DNA of 64,000 nucleotides, taken from assembly GCA_947449735.1 (NCBI GenBank), contig CANFTB010000013.1:30355-94354 (forward strand). Direction: 5' to 3'. Origin of the DNA: Chthoniobacteraceae bacterium (GTDB lineage Bacteria > Verrucomicrobiota > Verrucomicrobiia > Chthoniobacterales > Chthoniobacteraceae). The position numbers were made by a program, and so were the translations under genes. Positions 1 through 64,000 of the stretch are shown in pieces; the stretch's first letter is position 1; each line of letters starts with the position of its first letter. The notes beneath the pieces were generated by a model. That model made no database searches. It saw nothing but the letters and a program-made list of their open reading frames with translations, and was not told where the DNA came from.

Positions 1-3000
1 GGTCCGAGCCTGCAGAAGTCGCCCACGATTGCATCGTATAAAACAGTGGTACGGGCGCCGAGCGTTGCGCCTTCGCCGATTTTGACGTCACCGATGCGCA
101 TGACACGGTCCTCAAAGAGATGTGTTTGAGGTCCGCAGTGGGCGTTAAGCTCGGCGTAAGATCCGATCTGAACGCAGTCAAACTCCGTGAGGTCCGTGGT
201 GTTCATCCACACGCCCCGGCCTATTCTGGCTCCCATCAGCCGCATCGCCCAGGGCAGGAAAGGAGTGCCTCGCAAATGGTTTAAAAATGAGGGCACTGCC
301 AGAGACTCGTAGGCCACTGTGACTGCTTCGCTCAACCACACAAAGGCGGTCCACATGGGGGCTTTTCGTGCCTTGTAACGGCCGATGAATAACCACTTGA
401 GTGCGAGCACAATTAGAAACGAACTAAGCGAATAAATCGCACTGGATACGAATGAGGCTGCGATAAATGCCTTCCAATTGCCATCCTCCGCAAAATCCAT
501 CACCCGGTAGACGATGACATAGCCCGCCGCTATCAGGAACGCCATTGGCAGAACGATGCGGAAAGCCTCGATGGTTCCCCTAGCGAGACGTCTCCACGGT
601 GCTGGATGGAAGGTGAGCGCCGGATCTGGCGTCGATATGGTCTCCCGCGCGGGAAGACGCATGGGCGGTGATCCCATCCATGTCTGTCCCGGCACAAGGA
701 GATGATTGGCAGGTGCGCTGGACTGGACTCCGAGCAGGACGTCATCGGGAAAAATCGCACCGTCAGGTACATACGCGCCGTTTCCGATGAATGTGCGTTT
801 TCCAATGAACGTTCCCTGCAGGCTCATCCAACCATTGCGTTGTTCTTCATCACCGAGAAGGGCGCCGTCCGCTACAAAAGAACCGTCGCCCAGTTGGAGA
901 AGGCTGGGTATGACACCCTCCGCTGTGGAGATCTCGGCATCACGGCCCACCTTTGCCCCGAGAAGGCGCAACCAGGCGCTTGCAAATACCGAAGCATAAA
1001 GCCCGTGGAGTACTTGAAGGCTGGCGTCCAATACGGTTGAGAGCAGCCATTTGCTGCGGTATGCGGCGCCGTGCAGCGGGAATCTCCCGGGCTTGGGCCG
1101 TGGAAGAAAGCTCCGCAGGCAGCCGGCAAGCAAAGCCGTCAGGGTGACCAGAACCATAGATGCGGGAAGGGCCATCGCGAAAAAGAACGGGAAGGCCTGC
1201 CACCATGTCAGCGTGCTGTCGAAAAGGTCGATGGTGTTGGCGTCTATCCAGTCAATGAGAACGAAGGCTGGAAATGTCGGGACGAAAAACAGCACTGCCA
1301 CGAGGCTCCCTCCGATGGCGAAGTAAAGCTGTTCGAGTAGTTTCGAAACTCCGGATTGCGCGGGTGGCGGAGTCCATTGTTCGGCCTCTTGTGCCACTGG
1401 AACTGCAGGGGCGCCCGACCATGTTTGATTGCAAGGAATGCTGCGACCGGCGGCGAGCGTGGATTGTCCGCACAGTCTCGCATGCCTGCCCAAAGCTGTG
1501 TCGTTTTCGAGCACCGAGTAGGAGTCTATCGAAGCGCCTTCCTCAATGTGGACCCGCCCTACAATAAAGCGCCCTCCTTCTACGCGGGCGTTCTCGATGT
1601 TCACGAAGGTTCCGATGCAGGCGCCATCTCCGATTTCAAGCAACTCGGGTGCGGCGACTGTGAGCGAATTGAGAGTGGTGTTAGCCCCGATTTTTGCACC
1701 CATCATTCTCAAATGAACTGCCCGCCATGGCGTTCCTGAGATGAGATGTACGGCGCAGGCTTTTGAAATGTGGCTTCCGAGCCACCATCTGAAATAAGTG
1801 AAGCCCCAGAGCGGATAGTTTCCAGGGAGAATGGTTCCCACCAAAAGTTTGCGAAGCAAAACTGTGAGCGGAAACGACAGGATGATCGTGAGTATAAAAA
1901 CAATAACCGAGGTCGCGACCGCGACCGCAATGCTGTCGGTTTTGGCTCCGGTAAGTGCGTGGTATGTGAAAAATGGAGCGAGCCAGATTAGGAGATCCAG
2001 AAGGACGATAAAAGGCAGGCACACGAGCTGTCCTAATCCGCATGCAAACCGGCGCCAGAGTGGAGGCGGGTTGTGCGGTGTCTCGAGTCGGTTCTCGCTT
2101 TGTTCCAAGGCAGCCAATGATTCAGCGATCGCTCCAAGGCGTCTGTTCTGGTAGACGTGCTGGACGCCGACGGAAGCAAAACGTGGGTCCTTTCGCAGCA
2201 AGGAAACAAGCCTAGCGGCCAGAAGTGAGTGGCCGCCGAGGTCGTCAAAAAAATCATTCTCGGGGCGGAATGTTCTTCCCGGGAACAGTTTTCCAAGGGA
2301 ATCCCAAAGCAATTGTTCGGAGCGATTCGCCGGCTCGTAAGGGGCGCCGCTGGCATCTTCAGCCGCGGGTGAGGTCAGCAGCGGAAGCGTCTTTAGTTTT
2401 GCCAGATCAATCTTCCCAGACGGCAGTCGCGGCATTTGGTCCAGCAACTCGATGTGCGCGGGCACCATGTATGAGGGAAGCTTTTGCGCCAGATGTTTGC
2501 GCAGGGCGTCAACTTTTGGTGCTTCACCGGATCGAACGGCAAACGCCACGATCTCTTCGGAACCGTAGAGTGGCATTGTGACAGCCGCGGCGGTGCCGAT
2601 GCCGGGTTCGCGCGCAAGAGCTGCCGCCACTTCGTCGAGCTCGATCCTGAAGCCTCTTATTTTGACCTGGTGGTCTACCCTGCCCAGGCATCGCATGCGG
2701 CCGTCCTCTCCAATGGAGCCGAGATCACCCGTCAGATATAGGCGCTCTTCCGACGGATTCAGCGCATTTGGGTTTCGCAGGAAACGCGCCGCTGTCAGAG
2801 ATTCAAGATTCAGGTAACCGAGACTCACACCGGGTCCGAATATGGCGATTTCACCGATCTGGCCTGCAGGAAGCGGCTTGCCATCCTCCCCAGCGACAAG
2901 CATTCCGTAATTCGGGAGCGGCCGACCTATCGTGACTTCCCTCCCGGACTGAAGTTCTTCAACGCTGGCCGTGACTGTGGTTTCCGTTGGTCCATAGGTG

Positions 3001-3881
3001 TTGAAAACACGTTTTCCAGTTTTACTCAGTCGTTCGGCGAGGGCGTCGGGGCAGGCCTCGCCGCCGATATTGAGAAGCCTCAGATGGGGTGGAAAACTTT
3101 CAATGAGAGAAACGAGCGTCGGGACGGCGTGGAGAACGGTTATTCTCTCCCTCTCAAGGGCGCTGCCGATTGCATCCGGATCTGCGACGATCTCTGCCGG
3201 AGCGATCCAGATTGAGGCGCCGACAAGATAGGAGATCCAGATCTCCTCAAAAGACATGTCGAAGGCGGCGGAAAAGCCCTGATAGACCCTGTCGTCCTGG
3301 CGGATTCCTAGAATTTCATTTTCGCTGCGCAGAAAGTGGCAGATGTTGGATTGGCTGACTGCAATGCCTTTTGGCGTGCCTGTCGAACCCGAGGTGTAAA
3401 TGACGTAGGCCGGATCGGATGGCTTTGGACGGGGGAGAAGTTCCGGTGTGGAAACCAGTTCAAGGAGGTCTTCAAAACACCAGACCGGGATGGTAAGCTT
3501 CGAAAGCTGGTGGGCCAGGGCGCGGAGTGTCACTATGCCAACAGACTGCGCTGATTGGAGGCAGTTTGCGGCGCGCTCGAGGGGAACGTCCGCGTCAAAA
3601 GGCAGCCACGCGGAGCCGGAGGCTGTCACACCCGCTTGGGCGATCAAAAGGTCCGCGCCGCGCGGCATCCAGAGCCCGATAATTTTGCCTGGGCCCGCTC
3701 CTCGCTGTTTCAGAGACTGTCCGACTGCGGATGCGCGCTTTAGAAGTTCTTCGTACGAAACTGTCTCGTCAGCGAATTGAAGAGCTGTCTGCTGCGGTTG
3801 CAGGGAGGCCGTTTTTTGAAGGATGTCATACAGTGTTTCTTCGCGAAGAAAGTCTGGTCTTGCGGGGCCTCTGAGGATCAT
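1..3881 (-). CDS. Pls/PosA-family NRPS-like protein (adenylation - carrier - TM/hexapeptide terminal domains), C-terminus runs off window start
   Basis: Manual translation of the minus frame from ATG at 3881 (in-frame TAG just upstream at 3897-3899): MILRGPARPDFLREETLYDILQ...YVIYTSGSTGTPKGIAVSQ...FNTYGPTETTVTAS...LYLTGDLG...GRVDHQVKIRGFRIELDEV (A-domain core motifs), ENDFFDDLGGHSLLAARL (carrier-protein Ser site at 2226-2228), then three blocks of TM segments followed by hexapeptide/LbH-like sequence (MMGAKIGANTTLNS..., LLGAKVGRDAEIS..., LMGARIGRGVWMN...). Not in the ORF track because it has no stop inside the window. Confidence 0.88.
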   Translation of the reverse strand, partial: MILRGPARPDFLREETLYDILQKTASLQPQQTALQFADETVSYEELLKRASAVGQSLKQRGAGPGKIIGLWMPRGADLLIAQAGVTASGSAWLPFDADVPLERAANCLQSAQSVGIVTLRALAHQLSKLTIPVWCFEDLLELVSTPELLPRPKPSDPAYVIYTSGSTGTPKGIAVSQSNICHFLRSENEILGIRQDDRVYQGFSAAFDMSFEEIWISYLVGASIWIAPAEIVADPDAIGSALERERITVLHAVPTLVSLIESFPPHLRLLNIGGEACPDALAERLSKTGKRVFNTYGPTETTVTASVEELQSGREVTIGRPLPNYGMLVAGEDGKPLPAGQIGEIAIFGPGVSLGYLNLESLTAARFLRNPNALNPSEERLYLTGDLGSIGEDGRMRCLGRVDHQVKIRGFRIELDEVAAALAREPGIGTAAAVTMPLYGSEEIVAFAVRSGEAPKVDALRKHLAQKLPSYMVPAHIELLDQMPRLPSGKIDLAKLKTLPLLTSPAAEDASGAPYEPANRSEQLLWDSLGKLFPGRTFRPENDFFDDLGGHSLLAARLVSLLRKDPRFASVGVQHVYQNRRLGAIAESLAALEQSENRLETPHNPPPLWRRFACGLGQLVCLPFIVLLDLLIWLAPFFTYHALTGAKTDSIAVAVATSVIVFILTIILSFPLTVLLRKLLVGTILPGNYPLWGFTYFRWWLGSHISKACAVHLISGTPWRAVHLRMMGAKIGANTTLNSLTVAAPELLEIGDGACIGTFVNIENARVEGGRFIVGRVHIEEGASIDSYSVLENDTALGRHARLCGQSTLAAGRSIPCNQTWSGAPAVPVAQEAEQWTPPPAQSGVSKLLEQLYFAIGGSLVAVLFFVPTFPAFVLIDWIDANTIDLFDSTLTWWQAFPFFFAMALPASMVLVTLTALLAGCLRSFLPRPKPGRFPLHGAAYRSKWLLSTVLDASLQVLHGLYASVFASAWLRLLGAKVGRDAEISTAEGVIPSLLQLGDGSFVADGALLGDEEQRNGWMSLQGTFIGKRTFIGNGAYVPDGAIFPDDVLLGVQSSAPANHLLVPGQTWMGSPPMRLPARETISTPDPALTFHPAPWRRLARGTIEAFRIVLPMAFLIAAGYVIVYRVMDFAEDGNWKAFIAASFVSSAIYSLSSFLIVLALKWLFIGRYKARKAPMWTAFVWLSEAVTVAYESLAVPSFLNHLRGTPFLPWAMRLMGARIGRGVWMNTTDLTEFDCVQIGSYAELNAHCGPQTHLFEDRVMRIGDVKIGEGATLGARTTVLYDAIVGDFCRLG

Positions 3882-4096
3882 GAAGCAGGGGGATGTCTAA
3901 AGTCGGGGGAGGTGCCTTTATGCGAGTCTGCGCCGGTGAACCGGTTTCGAGAGATGTGAACACCGCCACTAGTCTTCTGTCGCGGGGCTCAAAGGGTTGA
4001 AGGCGGCGGGTTTTGGAAATGCCTAGCCAAGGTGGAGGGTAGACCGGGCTGACAGGGAGGTGTCCCTCAAGGTGTTTGAATCTCGAAGGCGAGCCG

Positions 4097-5032
4097 CTAA
4101 TCAAACCTGTTGTGCAGCCATGTGTAGGGGAAGTCGTTCCCCGGGCAGTCGGTCGGCCAGCGTGGGGGGTTAATTTCCCTGTGGGCCTTCACGACGGACC
4201 ATTTGGAGTCAATTTTTCCGACTCTTTGTCTGAGGTACCGGATGAGTTCATCGAGGGATTCGAGCTGTTTTTGCGTCGGCTTGTCGTGGTTGTAGTCGCC
4301 GACCAGGCATATTCCGAGGGCTATGTTGTTCAGGTAGTCGCTGTGCACATGGCCGCCATTGATTTGTCTCCGCCAGCGCGAACCGACCTCGATTTGCCCG
4401 TCGCCGGACGAGGTTCCATTTCCAATGACAAAGTGGTAGGCCAAGCCGTTTGGCATTTTACGAACATTGGTGTGATAATACTCGAAAGCTTTCGCATTGC
4501 CCTGTCGGGTTCCGCTATTATGGACCACGATATAACGCCAGCGGGCCTTCTGTACGGGCGCCTTGTCGATCTGCTCTCTGAGAGACTTCGACAGGTATTT
4601 CCAGCGTGAAAACCAGCTGAAAAAGCCCGGAGACTGAAGCCCTGCTTTCGAATCGTACCCGGATTTTTCAACCACCAGCTGTTTCTCCTCGGTGGGGGCG
4701 GCGGGAGGTTTTTGGGGACTTGGCGGTTGCGTCGCTTGCTTCGGCTGCACGTTTGCCGAGGGGGCGGCCGGCGGCGGCTTCGGAGGTGCGCTGGGCGGAG
4801 CCTGCTTTGTTGAAGGAGCCTTCTTGGATTCTGGTGAAGGATGGGGCTTTGGCTTGGGCTTCGGCTTTTGCTGAGGGGCGGCCTTTTTTGGGGCGGGTTG
4901 GACCGCCTCCTCCCGGCTTTTCATGAATTTCCTTCGCTTGTCTTCGTCTTCGCTCTGTTGAGCCGGCCCCTGCGTCGATGGCAGCAGGGACAGCGCGCAG
5001 AGGCAAATGAAGAGAGTAAGGCGGGGTGGCAC
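4097..5032 (-). CDS. secreted N-acetylmuramoyl-L-alanine amidase (Amidase_2/PGRP-like) with Pro/Lys-rich linker
   Basis: 311 aa; N-terminal signal peptide MPPRLTLFICLCALSLLPSTQGPAQ; low-complexity P/K/A linker; C-terminal YIVVHNSGTRQGNAKAFEYYHT...LAYHFVIGNG...IALGICLVGDYN...KAHREINPPRWPTDCPGNDFP. Confidence 0.85.
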   Translation of the reverse strand: MPPRLTLFICLCALSLLPSTQGPAQQSEDEDKRRKFMKSREEAVQPAPKKAAPQQKPKPKPKPHPSPESKKAPSTKQAPPSAPPKPPPAAPSANVQPKQATQPPSPQKPPAAPTEEKQLVVEKSGYDSKAGLQSPGFFSWFSRWKYLSKSLREQIDKAPVQKARWRYIVVHNSGTRQGNAKAFEYYHTNVRKMPNGLAYHFVIGNGTSSGDGQIEVGSRWRRQINGGHVHSDYLNNIALGICLVGDYNHDKPTQKQLESLDELIRYLRQRVGKIDSKWSVVKAHREINPPRWPTDCPGNDFPYTWLHNRFD

Positions 5033-5140
5033 GGGGTTAGCTTATCAAAGCCATTGAGTCCTGCAAGGCGCGGGAACGGGCTCAGTCAAAAGATTAGCCT
5101 GCGGCATCTTAAGTCGGGTTCGCACGGGCGGGTCCGGAAC

Positions 5141-5611
5141 CTAACGAGAGATGTCCGATTGGCCTAAAATTTGAAAGCCATGCTGGTTGAGGACAGAGAT
5201 GGCGCACTCATTATCTTCCACATGGAGGGCTAATGCGGATCGCCCGCGGGGACGTGTCAGGAGCGCGTAGGAGCCAAAAATGTTCACATCTGCCGCGAGC
5301 AAGGCGGCGAGAAGGCGGCCGAGTTCGGTTGGGCCTTCTGGCAGTTCAACAACCACGAGATCGCATACTGAGTGCGGAATTTCGTGCTCTGCAAAAATAT
5401 CCTGAACGGACTCTGGATCGCTCACGACAATCCGAACGATCGCGGTATCCGCGGATGCTTGCACGCTTGTCGCAACGACATGAACATTGTGGTTGTTCAG
5501 AAGATTTACGACTTCCACCAGGGCACCAACTTTGTTCGGTAGAAATACGGAAAACTGGGTGACGCGAGGGGTGCCTGTCTTTTCAGCTGTGAAGGATTCT
5601 TCGAAGGGCAT
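5141..5611 (-). CDS. ACT domain-containing protein
   Basis: 156 aa; TQFSVFLPNKVGALVEVVNLLNNHNVHVVATSVQASADTAIVRIVVSD resembles an ACT regulatory domain, followed by a second ACT-like half. Confidence 0.75.
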   Translation of the reverse strand: MPFEESFTAEKTGTPRVTQFSVFLPNKVGALVEVVNLLNNHNVHVVATSVQASADTAIVRIVVSDPESVQDIFAEHEIPHSVCDLVVVELPEGPTELGRLLAALLAADVNIFGSYALLTRPRGRSALALHVEDNECAISVLNQHGFQILGQSDISR

Positions 5612-5677
5612 TTTGAATAGTGGTAGATGGCAGGTTTAGAAACGGAAGAGAGATGGTTCGTGCAACCGGTAAAGGCG

Positions 5678-6475
5678 TCAGTTCTGACGTGAAATGATCT
5701 CCTGAAGAATCGAACTGAGTACCGGGGCCAGCTCAATCATCTCTGAACGTGAAACGGGTACATCGGACGGTCCGTCGAGCAGGGAATGTAATTTTTCGAG
5801 TCGGGGTCGAAGCGCGATCATAAGAGGGTCCGGACGCTGAGGGTCCGGCGGGAGGTCCATTTCAGATTGTAGAAGCTTAAGGATGCTTTTTTGTCGCAGC
5901 AATGAAGCCCCAATTTCCGTGTAGGTCTCTCTAAGTATGGAAGAGCTTATCTCAAGGCCTCTCACCCATGCACCGATGAGAACAAGACGCACTAGCCTTT
6001 CGTCTTGATGTTTGCGGAGCGCATTTTCCAGCTCGACGCCGGTGGCGCCGAGTTCCTGCCTGAAGGTTGCCCATGATTTTTTTTGAGCCGAATCCACCAG
6101 GCTCCGACTGCGGTCTAGCAATTCGTTTTGAACCCCCAGGGTTTTCGCGAGGGCAATCAGGTCCTTCACGACATTTTTACACTGCTGTGTGTCCTCGGCC
6201 TGAGCCGCCAGATAACCATCTGTAAAAACACTGCCGACCAGAATGGCGGTTTGAATCCGGCTGTTGAGCGTTGAGGGTAGTGGGCCGCGGAAATTAGCCG
6301 ACCAATCCGGCTTTGTAGAACGGGAGATGGCAATCAGAAGCTCCTCTGGAGTCCGTAATTCGCGGAAGGGAGAGGACGTCTCGTCCGCAAGTCCAGCGGA
6401 ACCCAACAAGAAGAGTTGGACAAGCAGGAGAGCCAGACAGACAAGATGCAGCCGGTTGGAATATGGCGGCTTCAT
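5678..6475 (-). CDS. hypothetical secreted protein
   Basis: ORF 5678..6568; the internal ATG at 6475 gives signal peptide MKPPYSNRLHLVCLALLLVQLFLLGSAGLADE, a better start than the track's. Confidence 0.65.
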   Translation of the reverse strand: MKPPYSNRLHLVCLALLLVQLFLLGSAGLADETSSPFRELRTPEELLIAISRSTKPDWSANFRGPLPSTLNSRIQTAILVGSVFTDGYLAAQAEDTQQCKNVVKDLIALAKTLGVQNELLDRSRSLVDSAQKKSWATFRQELGATGVELENALRKHQDERLVRLVLIGAWVRGLEISSSILRETYTEIGASLLRQKSILKLLQSEMDLPPDPQRPDPLMIALRPRLEKLHSLLDGPSDVPVSRSEMIELAPVLSSILQEIISRQN

Positions 6476-6568
6476 GGTTCGACAACTTATTCGTTTTTCG
6501 AAACCTGTCAGGTCTCTTTTAATGAGTTCTGGCATGCTGAGAGAAGAATCCAAACCGGGCCCCTTCAA

Positions 6569-8128
6569 TCAGCTCCCGGTCTTAACTTCGATCACGTCAT
6601 GCGGAGCGCTCTCCCTTTGGCCCGCCTGGCTTACCTGAATGAAACGCGCATTGTTCTTCAGTTCCTGCAGGTTTTTTGCACCCAAATAGCCCATGCCGCT
6701 CTGAATGCCGCCGGTCATTTGAACCATTACCTGGTCTAATTTTGGAGAAAGTTCCTTGAGTGCCTCGATTCCCTCGGCCGCAACTTTTCTTGCGGCATCC
6801 TTTGCGGCGTGGCCGTAGCGTGCGGCGCTTCCGGCGCTCATGGCAGCGAGTGAGCCCATGCCCCGGTACTGCTTGTAGAGCTTTCCGTTGATTTCCATCA
6901 CGCTTCCCGGTGCCTCGGGACATCCAGCAAGAAGCCCGCCGCAAACGACTGCGTCCGCAAGAGTCAGCGCTTTCACCACATCACCCGATTTGGTGATTCC
7001 ACCATCTGCCAGGATGGTAACTCCCTTTTTGGCGGCTGCGCGGCTTGCGACATAAAGAGCCGTAAGCTGCGGAATTCCGACTCCAGCCACGATTCGGGTG
7101 GTGCAGATGGAGCCTGGCCCCTGTCCGACTTTGACAACAGTGGCCCCGCAGTCTGCCAGATAATCGACCCCGGATGCGCTTGTGACATTGCCGGCTATGA
7201 TTGGCAGGTCCTTGAACGCTCCCCGGACCAGTCGCACCATGTCTCCAACTCCCTTCGAGTGGCCGTGCGCGGTTGAGATAGCGACAGTGTCGACCCCCCT
7301 CTCCACCAGCCCGGCTACGTGCGAAAGAATCCGCTCTGAATCTAACTCGCCATTTGCTCTGCGGGGAGAGGACAGACTCGCGCCACATAGGAGGCGGAAA
7401 TTTGAGTCTCTGGCCGGTTTCATTTGGGAATTATGCTCCTGCCTGATGCGCTCAACGTCCGATAGCGTGAACAGCCCGCGAAGCCGGTCTTCTTTGTCGA
7501 CGACGAGAAGCTTGTGTGTCCCGACGTGTTCGGTAAAGAAACGGTCCGCACTCTCGATAGGGTCCGATCCCAGTTCTGTATCGCAGATTGAAGGAGCGAG
7601 GGAGCGAGGCGTCATCACCTCGTGAACTTTTTTAGCGGCGTGCCTTTGCCTGACCACCTGTCCCGGGAGCAAACCGAGAAGGCGGCCGGAAGAATCCACA
7701 ACGGGAAAGGTGCGAAAGGTAAATTCCTTTTCCTCCAAATAAACGAGAAGTTCGCCGATGCTCTGGTCTGGAGCTGCCTTGATTGGGTCGCTGATGAGGC
7801 CGTGGACGTTGTTTTTCACCCGGCTCACTTCGGAAAGTTGGGTCCGCTCGGGCATGTTGCAATGGATGAGCCCGAGCCCGCCGCACCGGGCGAGGGCTAT
7901 CGCCATCTCGGCTTCGGTAACCGTATCCATGTCGGCGGATACTACTGGTATGCGCAGGTGAAGTTGGTCGGCCAGGCGCGTATCCAACTGGGCCTCGCGG
8001 GGAATCACCTCGGAATAAAGTGTGGACAGGGTGATGTCGTCGTAGGTCAGCGCGGTGAGCGCGTGATCCGTAAAGAAAGAGTCAGCCGGCTTGTAGAAGA
8101 GGCTGTCTAGGGACTTGGAGTCTGCCAT
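6569..8128 (-). CDS. guaB: IMP dehydrogenase with CBS domains
   Basis: 519 aa; [79 protein letters not shown]. Confidence 0.95.
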
Positions 8129-8263
8129 GGCAGATCATGAACGGAGACCCTGTTCCGTGCAAAGCCATAAAAACGCCAGCGGGGGTGGAGTTGTTCTGGG
8201 TGTAGGCGGGTAGGGAGTATGCGGGATCTCTGACGAAGACGGTCGCTCGGGAATTCCGACTCC

Positions 8264-8977
8264 TCAGGGCGCGCAGGCTTCATGGCCCAAGAGCCACAGC
8301 ACTCCGCCGTCCGAAGGTGCTACCTTGCCGGAGGGATACTCCCCTTTCAGGGCACTCTGCACCACGGGCTCTTTGGTGCGGTCGTTGACCAAAAAGACTA
8401 CGGATTTTGAGGCGTTTATCAGGGGGAGGGTGAACGTGATCCTCTGCGGCGGCGGTTTTGGACCCAGAGTGGGAATGACGTTGCGCTCCTGCTCATCCAG
8501 AGCTGGGTAACCGGGGAATAGGGATGCCGTGTGGCCGTCCTCTCCAAGGCCAAGCAGCAACAAGTCGTGCCTGTAGCGGGTTTCACCAAAGCGCGCCGCG
8601 ACCGAGCCCAGGCGGGCTTCATACTCACTCGCAGCTTCTGCAGGGTCGATTTCCCCCCGGATTCGAAAAATGTTTCCCTCTGGAATGGGGACACGCGACA
8701 AAAGCGCTTCGTACGCCATTCTGTAATTGCTGTCGGGATGGTCTTGGGCGACGCAGCGTTCGTCGCCGAAGGTGATCTGGATCCTATTCCAAGGAAGATC
8801 GTGCGTGAGCTCGGCGAGTGCAGAGTAGACAGCTTTAGGAGTGTTGCCGCCGGCCAGTCCCAGGCGGAAGACACCATTTCTCGAGATGGCTTCGAGTCCC
8901 GCAGCCACAATTTGCTTGGCGGCGTCAGTTGCGAAATCTGAGGTGCGAAGCACTCTGCTGGCTATGTGAGTTTGCAT
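8264..8977 (-). CDS. pgl: 6-phosphogluconolactonase
   Basis: 237 aa; LGLAGGNTPKAVYSAL, ITFGDERCVAQDHPDSNYRMA, LLLLGLGEDGHTASLFPG. Confidence 0.93.
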   Translation of the reverse strand: MQTHIASRVLRTSDFATDAAKQIVAAGLEAISRNGVFRLGLAGGNTPKAVYSALAELTHDLPWNRIQITFGDERCVAQDHPDSNYRMAYEALLSRVPIPEGNIFRIRGEIDPAEAASEYEARLGSVAARFGETRYRHDLLLLGLGEDGHTASLFPGYPALDEQERNVIPTLGPKPPPQRITFTLPLINASKSVVFLVNDRTKEPVVQSALKGEYPSGKVAPSDGGVLWLLGHEACAP

Positions 8978-9423
8978 TGAACAAAGGATTCGAGAGCCGC
9001 GATGCCTGGGGAAATCAGGTTGAGGTGCATCAGGCTGGCTTTTCCTATGCGCAGCCGGTCTGGGTGCGGAAGGCCAAGTAGCTGAGCCGCCAGTAAACTG
9101 ATGTCAGGTTGATGGCCCACAAGCAGGACACGGTCTGAGGCCCGGTAAGATGCGAGGGCTTCGATTGCAGCTTCCGGAGACATTCCCGGCAGAGCCCAGG
9201 GACATGCGATCACCTTTAACTTCAGCACTGCTGCGACGACGGTTGCCGTCTCCATGGTCCTGAGGGCCGGACTGCTCAAAATCAGACTTGGCTGGTGCGT
9301 GCTGGCTTGCAGTCTCTGTGCGACCTCAGCCGCCTGCCTGTGGCCCTTTGGAGACAGGGGCCTGACGAGATCGCTTGCTGCGGACTCAAGAGCATCGGCG
9401 TGCCTGAGAAGGAGGAGATCCAT
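8962..9423 (-). CDS. sixA: phosphohistidine phosphatase SixA-like (histidine phosphatase superfamily)
   Basis: 153 aa; MDLLLLRHADALESAASDLVRPLSPKGHRQAAEVAQRL...ILSSPALRTMETA...VLLVGHQPDIS. Overlaps pgl by 16 bp. Confidence 0.87.
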   Translation of the reverse strand: MDLLLLRHADALESAASDLVRPLSPKGHRQAAEVAQRLQASTHQPSLILSSPALRTMETATVVAAVLKLKVIACPWALPGMSPEAAIEALASYRASDRVLLVGHQPDISLLAAQLLGLPHPDRLRIGKASLMHLNLISPGIAALESFVQCKLT

Positions 9424-9449
9424 GGGGCAGTTGGGATCCTTGGGTCAGA

Positions 9450-10193
9450 TTACATGACCATCCCACCGTCGACGGTGAGGCACTGGCCTGTGATATAGCG
9501 GGCCTGGGCGCTGGCAAGAAAAGCGACGGCGGCGGCGATGTCTTCCGGCTTTCCAAATGTCCCGGCGGGAATTTGGCCGATGACGGCTTGTTTGACTTTG
9601 TCCGGAAGGACTTCAGTCATGTCGGTGTCGATGAACCCGGGCGCAACCACATTGCAGGTAATTCCCCTGCTGGCCAGTTCTCGGGCGATGGTTTTGGAGA
9701 GCCCAAGCAGCCCTGCTTTCGACGCCGCATAATTTGCCTGCCCAGCGTTACCCATGAGCCCGGCCACGGAGCCGATGTTGATGATTCTGCCGGAGCGCTG
9801 TTTGATCATCGAGCGCTCGAAGGCCTGAATGCAGTTGAAAGTGCCTTTGAGGTTGGTATCGAGAACGACATCCCAATCCTCCTCGCTTAAACGCATCGAC
9901 AGGCCATCTCGTGTGACTCCCGCGTTGTTCACCAGAATATCCACGCGTGAGAAGTCGGTGAGAATCTGTTCGGCGAGAGCGGCTACGTTTGCATGATTCG
10001 CCACGTCGACGGAGTAGGCTTTCGCCAGTCCGGCGTGGCGTTCGTTGATCTCGTCGGCCGTTCTAAGTGCGTTGGCTTCATTTCTGGAGACGACGGCCAC
10101 ACGTGCGCCCTCTGCCGCAAAAGTGAGAGCGATGGAGTGACCGATACCGCGACCGGCGCCGGTCACGACTGCTACTTGATTGGCAAAGCGCAT
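9450..10193 (-). CDS. fabG: 3-oxoacyl-[ACP] reductase (SDR family)
   Basis: MRFANQVAVVTGAGRGIGHSIALTFAAEGARVAVV...ILVNNAGVTRDGLSMRLSEEDWDVVLDTNLKGTFN...YAASKAGLLGLSKTIARELASRGITCNVVAPGFIDTDMTEVLP. ATG at 10193 preferred over the TTG at 10220. Confidence 0.92.
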   Translation of the reverse strand: MRFANQVAVVTGAGRGIGHSIALTFAAEGARVAVVSRNEANALRTADEINERHAGLAKAYSVDVANHANVAALAEQILTDFSRVDILVNNAGVTRDGLSMRLSEEDWDVVLDTNLKGTFNCIQAFERSMIKQRSGRIINIGSVAGLMGNAGQANYAASKAGLLGLSKTIARELASRGITCNVVAPGFIDTDMTEVLPDKVKQAVIGQIPAGTFGKPEDIAAAVAFLASAQARYITGQCLTVDGGMVM

Positions 10194-10296
10194 TGTTAAA
10201 TTTGAGGGTGGTTGGTTCAAGTTTTGTTGCGGCGAAGAATCAGCCGCCGAGGTTGATCATTCAAAGCGGCCTCGGCAGCCTATTCATCGATGGGCG

Positions 10297-11910
10297 TCAG
10301 TGGGATGTCGCTTTCTCGGCGCCCAAACCGGTCTGCGCGCGGACCTGGAGTTCTTCGAACATTTCTTCAGCAGCCGGTTCCGGACGCAGGAGTGAGCCGA
10401 CAATGGCCGCGAGGAACCCTATGGGAATGCTCAGGATCCCCGGATTGTTCAAAGGAAAAAGAGCCTTCATCTGGATCAGATGGCGCTTTGACTGGATCAC
10501 CTCGGGGCCGTCAATGCCCATGATGCTTGGGCTGACGAGAATCAGGATGATGCTGGAGAGGAGGCCCACCGCCAAGCCTGCCACTGCGCCTGTTGTGCTG
10601 AACCGTTTCCAGAAAATGGAGAGGACAATGACAGGAAGGTTCGCGCTAGCGGCCACTGCAAAGGCAAGGCCCACCAGGAATGCGACGTTCACCGACTGTA
10701 GTTGGATCGCCAGGAAAATCGAAATGGCGCCTACTACGAACGCGGTGATTCGAGCGACCCTGACCTCGCTGTTCGGGTCTGTTTCCTTACCGTGGTGGAG
10801 TACGTTGGAGTAGAAGTCGTGTGCAAAGGAGGCGCTTGCGCTGATGGTGAGACCCGCCACCACGGCCAGAATGGTTGCAAAGGCAACGGCGCTGATGAAA
10901 GCAAAGAAGAGTGGTCCACCAAGAGCCTCCGCAAGCTGCGGGGCAGCCATGTTGTCGGTAGGAATGTGGTCCGGCTTCAACAGGGTTGCCGCACCAAACC
11001 CTAGAAAGGTGGTGAGGATGTAAAAGCTCCCAATGATAATCATCGCCCACACCACTGAAACGCGGGCGGTCTTTGCGTCCGGCACTGTGTAAAAGCGAAC
11101 GAGGATGTGAGGAAGTCCGGCGGTTCCGAAAAGCAGAGCGATTCCCAGCGAGACTAGGTCCCACTTCCCGTAGCCCGCCGTGACTGCATCACCGAATTTC
11201 ATTCCGGGATCCAGAAAGTTTCGGGTGACTTCGAGTTTGGTCTTCGGGTCGGTGTAGGTGAGGTTTGCGACTGCGTTGAAAAAGGCTTCGAAACTGTATC
11301 CGAACTGCTTCATCACCAGAACACTTAAGAAGATGGTCCCCGTCAGCAGCAGGATCGCCTTGATGATTTGAACCCAGGTGGTGGCCAGCATTCCTCCGAA
11401 GACCACGTAGACAACCATCAGAACGCCGACGCCGATAATCGCGGAGTTCGTTGTGATCCACGGCATGTCCTTGAGGAGCAGTTTGACGAGAGCCCCCGCG
11501 CCGATCATCTGTGCCACCATGTAGAATGTGGAGACGGTGATTGTGCTCAGCGAGGCCATGGCGCGCACCGGACGCGGAGTCAATCGGTAGGCGAGGAGGT
11601 CAGCCATCGTGTATTTTCCAGCGTTCCGCAACGGCTCGGCAACGACCAGCAGCACAGTGAGGTAGGCGACTAGCCAGCCGACCGAGTACATGAACCCGTC
11701 GAATCCGTACAAGGCGATCATTCCCGAGATGCCGAGGAAGCTCGCGGCGCTCATGTAGTCGCCCGCGACGGCAAGGCCGTTCTGCCAGCCGGTGATGCTT
11801 CGGCCCGCAGCGAAGTAGGCGCTCGCTCCCGTGTTGCGTTTTGCGGCCCAGATCGTCACCCCGAGGGTGGCGACGACGAAGGCGAGGAACATCCAAATTG
11901 CTGAGGTCAT
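10297..11910 (-). CDS. sodium:solute symporter, ActP-like cation/acetate symporter
   Basis: 537 aa; polytopic; AYFAAGRSITGWQNGLAVAGDYMSAASFLGISGMIALYGFDGFMYSVGWLVAY, HILVRFYTVPDAKTARVSVVWAM; adjacent DUF485 gene. Confidence 0.88.
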   Translation of the reverse strand: MTSAIWMFLAFVVATLGVTIWAAKRNTGASAYFAAGRSITGWQNGLAVAGDYMSAASFLGISGMIALYGFDGFMYSVGWLVAYLTVLLVVAEPLRNAGKYTMADLLAYRLTPRPVRAMASLSTITVSTFYMVAQMIGAGALVKLLLKDMPWITTNSAIIGVGVLMVVYVVFGGMLATTWVQIIKAILLLTGTIFLSVLVMKQFGYSFEAFFNAVANLTYTDPKTKLEVTRNFLDPGMKFGDAVTAGYGKWDLVSLGIALLFGTAGLPHILVRFYTVPDAKTARVSVVWAMIIIGSFYILTTFLGFGAATLLKPDHIPTDNMAAPQLAEALGGPLFFAFISAVAFATILAVVAGLTISASASFAHDFYSNVLHHGKETDPNSEVRVARITAFVVGAISIFLAIQLQSVNVAFLVGLAFAVAASANLPVIVLSIFWKRFSTTGAVAGLAVGLLSSIILILVSPSIMGIDGPEVIQSKRHLIQMKALFPLNNPGILSIPIGFLAAIVGSLLRPEPAAEEMFEELQVRAQTGLGAEKATSH

Positions 11911-11942
11911 ATGGTAATGCCGTTAAAGTTTGTGACTGCAGT

Positions 11943-12272
11943 TCAGTGACTGGATTTTTCGAAAGACGCTTGCTCTTCAAGCAGGGCCTTTGCCTGCCGG
12001 TCCCATTCGCTCGCTTTGCGTACGTACACAAATGCCATAATCCAAGCCATGAAGAACTGGGAAAGCGCGAAGAGGTACGCCGAATTAATTGGGCCTATAA
12101 CAGGCTTTTTCATGATTTCTGGAAACCACCCCACAAGCACCAGAAGCGAGAAATAGTAGACGATGAAAAAGATGGAGGCGGGAAGAATGAAAGCATTCTT
12201 GGATCTGAGCAGCGCCTTGTATCCGGGCGAATTAGAAATGCGACTCCACGAGTCTTTGGAGGGATTGCTCAT
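11943..12272 (-). CDS. DUF485 family membrane protein (YjcH-like partner of ActP)
   Basis: 109 aa; LLRSKNAFILPASIFFIVYYFSLLVLVGWFPEIMKKPVIGPINSAYLFALSQFFMAWIMAFVYVRKA, directly upstream of the symporter. Confidence 0.87.
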   Translation of the reverse strand: MSNPSKDSWSRISNSPGYKALLRSKNAFILPASIFFIVYYFSLLVLVGWFPEIMKKPVIGPINSAYLFALSQFFMAWIMAFVYVRKASEWDRQAKALLEEQASFEKSSH

Positions 12273-12402
12273 AAGATGGATTTATATGGTGTAACTGCTG
12301 CCGCTGCGAACTTCCACTTGCGAGGTTACCTGAACGCTGACAGTGAGGGAAGGGGGCACGGCTGTCTATTTTACGCACTCTTCATTTACGCGTTCCACAG
12401 AC

Positions 12403-14700
12403 CTACTCGCCTTCTCGTGTGGCGATTTTGTAGACGCGCTGTATTCCCTCGTCAGCTTTGACCCGCTCAGGGAGGAGGTCAAATCCTTGCGGGTTTGAGC
12501 GCACGAGGGGCCCCCAGTGAGCCCGCATGGCAGTTTGGATCGTTGGCTGAGAGAGGAGGCTCTCAGGAACCTCTAAAAACTGGTTGTGATCTTGTTGGAC
12601 TTTCTTTGTCCAGTAGGCCGCTCTGAGTTTCTGTACGCTGGCGCTCTTCAATTCCTTTTTGGTGAGCTCTTCGTCGCGTAAATGCGGGCTTGTTCTGAGC
12701 CTGCCCTCTGCTGAGGCCTGCTTTTGTTCCCGGACCTCTTTCCTCTCTTTTGCATCCTCCTTTTTCTTGAACTGCACCAAGGATTCGGCTCCCCGGAGGC
12801 TCTCTGGAACGTCGTTCCAAGCACGCCTGCCCTCCCTGAGTGCAGCGAGCCATTCTGAGGAGGCGATTTCGAGCAATTCGTCGTCCGCCCGGAAAACTTC
12901 GGGAGCGACGTAGAAATAGCCGCTGTGGTTGCGTGTGAGGTTCATAATTCCCTCGTGCGCAGCGGACCGGATCATCTCATGCTCCTGAGCAGATTTGTCG
13001 AGTTTGTCGAATTTCCATGGAGCGTCCCGCAACTCGATCAGCATCGCTCCAGCCTTTTGGCGGTTCCAGTGGTTGCTGTTGCGCCACAACTGGAGCGTGA
13101 CCTTGGTAAGGCTTGGTTGTGCTGCGATCTCCGCGAGAGAAGGCGCCATTTGGGCGGAGAGGGCTTGAACCTCCTTCCACGCCCTGCCGACAGTGTCTAC
13201 GCACTGGATATCAGCCGGAACGTCCGGCCATTCGACAGGCTCGCCTTCTATTTTGTGAACCCAAAGTTTGGCGGCTTGTTCCGTGAGTCGCGGAATGCTG
13301 CGGAAGCTGTCCGGCATCAGAGTCCATCCACGCAGGCCTTGTTTTTCAAGCCATGCAGCCCATCCGTCGGTCATGGCTTCGACCATTTCCGGATCGTCCC
13401 TGAGTTCCGCAGGAACACTTCTGAGAGCGCTTTCATCCCCTGTGCGCACGGCTCCGCAGTGAAACTGCCTGCGCGCTGCGATGGCGCGGAGATTCTGCCG
13501 CATTTTCGGCGGGATCTGGTAGGAGTCGATCGGCGCCGACTCGAGGCGCTTGATCCAAGGCTGGGTCCAGGCTTCGAGCGCCTCCTCGCTGTCGCGCAGC
13601 TGTTCCGGAATTTGCTCGAAGGGATGGGGTTCGGCGGCGAGCAGGCTGATCCAGGGACGGGACCACGCATGCAAAGCGTCCTCGCCTTGTTGGAAACGCT
13701 GAGGCAGGTGTTCGAAGGGAATGGGAGAGTGCTCGTATTGTTTTAGCTCGTTTTTGCGCTGGATCGCGCGAATGCGGGGCTCACTTTTAAAGTCGGGAGG
13801 GATCTCGCGGTGATATATTCCCGGATTTTTTTCGAGCAGGTTGCAGTAGTGCGACACCATTTCGGCGTGAATCTCAAGCAGCGTGGCGAGGTGTGTGGCC
13901 TCAGTTGGCGAGATGCTTTCCTGCTCGAGTCGTTTCAGGTGATTCCAAACGAGGCCGGGAACCTGCTCCAACTTTCCGGATGCCCGGGCAATTTCGAGGA
14001 AATGGACCGTCTGGCTGGAGGATGGCTCCGGTGTGAGGAGTGCGGCCCTGGTGAAGGAACCCTCCGGTATTTGATCGAGGTGGCCTCCAAGCGCTGCGGC
14101 CCCAAAAACGTTCATTTTCCTGCCGGGGAAGGATTCCGTCGGCCGAGCCGGAGCGGTGGTCAAAAGGGCCTTCAGTCGGGCTTCAGCTTCTCTTTCCGTG
14201 CCTTGCCCCTGATCTTCAGCGGTCTTTGCGTCCGGCTTTGAAATTTTGTTGATGACCTTGCCCAGCGCGCCGTGGATGGCCAGAAGGTGAAGGAGGCTCG
14301 GAATGGGGGCGTCCGAGTCGGATTCGGCCCCTGCGAGAAGGGTCGTCCTCGAGCGGTCCCTGACCTTTTCAATCGCCCAGTCAGCGATTTCCGAACCCTG
14401 CGAGAGACAGAATTCCAAAAAACTACCGGAGGCGACCGGTTGTCTGAAATCCAGCAGCCTTGAAAACTGTGCCGCGACAGATTTGATCTCACCGGAGAGA
14501 ACGGCCAGCGCCCATGGGGTCAGGCCGTTTTGATCCTGCGCATTCAAGCGTTTCTCGATCTCAGCCTGGGGTGTCTGGCTGGAGGTGAGACTTTCGAGCG
14601 CTATCAAAAGCTGGCCCGCAGCTGCAGCTTCAATGAGAGTCGTTTGGGGGTGAGCGCTCCCAGTGAAATGAGAGTCGGATTCAGGAGTCGGGGTGTTCAT
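12403..14700 (-). CDS. hypothetical protein with N-terminal ankyrin-like segment and degenerate IPxxLRxxxxxxxAxxxxW repeats
   Basis: 765 aa; LIEAAAAGQLLIALESL...NAQDQNGLTPWALAVLSGEIKSVAAQFSRLLDFRQP (ankyrin-like) followed by units such as FEQIPEQLRDSEEALEAWTQPWIKRLESAPIDSYQIPPKMR and LRSVPAELRDDPEMVEAMTDGWAAWLE. Confidence 0.75.
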   Translation of the reverse strand: MNTPTPESDSHFTGSAHPQTTLIEAAAAGQLLIALESLTSSQTPQAEIEKRLNAQDQNGLTPWALAVLSGEIKSVAAQFSRLLDFRQPVASGSFLEFCLSQGSEIADWAIEKVRDRSRTTLLAGAESDSDAPIPSLLHLLAIHGALGKVINKISKPDAKTAEDQGQGTEREAEARLKALLTTAPARPTESFPGRKMNVFGAAALGGHLDQIPEGSFTRAALLTPEPSSSQTVHFLEIARASGKLEQVPGLVWNHLKRLEQESISPTEATHLATLLEIHAEMVSHYCNLLEKNPGIYHREIPPDFKSEPRIRAIQRKNELKQYEHSPIPFEHLPQRFQQGEDALHAWSRPWISLLAAEPHPFEQIPEQLRDSEEALEAWTQPWIKRLESAPIDSYQIPPKMRQNLRAIAARRQFHCGAVRTGDESALRSVPAELRDDPEMVEAMTDGWAAWLEKQGLRGWTLMPDSFRSIPRLTEQAAKLWVHKIEGEPVEWPDVPADIQCVDTVGRAWKEVQALSAQMAPSLAEIAAQPSLTKVTLQLWRNSNHWNRQKAGAMLIELRDAPWKFDKLDKSAQEHEMIRSAAHEGIMNLTRNHSGYFYVAPEVFRADDELLEIASSEWLAALREGRRAWNDVPESLRGAESLVQFKKKEDAKERKEVREQKQASAEGRLRTSPHLRDEELTKKELKSASVQKLRAAYWTKKVQQDHNQFLEVPESLLSQPTIQTAMRAHWGPLVRSNPQGFDLLPERVKADEGIQRVYKIATREGE

Positions 14701-14830
14701 CGGAAATCTTGGAGTTGCAAAAGACGTATTCTGTCGGGGCGCAGTTTTACCGTGGTGGGAAAGCGCGGGGAAGGATGTCTCTTTCGTTCGACGGCATGAT
14801 CGCTAGGAGGGGGAATCGAGCAGGGTATGC

Positions 14831-16654
14831 TTATGGAAAAAGTTTTGCGAGGTTGCGGTTGATCGATTCTGCAGCAATTGAGCTTGCCGGGTAAAGACGC
14901 TGCGCTTTCAGCAGCCAGGCGAGGCTTGTTGCGTGCTGCGCTGCCGCCTCCTGACTCTCAGCTTTCTGGATCGAACGCACGAAATCGGCTGCCTTCGGCG
15001 CGTAGCGCACACGCGCCTGGTGCAGTTCTGAATCTTCTGGAAATGTTTTTACCAGACGCTCGACGGTCTCCCAGGCACCTGCACTGTTTCCATCGCCATC
15101 CATTGTCTCGGCGAATTTCAGGTTTGCCTCCAGAGTCTTCACGTTCTGAATTGCCGTTCTGACTTCGTCTTGTCGTTCTTCAGGAAGTCCGTGTGCGGCG
15201 GCGAGAAAACGTGCTGCCTGAGCCGAGATGAACCTGTATGCCTTCTGGGAAAGCAACCGGTCGAGTTCCTCTCGGGCTAGACTGAGGACCTCGGCTGAGA
15301 GAAATGCTGTTTTGGCTGTCTCAAGGAGTTCGGGATTTGTGGGCCATACGGCAGCGGCCTGCTTTAATTGGGACTCAAACTTATCGCGATCGCCGGAATT
15401 TGCAGCGGACCGGGCACGAGCCAGATGAAGCCCAGCGGCAGTCTTGGCCGTCGCGATGACTGCCAAATTTGAGGCAGCATCGAAATCGATGGCGATCTGT
15501 GCCAGGCCTCCGTCTGCTGAGATTATGTCCGATGCAGCCGAGTAATCTTTCGACTGAATGGCATCTTGAAGCCGGCGTGCACCTTGTAAGAAGTTCAAGA
15601 CCTTTTTTTTCTGCCCGAAGGGCATCGTTCGTAATTCCGGCATGAACTCGCCTAAAACCAGCGCTTCGCGAAGACACTCGCTGGCTGCTTTCAGCTTGGA
15701 CTGCTCGTAGTATTTCAAGAACGCGGTGACTCCTGTCTGGACCTCTTTGATGAAGCTGTTGGCGAGAGATTCGAGATTAACGACGCTCGGAATTGCGGAG
15801 CCTGCTGTCTTTGGGAAGGGATTTTGAACGGATTCAGGCAGATTGAGCCTGGAGTCCCCATCGGAAAACAGCGCCTGATAAAAGCGCGTGCCGATAAGCA
15901 CGTGATGGAATCTGCGCTGGAGAAAAAGCTGAACGAGAAGCCCCTGGTATTGAATTTTTGCCTGTAGTTCGGAGAGTTCGCCCTTGGCGTTGTTTGCTTT
16001 GATCGCCGCGCTGTTCTCTCCCAGTGAAGCGGCTCTAAATGTTTGCGTCGCGGTGGCGGAGTTCTTTTGGGCGCTTTGGGAATTGGCGGGTTTGGAGTTA
16101 GCCGGGTTCTGTGCGTTGCCTGCGCTCGCTGCCATGCTGTGGAGTGTTCGCGCCCGCTCTTCCTCCAGGATTTTATTTGCCTCAGCCAACTGTCCCTGAC
16201 TTCGCCTGGACTGCCAGATTCCGTAGATGGCTCCGGAAAGTGTGTCGCAAAGGCGGCTGTCGCCGGGGAAGTTCGCGGCACGTGTCAGAAGACGGTAGGC
16301 TTCTGAAAGGGATTGTGGTTTCAGTTTTGACGGTTCCAACAGGGCGACGATCTCGTTGAGAATCAATCGGTGCGCCGCATCCTGGTCGACGTCTTCCTCT
16401 GGTGTGGAAAGAAATTTTTCGTAGCGAAGGGCGAACAAGGCATCATCCGCAACGGACCATGTTTGGCCGCTGAATTTCAGCGCTCCGCCAAAGCTTTCTT
16501 GGGTAGAGGGGGCGGCCTTCTGCTGTGAGCTACCGTTGCTGCTTTTTTCCTGACTCTGAGCTGTTGTGGAACTAGGGGGCTCCTGGCACTGAGAAACTTG
16601 CAGGCACGCCGTCTCGCACATCAGCATGAGCAGTAAACCGCGTTGGAGCGTCAT
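14831..16654 (-). CDS. hypothetical secreted protein, tandem paralogue of 16684..18810
   Basis: 607 aa; signal-like MTLQRGLLLMLMCETACLQVSQ; KFSGQTWSVADDALFALRYEKFLSTPEED...SRLCDTLSGAIYGIWQSRR; C-terminal ATSLAWLLKAQRLYPASS. Confidence 0.75.
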   Translation of the reverse strand: MTLQRGLLLMLMCETACLQVSQCQEPPSSTTAQSQEKSSNGSSQQKAAPSTQESFGGALKFSGQTWSVADDALFALRYEKFLSTPEEDVDQDAAHRLILNEIVALLEPSKLKPQSLSEAYRLLTRAANFPGDSRLCDTLSGAIYGIWQSRRSQGQLAEANKILEEERARTLHSMAASAGNAQNPANSKPANSQSAQKNSATATQTFRAASLGENSAAIKANNAKGELSELQAKIQYQGLLVQLFLQRRFHHVLIGTRFYQALFSDGDSRLNLPESVQNPFPKTAGSAIPSVVNLESLANSFIKEVQTGVTAFLKYYEQSKLKAASECLREALVLGEFMPELRTMPFGQKKKVLNFLQGARRLQDAIQSKDYSAASDIISADGGLAQIAIDFDAASNLAVIATAKTAAGLHLARARSAANSGDRDKFESQLKQAAAVWPTNPELLETAKTAFLSAEVLSLAREELDRLLSQKAYRFISAQAARFLAAAHGLPEERQDEVRTAIQNVKTLEANLKFAETMDGDGNSAGAWETVERLVKTFPEDSELHQARVRYAPKAADFVRSIQKAESQEAAAQHATSLAWLLKAQRLYPASSIAAESINRNLAKLFP

Positions 16655-16683
16655 TTCAAAAATGGCAGAAAGCTGCCGGACGG

Positions 16684-18810
16684 CTAGGGCCTGGCTTCAG
16701 GCATCAAAGCGACTTTGAGCCTTCGAATCGCCTCATCCGCAGTGTCGCTCTTGGGATAAAGGCGCTGCGCCTTTAGAAACCAGGCGAGGCTGGTGGCAGC
16801 TTCGGAACGCCGCTCATGCTCCTGTGCGGTCTGGACTGTCCTCACGAAATCAGCAGCCTTGGTGGTGTAAAGGGCCCTGGCCTGGTTGAGCTCAACGTCA
16901 TCGGGGAACTTCTTTGTGACCTTGTCCACTGACTCCCAGGCGCCTGCTGGGTTGCCTTGGCGATCCATCTCCTGCGCCGCCATAAGCGAAGCTTCCATTT
17001 CTTTGAAGTCATCAAGAATCTTCTTCAGCTGCGCTTGTTTTTCCGGGGGAGCGGTTTGTGTTGCCGCGAGGAATCGTCCTGCATCGAGGGCCACCCGGCG
17101 GAGGTTTTTTTGTGCGACGAGCTGGTCGAGTTCGATCAGGGCTTGTGCCATCTGATCCCCTTGGTTGAAGGCCTTGGCGGCGACTTCTGCGAGCTCCGGA
17201 TTGTTCGGCCAGATTGCGGCGGCTTCCTTGAGGGCCGCTTCAAAACCGACCTTATCACCCGAGATGGCTGAGTTGCGCGCCTTGGCGAGAAGGAGTCTGG
17301 CGGAGTTGCGCGCGGTTTCAATGAGGGCGCTGGCCTTGGTAGCATCGAAGTCGGAGGCCAGCTTTTTCAGCCCCTGTGGACCATTGATAAGCTCGTGAGC
17401 CGTGGAGTAGTCCTTCACTTCGATAGCTGCAAGGAGCTGGTTGGTTTTTTCTACAAACCCCAGGATCCGGCGCTTTCTCTCGTACGGTAGCGTTCTAACT
17501 TCCGGCATGAACTCGCCGATGAGGAGGGCGTCTCTCAACCGTTCACTCGCCGAACGGAGTTCGCCCATGTTCAAAAGTCTGTGGAAGGCCTGGACTCCTG
17601 TTTGGACTTCACGCATCGCTTCGTTGGTGAGCGAGTCCAGTGTGGCGATGGTTGGAGGCAGTCCGGTGCCCTTGTTGAAGGGATTTTGGGAGGATTCGGG
17701 CAGGTTGAGCTTTGAATCTCCGTCTCCGAAAAGAGCCCTGTAAAAGCGGGTTCCAATCACAACGTGGTGAAAGCGTCTTTGGATGAAGAGTTGGACGAGG
17801 AGCGACTGGAACTCTATCTTCGACTGCAATTCAGTGAGGTCCCCCTTGAGGCTGTTCGCCTTGATTGTGAGGCTGTTTTCTACCAGTTTCTCGGCGTAGC
17901 CCGCGATTGCCACGGCTTTCGAACTGGTGGCCTGGGCCACGACTTTGTCCATGGCGTCGTTGGATCCCGGGGGGGCAGGCGCAGCCCCGTTGGCGCCGGG
18001 GGCGTTCACGTTCACATTTGGCAGGCCTGCGCCGTTTACGCTCGCTCCGGGGGGCGGGGGCGCTCCGTTGTTGGGCGGCGTTTGAGGGGGCGTTCCTTTG
18101 GCAGCTTGGCTGCCTGAGTTGGTGGCTTTCGGCTGACTTGTTTGCGTGGGCTTGAACGATTCCTCCTCGGAACGGACGGCGATGTTGCGACGAGTGCGTC
18201 TGTTCTCCTCATCCAGGATTTGGTTCGCCTCTGCCAGACGCGCTTGATTACGTTTTACAGCCCATACCGAGTAGATCGCGCTCGACAGCGTGTCGCAAAG
18301 CCGGCTGTCTCCCGTGTAGGTTGCCGCACGTGCGAGTAGTCTGTACCCCTCGCTGAGGGTGCTTGGCTTGAGGTTGTTGGGATCCAGCAGTGCGATGATT
18401 TTGTTCAGGATTTCGCGGTGCGCCTTTTCCTCGTCGCCCGACTCTTCGGGGGTGTTGAGATATTTCTCAAATCGAGCCCGGAAGATTGCGTTGTTGTTGA
18501 TATCCCATGTCTGGCCGTTGAAGCGCAGCAGGCCTCCGGAAGGATCGATAGCGGGTAGGCGGTTGTCGAACAGGGCGCCCGGTCCGGCGGCGGCGGGGTC
18601 GTTTTGGGGCGAGGACGGAGCTCCGCCTCCCGGGCTCCTGGCGCCCGGTTGGGCCGGGGGGGGAGTGAGGTTGATTCCGGTGGGGATCTGAATGTTCGCG
18701 GGGGATGCGGGAGGGCCTGCCGGTGGCGGAGGTGGCGCAGGAGGCGGCGTCTGAGCCGAGGTTGAGAGGACCGCAAACAGTGAAAGTCCGAGCAGGGGGA
18801 AGCTTTTCAT
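16684..18810 (-). CDS. hypothetical secreted protein with Pro-rich N-terminus, tandem paralogue of 14831..16654
   Basis: 708 aa; signal peptide MKSFPLLGLSLFAVLSTSAQT then P-rich; RFNGQTWDINNNAIFRARFEKYLNTPEESGDEEKAHREILNKIIALLDPNNLKPSTLSEGYRLLARAATYTGDSRLCDTLSSAIYSVW. Confidence 0.78.
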   Translation of the reverse strand: MKSFPLLGLSLFAVLSTSAQTPPPAPPPPPAGPPASPANIQIPTGINLTPPPAQPGARSPGGGAPSSPQNDPAAAGPGALFDNRLPAIDPSGGLLRFNGQTWDINNNAIFRARFEKYLNTPEESGDEEKAHREILNKIIALLDPNNLKPSTLSEGYRLLARAATYTGDSRLCDTLSSAIYSVWAVKRNQARLAEANQILDEENRRTRRNIAVRSEEESFKPTQTSQPKATNSGSQAAKGTPPQTPPNNGAPPPPGASVNGAGLPNVNVNAPGANGAAPAPPGSNDAMDKVVAQATSSKAVAIAGYAEKLVENSLTIKANSLKGDLTELQSKIEFQSLLVQLFIQRRFHHVVIGTRFYRALFGDGDSKLNLPESSQNPFNKGTGLPPTIATLDSLTNEAMREVQTGVQAFHRLLNMGELRSASERLRDALLIGEFMPEVRTLPYERKRRILGFVEKTNQLLAAIEVKDYSTAHELINGPQGLKKLASDFDATKASALIETARNSARLLLAKARNSAISGDKVGFEAALKEAAAIWPNNPELAEVAAKAFNQGDQMAQALIELDQLVAQKNLRRVALDAGRFLAATQTAPPEKQAQLKKILDDFKEMEASLMAAQEMDRQGNPAGAWESVDKVTKKFPDDVELNQARALYTTKAADFVRTVQTAQEHERRSEAATSLAWFLKAQRLYPKSDTADEAIRRLKVALMPEARP

Positions 18811-18825
18811 GGGTCAGCTGGGTCT

Positions 18826-19218
18826 TCAGGGTTTCCGTATGTCTGAGGCGACTATGAGGCCCTTTTCGTTGATCTGTACGCGGAAGTGGAACTTCTGTCC
18901 CCGCTCGATGTTAACGCCGTTGAGTTTGTTCGGCACGAAGAGGGGCAGCATGTCGGATCCGGCCTCCACGGAAAACAAACGTCCTGAGTCGGTTGAGACC
19001 TCGAGAGTTTTGTCGATCACTGCCTCAAGTCGGTAGTTGTTGCCTCTGAGGCTGTTGGCGTTTTCCAAATACTCTTTTGCCGGAAATGCGGAGGTGGTCC
19101 TGTAGGGATCCTTTGAAGTCCCGAAGAGAAAGTAGCCTCCAAGGACGGCGGCAAGCACGGCTGCCGCCGCGCCGATCGTTTTGAAGTTTGGGGAGGAGGA
19201 ACTCGCTCTGCGTGCCAT
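18826..19218 (-). CDS. hypothetical single-pass membrane protein
   Basis: 130 aa; TM segment TIGAAAAVLAAVLGGYFLFG; sits between the paralogue pair and lepB, same strand. Confidence 0.65.
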   Translation of the reverse strand: MARRASSSSPNFKTIGAAAAVLAAVLGGYFLFGTSKDPYRTTSAFPAKEYLENANSLRGNNYRLEAVIDKTLEVSTDSGRLFSVEAGSDMLPLFVPNKLNGVNIERGQKFHFRVQINEKGLIVASDIRKP

Positions 19219-19260
19219 AAATCTTCGAATTTGTGTTGGGGGGAGATGCGGGAGGAAACG

Positions 19261-20412
19261 TTATTTTACAGGTCCCCAGTGCCTGGAGAATGGCCAGTAG
19301 ACCATCCATCCTTTTCCGACGACGTTCGTCTGGGGAACCTTTCCCCAATCGCGTGAGTCCGAGGAATGGAAGGAATTATCGCCAAGAGCGAAAAAGCAGC
19401 CTGGAGGTACTTCGTATGTGTCATTTGGTTTTCCAAGGATGGGAAAGGTGCCTCCCTTTGGACCGTTGGAATAGCCCTGGTAGCCGTCGACGGGTTTCAT
19501 CAGGGTGCCTGCCATCACCCTTGCGAACGGGGGTTCCGGCGCCGGGGCACCGTTCCGGTAGAGTGTGGGGGGATCGATTCTCAGTTTGTCGCCGCCGACG
19601 CCGGAGAGCCGCTTGATGTAAAACTGGGAGGGTGCGTTCGGATTGTAGACGTGCTCCCGGGTGCGGATTCCGGCGGTGTTGAACACAAACACGTTTCCGG
19701 ACGCGGGGCGGATGAAGTGGTAACTGAACTTGTCCACCAGCACGTGGTCTCCGGAGTCCGTGTAGCCTCTTGCGATGATGTCGCCCGGGTTTACTTTGCG
19801 GCCGGGAGCGCAGCGTTGGTCCGCGGCGACCGCCACGGCGGGGACGCCTATGGAGTAGGTTCCCGCGTCGGTTCGGATCAAAGTGTAGGTGAAGGGCCCC
19901 AGGCTGATTCCGAAGCGGTGGCGTTCTTCGACGGATTGGATTGTTTCCGAGCGCTCTGCCTCGAGGTTGAAGTAGCTTCGCCCCATAACGATCCAGTGAG
20001 CCGCCCGGGTAAGTACGTTTGGCGGTTCGGAATCAGACGCCTTGCTGATGATGCCGTTCAGTGTCGGCTGCATGGAGCCGGTTGGGATGGTGAAAGGCTG
20101 TACGAAGTACGTTCTGACACCGAGTGCAATACTGATGGCTACAACGAAGACCTCGACATTCTCTCTCCATCCACCGTCCCTGATGGGGGGTTGCAGCTTT
20201 CTGCAGACGTCGTCGAGGCGCTGCATGTGGGTCTCGATGGTCTGCTTATCCCTTGTCGTGATCGCATCTTTGAGAGCAATGCTTTCGAGGGTCACCTCTT
20301 CCACAACTTGTGGGGTGACGACGTCCTTGCGGTACGCGAGGAGCTTTTCGGCTTCGCGTACGTACAGGCGGGCTTGCTCGATGTGCTTGGGAGTAAAGGG
20401 AAACATTTCCAA
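19261..20412 (-). CDS. lepB: signal peptidase I
   Basis: 383 aa; VVAISIALGVRTYFVQPFTIPTGSMQPTLNG (catalytic Ser box), GDHVLVDKFSYHFIRP (Lys box), FFALGDNSFHSSDSRDWGKVP (C-terminal box). Confidence 0.93.
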   Translation of the reverse strand: MEMFPFTPKHIEQARLYVREAEKLLAYRKDVVTPQVVEEVTLESIALKDAITTRDKQTIETHMQRLDDVCRKLQPPIRDGGWRENVEVFVVAISIALGVRTYFVQPFTIPTGSMQPTLNGIISKASDSEPPNVLTRAAHWIVMGRSYFNLEAERSETIQSVEERHRFGISLGPFTYTLIRTDAGTYSIGVPAVAVAADQRCAPGRKVNPGDIIARGYTDSGDHVLVDKFSYHFIRPASGNVFVFNTAGIRTREHVYNPNAPSQFYIKRLSGVGGDKLRIDPPTLYRNGAPAPEPPFARVMAGTLMKPVDGYQGYSNGPKGGTFPILGKPNDTYEVPPGCFFALGDNSFHSSDSRDWGKVPQTNVVGKGWMVYWPFSRHWGPVK

Positions 20413-20528
20413 TCCTTTTTAGACTGAGTCTGTGGGTAATGCAATCTGGAGGGGGGGGCGGATTTTTAAAAGCGAATCCCTTCCGTTCTATTTTTGAATA
20501 TGTTAAACGTGAGACGGACTGATCATTT

Positions 20529-21296
20529 ATGAAACACTCCCATTGGCTTGCTGCGGCGATCATCGTTTTATTCACCAACGGTTGTGCGAAGGACGGGGGG
20601 GGCGGTAGGCGCGCTGGCTCCTCGGATGGCAGTTCCTCGTTGGGTGCTTTTTCAGGGAACGTTCCAACCGCTTACGACGCTCTGCGCGCGGCCGCTTCGC
20701 TGGGCGGTAAAAATGCACAGAACCGCGTTGTGGAGCTTTCGGGAAAGGCCGGCCGCCCACAGCCGTTTGTGTGGAGGGTGACCGTCGCCGACGAGGGGGG
20801 CAAGGGAGGGTTGCAGGAGGTTGATGTGCAGCGGGGCAAGGTGGTTGGCCACCGCAAGATTTCCTCTGCTCCGGGGGCGGTTTTCCTGAACTTAAGCGCC
20901 ATCCAACTCGACTCGGACGGTGTTTTTTCCCTGGCCAACGCCGAGGCTGTGCGTGCCGGAGTGACTTACGACCGCATAGATTATACCCTAAATTCCACCA
21001 ACCAGTCCGGCCTTCCTGTCTGGAGCGTGGAGCTTTACGACGGTCCGAATACCCGGACCGGAGCCTTGAAAATCCTTGCCGACAATGCGTCGATTATCGA
21101 ACGCAGTCGTGAACTGTCGTTGACGGAGGAGGAAAAAAAGGAGTCTCGCTGGTCCAAGCCTGGCGAACCGTACAGGGCTGGATCAAAATTCCTGCCGGAT
21201 TTTTTCCATAGGCAGGGGGTTCAAGCGAAGGATGGACTCTACAAGCTTAAGAACTGGGCGAATGGCTACGGCTGGACGGACGATCCCAAGCCTTAG
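20529..21296 (+). CDS. hypothetical lipoprotein
   Basis: 255 aa; MKHSHWLAAAIIVLFTNGCAKDGGGG with lipobox-like NGC; no family recognised. Confidence 0.65.
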   Translation: MKHSHWLAAAIIVLFTNGCAKDGGGGRRAGSSDGSSSLGAFSGNVPTAYDALRAAASLGGKNAQNRVVELSGKAGRPQPFVWRVTVADEGGKGGLQEVDVQRGKVVGHRKISSAPGAVFLNLSAIQLDSDGVFSLANAEAVRAGVTYDRIDYTLNSTNQSGLPVWSVELYDGPNTRTGALKILADNASIIERSRELSLTEEEKKESRWSKPGEPYRAGSKFLPDFFHRQGVQAKDGLYKLKNWANGYGWTDDPKP

Positions 21297-21322
21297 CGTC
21301 GAGCTGTCTGGGGGTGAAGGTC

Positions 21323-21763
21323 TTACCTGGGGCGCTTATAGCTGTTTTTCTTGATCAGCCTTCGGGTTTCCTTCTCGGCGGAGGAGATCCAGCTCAAAAA
21401 CGTTTCCACGCTGACCGCGAGTGCCCCGAATGTGATGGCTGTCTGAGTCTCCAGAAGGTCGTTCGTGACGACCGTCAGATCGTGCTCGGAGCCGTACTTG
21501 GCGCACAAGCGTTCGATCACAGAATCGGCTGTTTTCTTCCCGGAGGAATAAAAGACCTGAATGCCGTTCGGCTCCGAGGACGAAGTGGTGGAGGGGCCTT
21601 TGCCGTCAAAAACGGCTACGACCCGGTACTCTGATGCGTCTTGGTAAAGAGTCAGTCGTTTGACCAACTCGTCGCGGCCGGACTCTTGGCGGTTCTGATG
21701 TATCCGCAGGAGTTCCGGCCACGAAAAAATGACCGAATGAGCGTCTACAAGAAGATAGCGCAT
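21323..21763 (-). CDS. YacP-like NYN (PIN-fold) domain protein
   Basis: 146 aa; MRYLLVDAHSVIFSWPELLRIHQ...VVAVFDGKG...GIQVFYSSGKKTADSVIERLCAKYGSEHDLTVVTNDLLETQTA. Confidence 0.78.
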   Translation of the reverse strand: MRYLLVDAHSVIFSWPELLRIHQNRQESGRDELVKRLTLYQDASEYRVVAVFDGKGPSTTSSSEPNGIQVFYSSGKKTADSVIERLCAKYGSEHDLTVVTNDLLETQTAITFGALAVSVETFLSWISSAEKETRRLIKKNSYKRPR

Positions 21764-21804
21764 CGGCTTTTGGACACTTTTAAAGTGTTGGACTGGCTGA
21801 TCTT

Positions 21805-21942
21805 CTAGCCTGCCGCTGCCTCGCTCTTCTTAGTGCGGCGGGCCTTGGGCTTGATTGCCGCCTCCTTGGCGCGGGTTTTCAAACGTTCCAAATAAGCTGC
21901 ACGGCGGCGACGCTTCTCGACCTTGTTGTATTGCTTGCCCAT
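21805..21942 (-). CDS. small highly basic protein (45 aa)
   Basis: MGKQYNKVEKRRRRAAYLERLKTRAKEAAIKPKARRTKKSEAAAG; the internal ATG at 21942 is preferred over the track start at 22014 because the extension translates through a strong hairpin and looks non-coding. Confidence 0.6.
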   Translation of the reverse strand: MGKQYNKVEKRRRRAAYLERLKTRAKEAAIKPKARRTKKSEAAAG

Positions 21943-21973
21943 AAATTTGATTAAACTTGAACCGCCCATGCTA

Positions 21974-21998
21974 CTTGCTGGAACCGGCATCCAGCAAG
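21974..21998. promoter_or_regulatory. perfect 8-bp stem hairpin upstream of the small basic protein gene
   Basis: CTTGCTGG-AACCGGCAT-CCAGCAAG read directly in the sequence, about 32 bp upstream of the ATG at 21942 (minus strand). Confidence 0.5.
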
Positions 21999-22068
21999 GG
22001 CAATCCTTCGTCATTGGCTGCTCCGCTCTGAGCGAAGCGGCCGGGTCACAGGTTCAAACAGGCCGCTC

Positions 22069-23334
22069 TTACAGGACTTGGGCGGAGTAGATCCCCGGCT
22101 TGATACAGGCTTTGTGGGCAATCCAGCAGGCAGGGGCGAAGAATGGCACAGCCATAGGGCCGAAGAGTTCCATTGCGATGGCGATCCCCGTGAGAGGCGC
22201 ATGGGCCGCTCCGGCAAACACGCAGACGAAGCCTAGTCCTGCAAAAAGAGGCACGGGCAGGTTGAGATGAGAGGCGATGGTGTTGCCAAGTGTGGCGCCC
22301 GTGAAAAAAAGGGGGGTGACCTCTCCTCCTTTAAAACCGGACCCCAGCGAGACGCATGTCAAAAGAAGTTTGTTCAGCCAGCTGAACTCTGCTGCGCCTC
22401 CGCTATGGAAGGCGCTGCTGAGGGTTGTCGCGCCCTGCGTGGCGGCATGCACGCCCAGGCCGAGGTAGTCCTCCATGCCGGGTCTTGATCCAAGTCCAAG
22501 CAAGACCGATCCTCCTAAAAGCGGAGCCGACCAGCGGGGAAGGCGGCTGCCTTGAAGCCCTTTGTGTACAAGGGTCAGGGTCTTTATGTAAAATGAAGCC
22601 GCGCAGCCGAATGCAATGGATGCGAATATAATGCCCGCGACCAGTTTGACCTCAAATAGGTCGGACAAGGGGGGGCATTGGATTGAATACACGGAGTGGG
22701 ACCCGCCCCATGCAAGGCAGGTGAGGTGTCCGGCGAACGCCGCGGTGAGGGTGAGTGGAAGCGCTCGGAGGACGGGAGATCCGGGTCTGGGCGCCTCGAT
22801 GGCAAAGATGGCTCCGGCAATGGGGGTGCCAAATATGGAGGCAAAGCCGGCCGCGACTCCGCACCGCAGAAGATCGAGGCGCCGCTGTTCAGGTACTTGG
22901 AGAAGTCTTTGAAGGAGTGTGGCGCCTCCCGCCCCCATCTGCACCGCCGCCCCCTCCCTTCCAGTGGAGGCACCAAAAAGTTGCGAGAGCAGGGATCCCG
23001 CAATGATCACGGGAATCGTGCGGATGGGAACACGTTCCTCGGGGGTTGAGCGACCATTTAGGGCGTTTAAGATAATGTGGTTTGCGCTGGCTGCGAGTCC
23101 GCCGAAGCGTTGATAGATCCAGAAAACGAGGAGGCCGGCTGCCGGCAGTCCGAACAAAAGCGAGGGGTGTGAGATCCGGGTGATGTTGACCCAGTCCAGG
23201 CTCCATAAGAAAAAGGCGCTCAAGGACCCGCTCAGCGCGCCGGCAAGAGTGGCGAGGCTGATGCCTGCGATCGCGTTCCTGAGGATTGGAAAGGCGGAGC
23301 GCCCCTGTTGTCCCGGGGCATCAGTGGCCTGCAT
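22069..23334 (-). CDS. ClC-type voltage-gated chloride channel/transporter
   Basis: 421 aa; GASTGREGAAVQMGAGGATLLQRLL, GTPIAGAIFAIE, LGSGFKGGEVTPLFFTGATLGN. Confidence 0.9.
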   Translation of the reverse strand: MQATDAPGQQGRSAFPILRNAIAGISLATLAGALSGSLSAFFLWSLDWVNITRISHPSLLFGLPAAGLLVFWIYQRFGGLAASANHIILNALNGRSTPEERVPIRTIPVIIAGSLLSQLFGASTGREGAAVQMGAGGATLLQRLLQVPEQRRLDLLRCGVAAGFASIFGTPIAGAIFAIEAPRPGSPVLRALPLTLTAAFAGHLTCLAWGGSHSVYSIQCPPLSDLFEVKLVAGIIFASIAFGCAASFYIKTLTLVHKGLQGSRLPRWSAPLLGGSVLLGLGSRPGMEDYLGLGVHAATQGATTLSSAFHSGGAAEFSWLNKLLLTCVSLGSGFKGGEVTPLFFTGATLGNTIASHLNLPVPLFAGLGFVCVFAGAAHAPLTGIAIAMELFGPMAVPFFAPACWIAHKACIKPGIYSAQVL

Positions 23335-23920
23335 ATGGGGTGGAATGCTCCCTGTGGCGGATGAACTGGTCGGAGTAGGCTGCGGAGAGATCGGCGCTGC
23401 GCAGGATGATCAGATTCTCTGCGTTGCTTTCCTCGGCCGCCTTGGTGAAGTTGAAGGAACCGGTGATTACGGTGGAATGGTCGATCACCATCACCTTGTT
23501 GTGTGCGATCGCATGGCTGCTGTCGATCCAGGTGGGGATCCGGGCGTTTACCAAAAAATCAGCCGCGGAGTACTTTCCTGTTTTGTTGCTTTTGTCCAGC
23601 ACCGCTTCGACGCGGACTCCCCGCCGCGATGCGGCAACAAGCGCCGCCGCGATGGATGTCGATGTGAAAGAATATGCCTGAACCAGAATGGTTTGTCTGG
23701 CGTTTGCGATTTCGCGCACAACGGCTTCCGTGCAGCCGCCTTTCGGGGAGAAATAGACCTCGGGCGGGGGGGTTTTCTGGCCTCCCGATGGCTGGTTCGA
23801 GGAGGCGGTGTCTCCGCTTTTGTCTCGGGGCAGAAGCCGGTCCAGAAAGCCCAGAGGCGAGGCGGGCGAGGTCTGGGAGAGGCACAGGAAGAGGAAGGCT
23901 AAAATGCTGCGGGCGCGCAT
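23321..23920 (-). CDS. phospholipase D-like (PLDc) domain protein
   Basis: 199 aa; signal-like N-terminus; single HKD motif HNKVMVIDHSTVITGSFNFT. Overlaps the ClC gene start by 14 bp. Confidence 0.87.
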   Translation of the reverse strand: MRARSILAFLFLCLSQTSPASPLGFLDRLLPRDKSGDTASSNQPSGGQKTPPPEVYFSPKGGCTEAVVREIANARQTILVQAYSFTSTSIAAALVAASRRGVRVEAVLDKSNKTGKYSAADFLVNARIPTWIDSSHAIAHNKVMVIDHSTVITGSFNFTKAAEESNAENLIILRSADLSAAYSDQFIRHREHSTPYAGH

Positions 23921-24004
23921 GGGATGGAGGGGAAACTTAGTTCAAAGTGTTCTTGGGAGCGAGCTTCGCTTGCACCGGCGCCCGGAGTGTTGCAGGTGTA
24001 TTGC

Positions 24005-24874
24005 ATGCATCCCTCACTGCGCGCCCTTATTTTCCGTGCATCGATCTTCTCCGCCGGCCTTTCGCTCTTCGCTGGCTGTCAGGCTCTCGCCGGCAAGGCG
24101 GCTGATGCGAAGACTGATGCCAAGTCCAAAGAGAAGACGGATTCCTCAGTCAAGGGCCCTGTGCCCCAAGCGGAGGCGCCGTGGAATGCCGCCGTCATTG
24201 CTGCCATCGACAAGCTTCCTTTGGGCGGTGGTTATTCCATCAGTGCTGACGCGAGGGACGCGCTCCATGCGGGAATCCGTTGGGAGGAGGAAAAACCCGT
24301 CCTCCGGCCGAAGGCGGCGCAGCCCAGTTTCTGCTCTGGTGCGACGTATCTCGTCTTTTTGGTGATGCTGGCGCAGGAGCAGCGCGCCCACAGGATTACG
24401 CTGACCCCCGATGTATGGCGTACACTGATCGTGGAAGGACAGGCAGACGGCCAGGGCGTATGGGGGCGCTGGAATGCCAACGGCCCGGGAACCGCCCGGC
24501 TGTTTTTTGAAACGGGAGTGGGAACCAACTTCACCGACCTGAAACTGGCCAAGTCCGGGGACTTTATGAAGATCTTCTGGAACGACTCGATCGGAGCGTC
24601 GGAGAAGGGGCACTCCGTCGTGTTCATTGGAACCTCGAGCGAGAAGGGCGTGGAGACGGTGTCCTTCTGGAGCAGCAACGAACCGGGTGGTTATGGCACA
24701 AAGACAGTGCCCCGCAGCAAGATCAAGCGCATGGTGTTCTCACGGGTGGAGAATCCAGAGCGCTTGGATGCAGCGCCGAAGCTGCCCGAGAAGGACCAGT
24801 TTCTGTCTTCTCTGGAGGAAAAGACCGTCACCAGTGCGGAGGCGGGCGAGGCGATCGGCATTAAAAAGTGGTAG
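24005..24874 (+). CDS. hypothetical lipoprotein
   Basis: ATG at 24005 within ORF 23924..24874 gives MHPSLRALIFRASIFSAGLSLFAGCQALAG with lipobox FAGC. Confidence 0.68.
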   Translation: MHPSLRALIFRASIFSAGLSLFAGCQALAGKAADAKTDAKSKEKTDSSVKGPVPQAEAPWNAAVIAAIDKLPLGGGYSISADARDALHAGIRWEEEKPVLRPKAAQPSFCSGATYLVFLVMLAQEQRAHRITLTPDVWRTLIVEGQADGQGVWGRWNANGPGTARLFFETGVGTNFTDLKLAKSGDFMKIFWNDSIGASEKGHSVVFIGTSSEKGVETVSFWSSNEPGGYGTKTVPRSKIKRMVFSRVENPERLDAAPKLPEKDQFLSSLEEKTVTSAEAGEAIGIKKW

Positions 24875-24971
24875 CTCGGGGTAGAGGCCTCATTTAGCTA
24901 TGTCTGAGGCCCCGAGCTTGTTGACTGATTGTGAGCGCCGGGGCTTGCCGGCGCCTGCTCGACCGCCGCTG

Positions 24972-26195
24972 CTAGAAGGTATGGATGAAAAGCCCGCTGC
25001 GAAGCTTGGGCTCGAACCATGTGCTCTTCGGTGGCATGATTTCGCCGGCATCGGCGATGTCCATCAGCTGTTCGAGCGTGGTCGGATACATCGAGAAAGC
25101 CACGGCGCACTCGCCGCTGTCCACACGGGTGACGAGTTCGCCCGTGCCGCGGATCCCGCCGACAAAGTCGATGCGCTTGCTGGTGCGGGGGTCGTCAATC
25201 CCGAGCAGGGGAGCGAGGAGACGTTCTTGAAGTCCGGTGACATCGAGGCGGCCGATGGGGCCCGCGTCGGTGGGAGGCTGCCATAACAGCTGGTACCATT
25301 TGCCACCGAGATACATCCGGATGTCCCCCGGTTGCGCAGGGTCGGGCGAGCCGGTTTCCGAAGTGCGGAAGACCACGCTGACCGCGCGGAGGAATTCCTC
25401 CGCGGTCTTCCCGTGAAGGTCCTTCACGAGGCGGTTGTAGGGCAGGATGCGCAGCTGGCTTTCTGGAAAGAGAACGGTGAGGAACCAGTTGTAATCCTCG
25501 GATCCGGAGTGGCTCGGGTTTTGGGCCCGGCGCTCGCGGCCGACGCGCACCGCGCTCGCGGTCCGGTGATGTCCATCAGCGACGTAGGCGACGGGGACTT
25601 CCGCGAACGCCTTGACGAAGGCCTCGCCTCCCTCCACCCGCCACACGGTGTGGCGGATGCCGTCCGGGGCGGTGAAGTTGTAAACCGGTTTCTGGGAATC
25701 CAGAATGGACTGGGTGATGCGGTTGATCTCCGCATGGTCCCGGTACGTCAGAAAAACGGGTCCCGTGTCGGCGCTGAGGGTGTCGATAAGACGGGTGCGG
25801 TCGTCCTCTTTGTCTTTGCGCGTCTTTTCGTGCTTCTTGATGATGTCCTTCTCGTAGTCCTCGATATGGCAGACGCAGGCGAGGCCTGTTTGCACGTGGG
25901 CTCCCATTTGCTGCTGGTAGAGGTACACGCAGGGGCCTGTTTCCCTCACGAGCGATCCCGAGGATTCCAACCTGAGCAGAGCGGCTTTGGCCGTTGCGTA
26001 GACGATGTCGGAATAGGGGTCGGTGTGTTCGGGAAGATCGATTTCCGCCCGGTCCACATGAAGCAGGGAGTGCGGATTGCCGCCTGCGAGGGCTGCGGCC
26101 TCCTGGGTGTTGACGACGTCGTAGGGGACGCAGGCTACCTGGTCGGCCAAGGCGGGGGCGGGCACTAGGCCGCGGAAAGGGTGGATGCGAAGCAT
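24972..26195 (-). CDS. DUF1015 family protein
   Basis: 407 aa; MLRIHPFRGLVPAPALADQVACVPYDVVNTQEAAALAGGNPHSLLHVDRAEIDLP; VAYVADGHHRTASAVRV. Confidence 0.87.
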   Translation of the reverse strand: MLRIHPFRGLVPAPALADQVACVPYDVVNTQEAAALAGGNPHSLLHVDRAEIDLPEHTDPYSDIVYATAKAALLRLESSGSLVRETGPCVYLYQQQMGAHVQTGLACVCHIEDYEKDIIKKHEKTRKDKEDDRTRLIDTLSADTGPVFLTYRDHAEINRITQSILDSQKPVYNFTAPDGIRHTVWRVEGGEAFVKAFAEVPVAYVADGHHRTASAVRVGRERRAQNPSHSGSEDYNWFLTVLFPESQLRILPYNRLVKDLHGKTAEEFLRAVSVVFRTSETGSPDPAQPGDIRMYLGGKWYQLLWQPPTDAGPIGRLDVTGLQERLLAPLLGIDDPRTSKRIDFVGGIRGTGELVTRVDSGECAVAFSMYPTTLEQLMDIADAGEIMPPKSTWFEPKLRSGLFIHTF

Positions 26196-26266
26196 AGGGT
26201 GAGCAGGAAAACGGATTTGGAGGCGGCGGGCAAGCTGCGGAATGGCACCGCGGGGTGGAGGGAAGT

Positions 26267-27028
26267 TCAGTGGCTTTTGACGAACTCCTTGGCAAGAGCA
26301 CGGTAGGCGGTGGCGCCGAGACCGTTGGACTCGTACTCCATGATGGTCTTGCCGTGGCTGGGCGCCTCGCCGAGGCGGACGGTGCGCGGCACAATCGTTC
26401 GGAACACGATTTTGCCAAAGTGTTTATGGACCTCGGAAATGACCTGCTGCGCGAGGTTGTTGCGCATAAACATGGTCATGAGAATGCCGCCGATGTGGAG
26501 GCCGGGGTTGGCTCCGCAGTCGCGGATCTGGCCGACGATGGTGTCGATCTTGGAAAGACCCTCGAGGGCGAAATACTCGCACTGGAGCGGGACGAGGAGT
26601 TCATCGGCGGCTGCCAGGGCGTTCGTCATGAGGATTCCCAGGGAAGGGGGACAGTCCATGAAAATGAAGTCGAACGGGGCGGCTTCCCTGAGGGGGACCA
26701 GTGCGTCGCGCAGGCGCGTGAGGTGGTCGTCTTCGCGCGCCACCTCGATTTCCGCGCCGGCGATGTTGATGTCGCCGGGGATGAGCCACAGGTTGTCCCT
26801 CCGCGTCGGGATGACGGCGTCCGCCAGCGTCCCCTGGTGCAGCAGGGCGGCGTAGACACTGTGTCCCTCGATGGGTTCGTGTCCCAGCGCGCTGGTTGCG
26901 TTTGCCTGGGGATCCAGATCCACGAGCAAAACTTTGAACCCGAGTTCGGCCAGAGCCGCCGCTAGGTTCACAGATGTCGTGGTCTTGCCCACGCCGCCTT
27001 TTTGGTTGGCAACCGCGATAACTTTCAT
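26267..27028 (-). CDS. parA: ParA/Soj family ATPase
   Basis: ATG at 27028: MKVIAVANQKGGVGKTTTSVNLAAALAELGFKVLLVDLDPQANATSALG; deviant Walker A and FDFIFMDCPPSLGILMTNAL. Confidence 0.92.
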   Translation of the reverse strand: MKVIAVANQKGGVGKTTTSVNLAAALAELGFKVLLVDLDPQANATSALGHEPIEGHSVYAALLHQGTLADAVIPTRRDNLWLIPGDINIAGAEIEVAREDDHLTRLRDALVPLREAAPFDFIFMDCPPSLGILMTNALAAADELLVPLQCEYFALEGLSKIDTIVGQIRDCGANPGLHIGGILMTMFMRNNLAQQVISEVHKHFGKIVFRTIVPRTVRLGEAPSHGKTIMEYESNGLGATAYRALAKEFVKSH

Positions 27029-27125
27029 TTCAGGCCGATACTGTAGGTGATAATGGCGTTTTGAAAAGGGCTGGCTGCCGGATGATGCTTGTAGGTTGCA
27101 GACGAGGCTCCGTCTGGGTTGAGTA

Positions 27126-27686
27126 ATGGCGATGGAATCCCTCCCCGCACAGCCGGCAGTCGAACGCATCCTTGCCGTGGATCCCTCCCTGAGGGGAACG
27201 GGCTACGCGGTTTTGGAGCGTGTTCCCGGGGCCGGCCCCCGGGGTGCGACAGCTCTGCGGGCCCTGTCTTGGGGCGTGATCCGGAACGCGCCCGCGCTGC
27301 TGCAGTCCGAGTGTCTGGTTGCCATCCACGGGAGAATCAACGAGCTCATCACGGAGTTTTCGCCCAGGGAAGCCGCGTTCGAGTCCGTGATTTTTGTGCA
27401 AAGCTATAAAACGGCCATTGTCCTCGGGTGCGCGCGCGGCGCGGCCCTGCTCGCCGCGGCGTCCAGGGGGCTCCCGGTCTTTGAATACGCGCCAAGGCGG
27501 GTCAAACAGGCGGTGGTCGGCAGGGGGGGGGCGGAAAAGGAGCAGGTGGCGTTCATGGTGCGGGCGCTTCTGGGATTGACCGAGACGCCGTCGGCGGACG
27601 CCGCGGATGCGATGGCTGTCGGATTGACCCATTTTCAGGCGCTGGACCGCGTCAAGCTGCGCCTGGCACCACCGGAGAGGATTTAA
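27126..27686 (+). CDS. ruvC: crossover junction endodeoxyribonuclease RuvC
   Basis: 186 aa; ERILAVDPSLRGTGYAVLE...FESVIFVQSYKTAIVLGCARGAALLAAASRGLPVFEYAPRRVKQAVVGRGGAEKEQVAFMV...SADAADAMAVGLTH. Confidence 0.9.
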   Translation: MAMESLPAQPAVERILAVDPSLRGTGYAVLERVPGAGPRGATALRALSWGVIRNAPALLQSECLVAIHGRINELITEFSPREAAFESVIFVQSYKTAIVLGCARGAALLAAASRGLPVFEYAPRRVKQAVVGRGGAEKEQVAFMVRALLGLTETPSADAADAMAVGLTHFQALDRVKLRLAPPERI

Positions 27687-27689
27687 GCC

Positions 27690-28349
27690 GTGCAAAAGTT
27701 GCTTCAAACCGAATGGCTGGGAAGGGTTTCCTACGAGGCAGGCCAGGCCCTGCAGGAGCGGATTGTTGGTGAAAAGGCGATGGACCCCGGGCAACCGGAT
27801 CGGCTGCTGCTTCTGGAACACGATTCCGTCTACACCACGGGGCGATCCCAGTCTTTGTCGGGGAGCGAGTTTGGCGGACTGCCGCATCCGGTGCTGCAGA
27901 TTAACCGGGGGGGCAAAGTGACCTACCACGGACCGGGCCAGTTGGTGGGCTATCCGCTGCTGGATTTGCGCCGCAGGGGACAGGACCTGCACAAGCACCT
28001 GCGTTACTTGGAGGAGGGCTTGCTTGAATTAAGCAGGCGGGTGGGGGTGGAAGCGCATACCCGGGAGGGTTTGACCGGCGTCTGGGTGGGGGAGCGCAAG
28101 CTGGCGTCCATCGGAGTCGGGGTGCGCAAGTGGATCTCCATGCACGGCTTCGCGATCAACGTGAACGGGGATCTCGCGGGATTCGAGCACATCACCCCCT
28201 GCGGCCTCGAGGGCGTTCGCATGACGAGCCTGGAGAGGGAAGGGGCGGCCGGTCTGAGCGTCGAGGAGGCGGCGCGGCTGGCGGCCGAGGTGTTTTGCGA
28301 ACTCCCGGGATTTGCCGTCGGGCCGTTGGAAAAGCGAGCGGAGGGGTGA
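27690..28349 (+). CDS. lipB: lipoyl(octanoyl) transferase
   Basis: 219 aa, GTG start; LLLLEHDSVYTTGRS, INRGGKVTYHGPGQLVGYPLLDLR, GVWVGERKLASIGVGVRKWISMHGFAINVNGDL, ITPCGLEGVRMTSL. Confidence 0.94.
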   Translation: MQKLLQTEWLGRVSYEAGQALQERIVGEKAMDPGQPDRLLLLEHDSVYTTGRSQSLSGSEFGGLPHPVLQINRGGKVTYHGPGQLVGYPLLDLRRRGQDLHKHLRYLEEGLLELSRRVGVEAHTREGLTGVWVGERKLASIGVGVRKWISMHGFAINVNGDLAGFEHITPCGLEGVRMTSLEREGAAGLSVEEAARLAAEVFCELPGFAVGPLEKRAEG

Positions 28350-28403
28350 GCCCCGCGCGCGGTTTCCTACTGGGCTCCAATAGGTGCGGAGCGATTCGGG
28401 CGG

Positions 28404-29441
28404 CTACTGTTTGGGAGCAGGAGCGGGGTTTGGTTCACCCGGAAGCGCTTTTCCAAGACCGAGATCCGTCACTTTCACTCCCTTGCGGTAGCCCTTGAAA
28501 CCGTAGAACCCCGGCTTGTATTCATCCACGAAATCCACGGCGGCCTTGGACGGAACATCCATCTGCAGACCCCAGTACACGCCGTTCACGACCATGCGCC
28601 GCAGGCCTTCGTTGACGAATTCGTTGGCCGCTCCCATCGTCGTGCAGAACACGCGGTTCGTGTTGCCAGACTCGTTTTGAAAGAGCCGGGTCCACGCGAC
28701 GGCCATCATCGGGTCGTTGACGCCCTGCTCGACCTTGTCTTTGGAGCGGTTCTTTTTGTAGTCGGCCGCGGGTGAATCGGGAGTCATTCCCGCGAGCACC
28801 TTGCCGCGGAGCAGAATGGTGGCGTCTTCCGGCGGATAGGCTTCGTACACGTCGGTGGTGCCGAATACGTCCTGGACGCCATGCAGCAAGGAGGAGCCTT
28901 CCGCTCCGGGTTCGACAACGGCCAGGGTAGCCTCCGACTTGTGCTTGCCCCAGTGGCTCACCCAACCCTCGCCGAGCACTTTCTTGCCGAAGCCTGCCAG
29001 CCTGTTTCCATTGAAGGCGTGCGTACTGGTCCGCAGTCCTATGATCGGCTTGCCGGCCAGGTATGCCTTTTCAAAACGTGCGGTGGTTTCTTCCGGCCAG
29101 TTCCGGAAGCGGAGGGAGAGCAGCAGCAGGTCCGCCGAATCGATGGCTTCGGGATCCGAGAGGCTTTTTCCTGCATCTGGGTTCACCGTTCCATCTTCGT
29201 CGACTGAGAACAGCACGGTGCATTTGAAGCCGTGCCTCTGGCTCAGGATTTTTGCGAGCATGGGGAGCGACTCCTCGGAGCGGTATTCCTCGTCTCCAGC
29301 CAGTAGGACCACGTGCTTGCCGTTGGCGGTGCCGGGCTTTGGTTCGAAGACGAGGGACGAGTCGGAGGCTGCGGCGGGCACGCCGAGGCACAGGGCGATG
29401 GCGCAACCGAGCTGGAGGGGGAGTGATTTGAGTCGGGTCAT
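28404..29441 (-). CDS. ThuA-like domain secreted protein
   Basis: ATG at 29441: MTRLKSLPLQLGCAIALCLGVPAAASDSS then KHVVLLAGDEEYRSEESLPMLAKILSQRHGFKCTVLFS...ADLLLLSLRFRNWPEETTARFEKAYLAGKPIIGLRTSTHAF. The track start at 29888 reads into the upstream gene and is rejected. Confidence 0.85.
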   Translation of the reverse strand: MTRLKSLPLQLGCAIALCLGVPAAASDSSLVFEPKPGTANGKHVVLLAGDEEYRSEESLPMLAKILSQRHGFKCTVLFSVDEDGTVNPDAGKSLSDPEAIDSADLLLLSLRFRNWPEETTARFEKAYLAGKPIIGLRTSTHAFNGNRLAGFGKKVLGEGWVSHWGKHKSEATLAVVEPGAEGSSLLHGVQDVFGTTDVYEAYPPEDATILLRGKVLAGMTPDSPAADYKKNRSKDKVEQGVNDPMMAVAWTRLFQNESGNTNRVFCTTMGAANEFVNEGLRRMVVNGVYWGLQMDVPSKAAVDFVDEYKPGFYGFKGYRKGVKVTDLGLGKALPGEPNPAPAPKQ

Positions 29442-29517
29442 GTGTATTGAAGGTTGGGGGCGGTGATGGAAGCCTGGCAATCGTTCTTTAAAACGGAATC
29501 TGACTGCGCTGTTTTGG

Positions 29518-32226
29518 TTAGCGAATGTCTGCAAGCTCTTTGGCAGTCCAGGCACTGGTGCGGCCTGTGATTTCAGCGCGCACTTTAGAAACGTCGGCGG
29601 GCGCGACCACGGAGCCGTCGTTGTCCCAGTCACGCCGGATGTAAGTGAGGATGGCGGCCAGTTGTTCGTCGTTGAACATAGTGACGGCCGGCATCTCCAT
29701 CTGCCAGGTGGTGCCTGCGACTTCGATCGGCCCTGTAAGGCCCTGGAGTATGATCCGGATCGCGCGGTTTGCCGGGCCGTTGACCCATTCCGAATTGACC
29801 AGGGTCGGCGCGAGCCCGGGAAGGCCGGCTCCGTTGGGCTGGTGGCATGCAATGCAGACGGTGCCGTAGAGTTCCTTGCCTTTGGCAAACTGCAGTTTCT
29901 CTTCCGCGTTGAGCGGTGCAGGCGGGGGTTTGACGCCTTCAGGGAGGGGTTTTCCCGGCCAGCTCACCTGGCGGTTGATGCGCTCGAGGAGTTCGGCCGC
30001 CGCTGGTTTCGCTGAAGCCGCGAGGGCGCCGAGAGCCGGGGGTTCCTCAGACAGGTTGACCGGGCGCGGCCCCGAGCCTGGCCTGGCTTTCTTCGTCTTG
30101 TCGGGAGCTTTGCCAGCCATGCCCTCGAGAACAGCGACTTGGACGCTTCCGTTTGCGGGAAGCGCACCCGCGGCCGCGATCAGGGCTCCGATCTTTGCCG
30201 GATTGCGTTCGCTCATCACGCAGGCCGCCAGCGTCTTGAGGATGCCAGAGGAGAGCAGCCATTTAGAATCCGACGCAGGGAGGGCAAGAAGCTCCTGCAG
30301 ATAAGCCAGTTCGTTGCCGGCGATTCCGGAAGCGATGCCCTGCGCAACCAGGGGGGAGGCCGACGTTTTGAGAAGCGCCGTCAGTTTTTGGCGGACTTCG
30401 GCCGTGTTCGCCGCCGCGAGTTGAAAGGCGGCCAGCATTTGCACCTCCGGATCTTTGTCGTTCAGGAGCGCACCGAGGTCTGCAGTGGCTGAGGTGGGAA
30501 TGAGCGGGGGCGTGGAGGCTTGGTTGGAGGGTGGATCTCCCTGAGTCTGAGCGGGCTGAAGCAGCGCGTACTGCCATGTGGCGTCCGTGAGCAGGCGAAT
30601 GCCAGCCGCCCGTATTTTTGGCTCTTTGTCTTTGAGGGCTGCCTGGATCGTCTCATGAGAAAGAGCGTGCAGTCCTTCGAGAGTCCAGAGGGCGTGGATG
30701 CGGCTCTGGCGGGTCTTTCCCGTGCGGAACAGCTTTTCCAGCGCCTGCTTTACGCTGAGGTCGCCCGATTCCACAATCAGCCGCTGGGCGTTGTCGCGGA
30801 CCCATCCGTTTTTGTCGGAAAGCATCGGGACGAGCGCGGCCGGCGAGGCAGGAAGCTGCACGGTCTTGGGTTTGGAGCCGTCGGGCACGATCCGGTAGAT
30901 GCGGCCCAAACTAATGGGCTGCTCGAGTTTGCGTTCCTCGATGTTGGCGGCGAGGTAGTACGAAAGGAAGACCTTGTGCTGGATGACTCCTCGCGCCATG
31001 TCGACGATGTAGAGCGCTCCATCCGGACCGGTGAGCGCGTTCACAGGCCGGAAACGTTCGTCCGTGGAGGTGAGGAATTCGTGGTCCTTGTAGGCGTTCT
31101 CGGCCGAGATGGAGCCCGACTGGTCTTTCAACTTGAGGCGCTTCACCAGGTTTCCTGCGGGCTCTGGAACAAAGGCATTGCCCTGGAAATCAGCCGGGAA
31201 AAGGCCGCCTCTGTAGATGCCCGCGCCGCAGGTGGCTGTGGTTGCCGCCTGGGTGCCGTCCTCGCGCAGGCCCTTCGGAGCGTATCCGCGGTTGATGCCG
31301 GGATTGGGGTGGCCGGGCCATACGGTCTGGTCTTTGATTACCTGCACGTTGATCGCCGTGCGTTCGCTGAGGCGCGGGTTGCGGTTGTACCAGAGCGGCG
31401 GCACGAGGTCGGTGCGGAGCAGGTCGCTGTTGTAATTGAAGAATTGGCGGCCCCAATCGTCCTGGGAGCGCCCCCACTGGCCCGACTTGCCGGCTAGTGC
31501 GCTGGTAAAGACGCCCTGCTGGTACTGGTATTTCAGGGTGTGGAGGCTGAAGGTGATCCAGTTGTCGAGGGCATAGAGCGGGCTGTTGGGCAGGTACTCG
31601 GGTTGACCGCCGAGGGTTCCGACCTTGTCGTCCACCAGCTCGCTGGCATCGGCAACGCCATCGTGATTGGTGTCCCGGTAAAAGGTCAGATCGGGCGGGG
31701 TGACGACCAGGACGCCGTCGCCGGTGGCAATCACAGCGCGCGGCATGACGAGGTTGTCCACAAACACGGTGGCTTTGTCGTACACGCCGTCACCATTGGT
31801 ATCCTCGAGAAGCTTGATGCGTCCAACGGACTGGTCCTCCCCCGTGGCGTCCATGTCGGGCATGTAACCCCGCATTTCCACGACATACATGCGGCCTTTT
31901 GCGTCCCAGGTGACAGCCACGGGCGTCTCCACCAAGGGCTCTGCTGCCACGGTTTGGATTTTAAATCCCGGAGGAAGTTTAAAAGTTTTCAGCGCCTCCT
32001 CGGGGGAAAGGACCGGGGGCACCGGCGGACGGAAGGGCCGTTCGGGGTCTTCCGGACCGCCTCCCTGTCTCTTCTTTTTTGCCGGCTGGCCGGGAATTGC
32101 GGCGGTTACGGGAGGCGCCTGGACGTTTGTAGTATTCTCCGCGGCTGAAGGTTGCTGGGCAGGGGCGGGGGGCGGCGCGCAGGAGGAGGCCAGGATGCAA
32201 AATCCGATTTGGAGGCGGCGTTTCAT
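29518..32226 (-). CDS. PVC-type membrane-bound dehydrogenase with HEAT-like region and C-terminal cytochrome c (CxxCH)
   Basis: 902 aa; FKLPPGFKIQTVAAEPLVETPVAVTWDAKGRMYVVEMRGYMPD, DGALYIVDMARGVIQHKVFLS, GKELYGTVCIACHQPNGAGLPGLAPTLVNSEWVNG. Confidence 0.88.
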   Translation of the reverse strand: MKRRLQIGFCILASSCAPPPAPAQQPSAAENTTNVQAPPVTAAIPGQPAKKKRQGGGPEDPERPFRPPVPPVLSPEEALKTFKLPPGFKIQTVAAEPLVETPVAVTWDAKGRMYVVEMRGYMPDMDATGEDQSVGRIKLLEDTNGDGVYDKATVFVDNLVMPRAVIATGDGVLVVTPPDLTFYRDTNHDGVADASELVDDKVGTLGGQPEYLPNSPLYALDNWITFSLHTLKYQYQQGVFTSALAGKSGQWGRSQDDWGRQFFNYNSDLLRTDLVPPLWYNRNPRLSERTAINVQVIKDQTVWPGHPNPGINRGYAPKGLREDGTQAATTATCGAGIYRGGLFPADFQGNAFVPEPAGNLVKRLKLKDQSGSISAENAYKDHEFLTSTDERFRPVNALTGPDGALYIVDMARGVIQHKVFLSYYLAANIEERKLEQPISLGRIYRIVPDGSKPKTVQLPASPAALVPMLSDKNGWVRDNAQRLIVESGDLSVKQALEKLFRTGKTRQSRIHALWTLEGLHALSHETIQAALKDKEPKIRAAGIRLLTDATWQYALLQPAQTQGDPPSNQASTPPLIPTSATADLGALLNDKDPEVQMLAAFQLAAANTAEVRQKLTALLKTSASPLVAQGIASGIAGNELAYLQELLALPASDSKWLLSSGILKTLAACVMSERNPAKIGALIAAAGALPANGSVQVAVLEGMAGKAPDKTKKARPGSGPRPVNLSEEPPALGALAASAKPAAAELLERINRQVSWPGKPLPEGVKPPPAPLNAEEKLQFAKGKELYGTVCIACHQPNGAGLPGLAPTLVNSEWVNGPANRAIRIILQGLTGPIEVAGTTWQMEMPAVTMFNDEQLAAILTYIRRDWDNDGSVVAPADVSKVRAEITGRTSAWTAKELADIR

Positions 32227-32332
32227 GAGGGGAGGACCTTGGAATGGTGTCTTGTGGGGGCCAAGACTACCCGGAACAGGGGCGTCTTGCTAGGCGCCTT
32301 GATTCGGGGAACGCAGTTGCGGCATTGACTGA

Positions 32333-33469
<1,137 letters not shown>

Positions 33470-33490
33470 ACGCCTCGATTTGGTTTTGCG

Positions 33491-33518
33491 GCGCTGGGGG
33501 GGAGTCCTCCCCCGGCGC
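33491..33518. promoter_or_regulatory. G/C-rich hairpin in the gap-pgk intergenic region
   Basis: GCGCTGGGGGGGAGTCCTCCCCCGGCGC is imperfectly self-complementary; not followed by a clear T-run, so not called a rho-independent terminator. Confidence 0.45.
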
Positions 33519-33576
33519 TCGCCCTTTCCGTCGGGTTAAGGCGGATTTTTTCAACTCACTTCCAGCTCTCCTGATT

Positions 33577-34788
33577 ATGTCCAAACTTTCCGTCCGTGAC
33601 CTTTCCCTTTCCGGCAAACGCGTCCTGCTTCGCGTGGATTTCAACGTGCCCACCGAAGAACGCGATGGCGCGACTCGCATCACAGACGACACACGAATCA
33701 AGGAGAGCCTTCCGACGATCAATCATCTGCGCGCGGCGGGCGCGAAGGTGATCATCATGGCCCACTTCGGACGTCCGAAGGGCGAGGTCAATGTGAAGTA
33801 CACGCTCCAGCCGGTCGCCAACCATCTTTCGACGCTGATCGGGGCGCCCGTCGGCTTTTCTGCGGAGTCCATCGGAGAGGTGCCGGCTGGATTGATTTCC
33901 AAGATGCACAACGGGGACGTGCTGCTGCTTGAAAACGTGCGCTTCCATGCGGGTGAAGAGGGTAACGACGAGGCCTACGCGAAGGCGCTCGCGGCACTGG
34001 GTGATGTGTACGTGAACGACGCCTTCGGTGCAGCCCACCGCGCGCACGCATCGACCGCGGGCATTGCGCACCACATTCCGCAGGCGGCGATGGGGTTGCT
34101 CATGGAAAAGGAACTGCAGTATCTCCAGGGGGAACTCAAGGATCCGGCGCGTCCGTTCGTGGTCATTTTGGGCGGTTCGAAGGTTTCCGATAAGATCGGC
34201 GTGATCAAGGCGCTCATGGAGAAGGCCAACACCTTCCTGATCGGCGGGGCGATGGCCTACACGTTCTTCCGGGCGCTGGGCATTCCGACCGGAAAGAGCC
34301 GCGTCGAGGCGGACAAGGTGAACCTTGCGACGGAGATTTTGGAACTGGCGAAAGCCAAGGGTGTGCGCTTTTTACTGCCTTTGGACAATCTGGAGACGCA
34401 GGAAATCAGCGCGACCGCACAGCCCCGTTCGACGGGTCTCGTGTCCCCTGCCAAGGGGGTTTCCGACGACTGGGAAGCGGTTGACATCGGGCCTGAAACC
34501 ATAGCGCTGTACCGGAGTGAAATCGCCGGAGCGAAGACGGTTTTGTGGAACGGGCCGCTCGGCATTTTTGAGCTGCCTCCGTTTGCCTCGGGAACGCGCG
34601 CCATTGCGGAGGCGCTAGCGGCGTCCGACGCTGTGAGCATCATCGGCGGCGGCGACTCCGTGACGGCGGTGAAGCAGTTTGGACTCGGCGACAAAGTGTC
34701 GTTTTGCTCCACCGGCGGGGGTGCCTCTCTCGAGCTGCTGGAGGGCAAAGTCCTACCCGGCGTTGCGGCGCTTACGGAAAAGGCGTAA
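33577..34788 (+). CDS. pgk: phosphoglycerate kinase
   Basis: ATG at 33577: MSKLSVRDLSLSGKRVLLRVDFNVP...FVVILGGSKVSDKIGVI...SIIGGGDSVTAVKQFG...FCSTGGGASLELLEGKVLPGV. Confidence 0.97.
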   Translation: MSKLSVRDLSLSGKRVLLRVDFNVPTEERDGATRITDDTRIKESLPTINHLRAAGAKVIIMAHFGRPKGEVNVKYTLQPVANHLSTLIGAPVGFSAESIGEVPAGLISKMHNGDVLLLENVRFHAGEEGNDEAYAKALAALGDVYVNDAFGAAHRAHASTAGIAHHIPQAAMGLLMEKELQYLQGELKDPARPFVVILGGSKVSDKIGVIKALMEKANTFLIGGAMAYTFFRALGIPTGKSRVEADKVNLATEILELAKAKGVRFLLPLDNLETQEISATAQPRSTGLVSPAKGVSDDWEAVDIGPETIALYRSEIAGAKTVLWNGPLGIFELPPFASGTRAIAEALAASDAVSIIGGGDSVTAVKQFGLGDKVSFCSTGGGASLELLEGKVLPGVAALTEKA

Positions 34789-34852
34789 GTACACAAAATC
34801 CTCAGCGGGAACGGCGAGAGCCGCCCGCTCCACACTTTAACACTACCATCCC

Positions 34853-35617
34853 ATGCGGAAAAAAATCATAGCGGCGAACTGGAAGATGCACATGACGGTG
34901 AGCGAGGCTGAGGCCTTCTTGCACACCTTTCTGCATGAGATTGGTGATGAAGCCGGAGCCGAAGTCGTCATCGTGCCCCCGTTTACAGCCCTTGCAAAGG
35001 TGTCTGAAATCCTCGGGCGCGGGCAGGCCGCCAAGCTTGGCGCGCAGAACATGCACGCCGAGAAGTCCGGCGCTTTTACCGGCGAAATCAGCGCGCCGAT
35101 GCTGCGCGAACTCTACGTGCGCTATGTGGTGCTCGGCCACAGCGAACGGCGTACGATTTTCGGCGAAACGGACGAGGTGGTGAACCGCAAGGTTCGCGCC
35201 GCGCTGGATGCCGCGCTTAAGCCGATCGTTTGCATCGGAGAGACCCTTGAGCAGCGGGACGCCGGGCAGGTGGAGGCCGTTTTGCACAGCCAGATTGAGA
35301 AAGGCTTGCACGGGCTGAATACGAAAGAGCTTTCGGACGCCGTGATCGCCTACGAACCCGTTTGGGCGATAGGCACCGGCCGTACAGCCTCGCCTCAACA
35401 GGCGCAGGAGGCGCACGCTTTCATCCGCAAGACCCTCTCTGAAATGTGGGATGCGGCAACCGCGGACAAGGTAAGGATCCAGTACGGCGGCAGCGTGAAG
35501 CCGCAGAACGCTGCCGAGCTGATGCGTGAGCCGGACATCGACGGCGCCTTGGTGGGCGGTGCGAGTTTGGATCCGCGCGGATTTGCCGAGATCGTCAAGG
35601 CGGCTGCGCACCACTAG
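34853..35617 (+). CDS. tpiA: triosephosphate isomerase
   Basis: 254 aa; [19 protein letters not shown]...[13 protein letters not shown]...[17 protein letters not shown]...[16 protein letters not shown]. Confidence 0.97.
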
Positions 35618-35632
35618 CCGCGGCGTTTTTCA

Positions 35633-36874
35633 TTGGAATTCGGCGTCTTAGAAGGTCCCGGGTCCGTCGCCGCGCTCGATGCGCGCGGTCTGGAGCGGAT
35701 GCGGGTGACCTATCGGGCGGAGCGCATCCGGGCGCTTTTTGCGGGCGCCCTGGAGCCGGCCTTCGGCACGTTTCTGCTGCTGATTGCGGTCCGAGAGTTC
35801 GGGGCCTCCCCGGCTGCAAAGTCCTGGCTGGTGGCGGGGCCGAGCCTCGGGATGATGCTGGGGCCCGTGGTGGTAAGCGTAGTGGAGGCGCTCAGGATAC
35901 GGGCCACGGTTGCAATGGCTTGGATTACGGCGGCGGCCGCCTGTTTGATTGCGGCGGGTGCGGCGGCGGGAGGGCAGTGGGGGTACGTGATCCCGGTGGC
36001 GCTCGGAGCCATGGGGGTTCATTGCACCGTTCCGCTGATGACCCAAGTCTACCGCAGCAACTATCCGCCTGCGAGTCTGGGGCGCTTCTTTTCCGGGGCG
36101 TTTGTGTTGCGCATCGCGGCTGCGGCCGCGGCCAGCCAGTTCGTGGGCTGGTGGCTGACGCGGGAGCCCGAACACACGCGCGGCACGGTGCTGGGTTTCG
36201 CCCTCGCCGCCCTGTGCGGGGCGCTCTGCTGGCTGCGCGTTCCCTCGGAGCCGTTGAGCGTAAACCTCACGAGCAAGTATCCGTGGCGGGGGCTGCGGTT
36301 TGTGCGGGAGGACGCGGTGTTCCGGCGCACGCTGATGTCGTGGATGTTGATGGGAGTCGGGAACCTGGTGATGCTGCCGCTGCGCGTGGAGTATCTGGCG
36401 CGCCCCATGGAGACCGGTATGCGAACGGCTGCCGAAATCGCGCTGCTCACAGCTGTGGTTCCGAATGTGGCGCGTCTGCTTACCACCCAGCTTTGGGGAA
36501 GGGCTTTCGACCGGTTGAATTTCTTCCGGTTGAGGGCCGTTTTGAACATGGGTTTTGCCCTGGCAATCCTGGCGTTTTTCACCGGCGACTCGATGGGCTG
36601 GATGATCCTTGGTGCCGTTCTCTACGGCGTTTCCACGGCGGGCGGGGATGTGGCCTGGTCGCTCTGGGTGACAAAGATGGCGCCGCCCGAACGGGTTGCC
36701 GACTACATGGGGGTGCACACGTTTTTGACCGGGGTCCGCGGCGTGGTGGCGCCGCTGCTCGCCTTTCACGCGGCGGAGCGTCTTTCGATCGAGGGCATCG
36801 GCTGGATCTGCGCGGCGCTGGTGGTCGTGGCGAATCTGATCTTGCTGCCCGAGTTGCGTCTGCGCCGCAAGTGA
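35633..36874 (+). CDS. MFS-type transporter
   Basis: 413 aa polytopic protein; TTG start at 35633 or ATG at 35699. Confidence 0.75.
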   Translation: MEFGVLEGPGSVAALDARGLERMRVTYRAERIRALFAGALEPAFGTFLLLIAVREFGASPAAKSWLVAGPSLGMMLGPVVVSVVEALRIRATVAMAWITAAAACLIAAGAAAGGQWGYVIPVALGAMGVHCTVPLMTQVYRSNYPPASLGRFFSGAFVLRIAAAAAASQFVGWWLTREPEHTRGTVLGFALAALCGALCWLRVPSEPLSVNLTSKYPWRGLRFVREDAVFRRTLMSWMLMGVGNLVMLPLRVEYLARPMETGMRTAAEIALLTAVVPNVARLLTTQLWGRAFDRLNFFRLRAVLNMGFALAILAFFTGDSMGWMILGAVLYGVSTAGGDVAWSLWVTKMAPPERVADYMGVHTFLTGVRGVVAPLLAFHAAERLSIEGIGWICAALVVVANLILLPELRLRRK

Positions 36875-36960
36875 TCCACTTCTTTCTATCCGGAACCCAC
36901 TTGTCCTTCTGATTGCGCTGGCGAAGGGGTAAAAGGATTCAAATATCAACCGCTCAATTT

Positions 36961-37833
36961 ATGCCGAACCCTTGGACTGGAAAAGGTAACCCATACACAC
37001 GACAGGAAGTGCGCGACCGCCTTCAAAACGCGCTCGATCGTGGAGAACCGCTGATCGCAGCCGGCGCCGGGACGGGCATTTCTGCCAAGTTCATCGAACG
37101 CGGCGGGGCTGATCTTCTGATTATTTACAACTCCGGCCGCTTCCGGATGTCCGGCCATGGAAGCACCTGCGGGTTGATGGCCTATGGCGATGCAAATGCC
37201 GTGGCCATGGAAATCGGCGAGTACGAGGTGTTGCCCGTCGTGGAGGAAATCCCCGTGATTTGCGGCGTGCACGCCACAGATCCGCGCCGCCGCATGTGGC
37301 ACTGGCTCGGGAAGGTGAAGGACATGGGATTTTCCGGGGTGAACAATTTTCCAACCCACACGATCGTCGACGGTCATTTCCGCAAGGTGCTTGAGGAAAC
37401 AGGGATGAGCGTGCAGAAGGAGTTTGAAATGGTGTCGCTTGCGCACCGCATGGACCTTTTCACGATCGTATACGTCGCCACGCCGGAAGAGGCCCGGGCC
37501 ATGGCGGAAGCCGGCGCGGATGCGATCATCGCGCACGTGGGAACGACCATCGGCGGCTCGATCGGTGTCACCAGCGCGACCTGCTCCATGGATGACGCGG
37601 TCCGCCGCACCCAAGAGGTCATCGATGGCGCGCGCGCCGTTCGCAATGACATTTACTACCTCTGCCACGGCGGGCCGATCGCCACCCCGGCACACGCCAT
37701 GGAGGTGTGCATGCGCACGGATTGCGTCGGGTTCGTCGGGGCATCGAGTCTTGAGCGCCTGGGCGTCGAAGCGCCCCTGGTCGAACTCACCCAGGAGTTT
37801 AAGAAGATCAACTTCCGCTCGAAAAAAGCCTGA
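36961..37833 (+). CDS. phosphoenolpyruvate hydrolase family TIM-barrel protein
   Basis: ATG at 36961: MPNPWTGKGNPYTRQEVRDRLQNALDRGEPLIAAGAGTGISAKFIERGGADLLIIYNSGRFRMSGHGSTCGLMAYGDANAV; GADAIIAHVGTTIGGSIG. Confidence 0.83.
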   Translation: MPNPWTGKGNPYTRQEVRDRLQNALDRGEPLIAAGAGTGISAKFIERGGADLLIIYNSGRFRMSGHGSTCGLMAYGDANAVAMEIGEYEVLPVVEEIPVICGVHATDPRRRMWHWLGKVKDMGFSGVNNFPTHTIVDGHFRKVLEETGMSVQKEFEMVSLAHRMDLFTIVYVATPEEARAMAEAGADAIIAHVGTTIGGSIGVTSATCSMDDAVRRTQEVIDGARAVRNDIYYLCHGGPIATPAHAMEVCMRTDCVGFVGASSLERLGVEAPLVELTQEFKKINFRSKKA

Positions 37834-37836
37834 GCC

Positions 37837-38253
37837 ATGGACGCTGCAACTGCCCTCCGCCGATTTGTGGGAGCCTCAGACGCCGTGCGCGTTCAGAGTC
37901 CCTGGACGCTCGAGGAATGGATGTGCCGACAGGACGTGGTCCAGAACGAGCACCTGCTTTTGGTGCGCGCCAATATGGAGCCCCACCGGGACCATCCGTT
38001 CCACACGCACCCGACGCGCGAGGAGATCATTTACATCATCTCGGGACAGGCAGAGCAATGGGTGGGCAGGGAAAAGCGGGTGCTGAAGGCGGGCGAGATG
38101 GCCTTCATTCCCATGGGCGAGGTGCACGGCACCTACAACCCTTTCGACGAACCTCTGGTGTTTCTGGCCATCCTGTCCCCTGCGAACGCGCCGGAGCCGG
38201 GCATTGTCGACGTGTCCCAAGAGGCGCCTTGGAACACCATCCGGCAGGGGTGA
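37837..38253 (+). CDS. cupin domain protein
   Basis: 138 aa; HRDHPFHTHPTREEIIYIISGQAEQWVGREKRVLKAGEMAFIPMGEVHGTYNP. Confidence 0.85.
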   Translation: MDAATALRRFVGASDAVRVQSPWTLEEWMCRQDVVQNEHLLLVRANMEPHRDHPFHTHPTREEIIYIISGQAEQWVGREKRVLKAGEMAFIPMGEVHGTYNPFDEPLVFLAILSPANAPEPGIVDVSQEAPWNTIRQG

Positions 38254-38363
38254 GCGCCCCAGAATAAGAGGGGTTCACGCGGAGGTGCGGGGGTGCGTAG
38301 GGATTTGGGAAGCAACCCTGGCAAAGGTTGTCATCTTGGCGCGCCTAAACTTCAGACGTTGGT

Positions 38364-39761
38364 TTAGTGGACCAGGCGCAGCAGGGCGTCCGTCCCGAGG
38401 GTGAGGAAGAGGCCGGCGATGCCGATCAGCGTTTCGGTGATCGTCCAGGTCTGGAGCGTTTCCTTTACCGAAAGGCCGAGGCAGTCGCGCACGATCCAGA
38501 ATCCCGCGTCGTTTAGGTGCGACAGGAAGAGGGAGCCGCATCCGATCGCGACCACCAAGAGTTCGGGCGACGTGCCCGGTGACTGTCCCATCATGGGAAC
38601 CAGGAGGTCCGCTGCCACCGTGATCGCCACTGTGGCGGACCCCGTTGCGACCCGGATGAAGGCGGAGGCCAGCCATCCGTACAGAAGCAGCGGAAGGTGC
38701 GCCTCGCCCGCGAACTCGCCCAAGATGCGGGCCATGCCGCTTTCCGTGAGAACTTTCGCGAATCCGCCGCCCGCGCCGACGGTGAGGAAGGTCATGCCGA
38801 TGGCATTGACGCTGCCTTCGGTAAATTTCAGGAGTTGCGGCGCCTTCCAGCCGCAGCGGGTGCCCAGCGACCAAAGGCAGAAAAGCACTCCAATGAGCAT
38901 CGCCACCACCGGGGATCCCATGTTGAGCAAAACCCGGCCCAGGGTGGATTCCTTCAGGCCCAGCAGCTCGGCGGCGGTTCCCAGAAGCATCAGGGCGATC
39001 GGGAGCAGGATCGAAAACAGGGTCATCCCGAACCCCGGGGCTTGAATGTGGGCGGATTGTTCCTGGGCCATCACTGGCGGGGTGGGATGGACGCGTTTCA
39101 CCGCAAATTTGGCGAAAAAGGGGCCGGCGATGGCGGCTGTCGGGATGCCGATGAGGAACCCCCACATGAGTACCTTCCCCGTGTCGGCGTGCAGGGCGTT
39201 GATCGCAATGACGGGCCCCGGATGGGGTGGCATGAGGCCGTGCATCACCGAAAGGAAGGAGAGCAGGGGAAGCGCCAGATTGAGGAAGGGGCGGCCGGTT
39301 TCCTTGGTGAGTCCCAGAAGGACGGGGAGCAGGAGGAGGAAGCCGACGGCAAACCAGCAGCTCAGGCCGACCGTGATGGCCAGTGATATGATGCACCAGC
39401 CGGCGTTCGCCTTCCCAAAAAAGTTGCTGAAACCCCGGGCCAGGACGGTGGCTCCGCCGGATTCAGCGAGCAGTTTCCCGAGAATTGCGCCTAGGCAGAT
39501 CACGGAAGCCACGCCGCCGAGGGTTCTTCCCAGGCCGAGCTGGAAGGAGTCCACCACCTGAAGCATGGTCCATGGGGTCGCGTCCCCGGGCGGCCGGCTC
39601 ATGGGGGCGACGCCCAAGAGGACGGCGCCCCCGCCCAGAAGGAGGGAGGCGACGCTGAGGGCGAGAAAGGGGTTGAGTTTCCAGCGGGTGACCAGGAGCA
39701 CCAGAAGGACGATGGCGCCAAGGGTCATGGCGATGAGCGGAAGGTCGGTGGGGGAGTGCAT
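38364..39761 (-). CDS. GntP family gluconate:H+ symporter
   Basis: 465 aa polytopic; SVMHGLMPPHPGPVIAINALHADTGKVLMWGFLIGIP, CGSLFLSHLNDAGFWIVRDCLGLSVKETLQTWTITETLIG. Confidence 0.9.
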   Translation of the reverse strand: MHSPTDLPLIAMTLGAIVLLVLLVTRWKLNPFLALSVASLLLGGGAVLLGVAPMSRPPGDATPWTMLQVVDSFQLGLGRTLGGVASVICLGAILGKLLAESGGATVLARGFSNFFGKANAGWCIISLAITVGLSCWFAVGFLLLLPVLLGLTKETGRPFLNLALPLLSFLSVMHGLMPPHPGPVIAINALHADTGKVLMWGFLIGIPTAAIAGPFFAKFAVKRVHPTPPVMAQEQSAHIQAPGFGMTLFSILLPIALMLLGTAAELLGLKESTLGRVLLNMGSPVVAMLIGVLFCLWSLGTRCGWKAPQLLKFTEGSVNAIGMTFLTVGAGGGFAKVLTESGMARILGEFAGEAHLPLLLYGWLASAFIRVATGSATVAITVAADLLVPMMGQSPGTSPELLVVAIGCGSLFLSHLNDAGFWIVRDCLGLSVKETLQTWTITETLIGIAGLFLTLGTDALLRLVH

Positions 39762-40113
39762 GGGGCGTAGCTCGGGAGGTGCCTGCGGCGTTGCGGCGGG
39801 ACGGGCGCAGGCGTTATGAAGGAAATGCTGGGTGGAAAGAAGCCGTAAAAGCGGAGCCGCGCGTGAAATCGGGGTGGTTTCTTTTATTGGGTCCGGTCAT
39901 TGCAGGGTGGGCCAATTGTGCATGCAGTGCTTTTTTGGCGCGGATTCTGCTTTAGCTGGAAGCGCTCGGGTGTGCCCCAGACGCCTGAAATTACAACGCA
40001 TGATATCAACCAGGTCCTCCAAGAATGCTGCAAAGCGCTCTTGGAAATCGTTTTGCGCGAGAGCCAGCTCACTGTTTCCGATCAGAGGAAACGGAGCGCT
40101 CCTCCGTGCCCGC

Positions 40114-43100
40114 ATGGTTTCTCATGCCGCCCTCTCGGCGCTTTTGACGGTTCTTCTCTTCCTCTCGCCGGCGGCAAGCTTTGCCGCGACCGTGACTTTC
40201 AAGACTCCCGTGACGATCAGCGGGGATTCGGACGTGCTGAATATCGGGTCCACCGTGTTCGCCTACAACTTCTACTCCAGCGGCGGCTCGGTCAACGGCG
40301 TCTCCTTCACCAGTTCCACCAGCACGACCGGAGCGGGGAATCTGGGGCTTGCCCTGACCAGCGGCGCCTACTCTGCGAACCTTTCCGGGAGCGGAACGAA
40401 TTTCAACGCCCTTTCCTCGACCTACAAGCTTCTGCTGAGCGGCGCCGTATATGGCGACGCCATACCCGCCTCCTCTGGGTTGACTGCCAATTATTATGGC
40501 GCCATGAACAACGGGGTTGCCCAGGGGGGGAACTTCGGGACACCGATCCTGACCACCACCACCCCCCAGATCGCCTTTGACTGGGGTTTGGGAGGGGTGG
40601 GCGGGACGTCGTACGCTGACGGCGCAAGCGCCCGTTTTACCGGCAAATTCACGCCCAACTACACGGAAACCTACACCTTCTACACCCAGTCCGACGACGG
40701 GATGCGCGTGGCGGTTAACGGGGTTAACGTTGTTAGTAGCGGATGGATAGATCAGGGAGGGAGTACTTACTACTCTGGAACTGTGAACCTTACGGCGGGG
40801 GTCCCCTGCGATATTTCCGTGGAATACTACGAGAACAGCGGGGGAGCGGTCTGCAAGCTCTACTGGTCGAGTCCTTCGCAGACGGGCAACGTCATGACTC
40901 TCATGCCATCATCGGCCTTCGTGACTGCGGTTTATCCCAAGCCGATGACCCTGACTCTCAACGGTCTCACGGTGAACAAGGCATACGCAGTCCAGCTCTG
41001 GTCGAATGACAGCACCGGATCCTACAACGCCCGCAGCAATCAAATCTCGGGCGGCGGAACCGCGGTTTCGCTTGATGTGAACTCCCAGGACATCACCGGC
41101 GGCGTCGGGCAGTTCACTATCGGGTCGTTTGTCGCCAACGCGACCTCACAGACGATTTCCGTGGTGGGCGCCGCTTCCTCAGGGGGCATCAGCACGCAGA
41201 TCAATGCGGTTCAGCTCCGTGACATCACCGGCATATGGAGCGGGGCCATCAGCAATGTCTGGGACTCCACCACCACCAACTGGTCCGGTGGACAGGCCTT
41301 CAACACCTTTGCCGCTGGAACGCCACTCACCTTCGCCGACGTAGATGGAACCGGCACGGCGGTGACCAACTCGAGTCCCGCAATACAGGCCGCCGGTATC
41401 TCCGCCTCCGGGACTGTGACTGTGACGAGCAACACGGTAAATTACACGCTAGGCACCTCCGGAGGCACGCTCGGGCTGACCGGAGCCGCCTCCCTTGCGA
41501 AGTCCGGAGCCTCCACACTGACGCTCTCAGGCACCCATTCTTTCACCGGGGGCATCAACCTGACGGCGGGTACTCTAAAGACAGCCTCGCTTGGGGCTCT
41601 GCCCAATGGTCCAGTGACTGTGGGTTCGGGCGCCAGGCTGGACCTGAATGGCTTCAACCAGACGATCGGTCTCCTCACCGACAACGGTTCCGTGGTGAAC
41701 ACCGGCGCCGAGGCGACGCTGACCCTGACGAACAACATCGGCGGCGCCGCCACGCCTGCCTTCTCGGGGACGTTAAATCTGGCTTTCTCTAACAGGTCAT
41801 CCGCCTCCCAGTACGTTGCCTCGAATTTAAATACGCTCGGCACCCTCGCCAACACTGGAACAGGGACGGGAGCCGTGGCAAACTTTTCCACAACAGGGAT
41901 TGCAGGGGCCACCGCCGGCGTGGTCGTCCTGAATGGTTCTCTCGGAACATCCGTCACCAAGCTCGTCCAGGACAGCCCGACATCACCCTTGGTGGTTAAC
42001 GCCTCCAACTCGGCTTTTACTGCTCCCATCGAAGTCCGGCAGGGGGCTCTCGTAATTGGCAACAAGAACAACTCCCTCTCGAACGTCCTCGGCAGCGGGA
42101 CCCTGACCATCGGAACCGGGACCTCCAATGCCGCCCTCGTTTTCGCCGCCCGCTACGGCATGGCGTCCACGACCGGAAGCGACGGGGGTAATTACACCCT
42201 CGTCAATCCCATCGCCACCGGCGGCTCGGGAACGAACATCATCGACGTCACGGATTACGGTCTCACCCTGAGCGGTACGATTACGCTTGGAAGCGGTCTG
42301 ACCATCGCCACAGGCAACGGCCTCGGGTCTACAGTGAACGTCTCAGGCGGGGTGGGCGGAGCTGGAAACATCACCGTCTCCAACTCCAGCGGATCCGGCG
42401 CCGGTTCCAATGGGAGCGTGGTGACATTCGACACCAAGCCGATCAACCATATCGGCACCGTCACTTTCAACAACGCGGCCGTCCTCGGCGGTGTCGCTGG
42501 TACCGGCACCGGCACCAACTCCATCACGGGCGGCATCGGCTCGAATGTGCAGGCCATCATCCAGTCCAGCGCGACCAATCCGCTCACTATCAGCGGGACG
42601 ATAGACGTGAACCCGGCGGGCCTTGCGATCACGTCGAACAGCGCAAAGTTGATCACGGTTTCCAGCCCTACAACCGGCACCGGAGCGGTGACGCTCAATT
42701 TAAACAGCACCGGAGACATCACCCTGTCGAGCGCCGTGCTGAGCCATGCCGGGGGGATCATCGTAAACGTGAACGGTTCGGGCACGCCCACTGTGACGAA
42801 TCTCGGAAGCTATCCCGGACCCATTCTTTTCGGGGGGACGTCCACGACAGCGCTGACGATTGCCTCTGATATGAGTGCGAGTTTCCCAGGTGTTACCCAG
42901 AACAGAACAGGATCCGCGCTTTCCCTCAGTGGAGCGATTACGCTGAATTCTTCCGGTAAAACTTTTGTAAGCAACGGCTCCCAAGCGCTCAATTTAACGG
43001 GTGCCATTTCGGGCGCCGGCGACCTGACCATCAAGGCGAACTCCACGGGACTGCTCTTCGTGGATGGCGCTCTGAACTTCACCGGTAATGTGATAAACAG

Positions 43101-46100
43101 CGGCTCGGGGGTCACGGGTTCTCTGGCGCCAATCACCGGACCTGCCACCCAGGGAACGGCCCTCCTCACTGGCCCAATCGGTAGCGGGGTCGCTAAAGTG
43201 ATTCAGGACAGCGCGACTTCCGCCTTGGTGTTTTATGCCGCCAACACGAGTTGGACCGGTGGAATTGAAATCCGGCAGGGCGCGGTTGTGCTCTCCGACT
43301 ACGAAACGCTCGGAGTCACGTCGACGGCAAATCCTTCCGGACAGGGGCTTGTCACAGTGGGAACTGGCACTGCTGATGCTGCCTTCCTTTTCGGATCACG
43401 CTTTGCACCCAAACCTCCGACCGGTTTAGCTGCCAACGGCGGAAATCTTGTCATCCGTAATACGTTCGCAGTGCGCGGTACGGGCACCAACATTATCGGG
43501 AACTCCGACTACTCGATGAGTCTGCCGGGTGCCGTCACGCTGTATGGCGGAAGCGTGACCTTCATGAATGCCAATCCAAACGGGATCCTCGGAATTTATG
43601 AAACCCTGACCGTGTCGGGCGGAATCACCGGCACGGGCGATGTATTTGTGACCAACGCCAGCGGTACCGGCGCCACCAAGGTGGTGTTTGACACGAACCC
43701 AATCAATAACAGCGGTCGCGTCACCTTCAACAGCGCCTCTCTTCTGGGGGCGCCTGCGGGAACAGATACAACCGCAGTCAATTCAATTACCGGCGGAATC
43801 GGTTCGAACGTGGTGGAAATCGTACAGGCAAGCCCCAACAACGCGCTGAGCATTTCATCGGGGTCCGTGAATGTCGCAGCTTCCGGATTGGCCCTCACCT
43901 CGAGTGGCACCGCGAACATGACCGTCTCTGCCCCCACGACCGGCTCCGGCGCCCTGACGTTGAACATCAGTGGCGCGGGCGGGATTACGCTCTCCGGTGC
44001 TCTTGGCCATACCGGCGGAATTATTGTGAACCGCAATGGCACCGGCTCGCCTTCGATCGGGGCCTTTAGTGGAAACCTCACAATCAATGGCACTGGGAAC
44101 AGCGCATTCACAATCGCCGGAGCTTTGAACGGTTCCCAAATGACGTCGACCAGCAGCGCCCCCGCCACCTTGAGCGGCAACTGGACCCTCCCCGGCGGCG
44201 GTGCGCAGATTTCCTCCTCTTCCGGAACGCTCACTTATTCCGGGGTGATCTCCGGCACCGGCGCGCTCTCGATCAGCGGCGGCGTTTCGCTCTCGGGAAG
44301 CAACACGTTTACCGGAGGCGTAACGCTTACTCAGGGAACACTGACGTTGGGCGGCGCCTCGGGGAACGAACTCGGGCCCGTTGCCACCGCGGGAACGCTG
44401 ACTCTGAACGGCGGAAGCGTGCGCTTCGGAACTTACACCGCCTACGCGTTGTCTGCCCTGACGGGAACGGCCGACCTGACACTGACAAATAATTCAGGCG
44501 CGGCGGTGACCCTCACGGTGGGGAACGCCAGGAATCTTTCCTCGACGTATTCCGGCGCCTTTAAGGGGCTCGGCTCACTCACGAAGTCGGGAACAGGCAC
44601 TTTCACCCTCCAGGGGGCAAACAACATCGCTGGCAGCGTCTTGGTTACCGCAGGCACCCTTGCGATCGTGGACGGCGGTTCGCTTTCGGGCGTAAGCACT
44701 CTGGCGGGAAAAACCGGGGGCACTCTGTATATTGCGAACGCGTCGGTTTCGATGGGGGTTGCCGGCAATTTTGGCGTGAGTTACGGAGCGACTGGAACCG
44801 CATACACTACGATTGCGAGCGGGGGCGTGTTGAACCTTGGCAACGGTAGCGGCAGAGTCTTCATCGGTGGCGGAGACAGCGGGGGGCCTTTCGGGACAGG
44901 GATTCTGTCCGTCAAAGATGGGGCATTGGTCAATGTCGTCTCTCCCGGCGCAGGCAGTCCCACGGATGCCGTTTACCTGGCCGGATATGGAGGGGATGGC
45001 ACCATCAACCTGGACGGCGGGACATTCACCAGCGCGCGTAATTTCACCAATGGACTGGGTACAGGAACGTTCAATTTCAACGGCGGTATCCTGAAAGCCG
45101 GCACCAGTTCCACGACCTTCATCCAGAACATCACAAGCTCGTACGTAAAGGCCGGGGGTGCCGTGATCGACACCAACGGCTACGACATCACGATTCCTCA
45201 AACGTTTCTGAACTCCACCACTTCGCCGGGGGGTGGCCTCACGAAGCAGGGGATGGGCAGCCTCACGCTGCCGGTGGCAAACACCTACACGGGTGGAACG
45301 ACGATCGCCGGGGGCACGCTAAAGGTGAATGTCGCCACCGCGCTCGGCACCGGTTCGCTGACTTTCGTAAACGGCGTCCTCGAGGACGCCACCGGCACGG
45401 GCAGTCCCCTGCCATCGGGCGCGGCCCAGGTGTGGGCGGGATCTGCTGGCTTCGCCGGGACCGTTGCGATGAACACGGGAACGGGCGGCGTCACCATCGC
45501 CTCGGACACCACGGTCGATGTCCGCATTTCGGCGCTCACAGTGGCCGGCAACATTTCGGGCGCGGGCGGGCTCACCAAAATTGGCTCGGGATCGCTCACG
45601 TTGAGCGGCGTGAATACCTATTCGGGGGCGACAGTCGTGAACGTGGGAACGCTGGTCATCAACGGCGCGAGCGCGCTTCCTGCCGGCTCGGCGTTGACCA
45701 TCGCTGCGGGAGCCACGGTCATCCTCCAGAATGGGGCCGATGTCAGCAGTTTCGCAGGGGCAGGAAGTTTGATCTACGGCGTCGGAACCCAGATTACCGT
45801 GGGCGCAGGCGATACCACCGGGACCTGGGGTACCGTCGTTTCGGGTGTTCCAAGCTTTAACAAGGTGGGCTCCGGTATTATCACCGTGACTTCCGCCAGT
45901 GCATTTACGGGCAAGACTTCCATTTATTCGGGAGGCCTTAATGTGAGCAGTTTGAACTCCCTCTCGGGAAGCTCGTTTAACTGGAGTGTCTTTGCGGGCT
46001 CGCAAGCCGTGAATGGCACCTCGGACGGAGTCGGCTCTGCTGCCAGCTTTAAGAACCCTTGGGGGATGTGTGCCGATGCCTCGGGTAACCTGTACGTGGT

Positions 46101-49100
46101 GGATAATGCGGCAAACATGGTCCGCAAAATCACGAGTTCCGGTTCCGTTTCGACTCTGGCAGGAACGGGCGTCGCCGGTTATCTGGACGGACCCGCGGGT
46201 ACGGCAAAATTTTCCGCTCCGACAGCGATCGCGATCGATCCGTCTGGAAACGTCTTTGTGGGTGACAACGGCAACAGATTGGTCCGGAAGATTTCGGTTT
46301 CCACAGGATCGGTCACCACCTTCGCCGGAACCTATGCAAGTCTTCCGTTCAACAGCATCCGAGGGATGTCGGCAGACGCTTCGGGCAACGTTTACGTGGG
46401 CGACGCTGGGCTGGCGAAAGTGTTTAAAATCTCCCCAACCGACTCTTTAAGTGCTTCAGGGACGTTGACCAGCTTTGCGGACAATGTCTCCGCATCCTTG
46501 GCATTCGTCGAACCCATGGGGTCTGTCTGGAATTCCAGTGGGACAACGATGTATCTGGCCGAGCATACGACTCCCGGTCGCATCCGCCGCATCACCACCA
46601 GCGGTACCTTGGTTTCTGGAACCACGTATCTCTCCGGCCTCTATTACCCCGAATTCCTCGCGATCAACGATGCCGGATATGTCTACTACGAGGATTCAGA
46701 CAACGCGCAGTCCGTGCGACGAATCGCTCCTGACGGCACCATTCTGACGATTGGAGGCAACGCCTCGGCGTACAATACGGCAAGTACGGCGGGATATGCC
46801 AACGGCTTGGGCAGCAGCGCGCTCTTTAACGTTCCCCGTGGCATCGTTCTGGACCCCGTCTCAGGGTCGTTGTTCGTTGCCGAGTATAACAACAGGGTGA
46901 TTCGAAAGGGGACTCCGGTGAGTTTCTCGGGCAGTGCACTGGCGAGTAGTTCCTTGGGGGCGCCGGTTGATGCGACGAGCGCTACGATTGACATCGGTTC
47001 ACTCACCTCGACAGGCAGTCTGATTGTCTCGGGCTCTTCTCAGGGAACCCAGCGTATCATCAACCTTGCCGGGACGACCGGGGGCGCAGTGCTGGACCAG
47101 TCTGGCACTGGAGTCCTGCTTTTTGCGGGGTCCGTGACTGCCACGGGCGCCGGGTCGAAGACTCTCTGGTTGCAGGGGTCGACTGCAGGCAGGGCGGAAA
47201 TTTCCGGCGTCATCTCCAACAACAGCGCCACAAACAAGACGGCTCTCCTCAAGCAGGGGACAGGGGCTTGGACACTCTCCGGGGCGAACACTTACTCTGG
47301 TGGAACAACGCTTGCCCAAGGAACGCTCGTCCTGGGTGGAACGAGTGCATTGGGGACGGGAAGCCTCTCCATCAGCGCCGGAACCACCTTGGATGCTGCC
47401 AGTGCGCTGATCATGCCAGCTTTGGGCCAGGTCTGGAACGGTAGCTTTACATTCCTCGGCACAAACTCCCTCGACCTGAGCGCGGGTTCGGTATCGCTGA
47501 CGGCGAACTCCACGGTTACGGTCAACGCTGGGTCGCTCACCGCCGCCAACATCTCCGGAAGCTACGCACTGAGCAAAGCCGGCGCTGGGACACTTTTATT
47601 GGCTGGCACCAACACTTTCAGTGGCACACTTAACCTGACGGCGGGGACGCTGGTGATTAACGGGGCGAATGCGATGCCTTCGACTGTGACTCTCAATGCA
47701 GCAGCCGGCACAACGGTGGTTCTTCAAAATAGCGCACCTGTTCCAGCGATGACTGGCTCGGGAACCGTGACCTATCCGGCCGGTTCAAATGCCGTCCTCG
47801 GGTTTGCGGATGCTTCCGGAGACTCGACGATGGTTCTCTCAGGCTCCTCAAGCCTGACCAAGACTGGCACCGGTACGGTGTCACTCACTTCGAACTCCTC
47901 GTTCACGGGCAAGACCTCCATTAATTCAGGCGCTCTGAGCGTTTCTACGCTCAACAAGGTCACCGGAGGCACGGCGTCCAGTTCGCTCGGTGCGCCGACC
48001 TCCGCTGCAAACGGAACCATCGACCTCGGCAGCCTGACAGCCTCGGGAACGCTGATAGTCACCGGCTCGGCCCAGACCACAGACCGCGTCGTCAACCTCG
48101 CCGGCGGTTTGCCGATGGTCACCTATATTTCCACCGACTTTACGGCTGCGCCCTCCGGCGCCACCCTCTCTTCGAGCGCCGTTGTTTCCGGTGGCGAGTG
48201 TATTTTGACGCCGGCGGTCAGCGGCACTTACGGCTATCTCCTCTTCAATACGCTCCCGTCCAATCCGACGGCCTTCACCGCCCAGTTTGACTACCGCGTG
48301 AACGACGGCAGCGGAGCCGACGGCACGTGCTTCAACTACGGTGCGATCACCGCCGCCTCGGGGGATGAAAGTGGAATGGCCGGAGCTACGACCACGGGTC
48401 TCGTCATTACGATGATTGAGTATGGTACTCAACGAGTTGAGGCAAAACTGAACGGGACCATTTTGCAGACGGGGTACGTCACGCTGATTGGGGCCGCCTA
48501 TAAGCGGGTCGTCGTGGACATCAGTTCATCGAACCAGCTCACCGTGACCGTGGGGGGCACCAGTGTGATCAACGTGAGCCTCGGGGCAACTTACGGCAAC
48601 GCCGACAAGTCCGCCTGGAAGTTCGGCTTCGCCTCCCGAAGCGGCGGTGCAAATAACAAGCACAGCATCGACAATCTCTCAGTATTTGCTCCGGGCACGG
48701 GATGGTCCGGCGGCTTGGCCGGCGGAGGCGTGATCGACCAGTCCGGTTCGGGCGCTCTAGTCTTCTCGGGCGGCGTCACCGCGACGGCTTGGGGGGCCAA
48801 GACGCTCACCTTGCAGGGTTCTACCAGCGGCACCGGGGAAATCTCCGGAGCGATTGTGGATAGCGGTAGCGGGGCGACGGCGCTCTCTAAGACAGGGACC
48901 GGAAAGTGGACCCTTTCCGGAGCGAACACCTATTCCGGCGGCACGAGGCTCTCGCAAGGGACGCTTGTTCTTGGCAACGCCAGTGCGCTCGGCACAGGGA
49001 CCCTCACGATCAGCTCCGGCGCTACGCTGGATGTTTCCAGCACGCTCACCCTTCCTGCACTCGCCCAAATCTGGAATGGAGACTTCACCTTCCTGGGTTC

Positions 49101-52100
49101 CAACTCACTCCTTGCGAGCGCAGGCTCGGTGTCCCTCACCGCAAACACGGCATTGACCGTTTCGGGCGGCTCGCTAACCGTTGCAAATATTTCCGGCTCC
49201 TACGCGCTGAGCAAAGCCGGAGCTGGCACCTTGATACTGTCGGGCACCAACAGTTTCACTGGAACAATGAACCTGACGGCGGGAACGCTGGTCATTGATG
49301 GATCTTTGGCCTTGCCCGCCAGCGTAACGATCAATGCTTCAGGCGGCACCACGGTCTTGCTCCAGAACAACGCGCCGTTGCCTCTTCTCACAGGGGCGGG
49401 CACGATTTCATTCGCGGCCGGTAATCCTGCTTGGGTTGGATTGTCTGACTATTCCGGCAATTCGAGCCTGGTGGTCTCCGGGTCATCCTCTCTCACCAAA
49501 ACCGGCTCTGGTGCCGTGGATCTCACCGCCCTCTCCGCCTACACCGGCAAGACTTGGATTCAGAGCGGGATGCTTGGAATCAGCTCCTTGAACGTTGTTG
49601 GGGGCGGTACATCCTCCCTCGGCTCGCCCACCACCGCCGCCAACGGCACGATTGACCTGGGCAGCCTGTCTTCCACCGGCGCCCTCAGGCTCAACGGAGG
49701 TTCCTTTAGCACCGACCGCATCATCAACCTCGCTGGCACCACGGGCGGCGGCATCCTCGACCAGTCGGGAACCGGCACGGCGGTGTTCGGCGGCGCCGTC
49801 ACCTCAACGGGCGCTGGCTCCAAGACGCTCACCCTGCAGGGGTCCTCGACTGGCAGCGCCCAGATCACAGGCGTGATCTCCAACTATAGCGCCACCTACA
49901 CCACTGCCCTCTTGAAGCAGGGGACCGGCGTCTGGAATCTTTCCGGGGCGAACACCTACTCCGGCGGCACCACCCTGAGCGCCGGCACGCTCCGTCTGGG
50001 CAACGTCAGCGCCCTCGGTACGGGTACGCTGACCCTCTCCGGCGGCGCCCTCGACAACTCCTCTGGAGCGGACCTGACCCTGTCCGGTAACCTGCCGGTA
50101 AACTGGTCTGGAGACTTTGCTTACCTTGGCACGAACAGCCTCAAGTTTGGCAGTGGCGCCGTCACGATGACGGGCGACCGCACGATTACGGTGAACGGAG
50201 CCACCTTGCAGTTTGATGGCTCCGTCAGCGGCGGCGGCGCGCTCACCAAGGCGGGCCAGGGCATGCTGTCGCTTTCCAGCGCCAACAACTTCTCCAGTGT
50301 CAACGTCACTGGAGGTACGCTCCTTCTGAATTCCGGCGGCGCGGCAGGCTCAGGCGAGTTGGCGGTCTCCAATGGCGCGACCCTCAGAATCAGCTCCGCC
50401 ACTTCGCTCCAAACGCTCTCGAATGTCTTGAGCGGCCAGGGGGCGGTGGTTGTTTCCGGCACGGCCGGGGTGAAACTGACCGCCTCCAACTCCTACACTG
50501 GCGGAACCACCGTCACCGCGGGCAGCCTCCTCGTTTCCTCTTCAGGCGGCCTTGGCACGGGTTCGGTTTCGACCTCGGGAAGTGCCACGCTGACTTTCGT
50601 CAATTCCGCAGATCTGGCGCTTTCGAATCAGATCGCGGGTTCCGCTCAGGTGCTCGCCTCGGGTTCGGGTCTGCTGACGCTCTCCGGCGCGAACACCTTC
50701 TCCGGCGGTGTCAAATTGACCGCCGGCACCCTGAAACTTGCCGGTGCCACGGCGATCGGGTCAGGCACACTCTCAGTTACCGGTGGGGGCCTCGCTGCCG
50801 ACAGCGATCTGATCCTGTCGTCCAATAACCTGATCGCGCTGGGCGGCAACTTTGCCTATCAGGGAACCGCGAGTCTCGCACTCGGAACGGGAGCCGTCAC
50901 TCTCTCAAGCTCGCCAACCATCAACGTAGCGTCTGGAACTCTGAGCATCGGTGGTAACATCAGCGGCGCGTCGTTCGGGTTGACCAAAACAGGCGACGGA
51001 ACACTCATTCTCGCTGGCAGCAACACTTACACCGGGGCGACAACAGTGTCCGCGGGCGTGCTTGTTTTTGCCGGTGCGAACGCGATCCCGAGCGCCTCGG
51101 CCATCACGACCACAGGAACGGGAGTCATCCGCCTGCAGGGAGGTGCGAAGGCCGGCAGTCTGATCGGTTCCGCAAACCTCGCGCTCGCCGCGGACGCCGA
51201 CACCACGATCGGCACCGGGTCGGTGACCACTGGAACGCTGTCGGGCGTTCTCTCAGGCGACGGCGGTCTCTCCAAGTCGGGAACGGGCGCCATCACGCTT
51301 TCCGGTCTTAACTCCTACACGGGCAAGACGGTAATTTCGAACGGTACGCTTCTGGTCAGTTCGCTGAACAGCGTCCTCAACGGCTCGGCGACCAGCAACC
51401 TCGGGGCACCTTTGACTGCTTCCAACGGCACGATCGACCTCGGCAGCCTCACCAGCACCGCGACTCTGACCATCGGCGGCAACGGCTTCACCACAGACCG
51501 CGTCATCAACCTCGCCGGCACCACCGGCGGAGGCCAGATCAACCTGACCGGCTCCGGCACGGTGAAGTTTACGAGCGACCTCACCGCCACCGGCGCGGGA
51601 TCCAAGACGCTCACGCTGCTTGGTTCCTCCTCCGCGGTGGGCGAAATCGCCGGGGCCATCGTGGACAACAGTGCTACGAACAAGACCTCGCTTGCGAAGC
51701 AGGGCGCGGGGACGTGGATCCTGTCCGGTTCGAGCTCCTTCTCCGGCGGGACCAATCTGAGCGGAGGGACGCTCATCCTCAATAATGCCTATGCTCTGGG
51801 TACGGGTTCGCTGACCATGAGCGGCACCAGCGCTTTCGACAACACCTCTGGTGCTGCGCTGACACTGGGTTCCAACCCGGCGCAGACGTGGGGCGCCGAT
51901 TTCACCTTCCTTGGTTCCAACAAACTGAATCTCGGTGCGGGCGCGGTTTCGCTCTCCGCGAACCGGACAGTCACCGTGAATGCGGGTGTTCTTCAGGTGG
52001 ACGGCGTGGTGTCGGGTGCATTTTCGCTGACGAAGGCTGGCGCCGGCACTTTGGTGCTCAACGGCAACAACACCTTCACCGGCTCTCTCGCGCTCACGGG

Positions 52101-55100
52101 CGGGACGTTGATTCTGAACAAGACCACCAGCGGCGGTGGTGGGGCGATTGCCGCGGGCACAGGCACGACCGTTTCAGTCGGCGACTCGGCGGTCTCCAAC
52201 GTTTTCCCCTCGAGTTTGACGCATCGCTGGTCCTTCGCCGAGTCGAGCGGTTCCGTCCTCAGGGACTCTGTGGGCACATCGGACGGCACGATCGTGAATC
52301 CCGGGGGAACGCAGACCGCGACCCTGGGTGGAGGAAAACTGGTGCTTCAGGGAGGGCCCCGAGCGAGCGCCAGCTACGCCAAGATGCCCGGAGGTCTCCT
52401 GCAGGGGCTCAAGGACATGACGATCGAGGTTTGGGCGGCGCCAAACGTCCTCGCGGGAGCGATCAATTCCAGAATCCTTCTTTTCAGCGACGCCGCCGGG
52501 TCTGGTAATTTCATTTCCATTACGACCATCGGACCGGGCACGGGTTCTGCCTACCTCTACGCTCCCAATTTCGGAATCACATCATCTCCCACGATCACCT
52601 CCACCGCCGGACAGGTTTATCACTATGTGCTAGTGTGGGACTCTGCCGCGGCCCAAGTGCGCTACTATCGGGATGGTGTCCTGGTGACCAGTGCGGCGCT
52701 GGGGGCCACAACGCTCTCCCAGCTCGCCGATCAGATGCTTTCGTTTGGTTACTCGGATTCCGGGGATCCGACTTTTGCCGCCGATTATCTGGAGGTTCGC
52801 CTCCACAACCGCGCGTTGTCTGCGTCAGAAATCGCCGCAGACACACTTGCAGGAGCCGAGGTCTTCCCAAGTTCGGACTTCACGTTTGCCTCCGCGCTTT
52901 CGGGCGCTGGGTCTCTGCAAAAGATTGGCGGGAACACGGTCACTCTGAGTGGCGCAAAGACTCAGACCGGCCTCACCACCGTCAGCGAGGGGACGCTGCG
53001 TTTGACAAGCGGAACGGTCGGAGCCGGAACGGTGAATGTCACCTTGCTCGGCGCTCTGCAGCTGGACGCCGCAACCGACTTCTCGGTGACCAACGTGCTC
53101 ACGGGTCCGGGTACGGTGCGCAAGTCGGGCGTCGGGAAGGTAACGCTCTCAGCCGCGAACAGCTTGTCCGGCAGTCTGCTTCTCAACTCCGGAACCCTCA
53201 GTATTGGGAATGCTTCTGCGCTCGGTTCCGCATCCCTCGCCATCACTGCAGGAGCCTCCGTTGATGCCTCTACCGCGGTGACACTGAGCGGCTCGCCTGC
53301 ACAGTCTTGGAACGGAAGCTTCACTTTCCTTGGCACGGCCTCCCTGGGCATGGGGTCCGGAGCAGTGACTCTCAACGCCACGCCGACGATCACGGTGAAC
53401 GCCGGAACTCTGATGGTCGGCGGCGCGATCTCCGGCGGCTACGGAGTGACAAAGGCCGGTCCGGGGACCTTGGTCCTCTCCGGATCGAACGTCTACACAG
53501 GTCCGACCACGGTTTCCGCAGGTACTCTGGTGCTAGACGGCGCCAACGCGCTGCCTGCCTCGTCTGCTCTCTCGGTCGCTTCTGGTGCCACTTTGGTATT
53601 GCAGAATGGCGCTCCGATTCCGAGTTACACGGGTTCCGGTGCCGTGACATTCGCCCCGGGTGCCAGCGTGTCTGTTGGGGCGGGGGATGTTACCCAGAGT
53701 CTGTCTGCCACGATGTCCGGAGCCTCGACACTGACTAAGGTGGGTGCAGGCACCATCACGCTTTCCGGTCTCTCTTCTTACACCGGCAAGACCTGGATCC
53801 AGCAGGGCGCGCTGTGGGTTGCTTCGTTGAACAAGGTGAGTGGTGGGCAGGCTTCGAGTTCGTTGGGGGCTCCAACGACTGCATTGAACGGCACGATTGA
53901 TCTGGGCAGCCTCACATCCACCGGAACGCTCGTCACCGGCGGGAGTCTGGCAGCATATGAGTCGTACTTAACTGGGACGCCGTACACGCTCTCATCGAAC
54001 GCGAGCAATCCATGGGTCCTCGCCAAGGATTTGGGCCAGAAGTGGACTTTTGAGGCTGAGTACTTGATGAATGCCAATGGTGGAGGCAATACCCTCTTCT
54101 CTTATGGAATGTACACCGATGGCATCCTGGTGCGTTCTCAGACGGGCGACGGAGTGTGGGTCAAGAATACATCCTATGGCCCCCTTGACCCTTTTGGGGG
54201 TACAACGACCGGAGGACAGTTTGTTGCCGTCAAAATCACATTTGATAGCGGGACGATGAAAGTCTACGCCGCAGGCGTCTTGCTTAAGACATCGACCGGA
54301 GTGGGGGTTTTAAATCCAGCGGACAAGACGATTCGATTGGGTGCGGCGCCCCACGGCCCGGGTGAAGGGTTTGATGGGCAGGTGAGAAACATTCGGATCA
54401 CCTTCGACGGTCCTTTGCCAGTCACAACAACCGACCGGGTCATTAATCTGGCTGGCACAACGGGTGGCGGTGTTCTGGATCAGTCCGGGACGGATCTCCT
54501 TAATTACGCGGGGGGTGTCACGGCCACGGGGGCCGGTTCGAAGATTCTCACCCTGCAGGGCTCCACTTCCGGCACTGGCGAAATTTCCGGTGTGATCTCG
54601 AACAACAGTTTGCTGAACACGACGGCGCTTCTGAAGCAGGGCACCGGCACCTGGACGCTTTCCGGCGCCAATACTTATTCCGGTGGAACGACCCTTGCGG
54701 CCGGAACTCTCGCGCTGGGCAACGCCGGCGCGCTCGGAACGGGAACGCTGACAATCAGCGGTGGCTTCCTCAACAACTCGTCTGGCTCAGCCCTGACGAT
54801 TTCGACCGTGTCTGCCCAGGCGTGGACGGGTGACTTCGGCTTCCTAGGCACCAACAGCCTCACCTTCTCTTCCGGCGCAATCGCGATGAGCGGCGACCGT
54901 ACGATCGTGGTGAACGCTTCAACGCTCGAGTTCGACGGATCGATCCTGGGCGGCGGCGCGCTCACCAAAGCTGGGGCCGGAACCCTTGTTCTGGCGGGTT
55001 CCAACAATATCTCGGCGGTGAACGTCACCGGCGGCACCCTTCAGCTCAATTCTGGAAACGCTGCTGGTTCAGGGACGATTTCCACTTCTCTGGGCTCCTC

Positions 55101-58100
55101 AGTGTCCTTGGCACCGGGTAGCGTATTGCCCGACGGCCTGACCCATCGCTGGTCTTTCAACGAATTAGCCGGCACTTCTCTGGCGGACTCAGTGGGCTCT
55201 GCAAACGGCGCCATTGTCACGCCCGGCGGCTACTCCTCCACTGCAACATTGAGTTCAGGAACTGTAACGTTGAACGGAGCGACCCGCGCGGGCGCGAGCT
55301 ACGTCAAGCTGCCGGCGGGCATGCTGAGCGGTCTCACCTCTATGACCCTCGAGGTCTGGAGCTCTATTAACGCGACAGCGTCCTGGCCTTATGTTTTTGC
55401 CTTCAACGATGTTGAGGATTTCACCACTGGAACTGAGAAGACCCTTTTCGTGAATCCGTTGATGGGTGGATCCAATACCCAAGGCATGCTGAGTTTGAGG
55501 GCGCTCGGTCTCGGAGGTGCTTACGATGGCAGTTATAATGCTACCACAGTACTCGGGCAGGTTTACCACTATGCCATCGTCTGGGATGCGGCCTCCACCC
55601 AAGCAAGGATTTACCGTGATGGAGTGCTGCTTTCGACGGTGTCCGTGGCGGGACACACACTGTCCGAGATTTCCAGCAACGTTTTCTACCTCGGGCGCTC
55701 CCCGTACTCATGGGATGGCCCGGCAAACCAGTCCTATCGCGAGGTGCGTCTGTACAACCGCGCGCTTTCCGCCGCTGAGATCGCCGCCAGCACGGCGGCC
55801 GGCTCGGAGAATGTGTTTACGGTTCCTTCCAACCTGACGTTCCTCAACACTTTCACCGGTGCGGGTTCGCTGCAAAAGACAGGCGCGGGATCCGTCAGCC
55901 TTCTGTCTGCTAACTCCTACACCGGAGGTACGACGATCTCAGCCGGCAGCTTGTTGGTCTCCGCGGATGGAGGGCTGGGCGCCGGTTCTGTGAATCTTTC
56001 CAGCGGGGCTACACTCGCCTTCACCAATACTTCCGCCGCGGTTTTTGCCAACTTGATCAGCGGCCAAGGCCAGGTGGCGGCCTCCGGGACCGGTGCACTG
56101 ACTCTCTCAGGATCAAATGCCTTCACCGGAGGGGTGAAGCTGACCTCCGGCACACTGAAACTCGCCAGCGCCTCCGCGATAGGTTCAGGCACACTTTCCA
56201 TCACGGGTGGGGCCTTTGCCGCGGACAATGATCTGACGCTCTCCTCCAACAACCCGATCGCTGTGGGCGGAAACTTTGCCTATCAGGGAACCGCGAGCCT
56301 CTCGCTCGGGACGGGCACGGTAACGCTGTCGGTGTCGCCCAACATGAACGTCGCTAGCGGCACCCTGAAGTTTGGCGGCAATGTCAGCGGTACGTTCGGT
56401 GTGACGAAATCGGGAGACGGAACGCTCGTCCTCGCCGGCAGCAACACCTACACCGGCGCAACCACGGTTTCTGCGGGGACGCTCGTCTTCGCTGGAGCAA
56501 ACTCTGTCCCGACCGCCGCGAGCATCACCACCACGGGCAGCGGCGTCATCCGTCTCCAGGGCGGTGCTAAGGCGCTCAATCTGATCGGTTCCGCAAACCT
56601 CGCGCTCGCCGCGGACGCCGACGCCACCATCGGCACCGGTTCTGTGACCACCGGCACCCTGTCGGGCATCCTGTCCGGCGACGGCGGCATCACCAAATCA
56701 GGAACAGGCGCCATCACGATTTCCGGCCTCAACTCCTACACCGGCAAGACGGTCATTTCGAATGGCACGCTCTCGGTCAGTTCGCTCAACAGTGTTCTCA
56801 ACGGTTCCTCAACCAGCAACCTGGGTGCGCCTCTCACTGCTTCCAACGGAACGATCGACCTCGGCAGCCTCACGAGCACCGCCACCCTGACGATCGGCGG
56901 CAACGGACTCACGACGGACCGCGTCATCAACCTCGCCGGCACCACTGGGGGCGCTCAGATCAATCTGGTCGGCGCCGGCACGGTGAAGTTCACAAGCGAC
57001 CTGACAGCGACCGGAGCCGGGTCCAAGACACTCACGTTGCTCGGGTCATCCACGGCCGTGGGCGAACTTGCGGGAGCCGTCGTTGACAACAGCGCCACAA
57101 ACAAGACCTCGCTTGCGAAGCAGGGGACTGGAACGTGGATCCTCTCCGGTTCGAGCTCCTTCTCCGGCGGCACCAACTTGGGCGGAGGGACCCTCATTCT
57201 GAACAACGCGTCCGCGCTGGGAACTGGATCGGTGACCATCAGCGGTCCTAGCGCCATCGACAACGCTTCCGGCGCCGCGTTCACGCTGGGATCCAACCCG
57301 GCGCAGACCTGGAGTGCCGACTTCACCTTCCTCGGCTCCAACAACCTCAACCTCGGCTCCGGCGCGGTAACGTTGTCCGCGAACCGGACTGTGGGAGTGA
57401 ATGCGGGCGTGTTGCAGGTGGACGGCGTGGTTTCGGGAGCGTTCTCGCTGACCAAGTCCGGAGCCGGAACGCTGGTGCTGAACGGAAACAACACCTTCAC
57501 TGGCGGCGTGTCGCTGACGGGCGGTACGCTTATCTTGAACAAGGCGAGCGGCGGTGGCACCGGTGCAATCGCGGCCGGGACCGGCACGACTCTCGCGGTG
57601 GGAGGATCGGTCGCCAATGGAGACTTCACGTTTGCCTCCGCACTCTCGGGTGCAGGCGCATTGCAGAAGGTCGGTGGAAATACCGTCACATTGAGCGGAG
57701 CCAAGACGCAAACCGGGTTGACGACCGTCAGCGAGGGAACGCTGCGCCTCACCAGTGGCACGATTGGCACCGGCACCGTCAACGTAACTTCCCTCGGCGC
57801 ACTGCAACTGGACGCAGCGACCGACTTCACCGCGACGAACGTCCTCACAGGGGCGGGTACAGTGACCAAGTCGGGCGCCGCCAAGGTGGTTCTTTCTGGC
57901 GCAAACAGTCTGTCCGGCAATCTCCTGCTCAACGCCGGGACCTTGAGCGTGGGCAACGCGTCCGCGCTCGGTACCGCATCGCTCTCGATTGCGGCTGGCG
58001 CCTCGATCGATGCGTCGACAGCGCTCACCCTCAGCAGTTCCATTGCACAAAACTGGAACGGCAGCTTCAGCTTCCTTGGGACGGCGTCACTCAACATGGG

Positions 58101-61100
58101 AGCCGGTGCAGTGACGCTGAATGCCACTCCGACAGTAACCGTGACCGCCGGAACTTTGACGGTGGGCGGCGCGATTTCAGGTAATTACGGAGTGACAAAG
58201 TCCGGTGCGGGCACCTTGGTTCTTTTGGGAGCGAACACTTACACCGGCGCAACGACGGTGTCCGCCGGTACGCTGGTTTTGGACGGAGTGAATGCGCTGC
58301 CGGCTTCCTCGGCGTTGTCGGTGGCCGCAGGTGCCACGGTGATCTTGCAGAACGGCGCGCCGATCCCGGGTTATACGGGCGCCGGCATCGTGACGTTCGC
58401 GCCGGGTTCCAGCGCGGTTGTTGGGGTAGGGGACGCGACGCAGACCCTTCAGATCACGCTGACTGGAGCATCCACTCTTACCAAACTCGGATCGGGAAGC
58501 ATCACACTCTCCAACCTATCGACCTTCACGGGCGTCACCGCCGTTCAGGAAGGCACGCTCTCCGTTGCCTCGCTGAACAAGGTTGTCTCGGGTACTGCTT
58601 CCTCAACCTTGGGCTCTCCGACGACCGCCCTGAACGGCACGATTCACTTGGGCACGCTCGGAAAGACGGGTGCGCTGCTCATGACCGGCACGGCACAGAC
58701 AACGGACCGCATCATTAATTTGGCGGGGACCACGGGCGGCGGCGTGCTTGACCAGTCCGGTACTGGAGCGCTGGTAATGAGCGGCAGTGTGACAGCCACC
58801 GGCGCGGGCTCGAAGACCCTCACGCTGCAGGGTTCGACTTCCGGCACCGGCGAGATTTCGGGCGTCATTGCGAATAACAGCCCGACAAACACGACAGCGG
58901 TGGCGAAGCGCGGGACCGGCACGTGGACGCTTTCCGGCGCCAATACTTACACCGGTGGAACAACGGTTTACGAAGGCACGCTGTTGATCACAAACGCCAA
59001 CGCCTTGGGGACCGGACCGATTACTATTTATCCGGGTGCGGTCATTAACGCTGTCAGTACTTCTTCACGTGTGGTGGCGCTCGACTTCGTTGACAACGTC
59101 TCGATGGAGGCGCTCGATTCCACGACCCCGAAGGGCCCTCTGGGAACGAAGATTTGGAATGCGACAGCAGCCCAAGCCACAGGAAGCAAGACCGCGCTCA
59201 CCGACGATACGGGAGCAACTTCCACCGTGAATGTGGCATGGACCAGCAGCAACACCTGGCGGGTCAACGGCACGGCCACGACCTCCCAGGATGCCAGAAT
59301 CCTGCTCGGCTATTTGGACGATTCACCGAACACGGTGACGATCACCAATATTCCTTACTCCACCTATAATCTGTACGGCATTGTGGCGAGCGACAACGAC
59401 CTCAATCCCTACAACACGATGGATTTCAAGGTGAACAACACCTGGGTGTTTGGCGGAGCCTCAGCCCTCTCGGCGCCAGCCTATGGATCGTGGGCGGCGG
59501 CGGGCAGCAAATGGATACAAATCGACGTTCCCAGTGCACGGCGCGGGAATTACTGGAAAGTCAGCAACCTCAGCGGTGGGACGGCAACGATCGCCGGGCA
59601 GGTGGGCCAGGGCGGGCGTGGCAGTTTGGCGGCTATCATGGTCGAAGGAATCCTCTCCGTTGATCCCCTCAGGCTCGCCGCCGTCTCCCAATTTTGGAAT
59701 GGTGATTTTGTGTATCAGGGAACCGGCACCTTTGATCTGACCGCCGGTTCGGTGACGCTGAATGCGGATACCAACGTCACTGTTTCCACCGGTACGCTTG
59801 CGGTCACCAATATTTCCGGAGGGTATGCCCTTGGAAAGAAGGGCTCCGGGACGATGATCCTGAGCGGAACCAACACCTACACGGGGGCGACAACCGTCAG
59901 CGCAGGCACGCTGGTCATTGATGGAGCGAACGCGCTGCCTGCCACCTCTGCTTTGTCAGTATCTCCCGGCGCCACGGTCATTGTTCAAAATGGTGCCTGG
60001 ACTCCTGCGTTTACCGGGGGCGGGACGCTCTCGTATGGAACTGGAGCGAACGCCTTGCTGGGAATGGGCAATGGCTCGGGAGACGTCGGAGCGGTTCTCT
60101 CCGGTACTTCGACGCTGACCAAGGTGGGCACGGGTGAAATCACGCTCTCAAGTCTCTCCTCGTTCACCGGAATGACCTCCATTCAGGACGGTGTTCTTTC
60201 CGTGGCAACGCTCAACCGGGTTGTTTCCGGGACCGCCTCTTCAAGTCTGGGCGCGCCTTCCAGCGCCTTGAACGGTACCATCCAGGTGGGCTCGCTGGGC
60301 CAGACTGGAGCATTAAAAATCACCGGTGCCGCTCAAACTACAGACCGTATCATCAACCTCGCAGGCACCACTGGTGGCGGCGTACTCGACCGTTCCGGAT
60401 CGGGAGCACTGGTGCTCACAGGCAGCGTGACCGCCACAGGCGTCGGATCGAAGACGCTCACCTTGCAGGGGTCGACTTCCGGCACTGGCGAGATTTCTGG
60501 TGTGATCGCCAACAACAGTGCGACGAACAAGACGGCGCTCTTGAAGCAGGGCACCGGCACATGGACGCTTTCGGGTGCCAATACCTACTCCGGTGGAACG
60601 ACAATAACCGCCGGTACTCTTGCCCTCGGCAACGCCGGCGCTCTTGGCACGGGGACGCTGACGATCAGCGGAGGCTTCCTCAACAACTCCACCGGGTCCG
60701 CGTTGACGATATCCACTTCTCTCCCGCAGGCGTGGACCGGTGACTTCGGCTTCCTCGGTTCCAACAGCCTCACGTTCTCTGCGGGCACGATCGCGATGAG
60801 CGGAGACCGCACCATCGTGGTGAACGCTTCCACGCTGGAGTTCGATGGCTCGATCATGGGCGGCGGTGCGCTGACCAAGGCGGGCGCCGGCACGCTGGTG
60901 CTGGCGGGTTCCAACAACATCTCCTCGGTGAATGTTACGGGGGGTACCCTGCAGTTGAATTCTCCGACTGCCGGCGGTACGGGGGGCTTGTCGACCGCGC
61001 AGGGGACCACTGTCACGCTGGCAACGCAGTTTTGGGTGCCGGCTGGCCTCAAGAACCGGTGGTCCTTTAATGAAATCGCCGGCACCGCGTTCGCAGATTC

Positions 61101-64000
61101 AGTCGGAGGCGCTGACGGGATGATCTTTACTCCCTCCGGCAGCCCGAATGCTTCTGTGTCCGGGGGATCGTTGAAAATGCTCGGTGGTTCCGATCTGACC
61201 GCAAGCTACGCAAAGATGCCATCAGGTCTGTTGAACGGCCTGACAGACATGACGGTTGAGGTCTGGGCTTCTCTAGACGTCGTTAGCTTCTACCCACGAA
61301 TCTTTGAGTTTGGAGATGGAGTGGGACCGGGGAGCGAGACCCTGATAGAGTTTGCCACCGGCAATGACACAAATTACCCCTTTTCCGCGATTGCCGACTG
61401 GAACAGTCGCACGGCTCCGGCGGTCGCGACGCCCCTGACCTTGGGCCGGATCTACCACTGGGCTTTCGTGTGGGATTCCGCGGAAAACAAGGCGAAGTTT
61501 TACCGGGATGGCGTGCTGCTGTGTGAAACACCACTGCTCGGGCATCAGCTTTCCGAACGGGCATCGACGGTCTTCTGGCTCGGCAAATCGCATTACAGCA
61601 ACAGCGTCAACACTGCCGCAACCTATGCAGAGGTCAGGCTCTGGAAGAAGGCGCTTTCCGGTGCCGAGCTCGCGGCGAACACCGTGTCCGGCCCGGACGT
61701 GCTGCCATCGGTGTCATTTACGTTGGCTAACGCCCTCAGCGGAGCTGGAGCGTTGCAGAAAACTGGTGCAGCGATTGTGACCCTTTCTGGTTCTAATTCT
61801 TACACCGGCGGTACGACGGTTTCGGCCGGCAGCTTGGCGGTTTCCACCGATGGGACGCTTGGCTCGGGCGCAGTATCCATTTCAAACGCCGCCGCCCTGT
61901 TGTTTGCAAACTCCTCTGATCTGGCTTTCGCAAACGTGATCAGCGGGTCTGGTCAAGTGCTCGCCTCGGGTTCTGGCGCACTCACTTTGTCGGGAGCGAG
62001 CACCTTCACCGGCGGCGTCAAACTGAGCGCTGGTACTTTAGCTCTCGCTAGTACCACGGCCCTCGGCACTGGCACGCTCTTTATCACCGGCGGCGCGCTT
62101 TCCGTTGCAAGCGACCTCACCCTCGCCTCAAACAACCCCGTCACGCTAGGCGGGAACTTCGCCTATCAGGGCGCAGCGAGTCTCTCTCTCGGGACGGGCA
62201 CGGTAACGCTGTCGGTGTCTCCCAACATTAATGTCGTTAACGGCACCCTGAAGTTTTCCGGCAATGTGAGCGGTACGTTCGGTCTGACGAAATCTGGCGA
62301 TGGGACGCTGGTGCTGGCTGGCAGCAATACTTACACAGGCGCGACGACGGTTTCCGCGGGGACGCTGGTATTCTCCGGGGTGAACTCTGTTCCAACAGTC
62401 TCCGCGTTGAGCATCAGTGGCACCGGAGTGATTCGTCTCCAGAGCGGCGCGAAAGTGGGCAACTTGATCGGCTCGACAAATCTCGCGCTCTCCGCGGATG
62501 CCGACACAAATATCGGCAATGGCACGGTGACCACCGGCACGCTGTCAGGCACCCTCTCTGGTGATGGCGGTCTCACCAAATCAGGAACAGGCGCCATCAC
62601 CCTTTCCGGCGCCAACTATTACACCGGCAAGACGGTCATCTCGAGCGGCACGCTCGCGGTCAGTTCGCTCAACAGCGTTCTCAACGGTTCCTCAACCAGC
62701 AGCCTGGGTTCGCCTCTCACTGCCTCCAACGGCACGATCGATCTCGGCAGTCTCACGAACACTGCGACTTTGACCATCGGCGGCAACGGTCTCATCACGG
62801 ACCGCGTCATCAACCTCGCCGGCACTACCGGGGGCGGCCAGATCAACTTGGTGGGCACCGGTACGGTGAAGTTTACGAGCGACCTGACAGCGACCGGCGC
62901 CGGATCCAAGACACTCACGCTGCTTGGATCATCAACGGCATTGGGTGAACTCGCGGGAGGCATCGTGGACAACAGCGCCGCGAACAAGACCTCGCTTGCG
63001 AAGCAGGGGACAGGAACGTGGATCCTCTCCGGTTCGAGCTCTTTCTCCGGCGGCACCAACCTGGGCGGTGGAACCCTCATTCTGAACAACGCGTTCGCGC
63101 TGGGTACCGGATCACTGACGCTCAGCAGCCCGAGCGCCTTCGACAACGCTTCCGGCGCTGCGTTCACGCTGGGATCCAACCCTGTGCAGACTTGGAGTGC
63201 CGACTTTACCTTCCTCGGCTCCAACAACCTGAACCTCGGCTCCGGCGCGGTCACGCTCTCCGCAAGCCGGACAGTGACTGTCAATGCGGGCGTGCTGCAG
63301 GTGGACGGCGTGGTGTCGGGCGCGTTTTCGTTGACCAAGTCCGGCGCCGGTACGTTGGTGCTGAATGGAAACAACACCTTCACTGGCGGGGTGGTGCTGA
63401 CGGGCGGTACGCTGATCTTGAACAAGGCGAGCGGCGGCGGTTCGGGGGCGGTCTCTGCCGGGACCGGCACTACGCTGGCGGTGGGAGGATCGGTCGCCAA
63501 TGGAGACTTCACGTTTGCCTCTGCAATCTCGGGCGCAGGCGCATTGCAGAAGATCGGCGGAAACACTGTTACGCTGAGCGGCGCCAAGACGCAGACCGGG
63601 CTCACGACAGTCAGCGAAGGGACGTTGCGCCTCACCAGCGGTACCGTTGGCGCCGGGACCGTCAATGTCACTTCCCTCGGCGCACTGCAACTGGACGCCG
63701 CAACCGACTTCACCGTAACGAATGTTCTCACCGGTGCGGGTGTGGTGAGCAAATCGGGCGTCGGCAAGCTGGCTCTCTCTGGCGCCAACAGTCTGTCTGG
63801 CAACCTGCTACTCAACGCCGGGACCTTGAGCGTGGGCAACGCATCCGCGCTCGGCACCGCGTCGCTCTCGATCGCTGCCGGCGCGTCCATCGACGCCTCA
63901 ACCGCACTGACGTTGAGTGGTTCCAGCGCACAAATCTGGAACGGCAGCTTCCGCTTCCTCGGGACGGCGTCACTCAACCTGGGAGCCGGTGCAGTGACTC
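40114..64000 (+). CDS. giant secreted autotransporter-associated beta-strand repeat (PATR-like) protein; 3' end beyond the window
   Basis: Frame 1 is open from ATG 40114 (alternative in-frame ATG at 40000) to the window end, at least 7962 codons; every + ORF in the track here is in another frame. Signal peptide MVSHAALSALLTVLLFLSPAASFA. Dozens of units like SGANTYSGGTTLAAGTLALGNAGALGTGTLTISGG, KAGAGTLVLAGSNN. No stop codon seen, so it is missing from the ORF track. Confidence 0.93.
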   Translation, partial: MVSHAALSALLTVLLFLSPAASFAATVTFKTPVTISGDSDVLNIGSTVFAYNFYSSGGSVNGVSFTSSTSTTGAGNLGLALTSGAYSANLSGSGTNFNALSSTYKLLLSGAVYGDAIPASSGLTANYYGAMNNGVAQGGNFGTPILTTTTPQIAFDWGLGGVGGTSYADGASARFTGKFTPNYTETYTFYTQSDDGMRVAVNGVNVVSSGWIDQGGSTYYSGTVNLTAGVPCDISVEYYENSGGAVCKLYWSSPSQTGNVMTLMPSSAFVTAVYPKPMTLTLNGLTVNKAYAVQLWSNDSTGSYNARSNQISGGGTAVSLDVNSQDITGGVGQFTIGSFVANATSQTISVVGAASSGGISTQINAVQLRDITGIWSGAISNVWDSTTTNWSGGQAFNTFAAGTPLTFADVDGTGTAVTNSSPAIQAAGISASGTVTVTSNTVNYTLGTSGGTLGLTGAASLAKSGASTLTLSGTHSFTGGINLTAGTLKTASLGALPNGPVTVGSGARLDLNGFNQTIGLLTDNGSVVNTGAEATLTLTNNIGGAATPAFSGTLNLAFSNRSSASQYVASNLNTLGTLANTGTGTGAVANFSTTGIAGATAGVVVLNGSLGTSVTKLVQDSPTSPLVVNASNSAFTAPIEVRQGALVIGNKNNSLSNVLGSGTLTIGTGTSNAALVFAARYGMASTTGSDGGNYTLVNPIATGGSGTNIIDVTDYGLTLSGTITLGSGLTIATGNGLGSTVNVSGGVGGAGNITVSNSSGSGAGSNGSVVTFDTKPINHIGTVTFNNAAVLGGVAGTGTGTNSITGGIGSNVQAIIQSSATNPLTISGTIDVNPAGLAITSNSAKLITVSSPTTGTGAVTLNLNSTGDITLSSAVLSHAGGIIVNVNGSGTPTVTNLGSYPGPILFGGTSTTALTIASDMSASFPGVTQNRTGSALSLSGAITLNSSGKTFVSNGSQALNLTGAISGAGDLTIKANSTGLLFVDGALNFTGNVINSGSGVTGSLAPITGPATQGTALLTGPIGSGVAKVIQDSATSALVFYAANTSWTGGIEIRQGAVVLSDYETLGVTSTANPSGQGLVTVGTGTADAAFLFGSRFAPKPPTGLAANGGNLVIRNTFAVRGTGTNIIGNSDYSMSLPGAVTLYGGSVTFMNANPNGILGIYETLTVSGGITGTGDVFVTNASGTGATKVVFDTNPINNSGRVTFNSASLLGAPAGTDTTAVNSITGGIGSNVVEIVQASPNNALSISSGSVNVAASGLALTSSGTANMTVSAPTTGSGALTLNISGAGGITLSGALGHTGGIIVNRNGTGSPSIGAFSGNLTINGTGNSAFTIAGALNGSQMTSTSSAPATLSGNWTLPGGGAQISSSSGTLTYSGVISGTGALSISGGVSLSGSNTFTGGVTLTQGTLTLGGASGNELGPVATAGTLTLNGGSVRFGTYTAYALSALTGTADLTLTNNSGAAVTLTVGNARNLSSTYSGAFKGLGSLTKSGTGTFTLQGANNIAGSVLVTAGTLAIVDGGSLSGVSTLAGKTGGTLYIANASVSMGVAGNFGVSYGATGTAYTTIASGGVLNLGNGSGRVFIGGGDSGGPFGTGILSVKDGALVNVVSPGAGSPTDAVYLAGYGGDGTINLDGGTFTSARNFTNGLGTGTFNFNGGILKAGTSSTTFIQNITSSYVKAGGAVIDTNGYDITIPQTFLNSTTSPGGGLTKQGMGSLTLPVANTYTGGTTIAGGTLKVNVATALGTGSLTFVNGVLEDATGTGSPLPSGAAQVWAGSAGFAGTVAMNTGTGGVTIASDTTVDVRISALTVAGNISGAGGLTKIGSGSLTLSGVNTYSGATVVNVGTLVINGASALPAGSALTIAAGATVILQNGADVSSFAGAGSLIYGVGTQITVGAGDTTGTWGTVVSGVPSFNKVGSGIITVTSASAFTGKTSIYSGGLNVSSLNSLSGSSFNWSVFAGSQAVNGTSDGVGSAASFKNPWGMCADASGNLYVVDNAANMVRKITSSGSVSTLAGTGVAGYLDGPAGTAKFSAPTAIAIDPSGNVFVGDNGNRLVRKISVSTGSVTTFAGTYASLPFNSIRGMSADASGNVYVGDAGLAKVFKISPTDSLSASGTLTSFADNVSASLAFVEPMGSVWNSSGTTMYLAEHTTPGRIRRITTSGTLVSGTTYLSGLYYPEFLAINDAGYVYYEDSDNAQSVRRIAPDGTILTIGGNASAYNTASTAGYANGLGSSALFNVPRGIVLDPVSGSLFVAEYNNRVIRKGTPVSFSGSALASSSLGAPVDATSATIDIGSLTSTGSLIVSGSSQGTQRIINLAGTTGGAVLDQSGTGVLLFAGSVTATGAGSKTLWLQGSTAGRAEISGVISNNSATNKTALLKQGTGAWTLSGANTYSGGTTLAQGTLVLGGTSALGTGSLSISAGTTLDAASALIMPALGQVWNGSFTFLGTNSLDLSAGSVSLTANSTVTVNAGSLTAANISGSYALSKAGAGTLLLAGTNTFSGTLNLTAGTLVINGANAMPSTVTLNAAAGTTVVLQNSAPVPAMTGSGTVTYPAGSNAVLGFADASGDSTMVLSGSSSLTKTGTGTVSLTSNSSFTGKTSINSGALSVSTLNKVTGGTASSSLGAPTSAANGTIDLGSLTASGTLIVTGSAQTTDRVVNLAGGLPMVTYISTDFTAAPSGATLSSSAVVSGGECILTPAVSGTYGYLLFNTLPSNPTAFTAQFDYRVNDGSGADGTCFNYGAITAASGDESGMAGATTTGLVITMIEYGTQRVEAKLNGTILQTGYVTLIGAAYKRVVVDISSSNQLTVTVGGTSVINVSLGATYGNADKSAWKFGFASRSGGANNKHSIDNLSVFAPGTGWSGGLAGGGVIDQSGSGALVFSGGVTATAWGAKTLTLQGSTSGTGEISGAIVDSGSGATALSKTGTGKWTLSGANTYSGGTRLSQGTLVLGNASALGTGTLTISSGATLDVSSTLTLPALAQIWNGDFTFLGSNSLLASAGSVSLTANTALTVSGGSLTVANISGSYALSKAGAGTLILSGTNSFTGTMNLTAGTLVIDGSLALPASVTINASGGTTVLLQNNAPLPLLTGAGTISFAAGNPAWVGLSDYSGNSSLVVSGSSSLTKTGSGAVDLTALSAYTGKTWIQSGMLGISSLNVVGGGTSSLGSPTTAANGTIDLGSLSSTGALRLNGGSFSTDRIINLAGTTGGGILDQSGTGTAVFGGAVTSTGAGSKTLTLQGSSTGSAQITGVISNYSATYTTALLKQGTGVWNLSGANTYSGGTTLSAGTLRLGNVSALGTGTLTLSGGALDNSSGADLTLSGNLPVNWSGDFAYLGTNSLKFGSGAVTMTGDRTITVNGATLQFDGSVSGGGALTKAGQGMLSLSSANNFSSVNVTGGTLLLNSGGAAGSGELAVSNGATLRISSATSLQTLSNVLSGQGAVVVSGTAGVKLTASNSYTGGTTVTAGSLLVSSSGGLGTGSVSTSGSATLTFVNSADLALSNQIAGSAQVLASGSGLLTLSGANTFSGGVKLTAGTLKLAGATAIGSGTLSVTGGGLAADSDLILSSNNLIALGGNFAYQGTASLALGTGAVTLSSSPTINVASGTLSIGGNISGASFGLTKTGDGTLILAGSNTYTGATTVSAGVLVFAGANAIPSASAITTTGTGVIRLQGGAKAGSLIGSANLALAADADTTIGTGSVTTGTLSGVLSGDGGLSKSGTGAITLSGLNSYTGKTVISNGTLLVSSLNSVLNGSATSNLGAPLTASNGTIDLGSLTSTATLTIGGNGFTTDRVINLAGTTGGGQINLTGSGTVKFTSDLTATGAGSKTLTLLGSSSAVGEIAGAIVDNSATNKTSLAKQGAGTWILSGSSSFSGGTNLSGGTLILNNAYALGTGSLTMSGTSAFDNTSGAALTLGSNPAQTWGADFTFLGSNKLNLGAGAVSLSANRTVTVNAGVLQVDGVVSGAFSLTKAGAGTLVLNGNNTFTGSLALTGGTLILNKTTSGGGGAIAAGTGTTVSVGDSAVSNVFPSSLTHRWSFAESSGSVLRDSVGTSDGTIVNPGGTQTATLGGGKLVLQGGPRASASYAKMPGGLLQGLKDMTIEVWAAPNVLAGAINSRILLFSDAAGSGNFISITTIGPGTGSAYLYAPNFGITSSPTITSTAGQVYHYVLVWDSAAAQVRYYRDGVLVTSAALGATTLSQLADQMLSFGYSDSGDPTFAADYLEVRLHNRALSASEIAADTLAGAEVFPSSDFTFASALSGAGSLQKIGGNTVTLSGAKTQTGLTTVSEGTLRLTSGTVGAGTVNVTLLGALQLDAATDFSVTNVLTGPGTVRKSGVGKVTLSAANSLSGSLLLNSGTLSIGNASALGSASLAITAGASVDASTAVTLSGSPAQSWNGSFTFLGTASLGMGSGAVTLNATPTITVNAGTLMVGGAISGGYGVTKAGPGTLVLSGSNVYTGPTTVSAGTLVLDGANALPASSALSVASGATLVLQNGAPIPSYTGSGAVTFAPGASVSVGAGDVTQSLSATMSGASTLTKVGAGTITLSGLSSYTGKTWIQQGALWVASLNKVSGGQASSSLGAPTTALNGTIDLGSLTSTGTLVTGGSLAAYESYLTGTPYTLSSNASNPWVLAKDLGQKWTFEAEYLMNANGGGNTLFSYGMYTDGILVRSQTGDGVWVKNTSYGPLDPFGGTTTGGQFVAVKITFDSGTMKVYAAGVLLKTSTGVGVLNPADKTIRLGAAPHGPGEGFDGQVRNIRITFDGPLPVTTTDRVINLAGTTGGGVLDQSGTDLLNYAGGVTATGAGSKILTLQGSTSGTGEISGVISNNSLLNTTALLKQGTGTWTLSGANTYSGGTTLAAGTLALGNAGALGTGTLTISGGFLNNSSGSALTISTVSAQAWTGDFGFLGTNSLTFSSGAIAMSGDRTIVVNASTLEFDGSILGGGALTKAGAGTLVLAGSNNISAVNVTGGTLQLNSGNAAGSGTISTSLGSSVSLAPGSVLPDGLTHRWSFNELAGTSLADSVGSANGAIVTPGGYSSTATLSSGTVTLNGATRAGASYVKLPAGMLSGLTSMTLEVWSSINATASWPYVFAFNDVEDFTTGTEKTLFVNPLMGGSNTQGMLSLRALGLGGAYDGSYNATTVLGQVYHYAIVWDAASTQARIYRDGVLLSTVSVAGHTLSEISSNVFYLGRSPYSWDGPANQSYREVRLYNRALSAAEIAASTAAGSENVFTVPSNLTFLNTFTGAGSLQKTGAGSVSLLSANSYTGGTTISAGSLLVSADGGLGAGSVNLSSGATLAFTNTSAAVFANLISGQGQVAASGTGALTLSGSNAFTGGVKLTSGTLKLASASAIGSGTLSITGGAFAADNDLTLSSNNPIAVGGNFAYQGTASLSLGTGTVTLSVSPNMNVASGTLKFGGNVSGTFGVTKSGDGTLVLAGSNTYTGATTVSAGTLVFAGANSVPTAASITTTGSGVIRLQGGAKALNLIGSANLALAADADATIGTGSVTTGTLSGILSGDGGITKSGTGAITISGLNSYTGKTVISNGTLSVSSLNSVLNGSSTSNLGAPLTASNGTIDLGSLTSTATLTIGGNGLTTDRVINLAGTTGGAQINLVGAGTVKFTSDLTATGAGSKTLTLLGSSTAVGELAGAVVDNSATNKTSLAKQGTGTWILSGSSSFSGGTNLGGGTLILNNASALGTGSVTISGPSAIDNASGAAFTLGSNPAQTWSADFTFLGSNNLNLGSGAVTLSANRTVGVNAGVLQVDGVVSGAFSLTKSGAGTLVLNGNNTFTGGVSLTGGTLILNKASGGGTGAIAAGTGTTLAVGGSVANGDFTFASALSGAGALQKVGGNTVTLSGAKTQTGLTTVSEGTLRLTSGTIGTGTVNVTSLGALQLDAATDFTATNVLTGAGTVTKSGAAKVVLSGANSLSGNLLLNAGTLSVGNASALGTASLSIAAGASIDASTALTLSSSIAQNWNGSFSFLGTASLNMGAGAVTLNATPTVTVTAGTLTVGGAISGNYGVTKSGAGTLVLLGANTYTGATTVSAGTLVLDGVNALPASSALSVAAGATVILQNGAPIPGYTGAGIVTFAPGSSAVVGVGDATQTLQITLTGASTLTKLGSGSITLSNLSTFTGVTAVQEGTLSVASLNKVVSGTASSTLGSPTTALNGTIHLGTLGKTGALLMTGTAQTTDRIINLAGTTGGGVLDQSGTGALVMSGSVTATGAGSKTLTLQGSTSGTGEISGVIANNSPTNTTAVAKRGTGTWTLSGANTYTGGTTVYEGTLLITNANALGTGPITIYPGAVINAVSTSSRVVALDFVDNVSMEALDSTTPKGPLGTKIWNATAAQATGSKTALTDDTGATSTVNVAWTSSNTWRVNGTATTSQDARILLGYLDDSPNTVTITNIPYSTYNLYGIVASDNDLNPYNTMDFKVNNTWVFGGASALSAPAYGSWAAAGSKWIQIDVPSARRGNYWKVSNLSGGTATIAGQVGQGGRGSLAAIMVEGILSVDPLRLAAVSQFWNGDFVYQGTGTFDLTAGSVTLNADTNVTVSTGTLAVTNISGGYALGKKGSGTMILSGTNTYTGATTVSAGTLVIDGANALPATSALSVSPGATVIVQNGAWTPAFTGGGTLSYGTGANALLGMGNGSGDVGAVLSGTSTLTKVGTGEITLSSLSSFTGMTSIQDGVLSVATLNRVVSGTASSSLGAPSSALNGTIQVGSLGQTGALKITGAAQTTDRIINLAGTTGGGVLDRSGSGALVLTGSVTATGVGSKTLTLQGSTSGTGEISGVIANNSATNKTALLKQGTGTWTLSGANTYSGGTTITAGTLALGNAGALGTGTLTISGGFLNNSTGSALTISTSLPQAWTGDFGFLGSNSLTFSAGTIAMSGDRTIVVNASTLEFDGSIMGGGALTKAGAGTLVLAGSNNISSVNVTGGTLQLNSPTAGGTGGLSTAQGTTVTLATQFWVPAGLKNRWSFNEIAGTAFADSVGGADGMIFTPSGSPNASVSGGSLKMLGGSDLTASYAKMPSGLLNGLTDMTVEVWASLDVVSFYPRIFEFGDGVGPGSETLIEFATGNDTNYPFSAIADWNSRTAPAVATPLTLGRIYHWAFVWDSAENKAKFYRDGVLLCETPLLGHQLSERASTVFWLGKSHYSNSVNTAATYAEVRLWKKALSGAELAANTVSGPDVLPSVSFTLANALSGAGALQKTGAAIVTLSGSNSYTGGTTVSAGSLAVSTDGTLGSGAVSISNAAALLFANSSDLAFANVISGSGQVLASGSGALTLSGASTFTGGVKLSAGTLALASTTALGTGTLFITGGALSVASDLTLASNNPVTLGGNFAYQGAASLSLGTGTVTLSVSPNINVVNGTLKFSGNVSGTFGLTKSGDGTLVLAGSNTYTGATTVSAGTLVFSGVNSVPTVSALSISGTGVIRLQSGAKVGNLIGSTNLALSADADTNIGNGTVTTGTLSGTLSGDGGLTKSGTGAITLSGANYYTGKTVISSGTLAVSSLNSVLNGSSTSSLGSPLTASNGTIDLGSLTNTATLTIGGNGLITDRVINLAGTTGGGQINLVGTGTVKFTSDLTATGAGSKTLTLLGSSTALGELAGGIVDNSAANKTSLAKQGTGTWILSGSSSFSGGTNLGGGTLILNNAFALGTGSLTLSSPSAFDNASGAAFTLGSNPVQTWSADFTFLGSNNLNLGSGAVTLSASRTVTVNAGVLQVDGVVSGAFSLTKSGAGTLVLNGNNTFTGGVVLTGGTLILNKASGGGSGAVSAGTGTTLAVGGSVANGDFTFASAISGAGALQKIGGNTVTLSGAKTQTGLTTVSEGTLRLTSGTVGAGTVNVTSLGALQLDAATDFTVTNVLTGAGVVSKSGVGKLALSGANSLSGNLLLNAGTLSVGNASALGTASLSIAAGASIDASTALTLSGSSAQIWNGSFRFLGTASLNLGAGAVT
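40480..40920 (+). other. PA14-like domain within the giant protein
   Basis: LTANYYGAMNNGVAQGG...SARFTGKFTPNYTETYTFYTQSDDGMRVAVNGVNVVSSGWIDQGGSTYYSGTVNLTAGVPCDISVEYYENSGGAVCKLYWSSPSQ. Confidence 0.82.
45979..46911 (+). other. NHL-type beta-propeller domain within the giant protein
   Basis: NWSVFAGSQAVNGTSDGVGSAASFKNPWGMCADASGNLYVVDNAANMVRKI...STLAGTGVAGYLDGPAGTAKFSAPTAIAIDPSGNVFVGDNGNRLVRKI...FNVPRGIVLDPVSGSLFVAEYNNRVIRK. Confidence 0.85.
48109..48710 (+). other. non-repeat concanavalin-like insert domain within the giant protein
   Basis: TYISTDFTAAPSGATLSSSAVVSGGECILTPAVSGTYGYLLFNTLPSNPTAFTAQFDYRVNDGSGADGTCFNYGAI... interrupts the conserved RVxNLAGTTGG-GVLDQSG repeat segment. Fold assignment is inferred from the pattern only. 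Confidence 0.55.
52198..52875 (+). other. LamG-like (concanavalin A-like) domain 1 within the giant protein
   Basis: VFPSSLTHRWSFAESSGSVLRDSVGTSDGTIVNPGG...MTIEVWAAP...YHYVLVWDSAAAQVRYYRDGVLVTS...YLEVRLHNRALSASEIAAD...VFPSSD. Confidence 0.8.
53941..54423 (+). other. LamG-like insert domain (divergent) within the giant protein
   Basis: AYESYLTGTPYTLSSNASNPWVLAKDLGQKWTFEAEYLMNANGGGNTLFSYGMYTDGILVRSQTG...AVKITFDSGTMKVYAAGVLLKTSTG...IRLGAAPHGPGEGFDGQVRNIRITFDG. Confidence 0.6.
55120..55830 (+). other. LamG-like domain 2 within the giant protein
   Basis: LPDGLTHRWSFNELAGTSLADSVGSANGAIVTPGG...MTLEVWSS...YHYAIVWDAASTQARIYRDGVLLSTVSVAGHTLSEISSNVFYLGRSPYSWDGPANQSYREVRLYNRALSAAEIAAS. Confidence 0.8.
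59056..59655 (+). other. non-repeat insert domain within the giant protein (type seen in PVC surface proteins)
   Basis: SRVVALDFVDNVSMEALDSTTPKGPLGTKIWNATAAQATGSKTALTDDTGATSTVNVAWTSSNTWRVNGTATTSQDARILLGYLDDSPNTVTITNIPYSTYNLYGIVASDNDLNPYNTMDFKVN. Confidence 0.55.
60571..64000 (+). repeat. higher-order repeat copy 3 (truncated by the window end)
   Basis: Register of 5883 bp to copy 2 holds at anchors 62164/56281, 62344/56461, 62884/57001, 63484/57601 and 63964/58081. Confidence 0.78.
61030..61710 (+). other. LamG-like domain 3 within the giant protein
   Basis: VPAGLKNRWSFNEIAGTAFADSVGGADGMIFTPSG...MTVEVWASLDV...YHWAFVWDSAENKAKFYRDGVLLCETPLLGHQLSERASTVFWLGKSHYSN...YAEVRLWKKALSGAELAAN. Confidence 0.8.

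Follow-up and report, generated by a model that had tools for sequence, protein, structure and literature searches.

What protein is encoded by a reading frame that is still open after 7,962 codons, where does it end, and how might such a long chain be held at the cell surface? The locus raising these questions lies in the window, by which we mean the whole 64,000-nt stretch of DNA analysed here (G000:C13:30355-94354), taken from an 89.6% complete, 67-contig assembly of a Chthoniobacteraceae bacterium. We consider it probable that the locus is one gene of ~15,240 codons, encoding a Sec-exported, fibrous surface adhesin that has a base of Ig-like domains and a tail domain in place of an autotransporter barrel.

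A giant coding frame and its continuation

The initial annotation had described a single uninterrupted frame of at least 7,962 codons with an N-terminal signal peptide, and both descriptions held. In a reading-frame scan, no stop codon was found in this frame of the + strand of the window between 39820 and 64000, giving 8,056 aa up to the window end when counted from the first GTG (39832) and 7,962 codons from the ATG at 40114. Over the giant-gene stretch the other two forward frames contain 345 and 126 stops, and 20 mononucleotide shuffles gave open runs of 329 codons at most. Furthermore, internal repeat copies differ by ~0.10, 0.06 and 0.35 per site at codon positions 1, 2 and 3, respectively, and this excess at third positions indicates translation of the frame under selection on the protein.

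The frame ends at 64000 because contig C13 (94,354 bases) ends there. Searching the genome for PATR units revealed another ORF (7,311 aa), beginning at base 1 of contig C6, and extension through an overlap between the two contigs reached a stop codon at C6:21935. The 5' half of the gene thus occupies 40000..64000 (+ strand) and continues in C6:105-21937. With the overlap removed, the joined ORF from ATG 40114 to this stop encodes 15,239 aa (1.50 MDa, pI 5.2), almost twice the length of the part visible in the window.

There are two candidate start codons on the + strand, ATG 40114 and an upstream in-frame ATG 40000 that adds 38 residues; orthologues have N-terminal extensions before the hydrophobic core of similar length to the ATG 40000 version. 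The signal peptide (40114..40185, + strand; MVSHAALSALLTVLLFLSPAASFA), recognized from sequence and hydropathy, has a Sec-type hydrophobic core and an AxA-like site.

Domain architecture

From the N- to the C-terminus, the joined protein comprises the Sec signal, a PA14 domain, ~87 PATR units with NHL and LamG insertions, four MBG-like repeats, 32 Ig-like domains and the tail. The PA14 domain (aa 139-260; 40528..40893, + strand; PF07691, E 1.9e-14) precedes the PATR (TIGR02601) beta-helix array, which starts at 41521, runs on the + strand to 64000 and spans aa 470-11,698 of the joined protein. Inserted into it are an NHL/teneurin-NHL propeller (46048..46884, + strand; PF01436 and PF25021) and at least five LamG-like domains, three of which were located in the window by the domain search (52207..52836, Laminin_G_3; 55129..55782; and 61039..61671; all + strand). 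The array had been called almost pure; PATR units are indeed present, but their matches account for ~21% of the window part, into which PA14, LamG and teneurin-type NHL domains are inserted.

Five super-repeats were distinguished, with representative segments starting at aa 3690, 5497, 7458, 9027 and 10780. Copy 1 (aa 3690-4000; 51181..52113) supplied the segment for structure modelling, copies 2 (56602..57534) and 3 (62485..63417) were placed by repeat comparison, likewise on the + strand, and copies 4 and 5 belong to contig C6. Structure prediction of this 311-aa segment from eight copies yielded an all-beta model (pLDDT 85, pTM 0.86). A PDB fold search with the model returned no match under E 0.001; the nearest folds were beta-helices, autotransporter passengers and FHA-like domains, none of them significant. 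We infer a beta-helix fold across the whole PATR array.

Beyond the array follow the four MBG-like repeats (aa 11,747-12,044), the only copies for which the MBG profile was used, since it drifted onto PATR units elsewhere. The 32 Ig-like domains, which are I-set-like, occupy aa 12,063-15,040, and the tail domain of ~190 aa (aa ~15,043-15,239) ends in the residues GE. The domain types suggest a fibre with a beta-helix head and an Ig stalk. With ~23 residues and 0.48 nm per beta-helix turn and 4 nm per Ig domain, the extended protein would measure ~0.3-0.4 micrometre.

The Ig-plus-tail module and its likely role

The PATR label had suggested an autotransporter passenger, but a Pfam search of the C-terminal 3,308 aa found Ig families and no PF03797 barrel, leaving the Ig array and a new tail domain at this end. 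The initial interpretation was supported in part: the all-beta model favours a giant, secreted, beta-helix-rich protein that is probably surface-located, but its C-terminus is not that of an autotransporter. A sorting signal was likewise missing, with neither an LPxTG motif nor a hydrophobic segment near the C-terminus as expected for sortase or PEP-CTERM anchoring. The tail was modelled as a beta-meander with C-terminal helices (pLDDT 79, pTM 0.79) and had no significant relatives in Pfam, among PDB sequences or among PDB folds, the best fold likenesses being LolA- and lipocalin-like (TM about 0.3, not significant). Across 13 aligned tail sequences 23 columns are invariant, and all 13 end in Gly-Glu or Gly-Asp at the extreme C-terminus.

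The stalk is conserved together with the tail. In ten proteins the C-terminal ~3,000-3,200 residues, comprising 28-42 Ig domains and the tail in each case, align in register over ~1,800-3,600 aa at 28-68% identity (2,500-3,400 columns for most pairs). The N-terminal passengers differ: PATR units precede the module in the giant protein and in proteins of the relatives G112 and G144, and other domains do so in a second tail-bearing giant of the same genome. The latter, a protein of 9,760 aa (G000:C23:16679-45958; L070, L071), has PA14, F5/8 type C, He_PIG and RibLong domains and no PATR match, followed by the same Ig stalk and tail. As judged from these alignments, Ig-plus-tail is a conserved module that carries different passengers in different genes.

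Two relatives contain PATR units, Ig domains and tail in one ORF on a single contig. G144:C10 encodes 9,054 aa with 42 Ig domains and an N-terminal signal peptide resembling that in the window, and in G112:C1 (L072-L074) a frame that remains open on its N-terminal side spans at least 13,322 aa with 39 Ig domains. A search for the tail was positive in 10 of 12 members of the genus and negative in all 185 other genomes of the order; a tail profile gave no match outside the genus among 388 genomes of the phylum. Scanning 84,980 species genomes with a one-peptide pattern returned 11 tail loci; the MAGs concerned bear the labels Chthoniobacteraceae, Spartobacteria, Verrucomicrobia, Opitutus or Akkermansia. 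So far, by these searches, the tail domain has been found in its own genus only. The public MAGs named Opitutus and Akkermansia (L130, L135, L136) carry the genus-specific tail and appear to be mislabelled.

Five PF03797 barrels are present in the genome, all on other proteins, which contain PATR units and measure 8,874, 6,668, at least 2,647, 1,833 and at least 1,365 aa. The longest of these (G000:C2:42447-69068), an ORF with ~70 PATR units and a C-terminal barrel, is apparently a very large, complete canonical autotransporter. Giant PATR proteins of one genome thus end in two ways, with the known barrel or with the new Ig stalk and tail.

In the barrel-bearing giants the barrel sits where the constant Ig-plus-tail module sits here, so retention of the chain at the outer membrane is most likely the task of this module. 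The tail might instead be a terminal binding or capping domain, with the protein released or held by its N-terminal part; in keeping with this, no transmembrane segment, sorting motif or barrel occurs near the tail, and its weak fold likeness is to the soluble LolA and lipocalin folds. We regard this alternative as rather unlikely, given that tail and Ig array stay constant whereas the passenger varies, a pattern more in line with a base than with a binding tip, and that the barrel proteins of the genome also keep their constant part at the C-terminus.

For the favoured reading of the module as an outer-membrane base, the following sequence of events can be envisaged. The Sec signal peptide would take the chain across the inner step, and Sec export is the well-supported part of the scheme. 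The N-terminal ~11,700 residues would fold as a long right-handed beta-helix, built partly by duplication of super-repeats of ~1.6-2.0 kaa, and glycans or proteins are possible ligands of the PA14, NHL and LamG domains. Stalk and base would be formed by the last ~3,200 residues, in which the tail of ~190 aa follows 32 Ig-like domains; the tail would replace the autotransporter barrel and retain, or export and retain, the chain at the outer membrane. From the domain content we predict a surface location, anchoring by the tail and adhesion. Tentatively, the ~190-aa tail and the in-register stalk of 28-42 Ig domains may constitute an undescribed export and outer-membrane retention module that serves, in one genus, as an alternative to the barrel with interchangeable giant passengers.

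With regard to the outer step, the genome has three secretins, including one of the Amuc_1098 pilus type and one GspD-like secretin (329.5 bits, slightly below the curated cut-off of 351). The latter makes export of the giant protein by a type II secretion system possible, which is a guess from this gene. A search of the genome for SprA gave no match, with the positive controls silent too, and P0002 had no T9SS C-terminal family match. A dedicated exporter gene in cis was considered and rejected, as no gene is common to the downstream flanks of the tail-bearing genes.

This organization resembles several known systems in part. Type Va PATR autotransporters (TIGR02601/PF12951, ShdA-like) share the N-terminal Sec signal and the beta-helical PATR passenger, the latter supported here by the PATR units and the all-beta model; unlike them, the giant protein of about 15,240 aa ends in the Ig array and new tail. 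SiiE, a giant Ig-domain adhesin of 595 kDa secreted by a type I system (PMC6272769), likewise has a stalk that is a long row of bacterial Ig-like domains, whereas the protein described here has a PATR head and a clear N-terminal Sec signal, which giant adhesins of the type I class (SiiE, LapA) lack. Similar to the intimin/invasin type, represented by the inverse autotransporter YeeJ (PMC5595812), it would present an Ig-like stalk on an outer-membrane adhesin, its surface location being predicted; however, its Ig domains are I-set-like and lie at the C-terminal end, and no barrel family, such as the N-terminal barrel of inverse autotransporters, was matched in residues 1-4800. The TPS/haemagglutination activity domain of two-partner secretion (FhaB type) was also not among the Pfam matches of these residues. 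Very long, supposed surface proteins are known from related phyla, with giants of up to 39,678 aa in the PVC group and Omnitrophota (PMC10066038; survey in PMC11573180). Those of the Velamenicoccia are poorly conserved and carry few annotated domains, in contrast to the domain-rich protein with a conserved C-terminal module reported here.

Size alone is therefore not new, far longer proteins being known (39,678 aa; PMC10066038). As far as our searches go, the new elements are the tail domain, the conserved ~3,200-aa stalk and their use beside barrels in one genome, and we found no paper on this giant protein or on giant proteins of its group. Should the tail serve to retain or export a chain of 1.5 MDa, it would represent a route of surface display with no entry among the Pfam and PDB data searched. 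The presence of the in-register 3,200-aa stalk in Chthoniobacteraceae, Spartobacteria and Verrucomicrobia MAGs makes anchoring and function testable.

The contig junction and the length of the array

The joined protein depends on the adjacency of C13 and C6. The final 104 bp of C13 (63897-64000) are identical to the first 104 bp of C6 and match no other contig end. In a whole-genome search, the exact 104-mer occurred in three places only, the C13 end, the C6 start and a repeat within C6. The overlap lies within an exact 155-bp repeat, part of which was placed at 63871..64000 (+ strand) by sequence identity to C6 and which is found again at C6:4682-4836. The frame continues across the join, and the matches to the other four super-repeat copies keep the same offsets (-3543, -1961, +1569 and +3322) on both sides of residue 7962, which places the join in register. 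The concern that the long frame might be a repeat artefact was thus partly borne out: the contig break does fall in an exact repeat, but the junction is in register and shows no frameshift.

The exact length of the protein depends on how this repeat was assembled. A correct join with a wrong number of super-repeat copies, collapsed or skipped, would leave the true length off by multiples of ~1,570-1,970 aa; the recurrence of the 155-bp repeat 4,707 bp further along C6 and the 83-90% identity of the five super-repeats over the compared segment speak for such an error. It is nevertheless improbable, as the copies differ at ~15-18% of DNA positions in that segment, short reads can be placed uniquely over most of the array, and exact repeats of at least 60 bp number just five in the whole joined gene.

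Very unlikely is that the contigs are not adjacent, so that the window ORF would be a type Va autotransporter with an unassembled barrel and the C6 ORF the end of another gene: although the break falls in a repeat, two barrel-ended ORFs without an N-terminus (on C61 and C8) are open at contig ends and no public contig was found to span the junction, the overlap between the C13 end and C6 is exact, its register agrees with four repeat copies, relatives have PATR, Ig and tail in one ORF, and at this locus the frame of a relative (G100:C10; 10,747 aa, still open) leads from PATR into an MBG-like region, just as on C6. As alternative partners of the C13 end, C61 and C8 were rejected, their ends overlapping no other contig. 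Downstream synteny was also discarded as a check on the single joined gene, since the flippase gene on C6 is located elsewhere in relatives and the downstream flank cannot confirm the join.

Upstream, a divergent GntP-type gluconate symporter gene (38364..39761, - strand) serves as a locus marker. Together with an adjoining divergent secreted ORF it is found in six relatives (G104, G060, G160, G054, G116 and G100), and all six secreted ORFs break at contig ends. Elsewhere in the window, the - strand holds a run of three neighbouring ORFs (764, 606 and 707 aa; 12406-18807) that gave no Pfam or NCBIfam match; the first and third, at least, look like genuine proteins.
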